From: Piezodorus guildinii
Taxonomy: Eukaryota; Arthropoda; Insecta; Hemiptera; Pentatomidae
NCBI GenBank assembly: GCA_023052935.1
Contig: CM041297.1
Location: 87,443,021 to 87,507,020 of the forward strand
Direction of reading: 5' to 3'
DNA: 64,000 nt
Part shown: in pieces, positions 1 to 64,000 of the stretch
Layout: every line of letters starts with the position of its first letter
How positions within the stretch are numbered: position 1 is the stretch's first letter
Made by a program: the position numbers and the translations under genes
Notes under the pieces: model-generated
Databases searched by the model: none
Told to the model about the DNA's origin: nothing
The model's input: only the letters and a program-made list of their open reading frames with translations

Positions 1-70
1 GTGATTCAAGATAAGTGATCTGGAGAAAATCGCTGGCTCATAAGAGATAAGTTTATATATATGTATACCA

Positions 71-134
71 ACACACACACAACACACACACACACCAATA
101 TATATATATATTATATATAGATAGATAGATAGAT

Positions 135-163
<29 letters not shown>
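71..163. repeat. Compound microsatellite (AC)n-(AT)n-(GATA)n
   Basis: Interrupted AC repeats are followed by TA repeats and then about ten GATA units, with one imperfect unit. This is simple-sequence DNA with no coding potential. Confidence 0.95.
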
Positions 164-165
<2 letters not shown>

Positions 166-179
166 ATTTTTTTTAAGGT

Positions 180-375
180 TCTTTTTAAATAATAAGGTTC
201 CTTTTTTCTCCTAAGTTTCACCCTTTTGCCATTCTCACTGGTACTTTGATCTGTCCTTTCTATTGCATACATAAAAATATATATATTGTAACATTAAAAA
301 AAATATACTTTAGGCTGAAACCAGCCTTGTCAGCTTGTAATTGATAATAACAATAAAAAATATTGATACATCTAT
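180..375 (-). mobile_element. Decayed 3' end of a Penelope-like element (relic)
   Basis: Short blocks occur in the same order and orientation as at the left edge of the 39-kb Penelope-like palindrome. They are AAGGTTCCTTT, then a degenerate hammerhead block (CTAAGTTTCACCC, then TTTGCCATTCTCA, at 211-237), then AGGCTGAAACCAGCCTTGTC near 313. The matching blocks at 39011-39300 are about as far apart. Inferred to be an old, diverged copy of the same family. Alignment is needed to be certain. Confidence 0.45.
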
Positions 376-691
376 AATAAAAAAATAGTTTGTTATTTTT
401 CTCTTGATGAATCAACAGATCCTGGATTTGGTGTCGAACGTTAGGAGTATTGATAAATTTGGAGTATTTAAGAGTCGCGTGCTAAAGCGCTATTCTGCTC
501 AGGGATCGGTGTTTAGTCTAAGGTTCTCGGCAGGCGAGACCTAGCTCATATTCTTCCTGGAGTTTCATAACTGCTGAATCTGATACAGCAAGATATATCG
601 TTTATTTAACCCAATTACATCGCTGATATTTCGTATATAGTTACTAGTTATGATAATTTTGCTTGGAAAAATGTTACACAATAACAACAAT
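376..691. other. No recognised feature
   Basis: Unique-looking AT-rich sequence with a slightly GC-richer patch at 470-560. I see no gene or repeat. Confidence 0.6.
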
Positions 692-828
692 AGGGGTACT
701 CACTACGTTTGCTATTTGTGTTATTTTGCTAAACCCGTCAAGTTTCTACAGTTATTTCCTGTATAAAATTGATGGGTTTAGCACAATAGCACAAATAGCA
801 TGCTATAGCAAACGTAGTGAGTACCCCT
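692..828. mobile_element. Fold-back MITE, copy 1
   Basis: The ends are inverted repeats: AGGGGTACTCACTACGTTTG on the left and its complement CAAACGTAGTGAGTACCCCT on the right. The internal arms (TGCTAAACCCGTCAAG and TTGATGGGTTTAGCA) also pair, so nearly the whole 137 bp can fold into one hairpin. A second copy lies at 6756-6883. There is no transposase, so this is a non-autonomous DNA element of undetermined superfamily. The overlapping 65-codon open frame is an accident of the repeat. Confidence 0.8.
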
Positions 829-1222
829 TATATATGTACATATATATTCGAAGAATTTAAAAAGATGAAGAACGACCCTTCTTTCAATGAGTATTACTGG
901 CTAAACAAAGTTTACTATTCAAAGGGAAAGCCGTGGTTTTATTTTTTATATTATAAATATATTATAAGCGGTTAATCTTTTAAGGCGTATGTTTCACTGC
1001 AAAAGTTTTAACTAATTTTAAGCTTTTTTTTTTAATTGGTCTTAAAATATGAATTAAAATTAATATTTTAATGGTTATTAGAATACTATAAGGTTTGCGA
1101 AGAAATTCATTCAATACAGAGAACTTGCATGTATTCATCCACTATCCGATTTCCGATCTTAACTTATTGCTATCAATGTTGCTGTTTTTGATGAGATTAC
1201 TTTCCGGTCAAAAAAAAAAAAA
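829..1222. other. No recognised feature
   Basis: AT-rich sequence with short A and T runs, including a poly-A run at 1210-1224. No gene or repeat recognised. Confidence 0.55.
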
Positions 1223-1232
1223 AACTTTCATC

Positions 1233-1505
1233 GAGATCACCTGTAGATAGCGACTAGCATAACAGCCTTCTATGCCCAAGGTTTAAAGCTGCAGTTGGCC
1301 ATAGGATTTTTTAATGGGAGTTGTTATGCCGTCCTTCGAAAGGGACGTAAAAAGGTGGTTTCGAGTCTCCAGAATGTCAGGTACCAGTTAAAGATCCCTA
1401 TGCTAATTAAACCTGGATAGACAAAATTTAGGACTGCCACTGGTGCATCGTCCGATTAGCCACAGCAGCATAAAGTGACGTTAAATAAATAAACAAACAA
1501 ACAAA
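1233..1505 (+). mobile_element. tRNA-derived SINE, family 1, copy a
   Basis: The head resembles tRNA (GATCACCTGTAG...CTAGCATAACAGCC, an A-box-like region), but the B box is decayed. The body contains the family blocks TATGCCGTCCTTCG, GTTAAAGATCCCTAT, AACCTGGATAG and CATCGTCCGATTAGCCACAG. The tail is AAATAAATAAACAAACAAA. It is flanked by a direct repeat AACTTTCATC (1223-1232) / AACTTCCATC (1506-1515), one mismatch, read as a target-site duplication. Transcription by RNA polymerase III and mobilisation by a LINE are inferred from the SINE class. Confidence 0.85.
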
Positions 1506-1759
1506 AACTTCCATCAAATAGAGACGGTTTTTTCCTTGAAGCAGATAAAATGTCAAGTAATGTGCAGAGGAGAAGTCTGTCAGATAAATTATAAAGAGAT
1601 AATTATACCAGTGGCGGATCTAAGGTGAGCAGAAAGAGATAAATATCATCTCTCCTTCAAAATGACCAAAGAGAAATATTAAATATACGAAGGCAATTAT
1701 ATACTAAATACTTATTTATACTAGTAAAAGGAATCATATATTTCAGTACTATACCATTT

Positions 1760-2090
1760 CTATAGTATAATTGATAGACTTTAACGATAAACCATCATTA
1801 ATTGAAAAAGGACGGAAATAAACCACCAAATGACTAGATAAGAACAAATCACGTTGAAAAAAAGGAGCACACTATTAATATAAAAAATTAAAAGAGCTAA
1901 ATTTATAATCAGACCATATCTTAAATAGGTATTTATATTTTAGTGAATAAAATAAAAACCAACACGATCAAACGAGGATAACCACGCTTATCATCAACCT
2001 CACCTATTATCATGGCTCATAAATATTCAAATGAAATTCACCTACGATGTTAAATAATACACCATACAACTATATGGTATCACAAAAGAA
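1760..2090 (+). repeat. Unclassified dispersed repeat, copy 1
   Basis: A block here recurs about 1.45 kb downstream (3215-3535) in the same order and orientation. Shared segments include TTGATAGACTTT..GATAAACCAT, AATCAGACCATATCTTAAATAGGTATT, CACGCTTATCATCAACCTCACCTATTAT and TACGATGTTAAATAATACA. The copies differ by substitutions and small gaps. No coding capacity or terminal structure is visible, so its class is unknown. Confidence 0.65.
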
Positions 2091-2304
2091 AAAGAGAAAA
2101 TATAGTAAAACAAAACACATCCCAATTTAGAAACATACTAAAATGCTGATAAGTCTGTAAGTGTGAGAAACAAGGAGAGAAATGTCTTTACTAGGTCCAT
2201 ATTTAGGCTTGAAACTATTTCACGTATAAATGGCAGGAGCAATTTTCAGGTTTAACGGCTCATACGTACTGGAATCATATGTTACAGTACCACACAAATA
2301 ATGT

Positions 2305-2603
2305 TTGTTTGTTTATTTATTTAACGTCACTTTATGCTACTGTGGCTAACTGGACGATGCTACAGTGGGAGTCCTAAATTTTGCCTATCCAGGTTTTATT
2401 AAGATAGGGATCTTTAACGAGTACCTGGTTATTATGAGTACATCGCACAGGCTGAGACCACCTATTAACGTCCCCTCCGAGGGACGGTATAACTAAGGAT
2501 TTTTTACTCCCATTGAAGAATCCCAAGACCACCTGCGGGTTTGAACCCGTGACCTTTGGCATAGGAGGCTGTTACGCTAACCACCCAGATACAAGTGATC
2601 CAT
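2305..2603 (-). mobile_element. tRNA-derived SINE, family 1, copy b
   Basis: Reverse-strand copy, tail first (TTTGTTTGTTTATTTATTTAACGTCAC), ending in a tRNA-like head at 2535-2603 with a good B box (complement of GGGTTTGAACCCGTGACC). It is flanked by a perfect 11-bp direct repeat ACAAATAATGT (2294-2304 and 2604-2614), the target-site duplication. The 62-codon open frame inside it is not a gene. Confidence 0.92.
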
Positions 2604-2614
2604 ACAAATAATGT

Positions 2615-3214
2615 GTTTAAAGTTAGAAGGTAAGTTAAACATTTTCTCTTTAATACTGATTGTCTCTCTTAAAAATCTAAAAATGGATCCATTACTACAC
2701 CATACTCCAACCGTATATCATAAATCTTGGAATAATCCTTTTAGATGCTCCCAACCTTCTCCAATCCACCCATTTACAAACGCATCTGTCGAGTCGATAA
2801 GAAACCAGTTGCTACGATCCATACATATTAAGTCTCAAGAAACGCCAAGTATCAAACAAGATACAAATTGCATTCCGTTCCAAATAACAAAGGAGCTCTT
2901 CCCCAGCCTGCTCAATATTCCACCGCCTTAGCGATAATTAAATACGACACGATACGAAAGAGCCGAATCAGTGAAGGCGATAATTCCATAGACGCTAACA
3001 AATAGCAGCTATCGGGTGCCCGTGGTTCAGTGCCCTCTGTCGGCCGAAGGTGGTCATTAAGATGCCCTGCCCGATAGACCAAGTTCCTGGTTTGGGCGGA
3101 GTGGGAGGGGGGAAGGCTTCGGATAAATACAAATATATATCGGGCATCCAACTGTCAGGTTATTGCACACCACAACTCGATTCAACAGTAGTACTCAGAA
3201 ACCTAAATACACCA
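2615..3214. other. No recognised gene; GC-richer patch at 3000-3125
   Basis: A 106-codon open frame (2611-2931, +) has no motif I recognise. It runs on from the SINE target site and has biased, low-information composition, so I do not call it a gene. The patch at 3000-3125 (GGTGCCCGTGGTTCAGTGCC onwards) is distinctly GC-richer than its surroundings and could be an old repeat or a regulatory segment. Confidence 0.4.
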
Positions 3215-3535
3215 CTCCTTTAGTAAGCTTGATAGATTTGAAAGATAAACCATAATTGAATGATGACGTGCAAACTAGAGAACCGAAAGTCAGGTTCATA
3301 CAAAAACCTAACACATTATTATTACAGAAATTTATAAGAGATGGATTTCTCAATCAGACCATACCTTAAATAGGTATTCATATTTAAGTAAATAAAAACC
3401 CAACAAATATCAAACGACGATAATCACGTTTATCATCAGCCTCACCTATTATTATGTCTCATCAATATTCAAATTAAATTCATCAAATATACTCCTACGA
3501 TCTTAAATAATACATGCTATAACCATTATTTAGTA
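3215..3535 (+). repeat. Unclassified dispersed repeat, copy 2
   Basis: Same ordered blocks as 1760-2090, for example AATCAGACCATACCTTAAATA, CACGTTTATCATCAGCCTCA and TACGATCTTAAATAATACAT. It carries its own small insertions (for example in ATTCATCAAATATACTCC). Confidence 0.65.
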
Positions 3536-3655
3536 CTCCGTGGTCCCCCTCTTCTTCTTTTTCCCTCAATTTCCCACTGGTAGATTTCATTGGGTAGTCT
3601 TTCTTCCGGCATTCTTTTCAAATTACCATACTATTTCAGATGTTTTTTTAATTTT

Positions 3656-4535
3656 TACTTTCACCTACCTATATATGAAATATATAGTGAGGGAAAGTAT
3701 TGCGATCGTGAACATTTTTTAATTCCAGTTTTCAAAGGAAATACAGGTTTTAGGGTCCCCTGAGTCCAAATGACCAAGTCCCGCTATAAGGTCTGTGTGT
3801 GTGTCCGTGTGTGGTGACTCCCGCCCGTAAACGAGAAGCTCTATGAAACTGAAATTTCATATTTAGGACAACTATACCCCCGAGATGTTACAACATATTT
3901 TTCAATAAAATCAGCTGACCAGAAGAGCAACTTTATAGTATGCATTTTGTTTCTTTTCTAAAAACGGCTATATAGATGTAAAATTTAATGGGGTTTAATA
4001 TCATGTAGGTTTCATTCTGATTGAAGTAGTCTGACAGAACTTAAATACCGATATTTTAATTTGTCGTTCTCTAAAGTACCTTTAACTATGTAGATATTAT
4101 TAAAATAACCATATCATCTTGTCACTATTGTTAAAAAACATTTAAATATATAGTTGAATGAATTCGATATCCAACTGAAGGGGAAAACTAAAAAAAAATA
4201 TTTTTTAATGCAATTTTTCGTTTTTGAGCATAAGAACAGTAATATACATATATAACATAGTGTTGGAAAGCTAAAGATTTTAGCAAAAATATTATCTTAT
4301 ACACAAACTTGTAAAAGTTAATAAAGAGAGATGACAAGCCAATAAAACTAACTGGTTATTTTAGATAATAATGTAACATATTTTTAATAAAACCCATGTC
4401 TCTATAGAAATTCAATTTAATTATTTCTTTAAAAGTTTCACATATTTATATCTCTAGCTGTATTTGAAAATTTTTTTCAACGGATATTAAAAACGTAGGT
4501 AAGTGAAAATCGTGTGTTGTCCGAACCAGATTTTT
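3656..4535 (-). mobile_element. Helentron-like interspersed repeat, copy 1
   Basis: A full-length copy of the commonest repeat in the window. Read on the minus strand it starts near TCTGGTTCGGACAACACACG, followed by a short internal inverted-repeat unit (family form ACTTTCACTTACC). It ends in a palindromic stem (here CTATATATGAAATATATAG) next to the complementary unit GTAAGTGAAAGTA (here GTAGGTGAAAGTA). A short GT/CA microsatellite lies about 130-160 bp from that end. This layout (subterminal inverted repeats, microsatellite, 3' stem-loop, no coding region) resembles non-autonomous Helentrons (DINE/HINE type). The class is inferred. Confidence 0.75.
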
Positions 4536-4628
4536 CAGGCTCTATATTTTTCTTTGGTTTTATTCACTTTTTAATTATATTGCAATTGATATTGATACTA
4601 AACAGAATATTAGTAAACACATTCGAAT

Positions 4629-5070
4629 CTAAACCATGAAAATGATTATTTTATATGTGAATAGCAGTAAAACAGTTTTTAGATCTCTATTGACGCTTCG
4701 AAGACACATACTGTGAGCACTACATAGCTTCGTTTCCAGCCTACGAAGACAATACGATTTCTGGACACCGCCATGTCCTCCGCCGCCCATGAAGACGCAA
4801 CCCCAGCGTCCCCGCGGACGAAGACAAACGACAGCGAACTGGCCATCTGTAAAAAGCCGAAGCCGCGGTGACAAGAGCAGAACAGGCCGCTATAAGATAA
4901 ATGCTCCACCATAAAGTTTGACATCTCTACATCAATCACTGCTCCCTCCTCTGTACTCTGCTAGTTCCAGCTTTTGCCCTGACTCCTGTCGAGGGTATAT
5001 GTCTCAGTGGGAGAGGCGTGTACCTTCAGCCAATGTATTTGGCTTGCCAAGGAAAGTCGATTACTTTGGC
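4629..5070. other. GC-richer island, function unknown
   Basis: Markedly richer in G, C and CpG than the flanks, with repeated ACGAAGAC-like words (4754, 4788, 4816). Two overlapping minus-strand open frames of about 80 codons exist, but neither has a recognisable domain. It could be an exon fragment, a regulatory element or an old repeat. I cannot decide. Confidence 0.35.
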
Positions 5071-5380
5071 AGCCAAGAAACTTAAGAGAAATATAGCTTC
5101 AACTGTAAGCTCTCAAAAGATGTTACATTCCTTTATTCATTGATTTATTTATTCCAACTACAGTAGGAAGTATAATAATTAGGGAGGCAGTTGTATACAA
5201 AAGCATTCAATTTCCTTTAATATACCGATGTATTAAATAATAGTGATTCTGTTTACGTGGCAAATCTATGCAAAACTAAAAGAAACATAAATTATGTATT
5301 TCAACCAGGTATTTGCCTCGGATGTTTCACGGTTCACATTGCACTAAAACTGATCTTAAGTCGTTAAGTACTTTTGTTTA
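5071..5380. other. No recognised feature
   Basis: AT-rich sequence between the GC-richer island and the LINE tail at 5390. Nothing recognised. Confidence 0.55.
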
Positions 5381-5389
5381 CCCCGAATT

Positions 5390-5515
5390 TTTTTTTTTTA
5401 AATAGATTTATTGCTATTTACAACTGTATAATGATATACATCTAGTAAATGAGATACAAGATACAAATGTCATGGATTCAAATGTGGGGATACTACCCAT
5501 TGGCAGCTCTCCAAT
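5390..5515 (-). mobile_element. Jockey-type LINE (family D) 3' end, 5'-truncated
   Basis: Starts with a poly-T run (poly-A on the minus strand). It matches the 3' untranslated end of the family-D element at 10804-11580 (TTATTGCTATTTACAACTGTATAATGATATACATCTAGTAAAT). Only about 126 bp were inserted. It is flanked by a perfect 9-bp duplication CCCCGAATT (5381-5389 and 5516-5524), typical of target-primed reverse transcription. Confidence 0.88.
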
Positions 5516-5590
5516 CCCCGAATTAAAAAAAATAAAAGATGATAGATGGAATAGTCAGGAATCAGTCATTTTTTGAAAAGTTTTTAATTT

Positions 5591-5632
5591 TGCCAACGTT
5601 TCGGCTCAAGGTTGTGAGCCATCATCAGGGCA
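5591..5632 (-). ncRNA. Hammerhead ribozyme motif (Penelope type)
   Basis: On the minus strand: stem I strand UGCC, core CUGAUGA, a U, stem II GGCUCA/UGAGCC (6 bp) with loop CAACCU, core GAAA, then C-GUU and the closing stem I strand GGCA. Both conserved core boxes are perfect and stem I forms 4 bp. The NUH cleavage triplet would be GUU. Stem III is reduced to the self-complementary ACGU, as in minimal hammerheads that act best as dimers. The extra U after the first core box is a departure from the textbook fold. Confidence 0.75.
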
Positions 5633-5789
5633 TTACTGAGCCTTGTCCAAGCATAAACTCATAAAAGCATAGTTTATGCTTGGACATGGCTTGGACGTTG
5701 GCAAAATTAAAAACTTTTCAAAAAATCACTGATTCCTGACTATTCCACCTATTATTATTTGGGGTTTATGCTTGGAAATGGCTCAGCAA

Positions 5790-5831
5790 TGCCCTGATGA
5801 TGGCTCACAAGCTTGAGCCGAAACGTTGGCA
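5790..5831 (+). ncRNA. Hammerhead ribozyme motif (Penelope type)
   Basis: Mirror of the motif at 5591-5632: UGCC, CUGAUGA, U, GGCUCA/UGAGCC stem II with a loop sequence differing by one base (CAAGCU against CAACCU), GAAA, C-GUU, GGCA. The loop change leaves every stem and both core boxes intact. Confidence 0.75.
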
Positions 5832-5925
5832 AAATTAAAAACTTTTCAAAAAATCACTGATTCCTGACTATTCCACCTATCATAGTTTCTACAGTCGACT
5901 ATACATCCTCAATAAAAAAATAAAA

Positions 5926-6755
5926 ATTAAAATAAATAAAAAATAATCCCTGTACTGCCTTTGTTAGGGTTAATTTGAAACCATTAACTGTCTCATATAG
6001 TAAGATAATGAATGGAAAAAAGATTAAAACTGAAAGAAAGTTATTACTAACTAAATGTGAAATATTTTTCCCGGTTTAATTTAAATAAAGTAAGGTTGAT
6101 AAGGAGTGAAATGAAAGTTGTGAGTTGTGCGCACCAGATTATTTCAATAGTATTTAACATCTTATAACCTGTAGGTATTTAATTGCAAATTTTACGCATT
6201 TTATCGTGTGGAATGATGTAGCCTTAATACGTGTTTCGTGTGACATGAAATAAATTTCATAAAATACCGTCATGGAAATAAAAAAATATTGTAACACGAA
6301 ATATTACTTAGACGAACAGAACCGTATCCTTGGAGCGAAATGGACCAGGTGGCGGCAGATGTGCCAAGGACTATAGAGTAGAAGATACTAAATCTTGGAG
6401 TTTCGTCTTGAAGTTTTTACCTTCTCACGAGTCTTCTGCAGAAGAAGTTGAAAGATCCTACTCGTCAGTAAGTACTACTGCTGGGAATGTCAAAATCAGT
6501 GGTATATTCTCTTAACAAGATTACCTCGAGAAGTATTAAAATTTGACATAATATAATAACTACACTTCCTTTCGAAAAGAGAAGACCTGTGGTTTACATC
6601 AATAAATCATGAATAACCTCAATGACGTAACTAAATAAAATAAATAAACAATAGGTATCTTATTGTCATTAGTATTTATAAACAAAGTTGCTAAATAGGT
6701 GTAAGAAAGTTTCGTGACTATCATAAATAACAAGAAATAATTTGATTAAATATAA
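5926..6755. other. No recognised feature
   Basis: Mostly AT-rich. A less AT-rich patch at 6310-6530 holds a 61-codon plus-strand open frame beginning MERNGPGGGRCAKDY, with no domain I recognise and no splice or start context to support it. I do not call a gene. Confidence 0.5.
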
Positions 6756-6883
6756 GGGGTACTTGTACTAGCATGCTATTTGTGCTATTGTGCTTAACCC
6801 ATCAATTTTATACAGGAAATAACTGTAGAAACTCGACGGGTTCAGCACAAATAGCATGCTATAGCAAACGTAGTGAGTACCCC
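6756..6883. mobile_element. Fold-back MITE, copy 2
   Basis: Same family as 692-828: GGGGTACT at the left end, AGTACCCC at the right, and long internal arms (GCATGCTATTTGTGCTATTG against its complement). It is bounded by a direct repeat TATAA (6751-6755 and 6884-6888), a candidate 5-bp target duplication. The left terminal arm is shortened relative to copy 1. Confidence 0.8.
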
Positions 6884-6888
6884 TATAA

Positions 6889-7329
6889 TTATTACTGAAA
6901 CCTTTAATGTGATAAAAAGAAGAATAAACAATGATTTTTGTGTCTGGAGCTTTATTTACAGTCTAATAGTCCCCTAAGGGGAATTGAGAAGAAAAATTTT
7001 ATTCTGAGTTTGTTTTATCGATTTCTCAACTGTCAGAGTTGTAAGAATTTCACTATACAGGTATTTTTTATTAATCAGCGGGTAAAAATAAAAAATCAAT
7101 TGATTTGCGTAGCGCAACCCACATAGTACACAAATAGAAAAAATCAAAGCGCCGCAAAAATTCAAACTGATTAATTGATGTAAACAATAGGTTGTCTCAG
7201 ACACTTGACCGGTGGCACATCTAGGCCAGACACAAAATTAATGAGGAAAAAAAAATAAACAATAATAAGAAATAAATTCATTTTGTGAACAATATAATTA
7301 AATAAAATTTACTGCTCATCAAAATCACT
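6889..7329. other. No recognised feature
   Basis: AT-rich. Overlapping 62- and 76-codon open frames lie on opposite strands and look random. Confidence 0.5.
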
Positions 7330-7712
7330 AATATAATTTAAAAAATAATTATAAATCTATTAAAAAAATACATCAAGTAAATGTAATAGAAATATAATAC
7401 GATGAGACAAAATTAATGTAGAGACACTACACTTAGGCAGCACTCCAGTAAGAATTCTAAATGTTAAGGTACCGCGGCAATCTTCTTTTTAGACGCCTCG
7501 GAGGATTATCAAGAATCGAAGAGGAAGGATTGAAACTAGTAGTTAGAGTGGGAATGGGGTTGAAATTGTACCCAGTTCGGGCCAAATCAGCAACTTATGG
7601 AACATAAATGCTTATAACGATGAGTTTATTCGTGACAAGGTAAGGAGCATTAAGGTTTTTACGAAGGATTTTCGATTTTAAGGATTCAATAGTTTAGTTG
7701 AGCCCCATGGCT
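7330..7712 (-). mobile_element. Jockey-type LINE (family D) 3' fragment, decayed
   Basis: Matches the minus-strand family-D element at 10804-11580 over its C-terminal coding end and 3' untranslated end: TTTTTAGACGCCTCGGAGGATT, AATCGAAGAGGAAGGATTGAAACTAG, GTGGGAATGG, TTCGGGCCAAATCAGCAAC, TTCGTGACAAGGTAAGGAGC. Many substitutions and gaps break the reading frame. The left edge is approximate. Confidence 0.75.
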
Positions 7713-8225
7713 TAAGTGAATTTTTTAAAAAGTTATCAATAAATATTAATAACTTCTTTACTGTTATTTAATGCATGCACTTTATATGAGTTTTCAATAG
7801 GAATAAATGTACAATAAATAAAAAACACCATCCAGACCACATCACACATTTCACTCTGTTCAGATACGATTCAACTTATTATTGATTCCAAGGCGTATTA
7901 TTTCCATAAAGGTTCATGGATACACGGAGATTCTCGAACAAATTAATTAATTATTTTATGAATATCAAAACAGGACCAAAATGCAAAATTGTTAATAAAG
8001 AGACCCCTTAACAGAAAGGACTTGATTTATTTTAAATTAATTTAACAAGACATTTGTTTAATATATTTGAGAATCCGAAATAATATCGTTCGCCATTATT
8101 TATACATTCCGTTTTGAAATAGCAACAAATTGCATGAAACAATTTTGCTTGATTCAAAACCGCAATGAATAATTCTGGTGATCGATTGTAACGAATCGAT
8201 TCAATAACAAGTGTGATACAATTTA
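7713..8225. other. No recognised feature
   Basis: AT-rich, apparently unique sequence. Confidence 0.5.
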
Positions 8226-9154
8226 GGTGTGTTTGTGTGTATGTGGTAAGTCTAACTCAAAAACCTGAAGTCCTAACTAGAAATAATATTTCATATTTGT
8301 GTTAAAGAGATTCTACGGCAACTTTTTCAACAAAATCACCAAACCAGGAGAGTCACTTTTTACCATGATTCAAGCACATTTTTACGATTTTATCAATGAC
8401 TGCTAAAATGATTTCCAATAAACTCGCTTTATTGGTGTAATAATTAATGGTGTTTAATATTATAAAGTTTTTTTTCTGATGAAAATATTCTTAGATAGCT
8501 TAGATGCCTGAATTTAAATTTTTTTCTTTCCCTAAAGTATCTTTAATTCTGTAAATTCGAAACAAATAAAACAGATCACCTTATTAGCGTTGATGAAAAA
8601 CGGATAAATATACAAGTTGAAAGAATTCGATAACCAACTAAAGGGGAACAGAACAAAAATATTTTAATGCAACTTTTGTGCTTTTGAAAATAAGAACATT
8701 AATATACATAAACCTTTCGAAAGCTAAAGATTTTATAAAAAAAAATTATCTTATACACAAGCTAGTAAACGTTAACAGAAAAGCCGATAAAACTAACTGA
8801 TTGTTTTAGAAAATAATATAATAGATTTTTTATAAAACACATTTTTCTATGGAATGAATGAATGAATAAAGCCCTTATTGCAAGAATAACATTTAAATTA
8901 TAGTATTCAATTTGAATTCTAATATAAGTAAAAAATAATAATGATGTATATACTCAATAAATGAACAAAACTATATAACTAATGTTCCTTAATTGCTTAA
9001 AATATTTACAATAGATATATTTACAATATTTTATTCCTACAGTTTTATTTTATTAGTTTCAATCATTTTTATCGCTAACTGTATTTGAAAATTCTTTTAT
9101 CGATTTAACAACTGAGGTATGTGAACGTAGTGTGTTGCCCGCACCAGATTTTTC
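8226..9154 (-). mobile_element. Helentron-like repeat, copy 2 (outer end missing, with insertion)
   Basis: Starts at the GT microsatellite (so the stem-loop end is lost) and runs to GTGTTGCCCGCACCAGATTTTT at 9133-9154. The family sequence is broken at about 8855-9050 by a separate insertion (described in its own entry) and then resumes at TTTCAATCATTTTTATCGC. Confidence 0.72.
8856..9050 (-). mobile_element. LINE 3' end inserted in the Helentron-like repeat
   Basis: Interrupts the Helentron-like copy. Its left edge is three AATG units followed by AATAAAGCCCTTATTG. On the minus strand this is a sequence ending in GGGCTTTATTCATTCATTCATT, like the short tandem tails of some LINE 3' ends. No coding sequence survives, so the class is inferred. 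Confidence 0.5.
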
Positions 9155-9399
9155 TTATTATCTTCTTAGATAGGCTATAAAATAAATAAATAACCAACAT
9201 TCTATCTTTGCTCACCTCAACAAAACCATGCGCACAGATATTGGCAGCCATTATCCAAATCACCAAGAAGAGATAAGCAATCTAGGTAAAATATTTTATA
9301 GTGGTTAATAAGCGAGGGTCGATCCGAAACCAATTTGTACCCGGCATTATCTCCTCTCGCTTAAGAAACTCACTTTTTTTTAATATTCTTTAATCTTAT

Positions 9400-9640
9400 A
9401 CTTTATATATATTTTTTTGGTTGTTGTCTATTCTTTTTTTCCTATTTGATTTTTTTTTTTTTTTTAAGTTGTAGTATAATATCTCCTTGTACCCATCGAC
9501 AAAGATTAGTGCTCACCTGCCCATTACCTGTAATCAAGTAGTGTAGACTAAACTGTCCGATCTACAAGAGATCGACAGCAGAATGGGTTACAAGATATTA
9601 TGATGTGCTATCAAGGAAATAAAAAAAGGAAGGTTGTTTA
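9400..9640 (+). mobile_element. Possible LINE 3' untranslated end
   Basis: A T-rich stretch is followed by moderately complex sequence (TCCTTGTACCCATCGACAAA...GATCGACAGCAGAATGGG). It finishes with GCTATCAAGGAAATAAAAAAAGG, the usual layout of a LINE 3' end with an A-rich tail. There is no coding match and no clear target duplication. Confidence 0.35.
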
Positions 9641-10345
9641 ATATATTAAATCAAATTCCACAAAACTATTTAAATAGAAATTTATTACTATATTAAATAT
9701 TTCCTGGGAAGGGGGGAGGGGTGAGATAAGGGAGAAAATTTAATGTTCTAACGGACCCCAAACAGGACAAACAGAGCGAATTTTATTATAGATAACCAAT
9801 TTATTCTAGATAAATAATTACCAGGACATCAAAGAGCTTAAAAAGTAAACTTATTTTATTTGTGAGCCGACGTTTCTACCTAAGATTCAGCAAAATTTCT
9901 ATAGTAATCATCCTAGATTTTGGTCGAAATATAATGAGTTTATTAGGAGAGATTTCTCTGTTTACCGCACTTCTAACAACTCCAATTATACTTTTACTAT
10001 GATAATTTATATATTATTATATAATATATTTAGTTTATGTTGTAGAGTTTTAAACTAATCAATATCATTTTAATAAGGCTTATTTAACACGTTACATAAA
10101 TTACTGCTATGGCACATTCAAGGATTCAGGTCCCAGAAGCGAGTTTAATTTAATCATCTTATATTATTAAAAAATGAATTATTGAAGGTACTAATCATCA
10201 AATATTCTATCGAATGTTCCTTTTTTTTTTTTTTTTTGTTTCTTTTTTTTAACCTTATTTTGATTTATTTCGTAGTTATTACGGACGATTACTATATTAT
10301 GTGACAATCCAAGTTCGAGATAATGCGTATACAACTTCTACACAA
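9641..10345. other. No recognised feature
   Basis: AT-rich, with a G run (9709-9722) and a long T run (10220-10237). Nothing else recognised. Confidence 0.5.
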
Positions 10346-10630
10346 GGTCGCCTGTGGTTTAATGGCTAGCATAACAGCATTATATGCCAATATTGCGGGT
10401 TCGAATCGAGCAGATTCTAGGATTATTTAAATGGTGTAAAAAATCCTTTGTTATACCGTCCTTCTAAGAGGACCTGTTCGGATCCACATCCGGTGCAATT
10501 AGAGATCCCTATCCACTCGTTAAAGATCTCTATTCTAATTAAACCTGGATAGGCAAAATTTAGGAATCCCATAATAGCACCGTCCGAGCAGCTACAGTGG
10601 CATATGAGCGAAGTTAAATAAATAAACAGC
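10346..10630 (+). mobile_element. tRNA-derived SINE, family 1, copy c
   Basis: Head GGTCGCCTGTGGTTTAATGG then CTAGCATAACAGCA (A box), B box GGGTTCGAATCGAGC. The body has TTATACCGTCCTTCTAAGAG, and the segment around GAGATCCCTATCCACTCGTTAAAGATCTC is partly duplicated. The tail is GTTAAATAAATAAACAG. No convincing flanking duplication. Confidence 0.8.
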
Positions 10631-10803
10631 AGTGTTTACTACACACTTCGTCCTGTACCGACATTATTCTGCTACCTTCGCCGTTGCTGTGAAGAAATGA
10701 TCTCTAAAGACGTTGCAATAAAAACTAATAGTTGGTTTCTTGGACAGGCAAACAAACTACGAATTATCTTGTAATTAGCAATCGAAGTGTAAAATAAATA
10801 TTT

Positions 10804-11580
10804 TTTTTTTTTTTTTTTTATTTATTGGAATTTACAACTGTATACAGGAATACAACTAGTAAATTAGATGAAATATATAAAGGCATGAAACACATGTAGA
10901 GAAGCTTCCCAATGGAAGCACTCTAAAAATGATTTAAACTAGAAGGTCTCGGGGCCATCTCCTTTTCAGACGCCTTGGAGGATTGTCAGGAATCGAAGAG
11001 GAAGAAAGGTTTGAAACTAGAGGATTAGGGTGGGAATGGAGTTTGCCATGAAAGGAATGGTATCTAGATCGGGCCAATTCAGCAACATACGGAACATTAA
11101 GATCTTTATGGATTAGTGTATTCGTGACAAAGTAAGGAGCATTGAGGATTTTACGAAGGATATTGTATTGTAGGGATTGGATACGGGAAGAATTCGATGG
11201 TTTAGTAGAGCCCCAGAGCTCTACTCCGTAAGTCCATATTGGCCTTATGATAGTCATGTAGATGAGTCTTTTGTAGTTAAGTGGAAGATTAGAACGTTTG
11301 TCTAGTAAGTGTTGAAGTAGTCGAAAACGTCGAGCAGTTTCTTGTCGTTTAAGTCTTGTATGAGGGTTCCAAGTGAGACGTTTGTCAAGGTGCAGTCCTA
11401 GATATCAGATCTGTTCAACCGGGACAAGAGGAGTATTATTGAAGGAGACAGTAGGGCAGGATGTCATAGGTTTACGACGAAGGGTAAAGGTAATTTGGTT
11501 GGATTTGTAGGCATTTATTTTAATTCTCCAGTTCTGACACCACACTTCAAGGTCTCTGATGTGGGATTGGAGAGTTTGAG
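10804..11580 (-). pseudogene. Jockey-type LINE (family D), C-terminal reverse transcriptase region, 5'-truncated
   Basis: On the minus strand the coding sequence (about 11550 down to 10934) reads through QITFTLRRKP, then YLGLHLDKRLTWNPHTRLKR, then LIYMTIIRPIWTYGVELWGS and IQSLQYNILRKILNAPYFVT. This is the hallmark end of Jockey-clade reverse transcriptases, the part just after the catalytic palm; the catalytic YxDD itself is absent because of 5' truncation. One in-frame stop (TGA, about 11404-11406) breaks it, and the frame ends near LKRRWPRDLLV. A poly-A tail (poly-T from 10804) follows a short 3' untranslated region. It is flanked by a perfect 13-bp duplication AAAATAAATATTT (10791-10803 and 11581-11593). 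It is the best copy of the family in the window; relatives are at 5390, 7330, 36645, 51419 and 59105. Confidence 0.92.
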
Positions 11581-11593
11581 AAAATAAATATTT

Positions 11594-11849
11594 AAAATAT
11601 GGCTTCGAGAAGTTAGTATTCGACTTGCAAGAAAAGTAGTTGACCTATTTTGCGAAAAATTAACTCATTCAAATTTCATTCAGATTACCATCTACTAAGA
11701 TCATCAGATGTAACATAGATGATAAACTAAATCACTACATAAGCTTTCACGGTCTGAATAGTCTTGATTGCCTACATAAATAGTCTCTTTTTCTACCCCT
11801 GAATAAATACAATCAGGCTTATAGCATATAATAAACATGAGTACGGATC
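11594..11849. other. No recognised feature
   Basis: AT-rich flank between the LINE target duplication and the GC-richer island. Confidence 0.5.
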
Positions 11850-12170
11850 ATTTGAAAGGAGCCCACAGCAATCCTACTCTAAAGTTCACCCTCATCCACG
11901 AGTATGCGAGGCCGGAGTTAGACCACATACGGTATTAGCTAAAGTGCAGGAACTAACCGACAACAAAAAAGCCCGCAGTGGATTAAGAAGGGCTACAACG
12001 ATCAACAAAACTGGCAGCTATAGGAAGGGCAGGCTAATTGGTCGGCTGGCAAAGCTCCTTAATTGTTGCTCCCTGCAATAAAGAGAACAACAACTGTTGT
12101 TGTTGCAGCCTTATTGTTATTGCGGTAATTAGCTTCCCTGTTATGGCACGGTCGTCTCCCCAATAAGGTG
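11850..12170. other. GC-richer island, possible regulatory segment
   Basis: Moderately GC-rich, non-repetitive sequence (GAGTATGCGAGGCCGGAGTT, GGCTGGCAAAGCTCC). It holds the near-inverted words ACAACAACTGTTGTTGTTGC (12087-12106). No open frame. A conserved non-coding element is possible, but this cannot be shown from one genome. Confidence 0.3.
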
Positions 12171-13549
12171 TTATTATAATAACATTACACACACACCCAC
12201 AATGGACTACCAAAAATTACCTCCTTCCGTATATCTCTTTTTTTTTGTCCTTTATATTTTCAGAGTTATGCCATCTGCTCAGTTTCCCTTGTCCTTTAAT
12301 CCTTATCCTTATATTCCAAGTCCAAAGTAGAATAGCTGGAGATTGTCCCAGAAATACAATTAATACGCTTTTGTGAACCATAAATTTGTCACATCTTACT
12401 ACTCCGAAAAAATACGACGACGATTAAAAATTACGAGTTAAGGCAGATACTGTTTCGATTTGATTACATCCAAGTTACTGTTAAGGCAATTAATTAATCC
12501 GTCTGAATACAGATCTTGGACACTGCATGAACTATTAACTTACAAAAAAAAATGTAAAAAAATGTTTAGTTAAAAAAAAAACTCTAAAAATAAACTTATA
12601 GTTAATAAATGGTATATTTTGTTTTCGAGTGACCAGAAAAATTATAGAGTGGGTCAATAAGTTAGCTACTTTATTTATTCATTTTAAGAGGTAGCCCTCA
12701 ATTTTTTTTTTTTTATGCAGGTTTAATTAGGAGAGTGATCTTAAACGAGCACTTGACATCACTTTGGCTTGGAACCTTCAGAATAGAAATTTGAATATTT
12801 TTTAGTAGGCTACAAAGTAATAGTAGCTTTTTCTTAACTGGATGATAATAGGCAGTTGAAGGTAGACAAAGTTCACCGAAAAATACTAAATTTATATTTG
12901 TAGCGCTCATGCGAGAAATTAAATAGTTAACTATCTTAATGCAAATATATTTTATTAAGTTTTTTGGATTGTTGTGACAGGTATCATTATTGGGTAGGAT
13001 CGTCACTCCTTAAGATTAATTTTTTTTTTTTCTTAAATTCAATATTTAATATTATTGACGTACATCAGTCACCATTTTTGAAGTTATTATTGATAGTGTA
13101 AAAGTCAAACTTGTAGTAGTTATAAGTAAAACCAAAAACAAAATAAAAAATAATAATAATAAATAAATAAATAAGTAATAAAAAAATGAACTCTAAGTAG
13201 CTTCTTGGGTTCGCTACTTAGCTTTTATAAAATATGAGATAAAATAATCATTACAAATACAATTAATCAAAAGATATTAGAAAAACGATACCGAGACAGA
13301 GCTAAAAAGTGATAATCAACTAAACCTTTGACTTGAATTTAACAAAGCGGTGAGGGAAAAGGTTAGGAGCTAGGTGATGAACAAAAGTTTCTCCTGGTCA
13401 TACAGATAAAAGCATGTATGCACAGATGTTTCCAACATTAATTTATGTGAAAGAACCGGCCTCTTCAAGGATAATCAACATTTATAAAATTATACTTTAA
13501 ATATATATTTCGATTTATAGAAGACTGACATGGATCAATGAATGGCCTA
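12171..13549. other. Mostly unannotated AT-rich DNA with a possible SINE scrap
   Basis: A short block at 12718-12762 (GCAGGTTTAATTAGGAGAGT then GATCTTAAACGAGCACTTGACATC) matches the body of SINE family 1 on the minus strand. Nothing on either side continues the match. The rest is AT-rich with A/T runs and AATA repeats (13140-13190). The 97-codon minus-strand frame at 12713-13006 has no recognisable domain. Confidence 0.4.
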
Positions 13550-13985
13550 AGGTAGTGGTGGCTTTGGCAACTGAGAAGGAGAGAAGACGAATGTAAGATC
13601 CATCGAGTATTGACGCAGAGCTGACAGGGCATGACGGATCTGGAGGAGATATGGCTGCTTGGAATTAGCTCAACAAGGCTACTCTTTATCCTCCAGTCCT
13701 CATATTCCAGGCGCGGTGACAGATAGTCTTCTTATCGCTTCTGTTGACTGATTCCTCCGAGGCCGCCCAGATCGCTTCCATTAGCCCCTGATGGAGCACC
13801 TGCCCCAGGAAATCAACGACCCATCAATATCCCCGGGTCTATCAAATGAAGTATGATTTCCACTTCTTACCTGTCTTCCAGGCCTTCCCCATAGCTCACC
13901 CACGTCAGGAAAACCCTGTTGAAAATGACGGCGGTATCTCTTCCACCCTTAATGACAGTTTGATTTGTTCTTGAGTTCCTTAAAC
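13550..13985. other. GC-richer island, possible regulatory segment
   Basis: About 430 bp of near-balanced base composition in AT-rich flanks, with no repeat match elsewhere in the window and no long open frame. It could be conserved non-coding DNA or a small, unrecognised exon. Confidence 0.3.
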
Positions 13986-14206
13986 TGCAGTAAAGCTATC
14001 GAATTTTCACTAAGTAGCTGCTACGAAATAACTAATTAATCAATTATACGTTGTAGACATTCAATCATCACGTTGTCCGCAATATACTTGTAACCAACGT
14101 ATATATATAATAATAAATAAACGTTGATTTATAGATTTTATACACAAAATTTGTTTAAAAACGCTATTAGGACTTGATCTGCGATGATCTGTAACCCGAG
14201 TCCTTT

Positions 14207-14248
<42 letters not shown>

Positions 14249-15439
14249 CATAATGAATAATAAGAAACTAAAGAAACAAAACCAAATAGACACTGAGAAA
14301 TAATTACTACTCTTACCCCAAAATAAAAACGCTGCAAATCATTACACAATGGTTAATTATTTTCAAATAACAATATTAGGGTATAACTGTTTATATAGCT
14401 GTCGATAGGCAATTAAGTAATATGAAAAACAATGATTCAAAGAATAATGGCATATCACCACTACTGATTTCAAGGATTCTTTTTTCATTTTGTAGAAAAT
14501 TTAATTTTCTATTAAATAGCACTAAAATAAAAAAAAATATTTATTAATTAATTAATAGAAACGGGTTTTTTATTTCGTTATTCGGATTCTACGCATCTTG
14601 AAACGTAATCCCTCAAATTTTGATGGAGGTAATATATATATTTTTTTTTAATCGGTTACAAAGGTTCATTATTGAAAATAATAAACCAAAAAGCATTATA
14701 AACGAAATTTTACTTCCATACAATTTGTAGATAGGTATTCATATATTTACCTACACTCATATACATACACAATCGTTATTCCTTCCCTATTTTGTCATTT
14801 ATTTATTTTAAGCTCCTCTCTATAAGTTAAAATGTCGATAAGAAATATCCATTCTCCTAGGTCCTAAGATAGTAAATGTGCAATGCCTACCAGTCTGTCT
14901 CATTCCTATAAATAATGCATTTATCTTTTAAAAACACCTCCTTACTCAGCCATCGAACTCTCAATTCCTAGGCAGTACAGTTAACAATATAATATTATGT
15001 ATCTTTTACACAGCTACTACTACACATGTACAAATTAAAGTATTAACAAAATGAGAAAAAAAAAGTCATGAAAAAATGTTTATAATTAAGTAAGAGAAGA
15101 TTTTATTTTTAAGATAGTTAATAAGGAGAATTTAATTCAGGGGGGAGGGGAGGGGGCAGTTTAATAAATTAAAACTTGATTGTTACAACTGATTGTAATC
15201 TTTTGTTTGGTTGTTTTGAAGTTTGAAACGTTAGCACAAGAAACTACGCTTTACTTAATTATAGTGTTTTGACGACTGCATCCCGAATTAATTTCTCAAT
15301 ATCTGCATACAGTCAACCATTCTTACATTATTAAGATAGTTAAGATGATTAATGTCCATTATCTTAAATATCATAAAAGTAAAAAAATATATTCAGCTTA
15401 CAGAAATTCACAACAAATATTTCCGAAAGTCATGATAAA
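13986..15439. other. AT-rich DNA with an (AT)n microsatellite
   Basis: A TA repeat occupies 14210-14240 and is followed by a T run. A G-rich word occurs at 15140-15157 (GGGGGGAGGGGAGGGGGC), which could form a quadruplex. No gene recognised. Confidence 0.55.
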
Positions 15440-15790
15440 GTGACTAACACAAAGAAGAGCCGACAACTGCCCCATGATTCACATCAATCAATCTCCCCCT
15501 AGGGACATCCTAATATTCCGATGAGTTTCCTCCCCGATTTCGAATTACCCGCCGATATCGGTCCGAAGCACTAATGTACAGAGGATATACAAATCACAGC
15601 TGACTTTTAATAAGCCCATTGCTCATTGGCTCATGAATGCTAACCTACACGCGCATTACGTAGATGGAAGATAGCGATGGCAGTGAGGTAAATCACATAT
15701 CTCCCAGCTCGTTTCCGATTTTTATTACAATAATTCATTAGCTTCCGATCGATTTGGAAACCGGAAGGAAAAGCAAGCGCTCGTAGTCCC
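15440..15790. other. GC-richer island, possible regulatory segment
   Basis: Balanced, non-repetitive sequence containing homeodomain-like and palindromic words (GCCGATATCGGTC at 15551, TTCATTAGC at 15737, CCGATCGATTTGG at 15745). No open frame. An enhancer-like conserved element is a guess. Confidence 0.3.
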
Positions 15791-16339
15791 AAAGTATAAT
15801 TATGTAATTTTTTTTATGTATCCGTAAACATATTTATTTATGGATTTTTATTTTTTATTTTATTTTATTTTTATTTTTTTGGATTGTATACATCTAAATT
15901 ATGGTTTTAATCTGTTATGCAAGTATTTATATCTTCACAAAATATTGATTTCAGAAAATTGACACTTTAGAAATTATGTAACTCAAAAAAGCGATACTTT
16001 TCCATATACCGTTCTCTTTTTTTAACCCTAGAAACCCTGCAATGGGTCAATTTATTTCTACGCGTACCATCTTGCGATACAACCCGTAATTTTATTACAT
16101 ATAATAAATTACATTACATGACATATTTTATACATAGGGCATGTAAAGAAAAATAAGTTATTAAAAAAATGCATTAATTACAAAAAAAATCCATAACGTT
16201 ATGAATACTATAATAAATGAGTTACAATGCAGAAGACCAAGGTAATAATATATTATTATTTATTTCTGACAAAAAAGAATTAAATAAAATAAAAAAAACA
16301 CATGTACCTCAACAACCCATGAAGGGTGGTCACGGGTTC
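15791..16339. other. AT-rich DNA; short SINE-like motif at the right edge
   Basis: The segment GGTGGTCACGGGTTCAGTACT (16325-16345) resembles the GGTTCTCGGGTTCAGTACT block of the SINE family at 32.6 and 52.6 kb. The LINE at 16352 may therefore have landed in an old SINE. Nothing else is recognised. Confidence 0.4.
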
Positions 16340-16351
16340 AGTACTTATAGA

Positions 16352-16975
16352 TAATAATAATAATATTTATTTATTAATATAAAATATTTACAAAGTACAT
16401 ATAGATACAAAAAATGTTTTGTTACATGATTTCAGTTATCCTTTTATCATGATGATAGAGTTTCAATCATCGTTTGATTTACCTAATAATAATACAATGT
16501 TTTGCTTAAGACAGTATTAAAAGTAAAATAAAAAAAATAAAAACACCTACACAATATGAATTACAATATTAATTTAAAAGTACATGCTTTATTCTTTAGT
16601 AGGTGTATCGCTTTAGTGATGTTTTGTTGTAATTTCCAATTTCGAATTTCAATGGGTTTTCAGAAGTTGTGGTTTTATTAAAATAGGTTTTGGTTTCTGT
16701 CTAGATAAACTGTTGTAATGTGTAAAGATTTAGCTCATACAGAATCTTTGAAATTTCAGTATATCGTGGGTAGTTATTGATGATTTTGTATCGTTTCTGT
16801 TTTTTGTAATTGGTATTGACGAGCGAGGCATGACAGATCTGGGCACTTATGACTGTTTTATAGTAGGAGTTTGTTCTTAAACTGGATTTTTTATTGAAAT
16901 ATGGGAACATTTTATTAATACATTGTTTGGTTTTTTCGGGTTTTCTATTGATATGTTCGGTAAAGGTTAACGATT
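16352..16975 (-). pseudogene. Jockey-type LINE (family F), C-terminal reverse transcriptase fragment
   Basis: Minus-strand frame TEHINRKPEKTKQCINKMFP, then YYKTVISAQICHASLVNT and KIINNYPRYTEIS. This matches the post-catalytic segment of Jockey-type reverse transcriptases (YKxxIRPxxxHAS, then LRxIxNxPRYxxIxxL). A stretch between HASLVNT and KIINN is shortened by a small deletion. The same family occurs at 56110-56445 with a fuller version. The 3' end is a (TAA)n-like tail at the left edge. It is flanked by a perfect 12-bp duplication AGTACTTATAGA (16340-16351 and 16976-16987). Confidence 0.85.
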
Positions 16976-16987
16976 AGTACTTATAGA

Positions 16988-17695
16988 GATTTCTACTGTT
17001 TGTAGTAAAAAATGCGGTAATTTCTAATAATTACAATTCTAATTTTTAGAGAAAAAAATACAACTCTAATACATTTCTGAGCAATGAAAGCATGTAAATA
17101 TATGTCCACTAGACCTTTTTTATTTTATTTTTCAAGACATAACTTTTCATAATTAGTAATTATCCAAATAATTGACAAATGACATTTAGAACGATGTGAA
17201 AACGGTTTTCTATTGAATTTCCGGAATAGAATTGACACATTCTGACCTGATGTCAAAGTAAAATGTCCCAGAACCATCAGTCACCTACTGCCCATCTTCT
17301 TAGAAGTAGAAAAATTTACAACTATGCCAATTTAGTTTTTCCTGATCTTTCGTTCCAGAAAACAAAACGATTAACAGAAATACAATGAAGAAAGAGCAGA
17401 ACATTTATAGAAACGTCCGAAACAAAATGTTTTTTTTAGTGCTATTGGTACGTTCTAGAGATTTTCAAAAAACTTTTATCTTAAAAGATCTTTAAAAAAT
17501 CTATTGGGAAGAGAGCATACCAAAACAGAATCGTATGTTCTGATAAAAGAATAAACTGTAGTTTCTAATGGTACATTTAACTATTTTTATCGTACAATTG
17601 TTGTTCTCCTATTTAGATGAAATAATGCTACGTTTAGATGGAGCCTCCAGTTTTATAAAAATATGGTATTTTATTTTATTTGTGATTTTTTTTTA
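16988..17695. other. No recognised feature
   Basis: AT-rich, apparently unique. Confidence 0.5.
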
Positions 17696-18590
17696 TACTT
17701 TCACTTACTATATATAGTAAGGGGAAGTATTGCGATCGTGAAAATTTTCGAATTCCAGTTTTCAACGGAAATACACGTTTTAGGGTCTTCTGAGTCCAAA
17801 TAACCAAGCCCCGCAAAAAGGTCTGTGTGTGTGTGGTAACTCCCGGGCGGAAACGGTAAGTCCTATGAAACTGAAATTTCATATTTAAGACAAATATACG
17901 CCCGAGACGAGACAAAACTTTTTTCATCAAAATGAGCTTACCAGAAGAGGCACTTTATACCATGCATTTTGCACCTCTTTTCTATTTTCTCAAAAACGGT
18001 TCCGACGATTTTGATTAAACTCGCTATATCAATGTAAAATTTAATGGGCCTTACTATCATGTAGGTTTTATTCTGATTAAAATGGTCTGACAGGGCTTAA
18101 ATGCCGATATTTTAAATTTTCTTCCCCTAAAGTACCTTTAATTTTGTAGGTTCAATAAAAATAACTATATTGTCTTGTTAACGCCGATGAAAAACAGGTA
18201 AATATATAAATTGAATAAATTCGATACCCAACTAAAGGAGAAAACAGAAAAAATATTTTTTAAATGCAATTTTTTGTTTTTGAACTTAAGAGCAGAAATA
18301 TACATGTATGATATACCGTTGGGAAGCTAAAGATTTTAGAAAAAATATTATCTCATACACAAGCTTTTAAAAGTTAATAGAGAGTGATGAAATAAACATA
18401 AAACTAACTGATTATTTTAGATAATAATATAATAGATTTTTTAATAAAACACACGTTTCTATAGAAATTCCATTTAACTAATTCTTTAATGGTTTCACTC
18501 ATTTTGATCTTTTACTGTATTTGAAAATTCTTTAATCGATTTTAAAAACATAGGTAAGTGAAAGTCGTGTGTTGTCCGCACCAGATTTTT
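17696..18590 (-). mobile_element. Helentron-like repeat, copy 3 (full length)
   Basis: One of the best full-length copies (895 bp). The stem-loop end is TACTTTCACTTACTATATATAG followed by TAAGGGGAAGTATTGCGATC. The GT microsatellite is at about 17823-17835. The far end GTAAGTGAAAGTCGTGTGTTG then TCCGCACCAGATTTTT supplies the complementary subterminal repeat. An 84-codon minus frame inside is not a gene. Confidence 0.82.
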
Positions 18591-19261
18591 TTATAATTAA
18601 TTTATTTTTAAATTAAAACTTTATTACAACAGTAATACATATGTAGACTGTATGGCTGTGTGTTACGATTAGAAGACAAACCATTCCATTAAAGCTACCC
18701 TGATTAGCTCGTCATAAAATAATTAAAGTCAGCAGATCTCGAGACGTCTTCTTTTGAGTTGCCTTTATAGAGAATACATGGCGATGACAGGTAAATAACA
18801 GGGAAGAGACTTTAGGATTGAAAGAGAATATCAATACAATGATGTCTGTTAAATCGAATGGGATATTGTTGGTATTAAAATTTTGTATCGCAAAGATTTG
18901 ATGCGGGTTAGTGAAGCCTCAAAACTGAAACCCACGTGTCCAAGTAGGCCTAATAATGATAATATCCATAAACTTTTTGGAGAATGGAAAATTAGCTATT
19001 AAAATATTAGTTTTGTTTATTTTATGATTTTTTTGTATCTTTTAATCACCTAGAAATAATCAAATGTAAGACGTTTCTCAAGGTTAAATCTTAAGTAATA
19101 TGTAATAGGGAAAAAATGGAATATTATTTAGGAATTCTGGAGGATGGGAAGTCAAGGTTTGTGGCGAAGACTAAAATATAGGATTAGTTAGGATTTATTT
19201 AAATTTTTCATTTTAACTAATATTAAGATACAACTCATAAATTAATAATTCCATTACTTAT
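18591..19261. other. No recognised feature
   Basis: AT-rich, apparently unique sequence between two Helentron-like copies. Confidence 0.5.
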
Positions 19262-20361
19262 TACTTGCACTAACCTTTACATGAAAGTTATCGTAAGGGA
19301 AAGTATTCCGTGATCGTGAAAATTTTATAATTCAAGTTTTCAACGGGAAAACACGTTTTAGGTTGTGTGTTTGTGCGGTAAGTCTAGTACGAAAACGAAA
19401 AGTCGTACAAACTTTCATATTCAAGACAACTATACGCCCGAGATGTTCACACCAACTTGTTTACCAAAATCGGTTGATCGGAAGTGCGGTTTTACACCAT
19501 GCATTTTGCAGCTTTTTATGATTTTCTCAAAAACGGCTTTATCGAATTTGATGCTAAGAGCAAGTGTGGCCCAATCGTTAGATAATGTACTAATTTGTAT
19601 ATGAAAGTCCTAGATTTTATCTCTCAAGTAAAATTTCGTTTTCTGAGCTAAAAAACCTTCACTCATTGTACGTATTAATAAAATAAAATAAAAGTTATGC
19701 GAAAGTAATGGGCTTAAGAGACTTATAAATTGTCACATATGATGAATTCTAAGACATCCTTATAGATGTAAAATTAGACCGGTTTTAATATCATGTATGT
19801 TTCTTTCTTATTGAAATAGTCATTCTTAAATGTCAATATATTCAATTTTCATCCACTAACGTGTCTTTAATTTTGTAAGTTAAAAAAAAATTAAAACTTG
19901 AAAACTGAAAAAAAATTGATAACCAACTAAAGGAGAAAATAGCAAATATATTTTGTTTTATTTTTTCCCACCGAATACAACAATAATAATATAGATGTAA
20001 TTATATACCTTTGGAAGCTATAAAATTTCGAAGAAATATTAAGCGCAACAAAAAGTTGTGGAAAGTAATGTAGAGTGTACATAGCAATTTTACACTATTA
20101 TTTATCTGACAATTTTATTTATTTATTTATTATTAACTCGAATTCTAAAATTTTCACGATCACTCAATACTTAGCCTTACCATAACATTCATGTAAGGAT
20201 AAGTGAAAGTAAAAAGTAATGGAATTATTACTTAAATACATGTTTCGAAACTGAACGTAGTTCTTTGAACCTTATTGAACTACAATTTTACTTAAAAGTT
20301 CTTAAATTGATTTTAACAACCGAGGTAAGTAAAATTCGAGTGTTCTGCTTACCAGATTTTT
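19262..20361 (-). mobile_element. Helentron-like repeat, copy 4 (diverged, possibly nested)
   Basis: Diverged start (ACTTGCACTAACCTTTACATG, then GATCGTGAAAATTT), GT-rich stretch near 19360, and end AGTGTTCTGCTTACCAGATTTTT. A second stem-loop-type end in opposite orientation occurs at 20155-20216 (CACGATCACTCAATACTTAG, then GATAAGTGAAAGTAAAAAG). This suggests a nested or rearranged pair. Confidence 0.65.
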
Positions 20362-20444
20362 ATTATTGGTATGCGCGGGAACGTATTAAGGGGGATATCT
20401 TAAACGATACAATTTTTCTTTAGTGGATTTATCTTGCTGTAAGT

Positions 20445-20680
20445 ATAACCATCTGCTCAACAATATCGAATGAAACAGACAGAATCGACAGACATCGAAC
20501 AAGCTATCAGTCGATAGGACAGCTGAAGCGTGTTAATGAGGCTATGTCAGTGAGTGACGTTTGATTGATACGGCAGGCCTGCCTTATCTCTCTGATAGCC
20601 GTCTCTATCGGGGTCTTTGTCGTCTACGGGCTTTGGCGGCCCTTTTAGCGAAGTAGCAGAATAGAGGAGATCTTTGTAAA
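20445..20680. other. GC-richer island with palindrome
   Basis: Non-repetitive sequence with a 12-bp palindrome GGCAGGCCTGCC (20572-20583) and a TTTGATTGATACG word that resembles an Exd/Pbx-type site. No coding frame. Possible regulatory DNA, speculative. Confidence 0.3.
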
Positions 20681-20756
20681 AAAATAATACAGATAGAAAA
20701 ATAAATAATAAAAAAATATAATAAAATAAAGGTGACCTGTTACGGATACTAAAATA

Positions 20757-21270
20757 GTTATTTGGATAGCAGCGTTAAATGCCCTATTTGAAATTTAGGC
20801 GAACCCGAAGATCTTAATCATTTTTGTTGCAATGCCTTGTTTGCACCGCATCCAGAAATGAATACTTGAGGACATATATTGAAAATATGACAGAAAATGA
20901 CCTCATAATAGAACATTTGTTGCAAATAGAAAATAAAAAGAAATTTGATCATTTATTTTATTATGTTTCAGAATGTTTAAAACTAAGAAATTTTTATCTA
21001 TTCGAGAATAATTTCAATTTAAGCACATTACATAAATAACAATAATTGAATCTGTTATAGTATTTATGATTGTTGTTATTATGTTAAATATTTCTACAGT
21101 TACATTTTATTTTGCCTTTTATTATGTATTTATTTTAGTTAAGGAAAATTATTTTGATTAGTACAGTCTAATATATCTATTTGATTTATGTTTAACTGAA
21201 ATAATTTTGTGAAACTCAACTGGGCTAGCCCGAAAACAAATAAAGAGATTTATTATTATTAATAAAGAAA
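20757..21270 (+). pseudogene. LINE C-terminal zinc-knuckle fragment and 3' end (family E)
   Basis: Plus-strand coding traces read KCPI, a stop, NLGEPEDLNHF, then after a frameshift LLQCLVCTASRNEYLRTYIE and on to FNLSTLHK and a stop at 21037-21039. CPxC...EDLxHFLxxC...R is the CCHC-type knuckle found after the reverse transcriptase of R1/Jockey-type LINEs. The second cysteine is replaced by a stop, and the frame shifts near 20825-20830. A 3' untranslated region of about 220 bp ends in AAATAAAGAGATTTATTATT. Strongly 5'-truncated. Confidence 0.75.
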
Positions 21271-22074
21271 AAACATGATAAACAAAAGACACAAATCAGA
21301 AAGCCTCATAATACATATTTCACAATACATTTTATCCCAAAAGTTTCCTACCAATTATTTTCAAGTTATACAATTTTCCTTCAATAATTGAACTGATGAT
21401 AGTATTCGTCAAAGTCAATTTTGAGGAAGTATACTTTTTAAAATGTAGGTAATAGCTGAGACGTTGATTTCCAGAAGGTACTAAAGGAAATTTTTTAAGA
21501 AATTGATATTTTGACATATTTATATTCTCCTCAATTTAAATGTTAAATTTTATCTTATCTAATGAACTCTCAAGCCCTTTAAAAACACGATTTATAAATT
21601 AAATTACTCATTAAATTTCTTTCCAAATCATACTAAAACATTTTATTACATAACTCTAACTTAGTGTTATTAATAGAGTAAAAAAAAATTCTAGATTTTA
21701 ATGCGAAAAGAATCAAATTAGCTAGTTTAATAATATAGTAATGAGAGATTTTCGCGCTTCCTGTAAAATTTCATTGAATGGATATAGCACCTTTTGGAAA
21801 TCAAAGTCTCAATTTCTGTCCTATTTACAGTAAGCTCAAAAGAGAGGTCAGAGATTTTATATGCATTCAAAAGAAAAAAAAAAAAGAAAAAAAAAAGAAA
21901 TTAGTAAGGAGATACTGTTTAAGGCCACTGAGTAATATTAATTTTTAAAAAATTGTATGAAATAAACGTAAAAAAGGCCACTGGTTTGGTGTTAAAACAA
22001 AGCTAACCATAATTTTAATATAATTTGATCTTTAATAAACAATAATTAAGAAATTAAATAATTTTTTTTTAAAT
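21271..22074. other. No recognised feature
   Basis: AT-rich with an A-rich run at 21870-21898. A 61-codon minus frame (21332-21517) has no recognisable domain. Confidence 0.5.
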
Positions 22075-22200
22075 ATACACATATTTACGGCGTTTCTCAG
22101 TAACCAGATGACCAAAATCAAATAATTATGAGTTCGTGTCTCGGTGCTAAGGGGTGAGAGAGCTTTTAACTCTGGCGAAAATTCTTTGAACTCACCTTTA
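22075..22200 (+). mobile_element. tRNA-derived SINE, family 3, partial
   Basis: CAGATGACCAAAA, TATGAGTTCGTGTCTCGGTGC (B-box region) and GAGCTTTTAACTCTGGCG align in order with the minus-strand SINE at 51208-51366. The head region before it is decayed. Confidence 0.6.
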
Positions 22201-22309
22201 AGTTTGAGAAAACCTTTTTATAACCTAAAAACACAAGAAAACCCCTTCCATAACATACTAAATTGAATTCATTGTAAAGCTGAACAGTAATTATAAAGTT
22301 TTTTAAGAG

Positions 22310-22530
22310 TATTTAGAAAATTTGGATATAGTGATTTGTTGGTGTACTTTGTTTAATTTTTATTGCTTTTATTTTTTATTTATTTTTATTATTTTTTTTT
22401 TTTGGTAAAACTTATTATTTAATTTTCTTTTGCATGTATTTCTCGGTAAACATTGTGTGAATGTATTCACATAGCACTATTACTACTATCATCGCTGAGA
22501 TAAATCGTAATATCGCTACATAATAAAAAC
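22310..22530 (+). mobile_element. LINE 3' untranslated end (family B)
   Basis: Shares the terminal block ATTGTGTGAATGTATTC...CACTATTACTACTATCAT...TCGTAATAT, then A-rich tail, with copies at 61700-62022 and 60470-60660. Only 3' untranslated sequence remains. Confidence 0.65.
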
Positions 22531-22839
22531 AGTAAAAAAAAAATCAATTAGTTAAGTTCAATTTATCATGAAATAAAGCCAAATGTTTGACAAAAATTAG
22601 ACAGATAAAGCTTCAAATAAATTTCAAGTATCATGTTCCAGATTAATATTGATTAATCAAGTAATTCATAGCCTCTATCAGCATGACTCTTTTTTTGATT
22701 TTTTTTAATTTACTATTGTGAGAAAAACCTACAATAGTCGAATTTGATTTACCCAGAAGAAGAACAATTTCTTTGGGTTCTTGAGCGATTTATTAAATAA
22801 TAATGAAAGTGTAAAACTAGTTAATATTAGAAAAGTAGC
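22531..22839. other. No recognised feature
   Basis: AT-rich. Nothing recognised. Confidence 0.5.
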
Positions 22840-23190
22840 GAGGCCTAAGTGGCCGACGCAGTACAAGGCAGGTGCAAGTGGAGCGAGCGGATCAAATCGG
22901 TTATTAATGACAGAGTTCGGCGCCACGCCGGTAATGAGAATGCAAGCCCGCCAAATGCGAACCCGCCAAATGTGAGCCCGCCAAAACTCCTGATTTATGC
23001 CTTCCCCACAAAGAGGACTTTAGATTTATGGGATCTCTTGATGGACTGTCCGTCTGTTGGTTGGGCTTTGTTCGCTTCTTCCACGCCAGGGCCTACCTGC
23101 CTTCAGCCTACCTCAAGAGTTTCACCTCACAACTTTCTGAAATGCCGTCCATGTCATGTGGGAAATCATTAGGCGGGGAACCATTCAATG
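22840..23190. other. GC-richer island with short tandem repeats
   Basis: Contains near-tandem GCCCGCCAAATGCGAACCCG and GCCAAATGTGAGCCCGCC words (22947-22986). Several overlapping 60-107 codon frames exist on both strands, none with a recognisable domain. This might be the 5' or coding remnant of an unidentified element. Unresolved. Confidence 0.35.
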
Positions 23191-23317
23191 CCTGCTTTAT
23201 TGTGAAAAAAAAAGAAAGGGAAAAAAAGGAGGCTTAACTGAAATAGAAACCTTTCAGAAAGTTTTGGCATTGTTCTACATGTTAACTCTAGTAGTCGAGC
23301 TATTTTATTATTATTTT

Positions 23318-23815
23318 TACTTTCACTTACCTATATATGGAATATACAGTAAGAGGAAGTATTGCGATCGTGAAAATTTTCAAATTCTAGTTTTCAATCG
23401 AAATACACGTTTTAGGGTCCTCTGAGTCCAAATAACCAAGTCCTGAAAAAAGGTCTGTGTGCCTATGTGTCCGAGTGTGTATGTGGTAATTCTCGCGCGA
23501 AAACAATAAGTTGTATATAATTGAAATTTCATATTTAGAGAGCTTCTATACCTAAGATGTTACAGCAACTTTTTCATAAAATTCGGCCAACCAGACCAAG
23601 AAGACCAACTTTGCATTTCGAACTTTTTTACGATTTTCTCCAAAAACGGCTCTAGAGATTTTGATTTAACTCGTTATAGCGCAAAACATTTAATAGGCTT
23701 AATGTGACGTAGGTTTAATTCTAAATGTAATAATGTCTGACAGGACTTAAATGCTAATAGTATAAATTTTCTTCCTCTATAGCAACTTTAATTTTGCAGA
23801 TATAAATTTTTTGTT
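23318..23815 (-). mobile_element. Helentron-like repeat, copy 5 (truncated)
   Basis: The stem-loop end is intact (TACTTTCACTTACCTATATATG, then CAGTAAGAGGAAGTATTGCG). The family sequence is followed to about ACTTTAATTTTGCAGATAT (23783-23801), where the homology stops and a LINE 3' end begins. Confidence 0.75.
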
Positions 23816-23829
23816 CTTTTCTCCTTTCG

Positions 23830-23965
23830 TTATTTAAATGTAATTGGGTATAATTACTATTATCATAATTGTTTTTGACCAGGTATAATTTTAATTTTGT
23901 TCATAAATGTTATTCTTAAGAGTCTGAACCAGAATAAAGTTTCTTTTTATATTCTATGTTGTTTT
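23830..23965 (+). mobile_element. LINE 3' untranslated end (family C)
   Basis: The block ATTCTTAAGAGTCTGAACCAG then AATAAAGTTTCTTTTTATATTC matches the 3' end of the LINE at 35470-36135. The insertion may have removed the rest of the adjoining Helentron-like copy. Confidence 0.55.
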
Positions 23966-24164
23966 ATCCTCTTTCATATTTAATTTTAGTGTGTTAATAA
24001 TGTTGTAAATTTCAATAATATTACTACATTTTTTTTTGGTATATTACAATTGTTTATTAATTTTGTTTTTCATTAAATTATTTTAAATATTTGTTTAATA
24101 TAGAAAAGAAGTATATATAGCTTTACAATGACCCTTTAGCTTTTTTTTTTCTTAAAATAACTTC

Positions 24165-24560
24165 ATTACTACGAGGTAAGATACCCCCTACCTTCGCGCA
24201 TCCCTAATCTGCCCCGAAAACCGAATCACGATGCGCAGATCCTTTAATGAAGCGCAGGATCGTGAAAGGTAAGAGCCACTAACCCCCATGGATAAGGTAT
24301 TGCCAAGACTGATAACTCCAGGTAGGACGGGATATAACGGGCGCCATAACAGGCTGGCTTATCGCAGTAATCGTTGGTTTTGATGTCCCATGCCAGGCAT
24401 AAACTGACACCGGATCGTCATCCAGGCTGACTCACGGTCAATCCTTAATGACCTTATCGAAGGCTTTCGAGTACACTTTTACGAGGTCCTCCACCTCTTG
24501 TTATCTCTTGGCTCTGTGCTCTCTCACGTCCACATAAATCTGGATGACCTTCGCTTCAAT
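24165..24560. other. GC-richer island, function unknown
   Basis: Balanced composition, no long open frame, no repeat partner in the window. Ends in a T run (24559-24578). Confidence 0.3.
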
Positions 24561-24909
24561 TTTTTTTTTTTTTTTTTCTGAAGTGTATCCCTCATGCTCA
24601 GTTTATATTAGAAGTGATTAGGGGTAGAGAGTTGAAGTCAGTTGAAAAGGTATAGGTTATATTTTCAGAAATGGAAGAGTTAGATACTATTCAGATCAAT
24701 TTGTTAACCATCACAAAGTAACAATGATAAAAATTATAATCGAATGAAAGTACATGATTTATTTTATATAATTAAATAAAAATAGTTACCGATTGGTATC
24801 ATAATATAATCTATACCTTCTAAGTGACTCTTATCATCTACTCTCCTATCTAATCAATCGCTTCTAGGATTAACAATGCCCCAGGGTTATATGTCTATAA
24901 ATTATTAAT
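24561..24909. other. No recognised feature
   Basis: AT-rich. Confidence 0.5.
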
Positions 24910-24919
24910 TGAATATGGG

Positions 24920-25186
24920 ATCACCTGTGGTGTAGAGGCATAACAGTGTTCTATGCACAAGATCGCATGTTCAAAACTGGCAGGTAGTCTAAGATTTTTT
25001 AATGTGAGTAAAAAATTCTTAGTTATGCTGTCCTTCGAAAGAGACTGCCTGTGCGATGTCAGGTACTCTTTAAAGATCCCTATCGTAACTACACCTGGAT
25101 AGGAAAAATTTATGACTCCCATTTTAGCATCGTCCGATTAGCCACAGCAGCATAAAGTGGCGTTAAATTAACAAACTAACGAGTAA
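24920..25186 (+). mobile_element. tRNA-derived SINE, family 1, copy d
   Basis: Head ATCACCTGTGGTGTAGAGGC then ATAACAG; the B box is decayed (GCATGTTCAAAACTGGC). The body has TTATGCTGTCCTTCGAAAGA and CATCGTCCGATTAGCCACAG, with tail GTTAAATTAACAAACTAAC. Flanking duplication TGAATATGGG, perfect over 10 bp (24910-24919 and 25187-25196). Confidence 0.87.
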
Positions 25187-25196
25187 TGAATATGGG

Positions 25197-25825
25197 TATG
25201 AAATTCAGGTTGATATTTTTCAAACAATGGACTAGGCTGGGAAAAGTTTGGATAGACAAGTTTCAATGTATTTAAATTTTCATCATCAAGGTATATTAAA
25301 AACTTTTACCCTAGTGCATAGAAAGAAACCTAATACATCATAGCAAGCCTAGCAGTCAAGTTATTTACTTGTCAATTTGCTTGTATTGTGACATAAGTAA
25401 GGCAGAACTATGCTTTTTGAGTTTGTAGTTACAACGTTCATATAAGTTTGTAGTGGAGTAATGAAGGTTAGACCTAAACTTAGTCTTTCATTAACTTAAT
25501 TTTCTATTTGGAATAGTTGAATTTTAATTAATTTAAATATATGAACTTCTCGTCTTTCAAAATTTTATTATTATCAATAATAATAATTATATCATCATGT
25601 TTAACAAAAAGTTTCGAGGCCTTGCTTCATCTTCAAGTATATATATCACTTGAAATATAATTATTTAATATTTTCATCCAGAATCATTTTACATAAAATC
25701 GTGACTTTTCTATTTGCACTTTACAACACATATAGCAGAAAAGACAAATACTGTGAAATACAGAAAAATAGGGAAAATGACAATTTTATATAAAATGATT
25801 GTGGATTAATACATTAATAGGGTTT
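25197..25825. other. No recognised feature
   Basis: AT-rich with TTATTATTATC words. Confidence 0.5.
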
Positions 25826-26056
25826 AACCTGGCAGGTGGCTCTAGGATTTATTATTGGTAGTAAACAATTCATAGTTATACCTTCCTTTGGAGAGGACGT
25901 GAAAATGTGGTCCCGAGCCTGTCCAATGGCAGGCAGGTACTCGTTGAAGATCTCTGTCCTAATAAATCTTGGATAGACAAAATTTAGGACTCCCAGTTTA
26001 GTATCGTCTGAATAGCCTAAGCAGCATAAGGGGCAACAAACGAATCAATAAACAAT
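25826..26056 (+). mobile_element. tRNA-derived SINE, family 1, copy e (head missing)
   Basis: Begins inside the family at about AACCTGGCAGGTGGCTCTAGG and continues with CATAGTTATACCTTCCTTTG, GGTACTCGTTGAAGATCTCTG and GTATCGTCTGAATAGCC to a short A-rich tail. Only traces of the tRNA-like head remain. Confidence 0.75.
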
Positions 26057-27039
26057 GTATTAATATGGTTATATTTCAAGTGATATACCTGAAGATGTGG
26101 CAATGTCTTGAAACATTGTCGTAATAGAAGATGATATAATATTATTATTATTAATAATAACAAATTTCTGATAAGTTTGATAAATTTAAATTAAAAAGTT
26201 TCGGAGTATCTTTTATTAAAGAATGGACTATCAAGCTTCGTAAGCAATTTAACAAAATATATATATTTTAAAAATATTGGAAAACCAAAATAGCACAAGA
26301 CAGTCTGTCTATAAAAGAGCTAAACAAACATTACTGCAAGATAGATGTTTATGGAGTTTTTTTTTTGTTTTATAAATTAAGGAAGTTTTAATATTTATGT
26401 TTTCTTTCATTGGTTAATTAGATTATAACCTATGTATTTTCTGGTTGCCACTCAGATACAATTAGAGTTTAGAAAAAAAATACTTGAATTCTAAAAATCT
26501 AACTTGGGATCAAACAATGAAGTTGATAAATAGAAAATATTGGCTGGCGTTGGTTAATTACTCCAGATCTGATTACTCCTATAGGAAGGTACTCACAAAA
26601 TAATTTAACTATCAGTGAATTTAATCAATTATATAGAAAGATTAAAGAATAATTTTGTCAATAAAAACGGTGTCAATAGACCATGTAGTGCGTCTGATTT
26701 TATTTTAAATAAATAAAAAACGTTATTGTATTTTGTAAATTGTTTATTTTTTATTTGCTGAAAAAAGACATTTTATCTCTATCATCATTTTATCGACTAA
26801 AAACTTAACCGATTTCTCCTTCTGTAATTTCGGAGTTATTACAGGTTCTAGTGAGTTAATGCAATATTTAAAAGAAATAGAAACAATTAGTTGTCTGACT
26901 TTAAAATGAAATGAGAATTATCTGAATGTAAATTGGTAATTAGTCCACCATCTCCTAACTAAGGTGCGTTTTTTAACCTCTTCTACTTCAAATTGATTCG
27001 TTTCCAGAAATGACTGTTTCTTTATCGACACCTTAAACG
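26057..27039. other. No recognised feature
   Basis: AT-rich. The segments either side of the SINE fragment share the words TTAACAAAAAGTTTCGAGGC and TGTCTTGAAACATTG in inverted sense with ATATCACTTGAAATATAA/TTATATTTCAAGTGATAT. This suggests an imperfect inverted repeat of about 80 bp (near 25600-25670 and 26068-26150). Confidence 0.4.
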
Positions 27040-27560
27040 CTAATCAGGGAGAAAATAAATGTAAAGTGAAGGCGAGCGAGTGAAAGAACAGTTACATTCG
27101 TCGAAGGAATAATTGACAGTATCAATCTGAAACAGGAGTCGCAGTTCTACCGTTAACTTATTCAGCATGTAAATTGATTTCTTAGCGAGGGTCCCTTCAC
27201 TGTTTAGCGGCGTTACTACTCGCGATCCATCACCCGCTCTCAATGCTCCCTTTTATGGAAGGCTAATGAATCCCAAAACCGACGACTCTTGAGCGAATTA
27301 GAAGCGGGGGTTTTCTTCATTTGTCCAGGTCGATCGCTCTTCGTTATAAGGCCCTTTTCAACCCGAGCGCGGATCTAAGGAAGCCTTTAATAAGGCGAAG
27401 ACAGGGGGATAATGGCGGGGTGCGGGGCGATAAACAGCGAGAACCGCGCACAATAATCCTCAAACGAATTGAACAAATCGGCTTAGCGGCGGCTGTAATG
27501 TACCAGGCCAACATCAAAAGAACTCGCCCCGTGTTTGCGCTTTCATAAAGTCCTCTCTAT
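27040..27560. other. GC- and CpG-rich island, candidate regulatory region
   Basis: The most pronounced GC-richer block in the window, rich in CpG (GCGGGGTGCGGGGCGATAAAC), non-repetitive and about 500 bp long. Two open frames of 67 and 75 codons on opposite strands lack recognisable domains. A promoter, enhancer or conserved non-coding element is plausible. Confidence 0.4.
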
Positions 27561-27829
27561 GTGTAATAAAAAAAAAAGTACAGGAAGAAAAAAAATTTCG
27601 AAACGGAGTTGTGCCTCTGTTACGCGAACAGATTATTCTTTTATCGCACCTGCTACTGATGTAAGACCTCTGATGTCCGAATCCTAGTTGCGAAAAAAAC
27701 GTTTAATGGTCGCCTTAGAGGATGGTTCCATTTTTTTCGCTCTGAAATAAAACAGTTCCCTATATTCTGGCTTGAGAGAAAAGTTGTACTGCCCAACTGC
27801 ATTAGGTTGCTTTGACACAGCATACTAAT
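27561..27829. other. No recognised feature
   Basis: Mixed composition with A runs at 27568-27578. Nothing recognised. Confidence 0.5.
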
Positions 27830-27930
27830 TTTATTTCCTGAAAATTGTTTTTTATTCTGGGACTGGGTCGCTTAAGAACAATTGATATGTACAATTAAGA
27901 TATGCAATATGCCAGGCCACAAGACCAAAA
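27830..27930 (-). mobile_element. LINE 3' end fragment (family C)
   Basis: On the minus strand TTGTACATATCAATTGTTC then TTAAGCGACCCAGTCCCAGAATAA matches the 3' untranslated end of the plus-strand LINE at 35470-36135. Confidence 0.65.
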
Positions 27931-28272
27931 GATTATAATTAATTCTTATTAACAATGATATAAGAAATAAAGAACAGATCAAAGTATACAATTAAACAAA
28001 ATAGTATTGTTGTACATATCTTTGGAAATATTTGTTAAGATACTATTATAACAATTACACAATATAATTACTAACATTTTATCATTTTTTTTTCTGGTTG
28101 TTTTATTATTTTCAATCGAACCTTTGTAATGGACAGAAAAAAAAAGTACGACTAAATAATTCAAGGTATTACAACGTTTCAAGATAAGCAAAACCCGGAT
28201 AACGAATATAAAACTTTTACCGCCCGAAGGACGGCATAACTAATAACTTCTATATATCTATACTACTCTCTT

Positions 28273-28566
28273 GGGATCACTTATAGCTAGCATAACAGCC
28301 TCCTATGCCGAAAGTCACGGGTTCAAACCCGCAGATGGTCCTAAGATTTTTTTAATGGGAGTAAAATATTCTTAGCTACGCCGTCCTTCGGAGGGGACGT
28401 AAAAAGGTGGTCCCGAGCCTGTGCGATGCCAGGTACTCGTTAATGAACCCTATCCTAATAAAACCTGGCTAGGATTTTGTCCTATTTTTTTTTTTTTAGG
28501 ACTGCCACTGTAACACCGTCCGATTAGCCACAGTATCATATAGTGACGTTAAAGTAACAAACAACA
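28273..28566 (+). mobile_element. tRNA-derived SINE, family 1, copy f
   Basis: Well-preserved head: A-box region TAGCTAGCATAACAGCC and B box GGGTTCAAACCCGCAG. The body is complete, with a poly-T insertion at 28486-28496. The tail is GTTAAAGTAACAAACAAC. No clear target duplication found. Confidence 0.87.
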
Positions 28567-29040
28567 GCGAATAAAATAAATTCTCCTGACCACCAAATCC
28601 CGTACACCGTACGGAGCCTTTCTCCTGCGTCCACTTACACCTGTTAGTTGATATCAGCCGATTAGTTTTTAAATGAGTTTTCTAATCAAGATACCGCCAT
28701 CAATTATAAAAAAGAAAAGATTATAAAATTTAAAAAAAATTATAAAATAAAAAATGAGTAATTTTACTCATAAATGTGCATACAACACAGTTATTTTCGC
28801 ATGTTATATGCATATTTGCAGTTATATGCATATTAATACATGAAACATTCCTATACTTTGACCTTTGCCTAGGGATTTTATACATACAAAAGAACAGCCA
28901 AGTAAAAGGAATATTGATGGATACCCAATTAATATTCCTGGTACTGCTACCAATAAAGTTATGCTTTAAATTATTCAATAATTGAGTTTTTAATTGGTAA
29001 TTTATATATTCACGCATCTGTGTGGGGCAGTTTATGTGAT
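28567..29040. other. No recognised feature
   Basis: AT-rich, containing repeated TTATATGCATAT-like words (28803-28834). The open frames here (69 and 110 codons, opposite strands) have no recognisable domain. Confidence 0.5.
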
Positions 29041-29090
29041 ATTTATGTATACACACACACACATATTTATATATATATATATATATATTG
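29041..29090. repeat. (AC)n-(AT)n microsatellite
   Basis: Short AC repeat followed by TA repeat. Confidence 0.95.
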
Positions 29091-29221
29091 TTTGATCAGT
29101 TCTCGACTGTTGATAATTTAAGTTTATGTTGTTCAATGAATAAACAATTTTATCTATGCGACGTTTCGAGAATTTATTGTTCTCATAATCATGCCTGGGT
29201 ACCATATGTTGATCTAATTTC

Positions 29222-29224
<3 letters not shown>

Positions 29225-29266
<42 letters not shown>
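29225..29266. repeat. (AT)n microsatellite
   Basis: About 21 TA dinucleotides. Confidence 0.95.
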
Positions 29267-29268
<2 letters not shown>

Positions 29269-29412
29269 TATTTTCATATCATCATAATTATATATTGATC
29301 AATGCTGATTTTTTACTCTAGTATGAGATCCCCTCCTGCACCAACTAACATTTCCAATTACTTGTGCTTGTATAACAAGTAAATAAAAAAAAAAAATACA
29401 AGAATAGAGTTT

Positions 29413-29692
29413 GTTGTTTATAGATTTAACGTTACTTTATGCTACTGTAGCTTATCAGACTATACTAAAGTGGGAGTCCTTAATTTTGCCTATCCAGGTT
29501 TAATTAGGATAGGAATCATTAACGAATACCTGACATTGCACAAGCTCGGGACCGCCTTTTTACGTCCCCTCCGAAAGACAACATTACTAAGGATTTTTTA
29601 CTTAAAAATATCCTAGGACCACTGCGGGTTTAGACCCGTGACATTTGGCATAGAAGGCTGTTTATGCTTACCACCCAGCTACAGGTGATCCC
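29413..29692 (-). mobile_element. tRNA-derived SINE, family 1, copy g
   Basis: Reverse-strand copy with head at the right (complement of GGGTTTAGACCCGTGAC as B-box region). It is flanked by a 15-bp duplication with one mismatch, ACAAGAATAGAGTTT (29398-29412) / ACAAGATTAGAGTTT (29693-29707), the longest SINE target duplication seen here. Confidence 0.9.
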
Positions 29693-29707
29693 ACAAGATT
29701 AGAGTTT

Positions 29708-30958
29708 AATTTAAATTTATAAATTATATTTCCCACGATTTATTATTATCAATCAGTATTATTTACAGCCTCTCTCTCTATTTTACTTTAAAATGTAGAT
29801 TGTTATAGTCCGATCGTGAAAAGGTTCATAATATATGTAGATCTGATAATTTTAAATCGTTTGGTCCTACGAGCACGGATTTCGTTTATAGAATATAAAA
29901 GAATCTTGAACAATCGTAATTAAAATTATACGCAATATATACATTAATCTAAAAAAGCGACATCAATAATGTAAATGTCCAAATAAATAAAACAATTAGT
30001 TTTACCAGTGTATTTATATACCTTGTCTGATCCCAGACTAGCATAGTCAATATAAAAAATATCTATCATGGGTGATAATTGAACAGGAATTCCTATATTT
30101 TTATACCGTCTATTAAACTAAAAAATAATTTTGAGCTTGTCTACAATATAAAATAAAAAGGTTCCTTTATTTCTTGGCTTCATAATCTTAATAATCCCGG
30201 AGCGGCAATTTACTCATCAAAATACATTAATCTCAGATTGAGCTATTAGCACAGGAAGGTGATAGACAGATGAGGATGATAGACTATAGGGACGGGAGCA
30301 ATATAAACAGAAATAAAGGCGGAACTGAGAGGAGGCCATTTTATAGAGACAGGTAAAGCAGGGAGTGAGTGAGTGACGCCACTCTGCTCCAACAGATTGC
30401 AGCTACCACTCAATATCCGCGGCTCATTGTTTCTGTCTGCCTTTTTTTTTTTTTTTTCGTTTTGCTTGCGACTTTTTTGTTTTTGTTTGTTACTTTTTTC
30501 AACCTATTGGCCGCTGCTCGTGACAGGTTCATTGCCGATGAGCCCCGACGAATAGTACCCAGGATACTGCGCCTGCTTTATGGACCTCTGATTGCTTCAT
30601 ATCCCGCTAGTACATTAATCAAACTCCTGAAAATATTGCTCCATTTTATTTTATATGTTTTTTTCATTTTGTTTTTTCACCAAGCCACTGTTTCTGTCAG
30701 TTGTCGATAGGATTTTTTTATTTGATTTTATTTATTTTTAATCCGTTTGGCTTAAGTTGTGGCTTACTTCCATTATCAATCCCACAACCAAAAACAATTA
30801 AAAAAATATTCCAATTTTAATCGGCAAGATGCCATAGAATACAAAAATTATTTTTATCCATAGTTCTGGGCTGTGGAGAACCTCCCCAGTTTCAAAAATT
30901 ATATATATAACTCAAAAGTTTTTATCCAGATATTTATCCATTACCTTTTTTTTTTCTC
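29708..30958. other. Mostly unannotated; GC-richer patch at 30230-30620
   Basis: AT-rich at first, then a less AT-rich patch (30230-30620) with a T run at 30441-30457. A 113-codon plus frame (30369-30710) is dominated by Phe and Leu from T-rich DNA and has no domain, so I do not call it a gene. Confidence 0.45.
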
Positions 30959-31172
30959 ACTAGCGCGATAGGCCGTGTGTGTAATCCTCTGGGAGAATAT
31001 ACTCACCATGTTTCTCGATGGGAAGGGTCATCATTCCCTACGCCTATTTTTATAGGGGGCAGGCTGTGAGTGAATCCCCATTTAATTTTATGCTTATAAA
31101 ACTCCCGCCAGGATTGGGATTCGAACTCATAATCTTAGACTTGTGAGACTGGCGCGCTAGCCATGGGCTCCC
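30959..31172 (-). mobile_element. tRNA-derived SINE, family 4
   Basis: On the minus strand the right end reads GGGAGCCCATGGCTAGCGCG then CCAGTCTCACAAG. The A-box-like TGGCTAGCGCGCCAG is followed 20-30 nt later by a near-perfect B box GAGTTCGAATCCC. The body (GGGGATTCACTCACAGCCTG, CTATAAAAATAGGCGTAGGG) extends to about 30959. No second copy in this window. Confidence 0.65.
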
Positions 31173-32626
31173 ATTATCCATAAAAAAAAAATTACTAGTT
31201 ATACACGTTGAGCAGTTATCCATTATCTACTGAGTTTTTTTTTAGAAATTTCTTTTCTTAATTAATTTATGTTTACTTAATAAAAATTTCATACAAAATT
31301 ACTTAATTAATCAAAGCTGAAGGATTCACGAAACCGTAATGTCATAATATACGATCTTAGGAACTGGAATTTATTGTTTTTCAATTACCAATATCAGGGG
31401 TAACTTTTAATCGAAATATTATTTAAAAAATAACATAACCTTGACTTTTTACCTTTATAATAAAAAATACTTAGAAAAAATACAATGAATAGTTACAAAT
31501 ATTATACACATAATAAACAATAAACCAGAAACACATAGCGGTTCTATTTATATATTTTATTATTATTTTATCCTTCCACAAACCGTCAGCAAATAGTTAA
31601 ATGACGTTGAAAATTCCAACTAAGAAATTCATTGGAAGAGGCAAGAAAAATAAATTTTTAATGTATTTATTTATTTTTTTTAAATTAATATTCTGCACAT
31701 GTCGTCAGATGTACATATGTTTACTATAACGGAGAAAACATCAAAGACTAATTACAATACATAATATTTCCCGAATACTGAAATAACTAAACTAAACTCC
31801 CACCACTCAAAACTACCATATTATGATGCCAGATTCGTTAGAAAATTACTCATAACATTATTTTGAACTATTTTCTTAAACCCATTAAGTTTATTTTTTT
31901 AATAATTATAATTATCTCTTACTCGCTTGATTAAGTTACTTTTGTATTTCTCTAGTTGCTGCTAATCGTCGAAAAAACGCGATTAGTATAGAATTTTTTT
32001 AAATGTTACATATTCCATCTGATTTATTCTTCATCTTGCATTACTAAAAATTGTTGAATTGTTGTTTAAAAACATTTTAATTTTTAAAACAAACAAAATT
32101 AAAATATTTTATATGTAGATATCAATTCAAATATCCTTTGTCAGATTAGCAGACACGCTTTAGCAATCAAATATTTAAATGAAAATAGTATACAGATTTT
32201 TTAAAATTAAAAATTGTATGCAATTAGTGACGCAATAACTACGCTTTTATTTATATCATAATTGCCCAAAATCATATAATGGTGAGAGACAGTAAAATGT
32301 TTTAAAATAAAAATAAATATGGCACTTTGTTAACGAGGAACTACAATACAACCCTTTTTCCAGGAACTAATGAAGAAAATGAAAAGGTGTGTTGTTACCC
32401 GATGTAGATTCGTTAGGGAAGTGCGAAGTGGGTGGGAGTTATGTTATTTTTCGAAAATTTTGTTAAATATATAACTAATTGTAAAATTACTTAGTGATAG
32501 GTATTAAAAATAGTAACTATCTACAGCTTTTATTGATATGGCTAATTTTATTTTTCCTATTGTTCTTCTATACATATTAAAAAAAAAAAAAAAAAAATTA
32601 AAAACCTTTCTCTAAAACACAAGAAG
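31173..32626. other. No recognised feature
   Basis: About 1.45 kb of AT-rich sequence with many short A/T runs, including the A run at 32579-32597. No gene or repeat recognised. Confidence 0.5.
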
Positions 32627-32885
32627 GTTCTCGGGTTCAGTACTCGTGAAATAACTATTTCACAGCAGAAGGGTGAATAGGTCTAGATCTGGCGGCTAAC
32701 CGTTTTATTTTTTTCTCGAATTTTCGAGTAACCATTTTATAGAGGCTGCGTGTGCCTAGATGGGTCTCCATACCTCATGGTCACTCCATGGCTGATACAA
32801 AAGAATACATAAATTCTGCTACAGCCGGAGATCGAACCTAGGAACCGGAGACTACTCCACTATCCACTATACAACGCCACTCCCC
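32627..32885 (-). mobile_element. tRNA-derived SINE, family 2, copy a
   Basis: The minus-strand head at the right edge reads GGAGTGGCGTTGTATAGTGG ATAG (A box), then B box AGGTTCGATCTCCGGCTG. The far edge carries TTCTCGGGTTCAGTACTCG, shared with 52560-52806 and with a scrap at 16325. Confidence 0.75.
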
Positions 32886-33032
32886 TATTTTTATATGATC
32901 CAATAATTTTTAGGGAGGTGCGGAACTTAACCTACTACACGAACCTACCCTGTGTGTGTGTTCAAGTTTTCATGTAATGTATGACAGCCTTAGTATGTTG
33001 TATTTCAACCCTTGACGATATGCTTTATTATA

Positions 33033-33660
33033 TTAACACGTTCACGCCGGGTGACCCACCGGTGGGTTACGCTTGTCTGTTCTGTGGGGCGAGGTGACCT
33101 ACCGGTGGGTCATGCTTAACTATTCCGTGGGGCGAAGTGCATCGCAGGTGAGTCACTTGTTTTTAGAAAATAATTTTATTTTATTTTTTCTCAACATTAT
33201 ATGTTGTAGGAATTAACAAGCATAAGCGTTTATTTATTAAATATTTTATAACTTTCAACATCCTCCCTCAAAGGAATCTTATCGGTTAATTTCACTTGAT
33301 TGCTCTTCTTTGATAATTTTATTTAGTTTTGTGTGATTTCTTTTCATATTTGTATCTCCATAATATAATTTAAGAGTAAAATATGTACTAATAATATAAG
33401 AATCATTTTTAATTATAAATTATAATATGAGAATTTTTTCCAAAAATATTTCTATAATTACTCCTTCAAGTTATATGTGTATGTCGAAACTGTTGCTATC
33501 TCGCATTTAGCGCGTTGGAGGCCTGGAACTGTTGTGATCACACATAAAACACATTGGAACTTGCAACAGTGTCGCCCCGCCCCACGAAGGTAAGTAGCTA
33601 ACACAGCCCCGCCCCAGGAGGAAAAACGTAGATATTCATCCCGGCATCTTATAGTATGTT
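33033..33660. mobile_element. Probable piggyBac-like MITE
   Basis: A TTAA (33033-33036) is followed by CACGTTCACGCCGGGTGACC. Three imperfect tandem units of about 53 bp follow, the first two containing the palindromic core ACCSACCGGTGGGT-like word (CCACCGGTGGG at 33057, CTACCGGTGGG at 33109) and TGTGGGGCGAGGTGACC. The right end has the opposed GC-rich words GCCCCGCCCCACGAAG (33571) and TCATCCCGGCAT (33635). TTAA plus CACGTTcaCGCC-type ends with subterminal repeats suggests piggyBac. The right terminus and its TTAA are not clear, so class and right edge are tentative. There is no transposase. Confidence 0.5.
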
Positions 33661-33959
33661 ATTTCTGAAAAAAAATTGGCAATTTCCCTTACTGTTCGTT
33701 TGTGATCAAATATATTTCCTTATTAAAGGTCGAAAGAGATATTGAAGGAAAGAAGTAAGAAGCATTTATTTATTTAAACTGTTACCGATAATCTCAATTC
33801 TTAAGGAACGTCATATCGATAATTAAAACAATAATTTTGAAGATCCGAAGAAGAGGGAGCTAAAACTATATTAAACGGAACCAAGGGACGGTAAGACAGA
33901 ACAATAGAAGAGCGGAGGGTTGTTCATTATGCCAAGTAGATTTATTGAAAGTTAGGGAA
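33661..33959. other. No recognised feature
   Basis: AT-rich. Confidence 0.5.
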
Positions 33960-34440
33960 GCAAAGGGTGGACGGACTTAAATCAAAGTCTCGGGCTGCGC
34001 GGGTGCCAAGACTACAATGGTCCCAACTTGACCATAAATCCGGAGGAGCACCCGCCCCCCCAAAAAACCCCCCACCGCCTAAACATCGACCAGTATATCC
34101 AGCTAGGGAGATGTGCGTGAGCCTTTTTGTCAGGATGGTGAGGGAGCTTTTGGCAACCGACCTCCTTGTCCGTCCTCCGCCTTTTTGTTCGACCCAGGAT
34201 TTATGTGGCCGAGGGAAGCCTTTTACCTATCTCGCTGATCCATTGTGCATGTTCTATCGGGTCCTCCGCCATAATACAGAGCTCGCTGCCTCTAATACAG
34301 ATTTTTAGTCCTCTTGCCGACAACAGGCAAGATTCATGTCCTGGCTTATTTCGGTCAGTCCGCCTTTGAGGGCACAATTGGACGCTGCCCGGAATGACTT
34401 ACAAAAGGAGCGATCGATAGAGTATGCTATAAACCTCCTT
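33960..34440. other. GC-richer island, function unknown
   Basis: Balanced composition with C runs (34043-34072). A 113-codon plus frame starting MDGLKSKSRAARVPRLQWS is Pro- and Arg-rich from C-rich DNA. I recognise no domain and do not support it as a gene. Confidence 0.35.
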
Positions 34441-35469
34441 TTGTTCTCTTATTAGAATGGATTTATTGCCATTAAAAAGGTTTGAATTATTCTTTATTGG
34501 TGGCAATATAACTTTGATTAATCAAATTTCAGACATTTCGCAAGGACTTGATAATAAATCACTGACATTATTCAAACATAGGTTTTCGTAGTTCTGAACA
34601 AGAACTTTAAAAACATGTTAATTGAAGAATTTTGAAGATCTTCACTGAAACCAATTTATTCGAAATCAAATATGTGTTTATGTTTTAAACCGCTTTTCTC
34701 AAATCTCTTAAACAATTTTTTTTTTCGACATAGAAAAGATGCATTACAATAAGTATCATTCAGAAGCCCAACTTATTGTAGAACGACGACATTGAGAGAT
34801 TTTATGTATTTATTCCGAAGAGGCATTATAACCCGATTTCCTATTTGCCTATTTGTGGTGATTGGTACCTGAACGTTTTATTTTTTGGAATGGACATGTC
34901 TCTTACCTGGGAGTCTGTAGCTTGCATTGTGTAACCTTTTTACCCCACGAAGATTTAGCATGTTTGACACGCTCCAGCTATGTTGGTATAGCTTGGATCG
35001 AAAATTTGACAAACGTTTCCGAGGCCGAAATTTACTGTAGAATATTTTTTGTTATATTATAATTGTCGTTAGGTGTTACCGTTTAATGTACATAGATGAT
35101 TATAAATAAACTTTTTTAGTATATTATTTCTTTTTTTCTTTATCTTCTATACTTCATCAATCTGTCAGCAAACTCAATTTCTATCTGACTGGGAACAACA
35201 AACAGACATATATATTATCTATTGTTTTTTCATGTCATGAATAAATAATAAAGCCCCTTTTTTTTTTTTTTAACTTGTTTATAATAAATTTGTTTTGTTC
35301 AATAACCCGAAAACTTTACATCTCTGTACATCAAAAGGCAGAACTAGCTATTTTAAAAAATGTGTAAATGCTTTTGTAGATGACAAACAAATCAATTCTC
35401 TTTGAATTTTGAATCACCGAAGAATTTTGCAAGTTCAGATCACATTAGGTATAGTAGAATGATTATTAT
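34441..35469. other. Mostly unannotated; possible LINE tail at 35240-35290
   Basis: GAATAAATAATAAAGCCCC followed by a T run (35240-35272) resembles the left edge of the inserted LINE end at 8856. A 66-codon frame at 34862-35062 has no recognisable domain. Confidence 0.4.
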
Positions 35470-36135
35470 TACGATTTGCCCTCGGCAAACCGAAGAGGTC
35501 TCATGTGACCAATTTATACAGCGTTTTAAAGTGGCTCCTTTCCTCTAGACAATATTTCCTAGGATCCTTTACCAAACCATCAACTCCCAATATCCACAGA
35601 CTTCTGCAATTTAAATCGTCAGTCCACTCCCTCGAAACAATATTGCCCCATACTGACATATAGAACAAAAACTTTTGATCATTCCTCTCTTGTCCGCTTA
35701 AGTACTCTTTGGAATTCACTACCAACTCATATCCGCCATGCTTCTTCCCTACCATCGTAGGGATCATATCCCAGCTGTTCCAGTACCTACTGTCATCCCA
35801 AACAGACGCTCAACAAGCCTGTTATTTCAAATCAAAAAGAAAATTTATTATTTATTGTTCATATTTAACTTAGTAAATAGATCAATTATTATGAATCAGT
35901 TTCAATGTTTAGTTTTGTTCAACACATTAATCTATCAGAAGTTATTTATTTTACTCTTTTATTTTATTGTATAATTTAATCCTTTCTTTTCTTCTGATAT
36001 CGTTGTGAATAAAAATTAGTTATAATCATTTGGTCTTTTGTCAGACACATTGTATATCATAGTTGTACATATCAATTGCTCTTAAGGGACCCTGTCCCAG
36101 AATAATTTTCTTTCTATTCTATTCTATAAAATAAA
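35470..36135 (+). pseudogene. LINE C-terminal reverse transcriptase fragment and 3' end (family C)
   Basis: Plus-strand traces in shifting frames: KRRSHVTNLYSVLKWL, then PNIHRLLQFKSSVHS, then DHSSLVR, then STLWNSLPTHIRHASSLP. The pattern (R...LYKxL, PxxLxxLxxxxSxHxxxTR, then LWNxLPxxIRxxxSLxxF) is the conserved tail of CR1/Jockey-type reverse transcriptases, just before the stop codon. Frameshifts and stops show it is dead. The 3' untranslated end carries CTTAAGGGACCCTGTCCCAG then AATAATTTTC and an A-rich tail; fragments of it recur at 23830 and 27830. The 88-codon frame on the opposite strand is its shadow. Confidence 0.75.
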
Positions 36136-36219
36136 TCAATAAAAATTAAAAACAAAATACATATACAACATAAGAAAAAAAAGTAGATTTTAACAAATAC
36201 CCATAAGAAGTGCCATAGA

Positions 36220-36510
36220 ACGATTTCCTGAACCCTCCTGATAGCCGTCAAAAGAACACCCTCAAGACTTGGAGCACCAAGGCAGAAGTGGAGGACAGAG
36301 ACAAATGGTAAGTTCCTCCTCCACTTGTTGTTCTCCGCTAACAGAATTAACTCTTCAGCCTCCCGTAATAGGGTCTTTAGTCAGAGCTCTTATCGTCCTG
36401 GCATCTTGCGACGCGGAAGCATCTCTGTTAGGGGCAGCGTAAGCGGTTACCGGAGGCTGAACTGAGCAAGACGAATCGTTCTGCTTCTGAAATAACTTCC
36501 GAATTAACCT
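36220..36510. other. GC-richer island, function unknown
   Basis: Balanced, non-repetitive block without a long open frame. Possible non-coding conserved sequence. Confidence 0.3.
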
Positions 36511-36644
36511 ATTCGCGGCTTTAAAAATATATTCTTAAACTTTCTACAAGAATTTGGTAAATGTTCATAAATAATAACAGACTTAAAATATTCTAGACAC
36601 TAAAAATGAAAAGGATACAATGCTGCATAAACGTAAATATTAAA

Positions 36645-36875
36645 TTTGTTTTTTAAATATATTTATATTTAAAGAAATTTAGTAAATTTGATACAAGATA
36701 TACTGTCATGATTCACATCTAGGGATACTACCAATTGGCAGCTTCCCTAAAATACTGCTTAACTAGAAGGTCTCAGGGCCATCTTCTTTTCAGACTATCA
36801 GGATTGTAGAGGAAGCAAGGATTGAAACTAGTGGGTTAGAGTGGGAATGGAGTTTGTCATGACAGGGTTGTACCG
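36645..36875 (-). mobile_element. Jockey-type LINE (family D) 3' end, 5'-truncated
   Basis: Matches 10804-11580 over CTAGAAGGTCTCAGGGCCAT then CTTCTTTTCAGAC, TGAAACTAGTGGGTTAGAGT and GGGAATGGAGTTTG. A deletion removes about 15 bp near 36796. It is flanked by a perfect 12-bp duplication GTAAATATTAAA (36633-36644 and 36876-36887). Confidence 0.88.
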
Positions 36876-36979
36876 GTAAATATTAAAATAATATAGAAAT
36901 TGGTATTAATAATTAATAACAGTTCTGTCAGTTATATGGTCATCGAAGCATCTCAAAAATGACAAAGCCTGTGAAGCTG

Positions 36980-38100
36980 AAATTTTTAATGAAGGAAGAT
37001 ATATTTTGGTCTAGATGTGCAAAAAGGCTGGGTTTAGGAAAATTCTTTCCTTAAGTGTTTTTTACAAACCTCTAAAAAATTGTTTTTCGAATAACTCAAA
37101 GCTATCTCATTTCCTCAAACATTGTGTGCATAATTTAAAAGGTAATACAATTTCTAGCCATCTGAAAGAAAACTATTTTTATGGGAGAAGTTAGTTCAAG
37201 TTGCAGTCAAAAGAAAACGCAATTAACTATAAACTTAATTACTGGTGCCGACGTTTCAGCCTAAATTATAGGCCTTCTTCAGGGCGTTTAGTTGAAAATG
37301 TTGTCCCTATGTTTTCCTATTAAAAACTAAAAAAATTATTGTTATTTATGACGAAAATACTTTATATTTATATTGAAAATGAGTATTGATGATTTACCTA
37401 AAAAGTGTTTATTAATTATGGCAATGCATGCCTCTTCTTGTGTGCTGTAGTAAATTTTATAGAATATAATTAGGATCTGGCTATAAATAAAAACGTCATT
37501 CTTTGTTCATAAAAATAATTAAAAGTAAAACTTTGTGGTAAGAGTTTTTAAGTAGGATTTAGGAATATTCTTTCTCTAAGTGTTAAAACCTTTAAAAAAA
37601 TCCTTTTCGAATAACTCAAAATATCCCATTTCCTAAAATATTATATACACATTTGAAAGCTAAAATGTTTAACCACATGAAAGAAAAATCATCTTCATTT
37701 GACCAGTCTTAGCTTAGATACAGAGTAAATAAAAAATATATATTAATACATATTTGACTGTTTCGTGTACAGGTTCCCTTGGAAACGCTTGTTATTGATA
37801 TTATTTTTTTTTAACATTTCCCAATTAGCACATTCAATAAAATATTTCTAAAACCTAAAAAAACAGTTGTTGTAAAAAAACAGCGAAAAAGCTTTATATT
37901 TATATTGCGAATGAGAAGTAATAATAAAAGTAGTATACAACGACAATGTTTAAAACCTAAAACGTATTCAGTAATTAAGGGTATACATACCTCTCTGTGT
38001 GTGCTATTGTGAATATGACAGATTAAAATTTGGCCCTGACAATAAATAATCAAATGATTCGTTGTTTATAAAAATAGTCAAAAGGGAAACTCTTACCATT
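36980..38100 (-). mobile_element. Tandem pair of an unclassified repeat with a hammerhead motif
   Basis: Two direct copies of a unit of about 540 bp. Unit 1 (about 37005-37540) and unit 2 (about 37545-38095) share TTTAGGAAtATTCTTTCtcTAAGTGTT, CGAATAACTCAAA, CTTTATATTTATATTG..AATGAGTA, and TATAAATAA..ATTCtTTGTT.ATAAAAATA in order. Unit 1 carries a hammerhead motif at 37246-37286; the equivalent part of unit 2 is replaced. The same sequence flanks the hammerhead at 42654. This could be a Penelope-type LTR pair or a retrozyme-like tandem. The class is inferred. Confidence 0.6.
37246..37286 (-). ncRNA. Hammerhead ribozyme motif, slightly degenerate
   Basis: Minus strand: CGCC, CUGAAGA (one change from CUGAUGA), A-GGCC...GGCU stem II around UAUAAUUUA, GAAAC-GUC, GGCA. 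Stem I can form GCC/GGC. The T-to-A change falls at the N of the CUGANGA consensus, so the core is arguably still conserved. Confidence 0.6.
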
Positions 38101-38199
38101 AACGCATATATGTATAATTTCAATCAACACAGAATAAAATATTCGCCAACAAAGTATCATTGTTAAGTCAAGTATCACGCTTTAGTTCTGGTTTAAACT

Positions 38200-38580
38200 A
38201 CGCAAGGCTTTTAATTATTTTCGCAAATACAAACGGAGTTTACTAAACTCTGCCGAAGAACAAACCGAATGGCGAGGGTATAAATATGTTCCACACTCAA
38301 CGAAATACCACACACAGAAGAGACAGAAAGAAGAAGACACCGGTAAGAAAATCCAGTGTGGAAAAAAATTCCGAAGAGATAGGATCAGAGGGCTAATAAA
38401 GCGACGGTGCGAAATAATCCAGCGATCAGATGGAGGGCGGGATTAATTCCAGAGGGACAGACGGAAGGATAAATCTTCGAGATAAGGAACAGAAATAATT
38501 AAACAAACAAGGAAGATCCTCAAAGGACTCGCTATAACGAACGACGAAGTGCACATTTCTTGATGGTGGGCGAAAACTGT
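38200..38580 (+). promoter_or_regulatory. GC-richer island with TATA box and splice-donor-like site
   Basis: TATAAATA at 38279-38286 lies in a less AT-rich, purine-rich island. About 55 bp downstream GACACCGGTAAGAAAATC (38335-38352) contains a consensus 5' splice site (G|GTAAGA). This is the arrangement expected of a TATA promoter with a short non-coding first exon on the plus strand. No initiator motif stands out and there is no downstream coding exon here, so it may be chance. Confidence 0.3.
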
Positions 38581-38736
38581 ATCAAGCAATCAGAAATTTC
38601 CCTAATTACTTTCAAATAAACAGGGAAACTAAAATATTTTACTATTGTTATAAATGTAAAAACTCTCTTTGAAAATTATGCGTATTTAACAAAGGATGAA
38701 ATGTGATCAGTATCTAATATATTGTTAAAAATATCT

Positions 38737-38945
38737 GTGGTGTAGGGCTAGGTTGCCGTTATACTATAACAACCTTCTATGCCCAAGGTTGCATGTTAAA
38801 CCCGGAAGATGCTTCTGGGGTTTTTTAAAGAGAGTAAAAAAATCGTTGGTTATGCCGTCCTTCTTAATGGTACATAAAATGGTGGTCTATTAGCAAAGGG
38901 CTCCCTCCAACTGAAGCATCTTCTGATATGACGTTAAGTTAATAG
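38737..38945 (+). mobile_element. tRNA-derived SINE, family 1, copy h (internally deleted)
   Basis: Head CTGTGGTGTAGGGCTAGG, TATGCCCAAGGTTGCATG, body GGTTATGCCGTCCTTCTTAAT, then a jump to a short 3' part ending TGACGTTAAGTTAATAG. It adjoins the left target duplication of the Penelope-like palindrome. Confidence 0.72.
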
Positions 38946-39070
38946 AGAAATAAAATACATATTAATTTTTATTATAATTAAGATTAGTTTGAATGAATAA
39001 TTGTATTATTAGGTTCCTTTAATTAAAATGATCCTTTTCATTCAACTTATTTTATTTTCTTATTTTTTTG

Positions 39071-39105
39071 TCCCTACGTTTCGGCTCTTTGCCATTCTCA
39101 AGGGA
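39071..39105 (-). ncRNA. Degenerate hammerhead motif, left arm of Penelope-like element
   Basis: Minus strand: UCCC, UUGAGAA, UGGC..GCC stem II with AAAGA loop, GAAAC-GUA, GGGA. Stem I (UCCC/GGGA) and the GAAAC box are intact, but the first core box differs from CUGAUGA at three positions, so self-cleavage is doubtful. It lies about 660 bp after the stop codon, at the 3' end of the element. Confidence 0.5.
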
Positions 39106-39470
39106 TCTACAAAAAACATTTATTTTAAAATTAAAAGATACACAACATTATTTTTTTAAATTGTTATAAATCAATTTACATACCTCTTTATACTCCTTTA
39201 TACACTCTATACAATATATAGATATATATTTTGTCATAATTGAGTAAAATAAAAATTAAAACTATTATAGGCTGACCAGCCCTGTCCTGGTTGTTATCAT
39301 CTACTGGATTAAAGAAATCTATTCCCTCACTCTTAACTATTGATATCCAAACTAATATACACACATATATTGTTTTATTATCTCCTCCTCAGTCAAGTCT
39401 ACATTTATTTTCACAGCCAAAAATTTTTTCTTTTAAAATTCTTTAATAAATTATTATCATACATAAACAT

Positions 39471-39472
39471 AT

Positions 39473-39556
<84 letters not shown>

Positions 39557-39574
39557 ACACATACACACCCACAT

Positions 39575-39631
<57 letters not shown>
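39471..39631. repeat. (AC)n-(AT)n microsatellite inside the Penelope 3' untranslated region
   Basis: About 40 AC dinucleotides with a few variant units, then about 25 TA units. The mirror-image tract in the right arm has different repeat numbers. Open frames of 67-100 codons here are pure repeat translation. Confidence 0.95.
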
Positions 39632-39633
<2 letters not shown>

Positions 39634-39762
39634 AACACATAAACAAATATATTAATATCCAATTAAAAACAAGATAATTTACCTAACCATAAAATTCCAA
39701 ATATTATTCTATTATATTGTTATTTAAACTTTATTCCAGAAATTCCATTTATTTAAATTATA

Positions 39763-40788
39763 CTACTTATTAATTTTGCTCAAAATCTCAGCATAATGGT
39801 CATTCAAATTCTTCGTGTCTGTTTTGTAATTTATACTGTAGTTAATGTTTTCTGATATATATATTGCCTCTAAAATTTTTCTTCTAAAATCATTACTTTC
39901 TTTATGTATTACTATAGTATTTTCAAAGTCAAATTGGTGTTTTTTATTTATTACATGTTGTACTAAAGCAGTCTTATTACTATCTTTTTCTTTATTTTTA
40001 ACATCATTTTGGTGTTGATACATCCTATCCTTCAAGAACTGTTTTGTTTCACCAATATATACTGCAGGACAATTTACACATGGTATTTTATATACCATTC
40101 CAGATTGGGAGTTTTTTTCTATTTTATCTTTTAGCTCACTATAATAATTTTTTATTTTGTTTCTTGGTTTGAAGGCAAAAGTATATTCTTCCATATCATA
40201 TAATTTGAAGGATTTTTTTATTTCTTCAGAAAGTCCCTTTATATAATTGCAGCTTTGGAATTTTTGGGTTGTCTTTAATTTGTTTATTTTTTCACCATTG
40301 CTATTATTTTTATTTTTAGTTCTAATATTCAATTCCCATATGGTTTTTACTATTTTTTTGGGGTAAAAATTTTCTGAAAAAATTTGAAAAACCTTTTCTT
40401 TGACCTTATTTAATCTTTCATTATCTGTAATTGTGATAACTTTTTTGCAAAAATTGTTTACTATATTGTACTTCATATGATACGGATGACATGAAAAATA
40501 GTTAAGAATTGTGTTACTACAAGTTTCTTTTTTGGCCCATTCTGTGCTGATTCTTTCCTTTTTTCTAATCAACATCATATCTAGAAATCTTAATTTGCCT
40601 TCTTTTTCTATTTCCATAGTAAACTTCAATCTTTCATGGTAATTATTAAGAGCTTTTAGGAAATCCCCTACTACATTCTTTTTTATTATGCAAAATATGT
40701 CATCAACATATTTTACTAATAACTTTACTTTTATACCTGAATTTTTTAAAGCATTATTAATTAATTCATTCAATACCATACCTGACAA
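39763..40788 (-). pseudogene. Penelope-like reverse transcriptase (C-terminal half) with GIY-YIG endonuclease, left copy
   Basis: 341 codons, open to the stop at 39763. Residues 1-12 (SGMVLNELINN) fit reverse-transcriptase motif 4, and the frame is open above the Met (YHL). YVDD at about 27-30 is the catalytic palm, followed by a K-rich segment and LRFLD at about 66-70, typical of Penelope elements. Residues about 160-215 form a Lys-rich linker. From about 228 comes the GIY-YIG domain: GMVYKIPCVNCPAVYIGETK, with the VYK/YIG pair, a Cys pair (CVNC) of the zinc-binding type, RMYQH and a downstream Glu (KILEAIYI). Penelope proteins use this nuclease to nick DNA and prime reverse transcription. 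The N-terminal half (fingers and first catalytic Asp) is missing by 5' truncation at the palindrome centre, so it cannot be active alone. Confidence 0.92.
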
Positions 40789-40790
40789 AT
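40582..40790 (-). other. Asymmetric centre of the Penelope palindrome
   Basis: Present only in the left copy, where it encodes the YVDD-containing palm segment. The right copy is truncated 209 bp later in the element. At the junction both copies share GATATGATG-type microhomology (40573-40581 against 40791-40799), which suggests where the two truncated copies were joined. Confidence 0.75.
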
Positions 40791-41609
40791 GATATGATGT
40801 TGATTAGAAAAAAGGAAAGAATCAGCACAGAATGGGCCAAAAAAGAAACTTGTAGTAACACAATTCTTAACTATTTTTCATGTCATCCGTATCATATGAA
40901 GTACAATATAGTAAACAATTTTTGCAAAAAAGTTATCACAATTACAGATAATGAAAGATTAAATAAGGTCAAAGAAAAGGTTTTTCAAATTTTTTCAGAA
41001 AATTTTTACCCCAAAAAAATAGTAAAAACCATATGGGAATTGAATATTAGAACTAAAAATAAAAATAATAGCAATGGTGAAAAAATAAACAAATTAAAGA
41101 CAACCCAAAAATTCCAAAGCTGCAATTATATAAAGGGACTTTCTGAAGAAATAAAAAAATCCTTCAAATTATATGATATGGAAGAATATACTTTTGCCTT
41201 CAAACCAAGAAACAAAATAAAAAATTATTATAGTGAGCTAAAAGATAAAATAGAAAAAAACTCCCAATCTGGAATGGTATATAAAATACCATGTGTAAAT
41301 TGTCCTGCAGTATATATTGGTGAAACAAAACAGTTCTTGAAGGATAGGATGTATCAACACCAAAATGATGTTAAAAATAAAGAAAAAGATAGTAATAAGA
41401 CTGCTTTAGTACAACATGTAATAAATAAAAAACACCAATTTGACTTTGAAAATACTATAGTAATACATAAAGAAAGTAATGATTTTAGAAGAAAAATTTT
41501 AGAGGCAATATATATATCAGAAAACATTAACTACAGTATAAATTACAAAACAGACACGAAGAATTTGAATGACCATTATGCTGAGATTTTGAGCAAAATT
41601 AATAAGTAG
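40791..41609 (+). pseudogene. Penelope-like GIY-YIG endonuclease region, right copy
   Basis: 271 codons from the first ATG (40794), identical in translation to residues 71-341 of the left copy. It holds the end of the thumb region, the Lys-rich linker and the full GIY-YIG domain (GMVYKIPCVNC...YIGETKQFLKDRMYQH, from about residue 158), with a stop at 41607-41609. It lacks the YVDD palm because it is truncated further in than the left copy. Whether any protein is made is unknown; no promoter is visible. Perfect identity to the left arm points to recent origin, gene conversion or an assembly fold-back. Confidence 0.9.
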
Positions 41610-41738
41610 TATAATTTAAATAAATGGAATTTCTGGAATAAAGTTTAAATAACAATATAATAGAATAATATTTGGAATTTTATGGTTAGGTAAATTATCT
41701 TGTTTTTAATTGGATATTAATATATTTGTTTATGTGTT

Positions 41739-41742
<4 letters not shown>

Positions 41743-41799
<57 letters not shown>

Positions 41800-41817
41800 A
41801 TGTGGGTGTGTATGTGT

Positions 41818-41910
<93 letters not shown>
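41743..41910. repeat. (AT)n-(GT)n microsatellite, right arm
   Basis: Mirror of 39471-39631 with a longer AT tract and a longer GT tract. This accounts for much of the 15-bp length difference between the palindrome arms. Confidence 0.95.
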
Positions 41911-41913
<3 letters not shown>

Positions 41914-42281
41914 ATATGTTTATGTATGATAATAATTTATTAAAGAATTTTAAAAGAAAAAATTTTTGGCTGTGAAAATAAATGTAGACTTGACTGAGGA
42001 GGAGATAATAAAACAATATATGTGTGTATATTAGTTTGGATATCAATAGTTAAGAGTGAGGGAATAGATTTCTTTAATCCAGTAGATGATAACAACCAGG
42101 ACAGGGCTGGTCAGCCTATAATAGTTTTAATTTTTATTTTACTCAATTATGACAAAATATATATCTATATATTGTATAGAGTGTATAAAGGAGTATAAAG
42201 AGGTATGTAAATTGATTTATAACAATTTAAAAAAAATAATGTTGTGTATCTTTTAATTTTAAAATAAATGTTTTTTGTAGA

Positions 42282-42316
42282 TCCCTTGAGAATGGCAAAG
42301 AGCCGAAACGTAGGGA
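42282..42316 (+). ncRNA. Degenerate hammerhead motif, right arm of Penelope-like element
   Basis: Exact mirror of 39071-39105: UCCC, UUGAGAA, UGGC/GCC, GAAAC-GUA, GGGA, near the 3' end of the plus-strand copy. Confidence 0.5.
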
Positions 42317-42409
42317 CAAAAAAATAAGAAAATAAAATAAGTTGAATGAAAAGGATCATTTTAATTAAAGGAACCTAATAAAATACATATTGTTATAATC
42401 AATTTTTGA

Positions 42410-42720
42410 ACCGATATGCTGGACTATAAATAAACAAGATGCATTGTTTGTCGTATTTTTAATGTAAGAACAGAGAAATAAAAGAATAAATATCATCATA
42501 AAATAGTGAAAAAAAAATTAATTAAAAGTAAAAATATGTTTTAACTTTTAAAACCTTGATTTTTTTTAAAAAAAATAATGTTTTAAAAAGGGAGAAGTAA
42601 GTTCAGGGTGCAGTCAAAAGAACAGACATTTAAGTATAAACTTAATTTACTGCTGCCGACGTTTAGGCCTAAATTATAGGCCTTCTGCAGGCTGATTGAA
42701 GGAGAGCGTCACAACAATGA
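42410..42720 (-). mobile_element. Fragment of the hammerhead-bearing tandem repeat
   Basis: GGACTATAAATAAACAAGATG and TGTTTTAACTTTTAAAACC, then GAAGTAAGTTCAGGGTGCAG TCAAAAG, match the unit end and unit start of 37.0-38.1 kb in tandem order. The right part carries a decayed hammerhead. It sits directly beside the Penelope palindrome, possibly by chance. Confidence 0.6.
42654..42692 (-). ncRNA. Decayed hammerhead motif
   Basis: Minus strand reads GCCUGCAGAAGGCC...GGCCUAAACGUCGGCA. The first box (CUGCAGA) and the second (UAAAC for GAAAC) each have substitutions at core positions, so it is probably inactive. Stem II (GGCC/GGCC) and the GUC-GGCA end are kept. Confidence 0.5.
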
Positions 42721-44348
42721 AGCAATTAAAATAATGTTTAACGTTACTAATAAATAGTTAGTAACAATAAATAGTTTATATTTATTTTGGATAATTATTA
42801 ATTAATCCCGACCTTAACTATGTAACCTTTCATTATTACTCCTAGTGTATTTTTCGTTTGCTTTTACCTGATTATTGTTTATTTTATTTTATATACTTAA
42901 TAATAATTTTGTATTCAATTATTAATAATTATATCTAAACGAACGATTCAAAGCACAGCTTAAATAAAATAACTGCGTTTAATAGATATTTAACCCAATA
43001 ATTATTTATTATTAAACAGTTTAAATGCCGTTAAGTGATTCCTAAATTACTACTAGCTAACTACATTTCACCTAACTTAAACTAGTGAATAGAAATTAAT
43101 AAATGGCATATATTTTATTTTAATTGAATTATTTCAAGTAAAATATCAATATCATTGTATAATAATTAATATTAAACTGATCATTATGCACTTTATGAAT
43201 TAAGATTAATACTATATTCATCATTACCAATAAATATAGTTATGAATGGTAAGTGCATAAGAATAATTGGTTTCTTTTTTAAGTTTTAATAAATTTTAAA
43301 TTAAGTAAATTACTTAATTATTGAAATAGTTCTATATCACACTAAATCTATTTCAGTAGGAAATATATACTTTAATGCACTTATTAATTTTTGTAGTACA
43401 CAAAAAAATTAACAATAATATACATAATGTTATATACGAGTATATACACATATTTAATATACTTACTCTTAAATAAAACTTAAAAGACCCACTCATTTCC
43501 AATTTACGCTCGTTATTTATTTCACACTACCAAGTTTCTATTACATGAATGTTATCAGACCGGTTTTGATATTTTATGAAATTCTCAAGTGTAAAAGGAC
43601 ATCAGAAATAAATCAAAAACAAAACAAAACTAATTTGTAATAAAGTCTTAGCATTAAAGGAATATTGTCCAAACACGCAATGTGCCACACATGAAGAAAT
43701 TACTAGGACGTTATCAGCAGAAACGTATACCACACGAGTGAGATTGCATAACGTAGTTGCAAGCGAATACTTCAAAACGTCTGACAACCTCGTCGAGATG
43801 CGAGCTAGAAATGCGTTTTAATACAAGATTTTTTTTAAAGAACCGTTTTCAAGAGTGTTAATTTTTTTTTTTTTTTTTTTTTTTTGGTACAATGATATCC
43901 TGATAACTTTTGTTTACTAATCACGCGAGTTTATTTTAAAATAAACTTTTAAACTGTAACTACGATCATTGCGGAGGAAATAATATTTATAACTAAAAAC
44001 AAAACTAATGTAACTATCTTACATCTCGGATCTACTAGAATTTAAATCCTCTGTTGCTTTCCGTAACATCCACCTGCGGCCTACTGTCTGTATAGAACTT
44101 CCAATTGAACCACATCTTTCGATAGATCGTTCGTAATCCGATCTGCATCATTATTTTATCATTACATGGAACTCCATTCTTTCCTATATTCGGAACTCTC
44201 TAAATGTATATCCCATCTATTCAGCCATTAATTATCTATCCATTTTTCAAAGAATCCTTAAGAATATTTGATAATTTCAGTGAAAAACAACAACAACTTC
44301 ATTTATTTTATCTGTATTGTATTTTGCACATTTCAACACAATATATTA
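42721..44348. other. Mostly unannotated AT-rich DNA
   Basis: A long T run at 43861-43885 and a slightly less AT-rich patch at 43660-43800. The open frames of about 61 codons have no recognisable domain. Confidence 0.5.
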
Positions 44349-44430
44349 TTTGTAATTATATGAGAAGATGGTTGGGGGTGCGGTCATAAATTAGAAACAC
44401 ACATTTAACATAAGTGTTATTTTAATTATG

Positions 44431-44472
44431 TGCCGACGTTTCGGCCTACAATGTGGGCCTTCATCAGGGTTG
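44431..44472 (-). ncRNA. Hammerhead ribozyme motif (Penelope type)
   Basis: Minus strand: ACC, CUGAUGA, A, GGCC..GGCC stem II with loop CACAUUGUA, GAAA, C-GUC, GGCA. Both core boxes match the consensus and the cleavage triplet is GUC, the most favourable. Stem I is short (2-3 bp, CC/GG) and stem III is the minimal self-complementary ACGU. Confidence 0.7.
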
Positions 44473-44553
44473 TCTCGACCTGAAGACGCTGCCTAAAGGA
44501 GACCTAAAAACGCTGCCTAAACCACTCCTTTAGGCAGCGTCTTCAGGTCGAGT

Positions 44554-44595
44554 CAACCCTGATGAAGGCCCACATTGTAGGCCGAAACGTCGGCA
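44554..44595 (+). ncRNA. Hammerhead ribozyme motif (Penelope type)
   Basis: Exact mirror of 44431-44472 on the plus strand. The two motifs face outward from the palindrome centre, so a transcript of either strand would contain one ribozyme sense and one antisense copy able to pair with each other. Confidence 0.7.
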
Positions 44596-44711
44596 CATAA
44601 TTAAAATAACACTTATTTTAAATGTGTGTTTCTAATTTATGACCGCACCCCCAATCATCTTCCTCATCTGATTTCTCAACGGTCAACAAAACTCCATAAT
44701 TTGTAATTATA

Positions 44712-45300
44712 GTTTTCAAAGACGTAAGATGAACTTATTTATTAATTTATGAAAATCAGAAGTATTGTTATCCCCTCTTTATATTAAAACATGATATTTT
44801 AACTAATTATGATTTTGTTTAATGTAGTTTATTCTATTTCATTTTTTATTATGGAATATTTTATCTCTTGAGTTGTTTTATTTGTTTAATTATATTGTTT
44901 ATAGTCATTATTCTCCAAGGTTCTAAAGTCCACCTTTTATTTCCTGTTGTATTATTGACTGTTGTAGGGACATATCTCAGAAAAAATAGAAAAATATTAA
45001 CCGCTATTTCTAAAGACATCAAACAGTAGATCAGATGAAATGAGCTCCATGATGCGACCAATAAAGATGGCGGACTTTCATACTTAGAATTTTTGAGGAA
45101 AGTGCTTTTGGGCCACATGAACAAAACTTTTTTTAAATCGACGCCACAGAACACCCTAGGTTCTCTTGAGTTCATCCAAGCAAAGAAAGAGGGGTATGGT
45201 TTGGGATACCTTGATGCAATAATTTCGGATAAACTAAGTCTGTTTGACTTCGACTTTTTTTTTTTTTTTTTTTTATCGTTATGAAACGACATCTTTCACC
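44712..45300. other. No supported gene
   Basis: A 143-codon minus-strand frame (44861-45292) begins at a poly-T tract that reads as poly-Lys and contains no domain I recognise. The plus-strand text has GAGCTCCATGATGCGACC and AAAGATGGCGGACTTTC. I cannot support a gene; an old retrocopy with the T tract as its edge is possible. Confidence 0.35.
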
Positions 45301-45500
45301 TAATTACGAAATTAAGTGTTGAGAAATCAAAATATCGGCGAAGGTCGGAGATAACTAAGCCATGGGAACAACAAGTGCGGGAGAAGGGAACGAAGTGGCC
45401 CTCATTTGTCTGGAAGGGCAGTCTCCTCAGGAGCCTATATCCGTCTTCAGCCCTATCAGCTTTCTGCCCGGATCAGTCTTCTGGTTCTGGAGGATCGCTT
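45301..45500. other. GC-richer island, function unknown
   Basis: Balanced, non-repetitive block of about 200 bp with no open frame. Confidence 0.3.
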
Positions 45501-45760
45501 CTTATTTATGCCTTTAAATTTATTGTTTTTTTTTAACCATACATACGAGTTTCAATTTTCATCTATTCCAGCCTGAGACCACAATCTTGGTTTCGATTTT
45601 TTAGACCATTAATATATGGTTTGCAAGGCTGATAGGAACAAATAACAGATTTTTTTAAAAAACTAAATTGAAAACCTATGTCTAAAGTAGATAAAGACGA
45701 AACGTATCAATCTATTATGGTGTGGTGGTCATTAATTATAATGTGACAACTTCATGATAC

Positions 45761-46320
45761 GCACAGTACACTACTTGCGTTTACCTCCGTTGTTAAAGAA
45801 ATACATTGAGTTTCGATAGAAACATGTATTTAATTAAATAGTAAATTATATTATTATCTACAATATTTACTTAGTTTATGTTTCATCACTCTCCATTACC
45901 CTATACTACTTCCTAAATAGATAACATCTACATTACTATTCTAATGTTCGGAAAAATAAAATTAACTAAACAATATTTTTGTTCGTTTCTGCTTCAGTTA
46001 ATTATCGAATGGGTTCAACTTGCATATTTACCAGTTTTTTTTAGTTTTTTATCACTACTAATTAGATGATATGTTTAATTTTTTTGAGCTTACAAAATCG
46101 AAAGTACTTAAGAGGTGGAAAATTGAAAAATATTGTTATTAAAGTCTTGTCAAAATAATTCAATCAGAAAGAAACCAGTATGATTTTAAAGCTCATTAAA
46201 CCTTTACATGGGTATAACGAGTTTAATAAAATTTTTAAAAGTCTTAAAACGGTGCTAAATGCATGTACGAAATGGCTCTTCTGGTTTATTTTTTGAACAA
46301 TTTATTAAATTTTCAGCGTT
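45761..46320 (-). mobile_element. Helentron-like repeat, copy 6 (diverged, 3' part missing)
   Basis: Family blocks in order: ACACTACTTGCGTTTACCTC then CGTTGTTAAAG, AGAAACATGTATTTAATTAAA, TTTCATCACTCTCCATTA, TTTATCACTACTAATTAGATG, ATGGCTCTTCTGGTTTATTTT. The stem-loop end is lost. Confidence 0.65.
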
Positions 46321-46500
46321 GAATTTTTTTTCGCATGGTTAAGAAGATATTAGGAAAATAAATAAGTAGTTGGAAAGATTTATTGCTAGGTTAAAAAAAA
46401 TACAATTTGGTTCATAATGTTTATCTACCATAAAAAAATTAATGTTTTTTTAATTTAATCAATTTTATTCTAAATTAAAATAAGAATGTAATTCATTAAC

Positions 46501-46504
<4 letters not shown>

Positions 46505-46578
<74 letters not shown>

Positions 46579-46587
46579 GTGTGTGTA
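46505..46587. repeat. (AT)n-(GT)n microsatellite
   Basis: About 28 TA units followed by about 12 GT units. Confidence 0.95.
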
Positions 46588-46873
46588 AAATATAGACCCG
46601 TGAGAACAGAAATTTGGTTTCTTCGACCGATTTATAGTAATTTGAAGAACTTAAATTAATAAATTCTATTAGTAGAAATTCAGAACAAATTCGCAAATCT
46701 CATACGACGATAATAAAACCATGTGAATTAATTAGACACTAAAAATACATTACCATTTTGTAGATTGATTACTTATGATTTATTCACTTCGGTCAACTTA
46801 CCTAAAACAAAAAACAAACATTTGTTGACAACTTTATCTCGTAAGGTTCAGCAAAATGGACAATGAAAAAGAA

Positions 46874-47000
<127 letters not shown>

Positions 47001-48182
47001 TAAATATAAGAATAAATAAGGTAATTATATATTTGTTATAATCGTTCAGTAGCTAATTATTCAAATAATAAAACCTATAAATCTATAAATGTATGGAAAA
47101 ACACCTATAAATAATTTAATACATTGTACCATATATTTTAAATTTTTCATTTCTGAAATTATATTAAATACTTATGGTAATTTCATCCAACAAGCTTAAA
47201 AAAAAATAATTTATTTTTGTTGAAATTGGTATAAATCTATTACTCTATATCAATCAATCCAATTTTCCCTCTCTTTTTTGAGGAAGAACCTCTCTCTTGG
47301 TAGAGTACGTTGGTCGCCTGTAAGATAAAACATCCTGCCTTATCTGGAGTCCATAAAGTAAAACAACATAAATAAAACAATAAGAGAGTATCCTATGAAC
47401 AAACAAATTAATAAACAATTAATCGCCATATCGATACGGCATTCAAGAAGTTTTATTTTTTTTATCTTTAGACCTCTTAGAGTGGGTTCGAACCAATTAA
47501 AACCAAAAGGAATAAGGTCTCATTACAGGCTTGTACTGGCTATCTCAAATGAGCTCGAGATCGCTTATCACGAAAACATAAAACGTTTAAACTTTTTTTT
47601 TGCTTGTTTAATTGTACAGCGTGCAATTATTCCTCTAAATTTACCACACTTTCTATTTCGCGTTCTTATAGACTTTTTTTAAAGTTTTAGAGTAATAAAT
47701 TATAAGAACTGAGCAAACACAAGTATTCTTTACTTTGTGATTACTTCCAATTTTATTCATATAATGCATACTATTATCTACAACTAGGTCATTTAATAGC
47801 AATTTTTTTTCTATTTGAAACACGTTTTCGATTCTCAATGTTTTGTAACTTCCAAACACATACAGGATACGTAATAAAAAACTAAATTCAATGTCATACT
47901 TTTGAGTTTAATATCTTCAACTTCCTCTGATGGTATTATAGTTGAAAAGATTGCTACAAATAATAATCCTAGAGACAACTACAATAATTTTACGACTAAA
48001 ACTATTAATAACTTTATGAATTTGATATGGTATGTTTGTGTGTATTCGGTTCTTGATCACGCCAAGATTTCTGTGATTGGTGGGAGTAGGACCAACAAGA
48101 ATGGTTCAAAAATAATTTATAAACGCAAAGTTTTGGTATGTTAGAAAGGTATGTGCTGGTTTGATCAAAAAGAAAAAAAAAA
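47001..48182. other. No recognised feature
   Basis: AT-rich. Several open frames of 68-95 codons have no recognisable domain. Confidence 0.5.
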
Positions 48183-48929
48183 CTGAAGCGGGCAACACAC
48201 GACTTTCACTTACCTCCATTTTTAAAATCAATGAAACAATTTTCAAATACAGTTAGAGATAAAAATACGTGAAATTATTAAGGAATTAATCAAATTGAAT
48301 TTATGTAGAAACATGTGTTTTATTAAAAATCTATTATATTATTATCTTAAATAATCAGTAAGTTTTATGATCATTTCATCACTCTCTATTAACTTTTAAA
48401 AGCTTGTGTATGAGATGATATTTTTTCTAAAATCTTTAGCTTTCCAACGGTATATCATACATGTATATTACTCCTCTTATGTTCAAAAACGAAAAATTGC
48501 ATTAAACAAATATTTTTTCTATTTTTTCCTTTAGTTGGGTATCGAATTTATTCCATTTATATATTTCCCTGTTTTTCATCAGCGTTAACAAGATAATCTA
48601 GTTATTATTATTGAATCTACAAAATTAAAGGTACTTTAGGGGAAGAAAATTTAAAATATCGGCATTTAAGCCCTGTCAGACCATTTTGATCCAAATAAAA
48701 CCTACATGATATTAAAGTTCATTAAGTTCTACATCGATATAGCGAGTTTAATCAAAATCGTCGGAACGGTTTTCGAGAAAATCGAAAAAAGGTGCAAAAT
48801 GCATGGTATAAAGTGCCTCTTCTGGTAAGATCATTTTGATGAAAAAAGTTTTGTCACGTCTCGGGCGTATAGTTGTCTTAAATATGAAATTTCAGTTTCA
48901 TAGGACTTAACGTTCCCGCCCGGGAGTTA

Positions 48930-49004
<75 letters not shown>

Positions 49005-49133
49005 GACCTTTTTGCGGGACTTGGTTATTTGGACTCAGGGAACCCTAAAACGTGTATTTCCGTTGAAAACTGGAATTCGAAAATTTTCACGATCGCAATA
49101 CTTCCCCTTACTATATATAGTAAGTGAAAGTAA
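48183..49133 (-). mobile_element. Helentron-like repeat, copy 7 (full length, expanded CA tract)
   Basis: Minus-strand element written left to right: start CTGAAGCGGGCAACACACGA then CTTTCACTTACC; end TTGCACGATC-type block then CTTACTATATATAGTAAGTG AAAGTA (ending 49133). The family microsatellite is here an expanded (CA)n at 48931-49003. A very close relative of copy 3 (17.7 kb). Confidence 0.83.
48931..49003. repeat. (CA)n microsatellite within Helentron-like repeat
   Basis: About 36 CA units with one variant. In other copies the same position holds only 5-10 units. Confidence 0.95.
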
Positions 49134-49330
49134 TAGTACCACACTAACACATCGAAGACTTATGGTTCACTATTTGGTAAAGAAGTATTTTTTTTCCAAC
49201 GATTACTTTTTCATTGACAAAATCCTCACTTAAGGGTACACCGTTTCTAGATCGTCCTCTAATCTTGAGAAACGTCTAATTATATACTGGAACATTACTA
49301 ACTTGACAACTTCGCTGCTTAGTAAATAAA

Positions 49331-49972
49331 TCTGGAGCGCGCAACACACCTAACATCTTTAGCTTTTCAACGGTATATTATACATCCGTATCATTGCATC
49401 CTTCTTATTTAAAAACAAAAATAACAATAAAAATAGATACAAAAATATTTTATATATTTATATTTTATTTTATAAATGATCATTTAGTTGGATACCAAAT
49501 TCGTTCAACTTATATATTTACTCGTTTTTTATCATTGCTAATGAGATGATATAGTTAATTTTTATAAAAATCTACAAAATTTATGGTATTTTATAGGAAG
49601 AAAAGAAAAAAAAATGTAATTTAAGCCTTGTCAACCAATTTTAAGCAAAATGAAGCCTACATCATATGGAAGCTTTTTAAATTTGACATAAATAAAAGGA
49701 CTTCTATCAAAATCGTTTGTGCTGTTTGCTGACTTTGCTAAAAAAGTTGCTGTAACGTCTCCGATATATATGCTTATAAAATATGAAAATTCAGTTTCAT
49801 GCAACATATCGTTTTCGAGCTAGACTGCCACATGGACAGACCTTTTGGCGGATTTGGTTATTTAACTCAGGAGACACTAAAACGTGTATTTCCGGTGAAA
49901 AATCAAATTTGAATATGATTATGATCACAATACTTTAATTTACTATACAATTCATATAAATTATAGTAAAAA
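49331..49972 (-). mobile_element. Helentron-like repeat, copy 8 (diverged, internally deleted)
   Basis: Starts TCTGGAGCGCGCAACACACC, lacks the next 200 bp or so, continues with AACATCTTTAGCTTTTCAACG then GTATATTATAC, and reaches CACATGGACAGACCTTTTGGC, then GGTTATTTAACTCAGG. The stem-loop end is decayed. Confidence 0.68.
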
Positions 49973-50089
49973 CATTATCATAATACCTTTTCTTTTTTTT
50001 TTACTTTATGTTTCTTTATAAAAAACAATCAACAAAAGAATAAAATTGAAATAATGTTACAGAACAATAATAAATTAATAAAATTACTT
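49973..50089. other. No recognised feature
   Basis: AT-rich. Confidence 0.5.
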
Positions 50090-50720
50090 AGTTTCTTTTA
50101 CTCTATGCCACATCACCTCACCCAACAGCTACTTGGCACCCGGCACATAAGTCACCTCCCGGAAGATGGCCAGGTGTTCCACAAGGAGGCGGGAGGAAAT
50201 GCATCAGTGAACAGGTGCACTATCGATGTACCCGTGGATGCACTTCCTCTCCCTCGAGGATCGTGAGAATGGCTGCAGTAACAGGTCGAGTTATGACACG
50301 ATGTGTGGTCTCTTCACGAGCAGGTGGGGGGCGTTTGTTGTTTACGAAACATGGCAGTAAAAATACTGCTAGTGGATGGAAGAATGCGTCAACAATGGCT
50401 TCTAACATCAAAGAGGTGGTTGACCACTACGTATACTGGAGATTAAGTAGTTATAAATCCTTGTTTCCTGATTTTTTTGGTAAATAGTTGTAAATATCGG
50501 ATGGAATATAATGGTATAGCCAACAAAACAATCCAGTATATTTGACAGTGAAGTAGCCGGGGCTACAATTAATCACACCTAATGCAGCGCATCCATCGAG
50601 AGCTCCGGATGCTGTAATCCCAGAGCGCGCGTACATCTATCTTCTGGACGGTCCATCACTAGGGCGGTAATAGCGGCTAGGATGTATGTCCGATCCTGGG
50701 CTTGACATGAGCGCCCCTGT
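50090..50720. other. GC-richer island with CAGGTG words
   Basis: Balanced, non-repetitive block with three CAGGTG E-box-like words (50170, 50213, 50322). Overlapping 63-98 codon frames on both strands have no recognisable domain. Candidate regulatory DNA; a small exon cannot be excluded. Confidence 0.35.
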
Positions 50721-51207
50721 TCAACGCCGGTTGCCAGCTTCCAGCAATTTTCTTTTTTAAAGAGGATATCAGTAGTCATCAACTTTGAATATTGAACCGG
50801 AAAAGCCGGAACAAAAAATATAATAATAAAATAAAGTTCAAAAACAACTTGAACATGAAAACAAGGAAAATTCATGTGTTTAGCCCAATGGAAGATTGAG
50901 AAGGATTTTCGCTATCCTCAACTTTCTTTAGTACATAACCCATTTTCTGTTTTGCGAATATTGAACGTTTTGAAAAAATCACTGAAAATTTGTCATTTCG
51001 AAAATTACTACTTTTACTTTTAATTACTGTGAATAACTGTGTGTGTTTTATTATTTATTTATTTATACATAAGTATTTAAATGTACTGATGGAATTTCGT
51101 TATTTGCCATCTGAATAAGAAATATATAATAAGAACTAATTACAATGGTTAAAAACAATCCATGTAAACACTGCTGCTTTTTTTATTTTTTATAATTGAT
51201 ATTTTTT
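50721..51207. other. No recognised feature
   Basis: AT-rich. Confidence 0.5.
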
Positions 51208-51366
51208 TGTCCGCCATTACGGGTTTCTCGGGGCAGAGGGTGAGGTCGGGGGATACATGCCGAGATAAAAGCTTTCCAGCACCGAGAGTAGAACTCGTAA
51301 TGGTTTCCTATGTTTTAGTCATCTGAAGCTAGGCAACGCGCGCTAACCCACTCAGCTACCCCGCCT
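51208..51366 (-). mobile_element. tRNA-derived SINE, family 3
   Basis: The minus-strand head at the right edge reads GGCGGGGTAGCTGAGTGGGT TAGCGCGC, a good A-box/D-arm, followed about 45 nt later by ACGAGTTCTACTCTCGG as B box. A partial second copy lies at 22075-22200. Confidence 0.75.
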
Positions 51367-51418
51367 CAATTTTATAGTTGATTATTTTTCTTTATCAGAA
51401 ATAATTTAAAAAGTACTA

Positions 51419-51590
51419 TGGACCTATGGCGTTGAGCTATGGCGGTCCAGTAAACTACCAAACTCCTCCCGCATCCAATCCTTGCAATCAAAAATCCTAA
51501 GAACAGTCCTCAATGATCCTTTTTAATTATTGTATTTATTATATATACAGATGTAAAAACTAATAAAATATATTAAAAAATAAATACTAT
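51419..51590 (+). pseudogene. Jockey-type LINE (family D) fragment
   Basis: Plus-strand frame WTYGVELWRSSKLPNSSRIQ SLQSKILRTVLNDP matches the family-D reverse-transcriptase tail at 10804-11580. It then jumps to the 3' end (TATATATACAGATGTAAAAAC, A-rich), so the last part of the coding region is deleted. Confidence 0.8.
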
Positions 51591-51679
51591 GAACTCTGTA
51601 AGAGGGGTGGGGGTAGGTAGAATTATATGGTAACATATTATATAGGTCATTATTGCTATTTTTTTTTCAAATATAACAT

Positions 51680-51691
51680 TAAAATATATAT

Positions 51692-51754
<63 letters not shown>

Positions 51755-51760
51755 TATACT
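51680..51760. repeat. (AT)n microsatellite
   Basis: Long TA tract with two small interruptions. Confidence 0.95.
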
Positions 51761-51778
51761 AAAAACAAATCAGTTTAG

Positions 51779-52070
51779 AGATCACCTGAAGCAGGATGGC
51801 TAGCATAACAGCCTTTTATCCCAAAGGTCGCGGATTCAAACCCGCAGGTGGTCTTAGAATTTTATAATGGGAGTAAAAAATCCTTAGTTATGCCGTAATT
51901 TGGGGGGGACGTTAAAAGGTGGTCCTGAGCCTGTGCGTTGTCAGGTACTCGTTAAAGATCCTTATCTTAGTTAGACCTGGATAGGCAAAATGTAGGACAC
52001 CCACTGTAGCATCGTTTGATTAGCGACAATAGCATCACGTGGCGTTAAATAAATAAACTAAAGTTTACAA
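51779..52070 (+). mobile_element. tRNA-derived SINE, family 1, copy i
   Basis: Head GATCACCTGAAGCAGGATGG then CTAGCATAACAGCC, B box GCGGATTCAAACCCGC, complete body and tail GGCGTTAAATAAATAAAC. A short AGTTTA direct repeat may be a worn target duplication. Confidence 0.85.
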
Positions 52071-52559
52071 GTTAGGTTGATTCGCAATCATATAGTAACT
52101 CTTCAAAACAAGAACGGTCCAAACCAAACTCCAATCACCTGATTTATATGTTCAGGCATAGTGACACGATTATGTTATTTACTCATAAAAACAGATATTT
52201 ACCTTTTTTTTATCTTATGACACCTGTAATGCTGAAAATTGAATGATTAATTAGAGATAAATAATTTAAACATATATATATCATTGACAGTTTGAATACA
52301 TAATCCTTTAACTAATTTATTAGTAATGCCTGAGATGAGTATAACGGACCTCGGACGTGTTTATTGATGGAGCGGGGCTCCCGCTAGGTTCTTAGTCTTT
52401 TGTGCATGCTACGGCATCTGGCCTATCTCTTATATGAACAAGAAGCAGGAAAAGTTGTCTCGCATCGATCAATAACATTATTTTCAAGTTCATCTGCTTA
52501 ACAAATAGCCACTATTTAAAGTAATTCTAATTATATGTACGCATGTTTATTTTTTAAAG
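52071..52559. other. No recognised feature
   Basis: AT-rich with a less AT-rich patch at 52330-52460. Confidence 0.5.
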
Positions 52560-52806
52560 GTTCCTACGAAGAGTTTGGGTTCAGTACTGTGCAAGGACCA
52601 AGCACAATTTGGCGTGATCACCATCTAACGCATAGTTCTCTCTAACCCAGAGTACCCACTTTAATAATAACCAAAATAAGGTAGGTCTTTAGACTTCGGT
52701 GCTGAACCAAAACTTAGATAATGTAATAAATATTTATCATTCCACAGCCGGATTTGAAACCAAGACCTAGAGATTAGCAGAACCCTATCCACTGAGCTAA
52801 CCCGCT
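52560..52806 (-). mobile_element. tRNA-derived SINE, family 2, copy b
   Basis: The minus-strand head at the right edge reads GGAAGCGGGTTAGCTCAGTG GATAGG (A box), then B box TTGGTTTCAAATCCGGCTG. The other edge has GTTTGGGTTCAGTACTGTGC, shared with 32627-32885. Confidence 0.78.
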
Positions 52807-53127
52807 TCCCATAAATTACAATTATTTTTATGTAATTGTTATTAACATTTTATTATAAACTTAGTGCATTGGAAACGGATAAATTAGCTGATATTATTTT
52901 TCCATTTTTAAAATCTCTATTGTTCCCCAACAAAGTAAAGAAAACATACACCCGCTAAAGCAAAGATCTGAGCTGACTTGTGGCGAAGCCCATGTGCAGC
53001 TCTCTGACGGCTGTTTACGTTAACAGTACTTAAACTGTATTGTACAACGGATAAACTTTAATCACTTGATTAGGATTTAAGTGATGATCAACAATTTCTA
53101 TGTTTAATCAGTAAATTGTACACCCGT
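52807..53127. other. No recognised feature
   Basis: AT-rich. Confidence 0.5.
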
Positions 53128-53190
53128 CCCTTACTGCAGCTTCGTCCGATTAGCTACAGTAGCATAAAGTGAATAAACAAACACTAACAA
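53128..53190 (+). mobile_element. tRNA-derived SINE, family 1, copy j (3' scrap)
   Basis: Only the 3' part remains: CTGCAGCTTCGTCCGATTAG then CTACAGTAGCATAAAGTG and an AATAAACAAAC tail. It directly abuts the Helentron-like copy at 53193. Confidence 0.75.
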
Positions 53191-53192
53191 AG

Positions 53193-54054
53193 TGGTGCGG
53201 GCAACACTCGACTTTCACTAACCTCCGTTTTTAGAATCGATTAAAGAATTTTCAAATACAGTAAGAGATAAAAGTGAGTGAAACCATTAAAAAATTAATA
53301 ATGGAATTTCTATAGAAACATGTGTTTTATTAAAAAATGTATTATATTATTATCTAAAATAATCACTTATTTGTATCGGCTTTTCATCACTCTGTATTAA
53401 CTTTTAAAAGCTTGTGTATGAGATAATATTTTTTTTCTAAAATCTTTAGCTTTCCAACGGTATATCATACATGTATATTACTGCTCTTATGTTAAAAGAC
53501 AAAAAATTGCACTAAAAATTTTATTTTCAGTTTTCTCCTTTAGTTGTTTTTTAAATTTGCACAACATACACATTTCGCTGTTATTTGTCAATGCCAACAA
53601 GATAATTTGTTTATTTTTATAAATTCAACAATATTAAAGGTACTTTAGAGAAAGAAAATTTAAAATATTGGCATTTAAGCCCTGTCAGACCATTTTACTA
53701 CGCATGTAACCTAAATGATATTAAAGCCCATTAAATTTTACATCGATAATTGTTTTCGAGAAAATCGAAAAAATGTGCAAAAGTGCAAGTAGCTCTTCTG
53801 GTAAGCTCATTTTGATGAAAAAGGTTTTGTAACGTCTCGGGCGTATATTTGTCTTATTTATGAAATTTCAGTTTCACAGGACTTACCGTTTCCGCCCGAA
53901 AGTTACCACCCACACACACACACACAGACCTTTTTGCGGGACTTGGTTATTTGGACTCAGGGGACCCTAAAATTTGTATTTCCGTTGAAAACTGTAATTA
54001 GAAAATTTTCACGATCGCAATACTTCCCCTTACTATATATAGTAAGTGAAAGTA
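53193..54054 (-). mobile_element. Helentron-like repeat, copy 9 (full length)
   Basis: Start GGTGCGGGCAACACTCGACT then TTCACTAACC; short CA tract near 53909-53927; end CACGATCGCAATACTTCCCC then TTACTATATATAGTAAGTG AAAGTA. Structure as in copies 3 and 7. Confidence 0.83.
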
Positions 54055-54169
54055 AAAATATGCTGGCAAAGCCACAGGTTAGGGCTAGTTTATTTAATAT
54101 ATTTCCCAGATCGATCATATTTCTGTTAATTTCCTCGATTTTGAAGGATTTTATGTTCAAAATAAAAAT

Positions 54170-54430
54170 ATGAGTTTGGCCACGTTATTAGAATGAAGGA
54201 CCACAGAGATCCTCTAAAAACCATGGATTACGTGCCAGATGGGAGAAGGCCTCGGGGGCGACCAAGGATGTCCTACCTGGAGTACGTCGACAGGCTTTGC
54301 AGAGGAAGAGGGAAAGATCTCCGCCAGGCCAGGAACCTAGCTGAGAATAGAGAGGATTGGAGCCGGTGGCTGAACGCTCCCCTACGCTGATAACGGCACT
54401 ACAGAGAGAAGCAAAAGAAGAAGAAAAAAT
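54170..54430 (+). pseudogene. LINE C-terminal fragment (RTE/R1-type endonuclease-RT tail)
   Basis: The plus-strand frame reads YEFGHVIRMKDHRDPLKTMD, then GRRPRGRPRMSYLEYVDRL, then ARNLAENREDWSRW and a stop at 54388-54390. GHxxRM..R.P......G.R.RGRPxxxW.D.......ARDRxxW is the conserved end of many LINE reverse transcriptases, often mis-annotated as craniofacial development protein. GC-richer than its flanks. Only about 75 residues remain, followed by an A-rich tail (AAGAAGAAGAAAAAATAAA). The start is 5' truncation, not a real initiation codon. Confidence 0.8.
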
Positions 54431-54659
54431 AAAAATATAATGAACGTTTGCGTTAAATAAGGCATAAAGTTCTAGCCTCCTATTTAAGCCTGTTTTAGTT
54501 CTCAGTTTCATTTAAGGAATCTCTTACGGCGTGTCTGAGATAAAATAAAAAACAAATGTCCTACTAACAAAGCTTCACATAAAACATAAGGCATTTGGAA
54601 AGTTGTTGAGACTACATTCACAGAGCTAGAGAGAGCATTCCATTGGCTCACGTAGAGAT
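54431..54659. other. No recognised feature
   Basis: AT-rich. Confidence 0.5.
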
Positions 54660-55060
54660 AAAATTCAAATTATAATTCTATTGGAGGATTTATTGGGGAG
54701 GGTCACGCCGTAGGTATCCCCCCCCCCCGTAGAACAATAACCGTTCTAATTCGGAACGCTACCGATAGCAGTGATTGGCAGTAGCAGATAGGTCGCCGTG
54801 GCCAAGCATTCCGAAACAAAGTGCCCCTTCTCAGCATTCTGTTTTTGGCTTATGATTTATCGGGGTAATTTGTATGAGTGATTTAGGGACGTCTGCTCGG
54901 ATTATTATTTCTGAGTCCGTCCATTATCAATCTTGGCATGTGTCTTCTACCGTCGCCTTGTCTTCAATTTTAGATCAGACCCCAGGGCATGTCGAATCCC
55001 GCTCTAGTTTACATCAAGACCTAAAGATTTAACAGTCGACATCATTCGGGAGGAAGTGGG
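54660..55060. other. GC-richer island, function unknown
   Basis: Balanced block with a run of ten C (54719-54728), no long open frame and no repeat partner in the window. Confidence 0.3.
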
Positions 55061-55489
55061 CATAAAAAAAACTGATTTAGAAAAATATGGAAGATTATTG
55101 AATAAAATATGTATCCCCTTTTCAATATCTGCTAGGACTCAAATCGTATAACCACTCGAAAGAAATTTTTATTGGTCTCACGGTCAGACATGTTGTATTA
55201 AAGTGTCTGTTTACTGTACAACATTTTTGTTTTTTAGGGACATAGAATAAAGTTATTTTTAGTTTAAAAAAAAAAAAAAAGGCCATGACACGTCAGAACA
55301 TTTATTTAAGTCATTTTCATAACCACAATGAGCTGGTAGGACTAGAGCAACATTAGGTAATTTAATTACTTTCTGTAAGTATACACATAATAATATCTTT
55401 ATTTCATCCTTTACACAACAATAAATCTATATCATTTGGAAGGTATAAGTCTAATATTATAATTATTATAATATTAGGAAATTATAACC
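55061..55489. other. No recognised feature
   Basis: AT-rich with an A run at 55266-55280. Confidence 0.5.
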
Positions 55490-55498
55490 AATTTTCCT

Positions 55499-55786
55499 TG
55501 GGATCACTTGAAGCTAACACTTGTAGAGGTTAGCATAACAGCCTCCTATGCCAAAGGTCACGGGTTCGAACCCGCAGGTGGTCCCAGGATTTTTTAATGG
55601 GAGTTATGCCGTCCTTCGGAGGGAACGTTAAAAGGTGGTCCCGAGCCTGTGCGATGTCAGGTACTTGTTAAAGATCCCTATCCTAATAAAACCTGGATAG
55701 ACAAAATTTAGGACGCCCACTGTAGCATCGTCCGATTAGCCATAGTAGCACTGTATGCTTACGTTAAATAAATAAACAAACAAACA
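55499..55786 (+). mobile_element. tRNA-derived SINE, family 1, copy k (best preserved)
   Basis: Nearly consensus: TTAGCATAACAGCCTCCTAT (A-box region), perfect B box GGGTTCGAACCCGCAG, complete body, tail GTTAAATAAATAAACAAACA. The head carries about 20 extra nt (AGCTAACACTTGTAGAGG), apparently a local duplication. It is flanked by AATTTTCCT (55490-55498 and 55787-55795). Confidence 0.9.
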
Positions 55787-55795
55787 AATTTTCCT

Positions 55796-56109
55796 CTTCT
55801 TGATTCGTGTTAATATTTACAATATTGAATTTATAGAAATTATAATATAAAACATTAAGGAAGAAAGAAAATAAACTTTGCAAAATGACAAGATATTTAC
55901 AAATGATTTCGGATGAGACACCCTTCCATAGAGCAAGATTTGTTAAGGTTTTTCGGTAATTATAATTCATTAGCCTAAGTGACTTAAATGTGATAGATTA
56001 AAAATGATACAAAAACCCTACAAATAAAACCGAATGAAATGATTGAAAATTTAAAATTTTTGAATTAAAACAATCTATCTTAATTAAGAGCAACACATGT
56101 TTTGTTCTT
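55796..56109. other. No recognised feature
   Basis: AT-rich. Confidence 0.5.
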
Positions 56110-56445
56110 TTATGAGTGTAGCGTTACAGAGAAGACTTATAAAAATTACCTATTTTTTTTATTAATTGGTTATCGGATACTGAAGTATTACTGAAATATG
56201 GATAAATTTGACAATGGACACATTGGTTAACAGTAGGAAGCAGCAAGTCTTGTAGCATAGATGATATTTTTTTGTAGCGGTGGTAATTATTAATTATCCG
56301 CATTGATAGGTTTTGGATTATTTCAAGTTTTTGGTAATTAGTTAAGCAGGTTGAGCTCCAGGCTGGCGAGGCATGTATAATCAGCGGGCGGATAACAGCT
56401 TTACATATTATTAGTTTGTTATGAGGGCTCTCGATAATAAATATC
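56110..56445 (-). pseudogene. Jockey-type LINE (family F), C-terminal reverse transcriptase fragment
   Basis: The minus-strand frame (to a stop at 56124) reads KLIICKAVIRPLIIHASPAW, then TNYQKLEIIQNLSMRIINNY HRYKKISSMLQDLLLPTV. This is the post-palm segment of Jockey-type reverse transcriptases (YKxxIRPxxxxASPxW...TNxxKLxxxQNxxxRxIxNxxRYxxI). It is fuller than the relative at 16352-16975. It is truncated at the 5' side where a long T run (56446-56472) begins, which may be the poly-A tail of another minus-strand insertion. The catalytic residues are absent. Confidence 0.82.
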
Positions 56446-56820
56446 ATTTTTTTTTTTTTTTTTTTTTTTTTTAGGGTGGTTTATTTGTAGGCGACGTTTG
56501 GTAAACAACTTCTATTTTACACAATATTTGCTAAACTTTTTTAAAACATTGTAAAACATGATTTATTCTGAATTATTCAAACTAAAATTACATCCTTATA
56601 TTCACTGATGGGTTTTTTCGTACATTATTCCAAATATTACATTCTAGCCACGGTAGCCAGACAGAACTACCCAGCATTTGGGCAACCGTGGCATGCACGT
56701 TATGTCCATTGCTTATTACTATAATCAAGATAAATTTTGTTTAAAAAAATAAATAATTGTTTGTTAAAACATCTCTGAATTACATACTTGTAGAAACAAT
56801 CAAGACGATCTAAATTCTAT
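56446..56820. other. Poly-T run and unannotated DNA
   Basis: T run at 56446-56472, then AT-rich sequence with a short inverted pair CCACGGTAGCC...GCAACCGTGGCATG (56647-56698). No gene recognised. Confidence 0.45.
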
Positions 56821-57058
56821 TCGCTGTTTATTCATTTATTCATTGTGACTAATCGACATATGCTACAATGGGATTCCTAAATTTTGTAAATCCAGGTCTA
56901 ATTAGAATAGCAATCTTAAACGAGTACCTGACATCGCATAGCCTCGTAGCCACCATTTTACGTACCTATTGATAATTTTTGTTCTCCCTTTTGAGGTTTG
57001 AACCCGCGACACTGAGCATAGAAGGCTGTTATTCTAGCCACTGCACCACAAGTGACTT
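56821..57058 (-). mobile_element. tRNA-derived SINE, family 1, copy l (diverged)
   Basis: Reverse-strand copy: TGTTTATTCATTTATTCATTG (tail), GACTAATCGACATATGCTAC, AAACGAGTACCTGACATCGC, head region at the right (complement of GTTTGAACCCGCGACACTG). A deletion removes part of the body near 56965. Confidence 0.78.
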
Positions 57059-57439
57059 CTAATCTCTGATCGTTAATTTTTAAACTAGGAGACGACATGG
57101 TCGAATCCATTAAATTTGTTTATTTAATCTTCAATGCATATCTAATTATGATTCCTAATGAATTATAAAAAATTAGCCGTAGTTTCAAAAGGAACAATGT
57201 AAGCTGGTTGAAATTCTCACGCCTGTCAATTCATAACTCAAAACGTTACTTATGTGAAATTTTTTTTTTTTTTTTTAATATGAGTGTGTGGGAAGATCTA
57301 TCAATTGCGCAAAATTATTGTTGTTGTTTTTTTGTTATGTTTTTTCCAACAGTACTGCAAATAAACGTTTTAATAATTTTAAATGTTAATAATCTAATTA
57401 AAAAAGTATCATTGAATCATTTAATAACGTGCCTGTCTA
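57059..57439. other. No recognised feature
   Basis: AT-rich with a T run at 57260-57276. The 84-codon plus frame spanning the run has no recognisable domain. Confidence 0.45.
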
Positions 57440-57868
57440 TTAGACTGAAGAAAAACGTTTAAAATATCGGCACATAAGCCATGTCAAGACTGATTTAATC
57501 AGAATGAAACCTATATCGTATTAAAGCTCATTAAAATTTACATCATTAGAAACGACTTTGATAAAATCGTAAAAAGGTACAAAAGTTTTTATAATATCTC
57601 AGGCAAGAAGCGTAAATATGTACTTCCAGTAATATAAAACTAATCGTTTTTGTCTACACTGACAGACACACATACATTTTTCAGGGTCATTTTGCGTAGA
57701 GTAGAGTAGAAGTGGTGTTTTACGGCGATAAGTAACGGGATTATTAAGCCTAATGGTAATATTGACTCAGAGGATCATAAGAATTTTCTGTGAAAATTCG
57801 AATAGTTCACGATCGGAATGATTTTACTTAGAATGGATTTCTTAATTAGGTAAATGACAGTAAAAGGG
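57440..57868 (-). mobile_element. Helentron-like repeat, copy 10 (diverged)
   Basis: Family blocks AACGTTTAAAATATCGGCAC then ATAAGCCATGTCAAGAC, AATGAAACCTATATCGTATTA, and an end region TTCACGATCGGAATGATTTT, then GGTAAATGACAGTAAAAG. The left edge is uncertain. Confidence 0.6.
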
Positions 57869-58659
57869 ATGAGGAATAACTCAGCAGGTTATTTCCTGCT
57901 GGGAATTCTGCAAGGGTTGTGGAAGAAGTGTACATCATACCAAAACATTAATTAGAACAATTAAAAAAAGTTTAAGACTTCCATTAGTTTCTACTTTTCT
58001 GATATAGACCTGTGTCTGAGAATCCTTAATCTAGGTCAGAAGATTAAGCATATTCCATTATACTCTTTACTATGAATGAAGTCCCGCAATCTTAATCCAT
58101 AGCAGTACCCCGGGAACTCCTTTCTTTTGCAGAAATCTTCCCGAGGTGCTTAAGCACCTGTTAATGCTGACCAAGCCCACCTAGCAGTAACGGTATAGGG
58201 TTTATACAATCTGTTTATACAAGCATCCAAAGCCCCCGCCTGTATGAGAGAGCTTTCTAAACGGTTTAATCACTTTTGTCAGCTCCATACTATTATTCCA
58301 CTTGCCTACATACAGCGACCGCTTCTCTTCATATATTTTCTATTTTTTTCCCATCATTCTTCTATCCGACTTCTGGTATTTATGACTGGTATCTACAATT
58401 CAAACTAGCCGTTCTCTCCCTCGGCAATGAATTCATCAGGATTTTTTTCCTAAGACGTCTCATGATAATTTATGCTCTATCGCATCGCTTGAGGAAGGAA
58501 TTGAGAGATTAATCATAAAGATTCAGTTCCTTTTTAAGAAGAATTACTTCTTTAAAGGAATTTCTCATGGTGATTCAAAAATCGTTTGCATTACTCTGCG
58601 TAATGATTTGTTATTAGTTTTTTAAGTTTATTAGTTTTAGCTACAGAGTTTATTAAAAA
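57869..58659. other. GC-richer island (about 58000-58510) in AT-rich DNA
   Basis: Balanced composition without a repeat match. A 78-codon plus frame at 58276-58512 (MSAPYYYSTCLHTATASLHI) has a hydrophobic stretch but no recognisable domain. Possible non-coding conserved DNA. Confidence 0.3.
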
Positions 58660-59050
58660 TCTGTGGCGGGCAACACACGACTTACACTTACCTCGGTTGT
58701 TAAAATCAATTTAAGAACTATTGAATAAACTTAGTATTAAAAAAAAATATATATATGTATATGTCTTCGTTGAAACACAGATTAAATGACATAGCAGTAT
58801 AATCAACAAATTTATGCGTAATTTTTACTTTACATTACCATCTACAACTTTGTATGAAATATAACATGAATTCTCAAACCTTAAGCTTTCCCAAGTTATA
58901 TTATACATCTATTTTATCACTATTCATGTTCGAAAAAAAATCTTTTTAGTTGTCAAATTTGTTCAACTTGTAATTTACCCAATTGTTATCAACTTGTGAA
59001 TTTGGAAGTAAAATTATTTCCTTTAGAGTGGCCACAAATATATCTTTAAA
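58660..59050 (-). mobile_element. Helentron-like repeat, copy 11 (truncated)
   Basis: Starts TCTGTGGCGGGCAACACACG then ACTTACACTTACCTCGG and can be followed to about AAGTAAAATTATTTCC, where homology ends. The stem-loop end is missing. Confidence 0.68.
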
Positions 59051-59104
59051 ATATTTTTATATTATTTTGGTATAATGATTTGTCTTTTTTTTTTTTTTTT
59101 TTTT

Positions 59105-59730
59105 GTCAGAATTGGATATTCCGCTTGTTCCGGTTGAACAGATCCGCTATTTAGTGCTCCTGCTTGACAAACGTCTTACACGGAACCCGCAGACAACGCT
59201 GAAAAGACAATAAACTGCTAGCCGATTTCGGTTACTTTAACATCTACTAGGTAGGCGCTCTAACCTTTCACTTAACAACAAAGAACTCATTAACATGGCA
59301 ATCATAAAGCCTATCTGGATCTACGGAGTTGGGCTTTGAGGTTCTACTAAACCATCAAACTCTTCCCGTATCCAATCCTTAAAACTCATATAGTGTGTTT
59401 GTGACATAACAGTAAATTTCACTCAAAGGCTTACAACTAAACCATTGAATTCTTAGCGTATTCAATCCTTAAAATCCAAAATCCATGTATCACTCCTTCC
59501 ATGAAAAACTCCACTTCCAATCTAATCCACTAATTTCAATCCTTGCTCCCTCTTCAATTCCTAACAATCCGCCGAGGCGTCTGAAAAGAAGACGGCCTTC
59601 TTGTTTAGATTCACTACTAGAGTGCTGCCGACGATGTTTTTTTTTTATGTATGTTATCATTAAGCAGCATATTTGCTAGTTGGATTATAATATACAGTTG
59701 TAAATTTTAATAAAATAAAAAACAAAACAA
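59105..59730 (+). pseudogene. Jockey-type LINE (family D), C-terminal fragment with local duplication
   Basis: Plus-strand traces PLVPVEQIRYLVLLLDKRLT, IIKPIWIYGVGL, STKPSNSSRIQSLK, then YHSFHEKLHFQSNPLISILA and NNPPRRLKRRRPS match the minus-strand element at 10804-11580. Stops and frameshifts are numerous. The CTAAACCATCAAACTCTTCC segment is repeated in diverged form about 90 bp later (59345-59390 and 59435-59480). The 3' end is A-rich near 59710-59735. Confidence 0.82.
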
Positions 59731-59799
59731 AAAAAACCTTTTCATGTAGGTGAAATGAAATATCTCATTAAAAAATGAAAAAAAATAATAATGTGTCAT

Positions 59800-60110
59800 T
59801 ATTATTTCTATTACTCAACAATGTCTAATCGTGGTTTTGCGCGTGGGGTATTTTATAAATCCGCTCGTCTATATGCTTTGGGACAAACAAGGCAGGCGGA
59901 CAGGTATTGTAGGCCAACAGTATATATAACAAAGGAACGCCAAGAGTTGACGGAGACCTGAGAGGCTAGAATTAAAGTCATGATTAATAATTGCGACTGT
60001 GGCATCTGTCCAGGGATAGTCCCTTATAGATCGGAGCTATATAGAGCACTCGATAACATCTCCTGAACCGCACCACAAAAACTATCCCTTAATCTGCTAC
60101 AGTCTTAGGC
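59800..60110. other. GC-richer island, function unknown
   Basis: Balanced block containing TATATATAACAAAGG at 59922. No open frame, no repeat partner. Confidence 0.3.
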
Positions 60111-60469
60111 ACGAATAGCTCTTTAGTGTAGTCTTTGAGCATATTATACTTATCTTTAAAATCTAAAAATAGCATTTTCTGAAGATTTTTCTTTCTATTG
60201 TATTTTAAGAAACCTTAATCATTATTCATGATAAATTGATAAGCTGTAAGACACAGTACCAACAAAACCCTTTTAAGTAACTTATAGTAAGGTTTTTTTC
60301 TGCCTTACAATTATTGGGTAGTCCTAAAAGGTCGTAGAGATTTTTAAAATAAAATTTACCTTTTATTTTTTCTACCAAAAAGGAATCACAAAGGTAATGT
60401 TTATTTGTATGCCTTTAATCCTAATGGAATTAACTATGTTTACACAATGAATTATTAACGCTGTTAACT

Positions 60470-60660
60470 TCATTTATTTGTATTTATTTTATCTACAAAT
60501 TTTGTTATTTTATACGTTTATTTAGTTTGGTTTCATTTTATGTAATTTGCATTTATTTTGTCTATATAGTAAATATTTTATGAATGGGATCCTTTAGCAA
60601 TATTATTATTGTCCATTGTGACAAACTGTAATACACACGAAAAAATAAAATAAAATAAAA
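60470..60660 (+). mobile_element. LINE 3' untranslated end (family B), nested in mariner
   Basis: Shares the TGAATGGGATCCTTTAGCAA...TATTATTATTGTCCATTGTG...AAACTGTAATAC block with family-B ends at 22310 and 61700, and ends in AAAATAAAATAAAATAAAA. Confidence 0.6.
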
Positions 60661-60679
60661 ATTAACGCTAGGCCCATGT

Positions 60680-60955
60680 GTCTTTAAGGACACGGCAACC
60701 CGCCGTACTCTACTGGCATTGCTTGCTCCTTCGGATTTCCATCTTTTCCGTTCCCTCGAAAATTTTCTACAAGGAAAATCCTACTCTTCAGAAGATGAGC
60801 TTAAAACGAAACCTTTTTTTGTTCTTCAGGAGTAAGGACAGTGATATTTGGAAAAAAAGGATAATTGACTTTCCCAGTTGTTAGGAAAGAGTAATCGCTA
60901 ACGGTGGTAACTATTTTCTAGATTAAATAAATAAATTTTAAGCTGTTCATCAATT
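60680..60955 (+). pseudogene. Mariner transposase, C-terminal remnant
   Basis: Frame 1 reads APSDFHLFRSLENFLQGKSY SSEDELKT. After a frameshift it reads FRSKDSDIWKKRIIDFPSC, a stop, then ERVIANGGNYFLD and a final stop. APSDxHLFxSLxxxLxGKxF and the closing RxxxVIxNxGxYFxD are signature mariner sequences; the D in PSD is the third catalytic residue of the D,D34D triad. At least one frameshift and one internal stop make it inactive. The N-terminal DNA-binding part and the first two aspartates are absent. Confidence 0.88.
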
Positions 60956-61231
60956 TTAATTTTGGTCCAAATTTCTCCACGAACTTTTCGGACAACCCAA
61001 TATTAACCCCAATAAGCAGCCCCAATATGTGTGCTTAAAAATATATTGCATCATATTTATACATCTTTGTTTAAATACTTAGTATTATATTTCTATTAGA
61101 ATTAGAATTATGGTTCCTTGCACGAGTTTCCTATTTCATTGACTTTTTTTTTTTGCTCAAAATTGGTTTTAAAAAACAACTAAAATTTGTAAATTTGAAG
61201 TATTTTAACCGGCAGGGCTTTATAACATTTT

Positions 61232-62319
61232 TACTTTCACTTACCTATATATGAAATATATAGTAAGGAAAAGTATTGCGATCGTGAAAATGTTCGAATT
61301 CCAGTTTCCAACGGAAATACACGTTTCAGGGTTCCCAGAGTCTAAATAACCAAGTCCTGAAAAAAGGTGAGAGTGTGTGTGGTAAATCGAGCGCGAAAAC
61401 GAAAAGACGTACGAAACTGAAATTTCATATTTAAGACAATTATACGTCCGAAATGTTACAGCAACTTTTTAACAAAAATCGGCCGACCAAAAGTGCTACT
61501 TTGTACTATACATTTTGCACCTTTTTACGATTTTCCCAAAAACGGCAGTAACGATTTTATTAAACTTGCTAAGTCGGTGTAAAATTAAACTGGCTTTAAT
61601 ATGATGTAGGTTTCATTCTGAGTGCAATAGACTAACAGGGCTAAAATATTAAGATTAAGATTAAAATATCCTCCCTCTAAAGTACCTTTAATTTTATAGA
61701 AAATTTTGTATATAGTTATGTTCGTTTGTATAATGTTTGTTTATTTGTAAACTTTTATTTATCTCAATTATAGTTTAATGTTTTGATTTGTTTTGTTTTA
61801 ATATTTATTATTATTTAATTCTATATATATCATTTATTTGTAATTATCTCAATTATAGGTTGTCGTTGGTTTTTTTATTTTTTGTATATATTATATTTTA
61901 TTTTATTTGACTTTATCATTGTATACTGTAGATATTGTGTGAATGGAATCTTATATCACTATTACTAATGTTCATATAGAAACTAATTGTAATATATCTC
62001 AATAAAAAAAAAATAAAAAAATGTTATAGATTTAGAAAAATTACCCATATCATCTTATTAGGATTGATGGAAAACGACTAAATGTAAAAGTTGAACGAAT
62101 TTGATAACCAAATAAATGAAAGAGCGAAAATATTTATTTAATGTAATGTTTGGTTTTTTTGGACATAACAACAGCAACGTAGATGTACTAAAAAAAAAAA
62201 AAAATATTTAAATTAACTTCAAAGTTTGAAAATTTAAGTTTAAGTAAATTTAAGTAATTAAACTGATTGATTAACAGCGCAGGTAAGTAAAATTCTTGAG
62301 TTGTCCGCAATAGATTTTT
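61232..62319 (-). mobile_element. Helentron-like repeat, copy 12 (with LINE insertion)
   Basis: Stem-loop end TACTTTCACTTACCTATATATG then GCGATCGTGAAAATGTTCG; far end AATTCTTGAGTTGTCCGCAA then TAGATTTTTT. Family sequence is interrupted at about 61700 and resumes at about 62023 (GTTATAGATTTAGAAAAATTA). Confidence 0.78.
61700..62022 (+). mobile_element. LINE 3' untranslated end (family B), nested in Helentron-like repeat
   Basis: TA-rich sequence ending ATTGTGTGAATGGAATCTTA, CACTATTACTAATGTTCATA, then ATATCTCAATAAAAAAAAATAAAAAAATG. A short TTATAGA direct repeat at both edges may be the target duplication. No coding sequence remains. Confidence 0.7.
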
Positions 62320-62359
62320 TCATATATATAAGTGTGAATATAAGAGTTATAGGGAATAC

Positions 62360-62600
62360 AAAAACATATTTATTTAACTCAAGACAAGAAATATTTGCGG
62401 ACGAAGACAGTGAATCCCAGACTTGGACAGCCCCAGACGGCTGAACGATATCCTGCAGGACATTCAGGATCGAGGACAGATGAAGATAAGAGGTTGGGCG
62501 GCGCCTCTGAGGGTCGCGTTGACCTGCATTGTCTAGGATGCACTAGTGTCCAAGCGTACGGTGCAACTGCATTAATAGATGTTGGCGTAATAGTTAACAT
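62360..62600. other. GC-richer island, function unknown
   Basis: Balanced block with two opposite open frames of 73 and 82 codons and no recognisable domain. An exon fragment or old element cannot be excluded. Confidence 0.35.
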
Positions 62601-64000
62601 TTTCCGAATAAAACATTTTTTTATTTTACTTACATCTACATGAAATATTACCTAAGTGAAGATTTAGATTTAAACTTTTCAAGGAATATATGTAAGTTTT
62701 ACAGCCCTATAATCAATCACCCTAAGATAGTCTGTGTATTTATGTATACAACTATGAGCTCAAGTGCCAAATCTTATATGTTACTGCGATAATTTAACAA
62801 GAATAGATTGATGTGTTTGTCTTGATTCAGCCTAACTCAAAAAATGAACATGTAAAACCGAAATAATGTTTTTGAGGTTGTTACATTCTGCAATATTAAG
62901 CCAAAATCGAAAGACCCGAAACGCCACTTAAAATAACTAATTTCAAATAAATGTCATTAGATATCTTATTGCCTTTTCAACAATTTGATAAGACTTGACT
63001 CCAGAATTTTTAAATTAAATTTTAAATTCATTAAATTAAGAGTTTAAGTTTATTAAAAACTTTTTTAAATACAAAAATTCTGAAACAATAACCACGGGAA
63101 GCGAGCGTCACCTAATTCATATTGCAGGCATACGATAGAGTTTGCACAAGGTCACTTGAGGAAGGAATATTTTCCGCTAAATTTCAAACAAGGTAAATGC
63201 CACCAACATTTTGATTAGAGCAACCAGAGTTAGAGTATTTAAAAAAAAAAAGCGACGACTCTAATAAATGTAGATAAAAAGTAACTTTTTTCAATCAAGA
63301 TAATATAGATATAGATCAGGTTCTAGCGACAAATGTTATATTAAAAAATATTCTTCAATAAATTTTTGACAAGTTATCTGTGACAAGTTATATTTAAGGG
63401 TAAACATTACTGACACCCAGCCAAAAGACATATCTATGTAAAGATTACTACAGGAACGTTTATGTCAAAATAATAGATTGCTGAGAATAACCAATCCCTA
63501 CATGATATTTTCTGAACAGAAAATTATCAACTCACAGAATAATAATTTGTTTATAAGGATACAAACAAGGGTCGATAGTGCCTAGACGTCGATTACCCCT
63601 GACGTCTAATCTATAAAGCTGAGTGACAGTCTGTCAACTACTTTGTGGTTAAGTCAGTCTTTAGTAAACTTGCCGGTGTTGTGGTCTTTTGTAGTCTCTG
63701 GCAGCTCAGAATAGTCCGGGGCGGTTACTGACCGATTTCATCTCGGTAATGACACGAGGTGAATAACAGAAAGAAAACATAATTTCATTCCTGTCTCATT
63801 CAATGTGTGAATAATTTATTTCAGTTCGTCAATCTACATTCGTAGATGATTTAGAAATAACCGTACTTTTCAGTACCCAAATTATAATATAGTTGCTAAC
63901 CCTTTTATATTCCAATTAAATTTATGAAACATGGTATCTTATGTATATTTATCTATTAGGTAAGGCATCACTCACTGAGACAGGCCATTTAATCTTTATA
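62601..64000. other. No recognised feature
   Basis: AT-rich, apparently unique, with a slightly less AT-rich patch at 63540-63760. No gene or repeat recognised. Confidence 0.5.

Follow-up and report, generated by a model that had tools for sequence, protein, structure and literature searches.

Head-to-head insertions of Penelope-like elements with a tail at one end in the genome of Piezodorus guildinii

Parts of the architecture reported here have been described in other systems. In vitro, the Poseidon Penelope-like element (PLE) of Anolis carolinensis (PAc) cleaved both strands and used two start sites (PMC11167929). In the rotifer Adineta vaga, Penelope elements form inverted pLTRs and head-to-head palindromes with target-site duplications (TSDs), and a 31-bp tail was found on one of the inverted pLTRs (PMC3846280). 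For metazoan non-LTR retrozymes, PLEs were named as a strong candidate helper (PMC7229834). Additionally, minimal type I hammerheads of PLEs are known from Cervera and de la Pena 2014 and Lunse 2017, as cited in PMC7761336.

We have analysed a window of 64,000 nucleotides from P. guildinii (contig CM041297.1, positions 87,443,021 to 87,507,020) and the genome around it, and assigned the elements to four families, E, A, D and W. On the one hand, they resemble PAc, a GIY-YIG+RT element cutting and extending both strands, in which two adjacent internal RT starts define an optional 30-40 bp tail, with AT-rich targets, a hammerhead motif and tandem copies. On the other hand, an obligate single tail, spliced 5'-end palindromes and a circle template are not described in the portions of PMC11167929 available to us. 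As far as the accessible text of PMC3846280 goes, the present families differ from A. vaga Penelope in that the TSD is mostly 12-15 bp and in that the tail is optional there, whereas exactly one occurs here per duplication-supported insertion. Retrozymes (PMC7229834) are likewise small hammerhead-bearing repeats with TSDs when present, and circular RNA was proposed as their template for tandem cDNA; however, their circles are attributed to ribozyme cleavage and ligation, whereas our arrays have a splice-type junction and their units are PLE exons. The minimal hammerheads (PMC7761336) are similarly short motifs in PLE pLTRs without helix III nucleotides, but family W has TTGAGAA, and the present motifs are putative ribozymes recognised from sequence. 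In short, the tail, the inverted arms and the duplications are already described for PLEs, and the earlier, sequence-only reading of this window, which knew of no description, was too strong, as PMC3846280, PMC11167929 and PMC7229834 cover parts of it. The one-tail rule, the spliced 5'-end copies with a common limit (E) and the exon arrays (D) go further.

Three insertions in the window

The three window insertions share one design, as that reading had proposed: head-to-head inverted arms, a duplication and a tail at a single end. Direct repeats flank all three, but their lengths are 12-15 bp, not 12-13 bp; the extensions are one-sided, but measure 30, 43 and 28 nt instead of about 29, 42 and 32 nt.

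The 5.5-kb palindrome belongs to family E. Its TSD, AAAAAAATAAAA, lies at 5526..5537 and 5914..5925, and the copies match at 12/12 positions (duplication score 11.9). Doubt had been raised over this A-rich repeat; it is answered by the fit to family-defined ends, which goes beyond the repeat alone. The arm without tail, of spliced type, occupies 5538..5659 on the minus strand, with its 5' end at AGTTTATGC and a hammerhead-type motif at 5595..5628 (minus). At the palindrome centre, an 11-nt filler (5660..5670) separates the two 5' ends. The plus strand then holds an inner direct unit with the ribozyme motif deleted (5671..5760), an outer direct unit of leader exon, motif and body (5763..5883, motif at 5794..5827) and, at the right end only, the 30-nt tail (5884..5913). 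The inverted pairing proposed for this element is thus real, but it is not a plain dimer: one inverted unit is combined with two direct units, the inner of which has no ribozyme motif.

The 39-42-kb palindrome is a family W PLE. The copies of its TSD, AATAAAATACATATT, at 38949..38963 and 42377..42391 match at 15/15 positions (score 14.4). The 43-nt tail is present at the left end only (38964..39006, minus), on the longer arm, and absent at the right end. The motifs at 39072..39101 (minus) and 42286..42315 (plus) are TTGAGAA variants, so the CTGATGA motif, supposed to be shared by all three insertions, is confined to the 5.5- and 44.4-kb elements. Directly before the left motif lies a presumed 3' splice site, TTTTTTGTAG (39103..39116, minus), assigned from the corresponding sites in families E and D, and another presumably precedes the right motif (42271..42284, plus). 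The left arm holds a PLE ORF fragment of 346 aa (39763..40803, minus) and the right arm, which starts at about 40791, an inverted one (40761..41609, plus). The 346-aa fragment has 33-35% identity to the ORFs of families D and A, for which RT and GIY-YIG models give matches; the W fragments of the window gave no match of their own to the Pfam RT/EN models and are similar to RVT_1/GIY-YIG proteins. By this similarity, the copy is predicted to encode RT/endonuclease fragments.

The 44.4-kb palindrome belongs to PLE family A. Its TSD, ATTTGTAATTATA, occupies 44348..44360 and 44699..44711 (13/13 positions, score 12.0). The arm without tail, again of spliced type, lies at 44361..44501 (minus; motif at 44435..44467), and a centre of 23 nt (44502..44524) separates it from the tail-carrying arm at 44525..44671 (plus; motif at 44559..44591). 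The tail of 28 nt is found at the right end only, at about 44672..44699 (plus). Two degraded single-orientation relatives of this family were also seen, at 37179-37284 and about 42585-42691.

PLE identity and recurrence across the genome

The proposed tie to Penelope enzymes is supported by PLE coding sequence in families A, D and W and by an ORF remnant in E. The D ORF (L046) matched RVT_1 at 1.3e-4 and GIY-YIG at 2.1e-4, and the A ORF (L041, a longer copy) at 1.0e-3 and 9.4e-4; both are fragments, and all four matches lie under Pfam gathering scores. In E, a C-terminal PLE ORF remnant was found 897 nt before the motif in one copy only (L021), and some E motifs stand in tandem about 3.42 kb apart. 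Judging from the ORF fragments, RT and a C-terminal GIY-YIG would share a single ORF, as in EN-containing PLEs; the copies have the inverted or tandem pLTRs, the optional 30-40 bp tail and the TSD of PLEs. A view of E and A as non-autonomous families was dropped in light of the RT/EN sequence in A and the ORF remnant in E, and L023, taken as a long family-E copy, was unsupported once further sequence was fetched. Metazoan retrozymes have no coding capacity, and with ORFs in A, D and W and a remnant in E these families are placed outside them. SINEs have a short promoter unit of their own, distinct from the partner element, whereas the short copies here correspond to 5' ends of spliced RNA from PLE families.

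The hammerhead-type motif occurs at 12460+12402 places genome-wide, against 1+1 for the reversed-pattern control. In stem II, eight cells are changed on both sides, a value reached in 4/500 shuffles; the number of doubly changed pairs is unremarkable (211/500 shuffles). Relative to the canonical hammerhead core, we take the E, A and D motifs to carry one extra unpaired base before stem II. Rfam gave no family at gathering score anywhere in the window, and a search of 38850-44800, which covers the 39-42- and 44.4-kb elements but not the 5.5-kb one, found no hammerhead at E values up to 10. Scanning viral contigs for the motif returned 0 matches. In a genome-contig collection, one Verrucomicrobia MAG contig matched and is probably a contaminant.

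Among the listed motif neighbours within 3 kb, 22/37 run minus then plus and 3 plus then minus; among those listed for family W within 6 kb, the numbers are 36/40 and 0. A majority of single-orientation copies with symmetric ends, which would have spoken against a common design, is therefore not seen, though single-arm copies exist. The head-to-head design recurs across the genome in four families, in agreement with a regular insertion product. The direct repeats also exceed chance: a duplication score of at least 10 was reached by 16/25 motif pairs unselected for duplication (the window E and A pairs included), against 4/607 mismatched left and right ends, of which 26/607 reach 7.5. The TSD is 12-15 bp long in 40/44 supported pairs, with a full span of 9-17 bp, and a TTA^GTT-like bias is common to both insertion edges.

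One tail per insertion

Exactly one tailed end was found in 52/52 duplication-supported insertions of families E, A, D and W. All 44 TSD-supported pairs (E 10, A 9, D 14, W 11) have a single tail, whereas 49% were asymmetric when ends were paired across insertions as a control (Fisher p 7e-13 for the 44 pairs). Among the family D exon arrays, 8/9 tested have a single tail; L102/L103 scored neither TSD nor tail. First-pass tail scores formed two peaks (22-30 vs 4-8.5), and two decayed copies, both outside the 44, later gave 12 and 13. An RNA hairpin round the start sites, to which we give no weight, looks alike between families D (z -0.98) and A (z -2.94); E gave -2.71, and W is different (-0.48).

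Entry to the 44 required a recognisable arm end (body score at least 21) and, for within-locus pairs, also a TSD score of at least 7.5; two of the 44 are weak, namely the second pair of L012 (9 bp) and L022 (score 7.6). Left out were L019-A, L019-E, L021, L032-E, L036, L042, L043, L051, L064, L067 and the single-arm copies. A tail at one end but no scored TSD was seen in L019-E, L021, L032-E, L042, L051 and L064. The untailed arm of L019-A begins just 23 nt beyond the motif, and neither end of L043, degraded and without TSD, scored a tail. Single-arm insertions with a TSD may be untailed (L035) or tailed (L038, L040). L037, which had appeared as a pair with both tails, was resolved when a fuller arm scan re-paired its left end, giving a 13-bp TSD and one tail. 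The first pairing of L036 had no TSD; a second insertion there has a 16-bp repeat adjoining a tail-bearing hidden arm.

Of 59 motif clusters, sequence was taken with flanks of about 2.5 kb for 40 and with short flanks for 18, C1:2501370 being left out. The W sample comprises the ends of 10/36 listed pairs (motifs more than 2 kb apart, C1) and the window pair. Sampling is uneven, as a single contig, in its first 3 Mb, supplied the E, A and most D copies.

RNA templates and integration

Spliced-type E arms, 19/21 of which end at one common sharp 5' limit, are without an intron, about 220-280 nt in length, still present in longer copies. In these 19, pairwise identity is 0.80 in the last shared column and 0.25-0.39 upstream, and the limit is presumably the transcription start. 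The 14 unspliced arms (E, D) have a GT donor, GTACGT in 12, and the acceptor AG|CC; short copies carry exact joins at the E/D intron borders. Considering the exact exon join and, in E, the fixed 5' limit, the small copies look like the 5' end of a spliced RNA. Arm splice states agree within insertions: among 25 pairs, the two arms are spliced in 11 and unspliced in 9, none is mixed, and 5 have an unclassified arm; among TSD pairs the numbers are 9 spliced and 7 unspliced.

In family D, an exon of 294/296 nt was also inserted as tandem arrays facing head to head. Its units meet at a back-splice-type junction, which occurs at 268 places (133+135; control 0). The 100 places listed contain 31 loci, and 47/55 same-strand steps have a spacing of 296 or 294. 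Up to 14 unit junctions were counted on one arm. Of the 16 multi-unit exon loci, L024 was read whole, and the ends of 9 and the centres of 10 others were read; the first exon occurs in 0/10 centres, and the inner ends are scattered round the unit. The junction, CAG|CC, sits at splice-type sites and not at the ribozyme cleavage site, so a retrozyme-type circle, closed by ligation after the hammerhead has cleaved, would not account for it; L047 has a donor-like CAG|GTGAC. With the back-splice-type junction and the centres lacking the first exon, the sequences therefore point to a circular RNA template. Alternatively, an older array could have supplied the RNA, without a new circle for every array. 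A back-splice junction also marks the genomic copies called circRNA-derived pseudogenes, ascribed to LINE-1 in mammals; head-to-head multi-lap arrays are not known to us among them.

We consider it probable that these PLEs integrate from both sides at once, with two start sites and three template classes. The 12-15 bp duplications imply that both target strands are cut at that spacing; each would prime cDNA, one at each adjacent start site, probably on one RNA. An antisense copy of the element RNA starts at each edge, giving the head-to-head pair. The two copies start at two fixed places 30-43 nt apart (tailed and untailed), each used once in all duplication-supported insertions scored, and these places may be the two reverse-transcription start sites known in vitro for the Anolis PLE. 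If an enzyme dimer holds one RNA and each target strand primes copying from a different one of its two sites, one tail per insertion would be obligatory. In vitro, the start site shows no apparent difference between top and bottom strands (PMC11167929), which does not itself predict exclusivity. Each RT would proceed to the RNA 5' end, where the cDNAs would be joined, often with a short filler. Spliced RNA, with both arms ending at the RNA start, would yield tiny palindromes (5.5 and 44.4 kb). Long ORF-bearing arms (39-42 kb) would come from RNA that was unspliced or read through, and tandem 294/296-nt units on both arms from a back-spliced exon circle of family D. The fuller version, in which one RNA with two start sites yields exactly one tail and the PLE's back-spliced exon circles are copied bidirectionally by rolling circle, we regard as evenly balanced between right and wrong.

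A single RNA per insertion is not proven, because in 10/22 pairs an arm had a closer stranger than its partner, the partner being strictly closest in 9 and tied in 3 (90-114 nt compared). Two RNAs may instead be co-packaged, one per subunit, with unequal subunits using the tail and the no-tail site. The lack of clear mutual relationship between partner arms fits this, as do arm lengths that can differ by hundreds of nt (centre at least 105 nt in 14/33). However, none of the 20 classified pairs is mixed in splice state, and exclusivity is simpler from two sites on one RNA; we regard two RNAs as possible but rather unlikely.

Self-priming, which PMC3846280 favours on an antisense template, would have one strand primed and its cDNA or the antisense template fold back and copy itself into a palindrome. 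Centres of at most 45 nt in 16/33, even with arms of about 0.9 kb (L055) and 2.2 kb (L046), and the splice state common to both arms agree with it, but near-equal arms would also result if the two RTs ran to a common 5' end of the RNA. A copied arm should repeat the end of the first, tail included, whereas 52/52 differ by the tail. This exclusive tail argues strongly against self-priming, which we consider improbable here.

The small hammerhead elements might also be non-coding passengers in their own right, resembling SINEs or retrozymes and relying on PLEs in trans for their movement, as the sequence-only reading suggested. Their thousands of copies (6374 spliced-type E junctions) and the PLE mobilisation of retrozymes proposed in PMC7229834 would suit this. 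However, RT/EN sequence is present in A and an ORF remnant in E, and in the small copies the exons are joined exactly, with a single fixed 5' limit in E; passengers thus seem slightly less probable still, and the 5.5- and 44.4-kb elements look like by-products of PLE RNA. Palindromes are a recognised class of sequencing and assembly artefact, but chimeras can practically be dismissed, as every supported pair is flanked by its own 9-17 bp duplication and the ends differ by the tail under the same rule in four families.

PLE integration is still largely open, and its later steps still await validation according to PMC11167929. Integration from both sides makes sharp predictions, namely the one-tail rule, the agreement of splice states and the exon-circle arrays, which are suited to the existing in vitro PLE system. 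Additionally, it offers a possible reason why hammerhead motifs are scattered over non-coding palindromes of an animal-type genome. If true, it would provide genomic evidence for circular RNA as a retroelement template.

Palindromic insertions and the single tail

We have confirmed the three palindromes of the window. The 5.5-kb palindrome (family E) has a 12-bp target-site duplication and a 30-nt tail at one end only, the 39-42-kb palindrome (family W) a 15-bp duplication and a 43-nt tail at one end only, and the 44.4-kb palindrome (family A) a 13-bp duplication and a tail of about 28 nt, again at one end only. Their main arms are 94-99% complementary, and at the outer end of each there is a hammerhead-type motif with about 50-80 nt beyond it. 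Within the 5.5-kb insertion, an inner direct unit (5671-5760) lacks the putative ribozyme motif, ends near the no-tail site and is followed by a second unit; a possible explanation is a template jump between two RNAs, from the 5' end of the first to the no-tail site of the second. Two degraded A-related copies, at 37179-37284 (-) and about 42585-42691 (-), are in single orientation; an opposite arm for the former was looked for and none was found.

The exact CTGATGA-form motif, common to families E, A and D, was found at 24,862 places in the 1.2-Gb source genome, and a reversed-pattern control at 2. The 100 places listed all lie within the first 3 Mb of contig 1, in 59 clusters, for 58 of which sequence was fetched. 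Family W has 312+323 motif places genome-wide (control 0); among the 100 listed, 72 belong to pairs within 6 kb in which '-' precedes '+', and the opposite order is absent among neighbours. The motif also lies on one Verrucomicrobia MAG contig (L001, 3465-3495), probably through eukaryotic contamination.

Two fixed 3' ends, separated by 30-43 nt, occur in each family. The fetched loci were scanned for arm ends with duplications required at the outer ends, which gave a set of 44 insertions that includes the window's three (E 10, A 9, D 14, W 11); further cases fall outside this set. The tail was on exactly one arm in all 44 (25 left, 19 right), while pairing ends of different insertions gave 49% asymmetric. 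A duplication score of at least 10 was reached by 38 of the 44, partly selected on that score, versus 4 of 607 mismatched end pairs; it was also reached by 16 of 25 pairs chosen without regard to duplication. The suggestion of the sequence-only reading that this design is a regular product holds across four families. Single-arm insertions with duplications were also seen (L035, L038 and L040; two with the tail, one without), and at L019 an arm (2598, +) begins only 23 nt past the motif.

In the portions consulted, PMC3846280 describes an optional tail borne by one member of the inverted pLTR pair, PMC11167929 relates the tail to two sites at which the RT starts, and PMC8969392 refers both to inverted pLTRs and to short 3' extensions. 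An exclusive one-tail rule was not found stated in those portions or in related literature surveyed mostly at title level.

Relationship to Penelope-like elements

RT and GIY-YIG sequence is present in D (locus L046) and A (L041), with weak Pfam matches below the curated cut-offs. Their coding sequences share 60% identity, and both are 33-35% identical to the W ORF of the window. Among the 11 relatives of that ORF (28-36% identity), several contain RVT_1 or GIY-YIG domains and the four named ones are from flies. In E, a C-terminal Penelope-like remnant lies 897 nt before the motif (L021), and tandem motifs about 3.42 kb apart, at C1:36139523-36150293 (then one on the opposite strand) and C1:27256701-27260150, suggest what are probably full-size E units. 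Considering these together, the small palindromes are most readily interpreted as copies of Penelope-like families. The proposal that Penelope enzymes move small elements as LINEs move SINEs keeps its Penelope link, and the status of separate passengers is not supported, given the E remnant and the A coding sequence.

The motif resembles minimal hammerheads of Penelope-like elements; placed against the canonical hammerhead core, it has a predicted unpaired base before stem II, whose pairing is modestly supported. The W motifs (42286-42315 and 39072-39101) read TTGAGAA where the other families have CTGATGA, presumably with C3 and G8 replaced by U and A, which could keep the 3-8 pair as a possible compensatory change. 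Downstream of the W ORF, a long (CA)n(TA)n microsatellite (39440-39660 and 41714-41930) is kept in both arms. Elsewhere, a 156-aa open frame at 10934-11404 (-) had no Pfam match, and we take it to resemble the end of a non-LTR retrotransposon RT.

Probable spliced templates and exon arrays

Two alternative sequences precede the motif, each joined at CC-CTGATGA: a pyrimidine-rich stretch ending in AG in long copies and, in short copies, a short leader sequence, which in E and D measures about 25-30 nt. In 14 unspliced E and D arms the leader is followed by a GT donor (GTACGT in 12) and an intron, mostly of about 220-280 nt (one of about 65, two above 500). Searching E junctions with patterns of 27 and 28 nt and up to 1 mismatch gave 6374 spliced-type and 2646 unspliced-type places. 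The splice state of the two arms agrees in all 20 classified pairs, 16 of them with duplications, a sharp 5' limit at A-GTTTATGC is common to the 19 of 21 spliced E arms that could be aligned, and spliced E pairs among the matches listed are mostly 69-91 nt apart. Accordingly, the tiny palindromes look like complete copies, from the RT start to the RNA 5' end. In D, the tail end is followed by an ATG and, by eye, the frame appears open, so this short product could be all that a single-unit RNA yields.

Some D insertions are exon arrays. At locus L024 the motif unit is present seven times on one arm and four times on the opposite one, with a 296-nt period, and the six units compared are identical. 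Each unit extends from the acceptor that precedes the motif as far as CTCCAG, where a longer copy (L047) has the donor-like site CTTCAG-GTGAC. The array junction occurs at 268 places (control 0), of which the 100 listed belong to 31 loci distributed over six contigs; 16 of these loci hold more than one. Among the matches listed, '-' precedes '+' in all 14 loci with both strands, and the step between places on the same strand is 296 or 294 in 47 of 55 cases. The one-tail result was obtained in 8 of 9 arrays, and neither tail nor duplication was found in the ninth. In all eight resolved arrays (within L090-L107), as at L024, the tail-bearing end is the left one on the assembly strand, for which we have no explanation beyond chance.

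In ten array centres examined, the starting points of the two arms within the unit are unrelated, and the leader exon, sought in all ten, was found in none. A common 5' end would be expected from a linear spliced RNA, not from a circle. For some loci, a linear transcript of an older array is also a possible template.

Model of insertion

Duplications are 12-15 bp long in 40 of the 44 insertions. When the tail is turned right, the last bases of the left flank tend to be AAC or AAA and the first of the right flank GTT, so both target cuts have a similar sequence bias. A symmetric cut with an asymmetric start would fit a dimer holding one RNA. We consider it most likely that target-primed copying proceeds from both sides and uses two start sites, probably located on a single RNA, and the template RNA could be spliced, unspliced or circular. 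The design of the window palindromes belongs to a known kind, which the exclusive tail, the spliced palindromes reaching the 5' end and the exon arrays extend.
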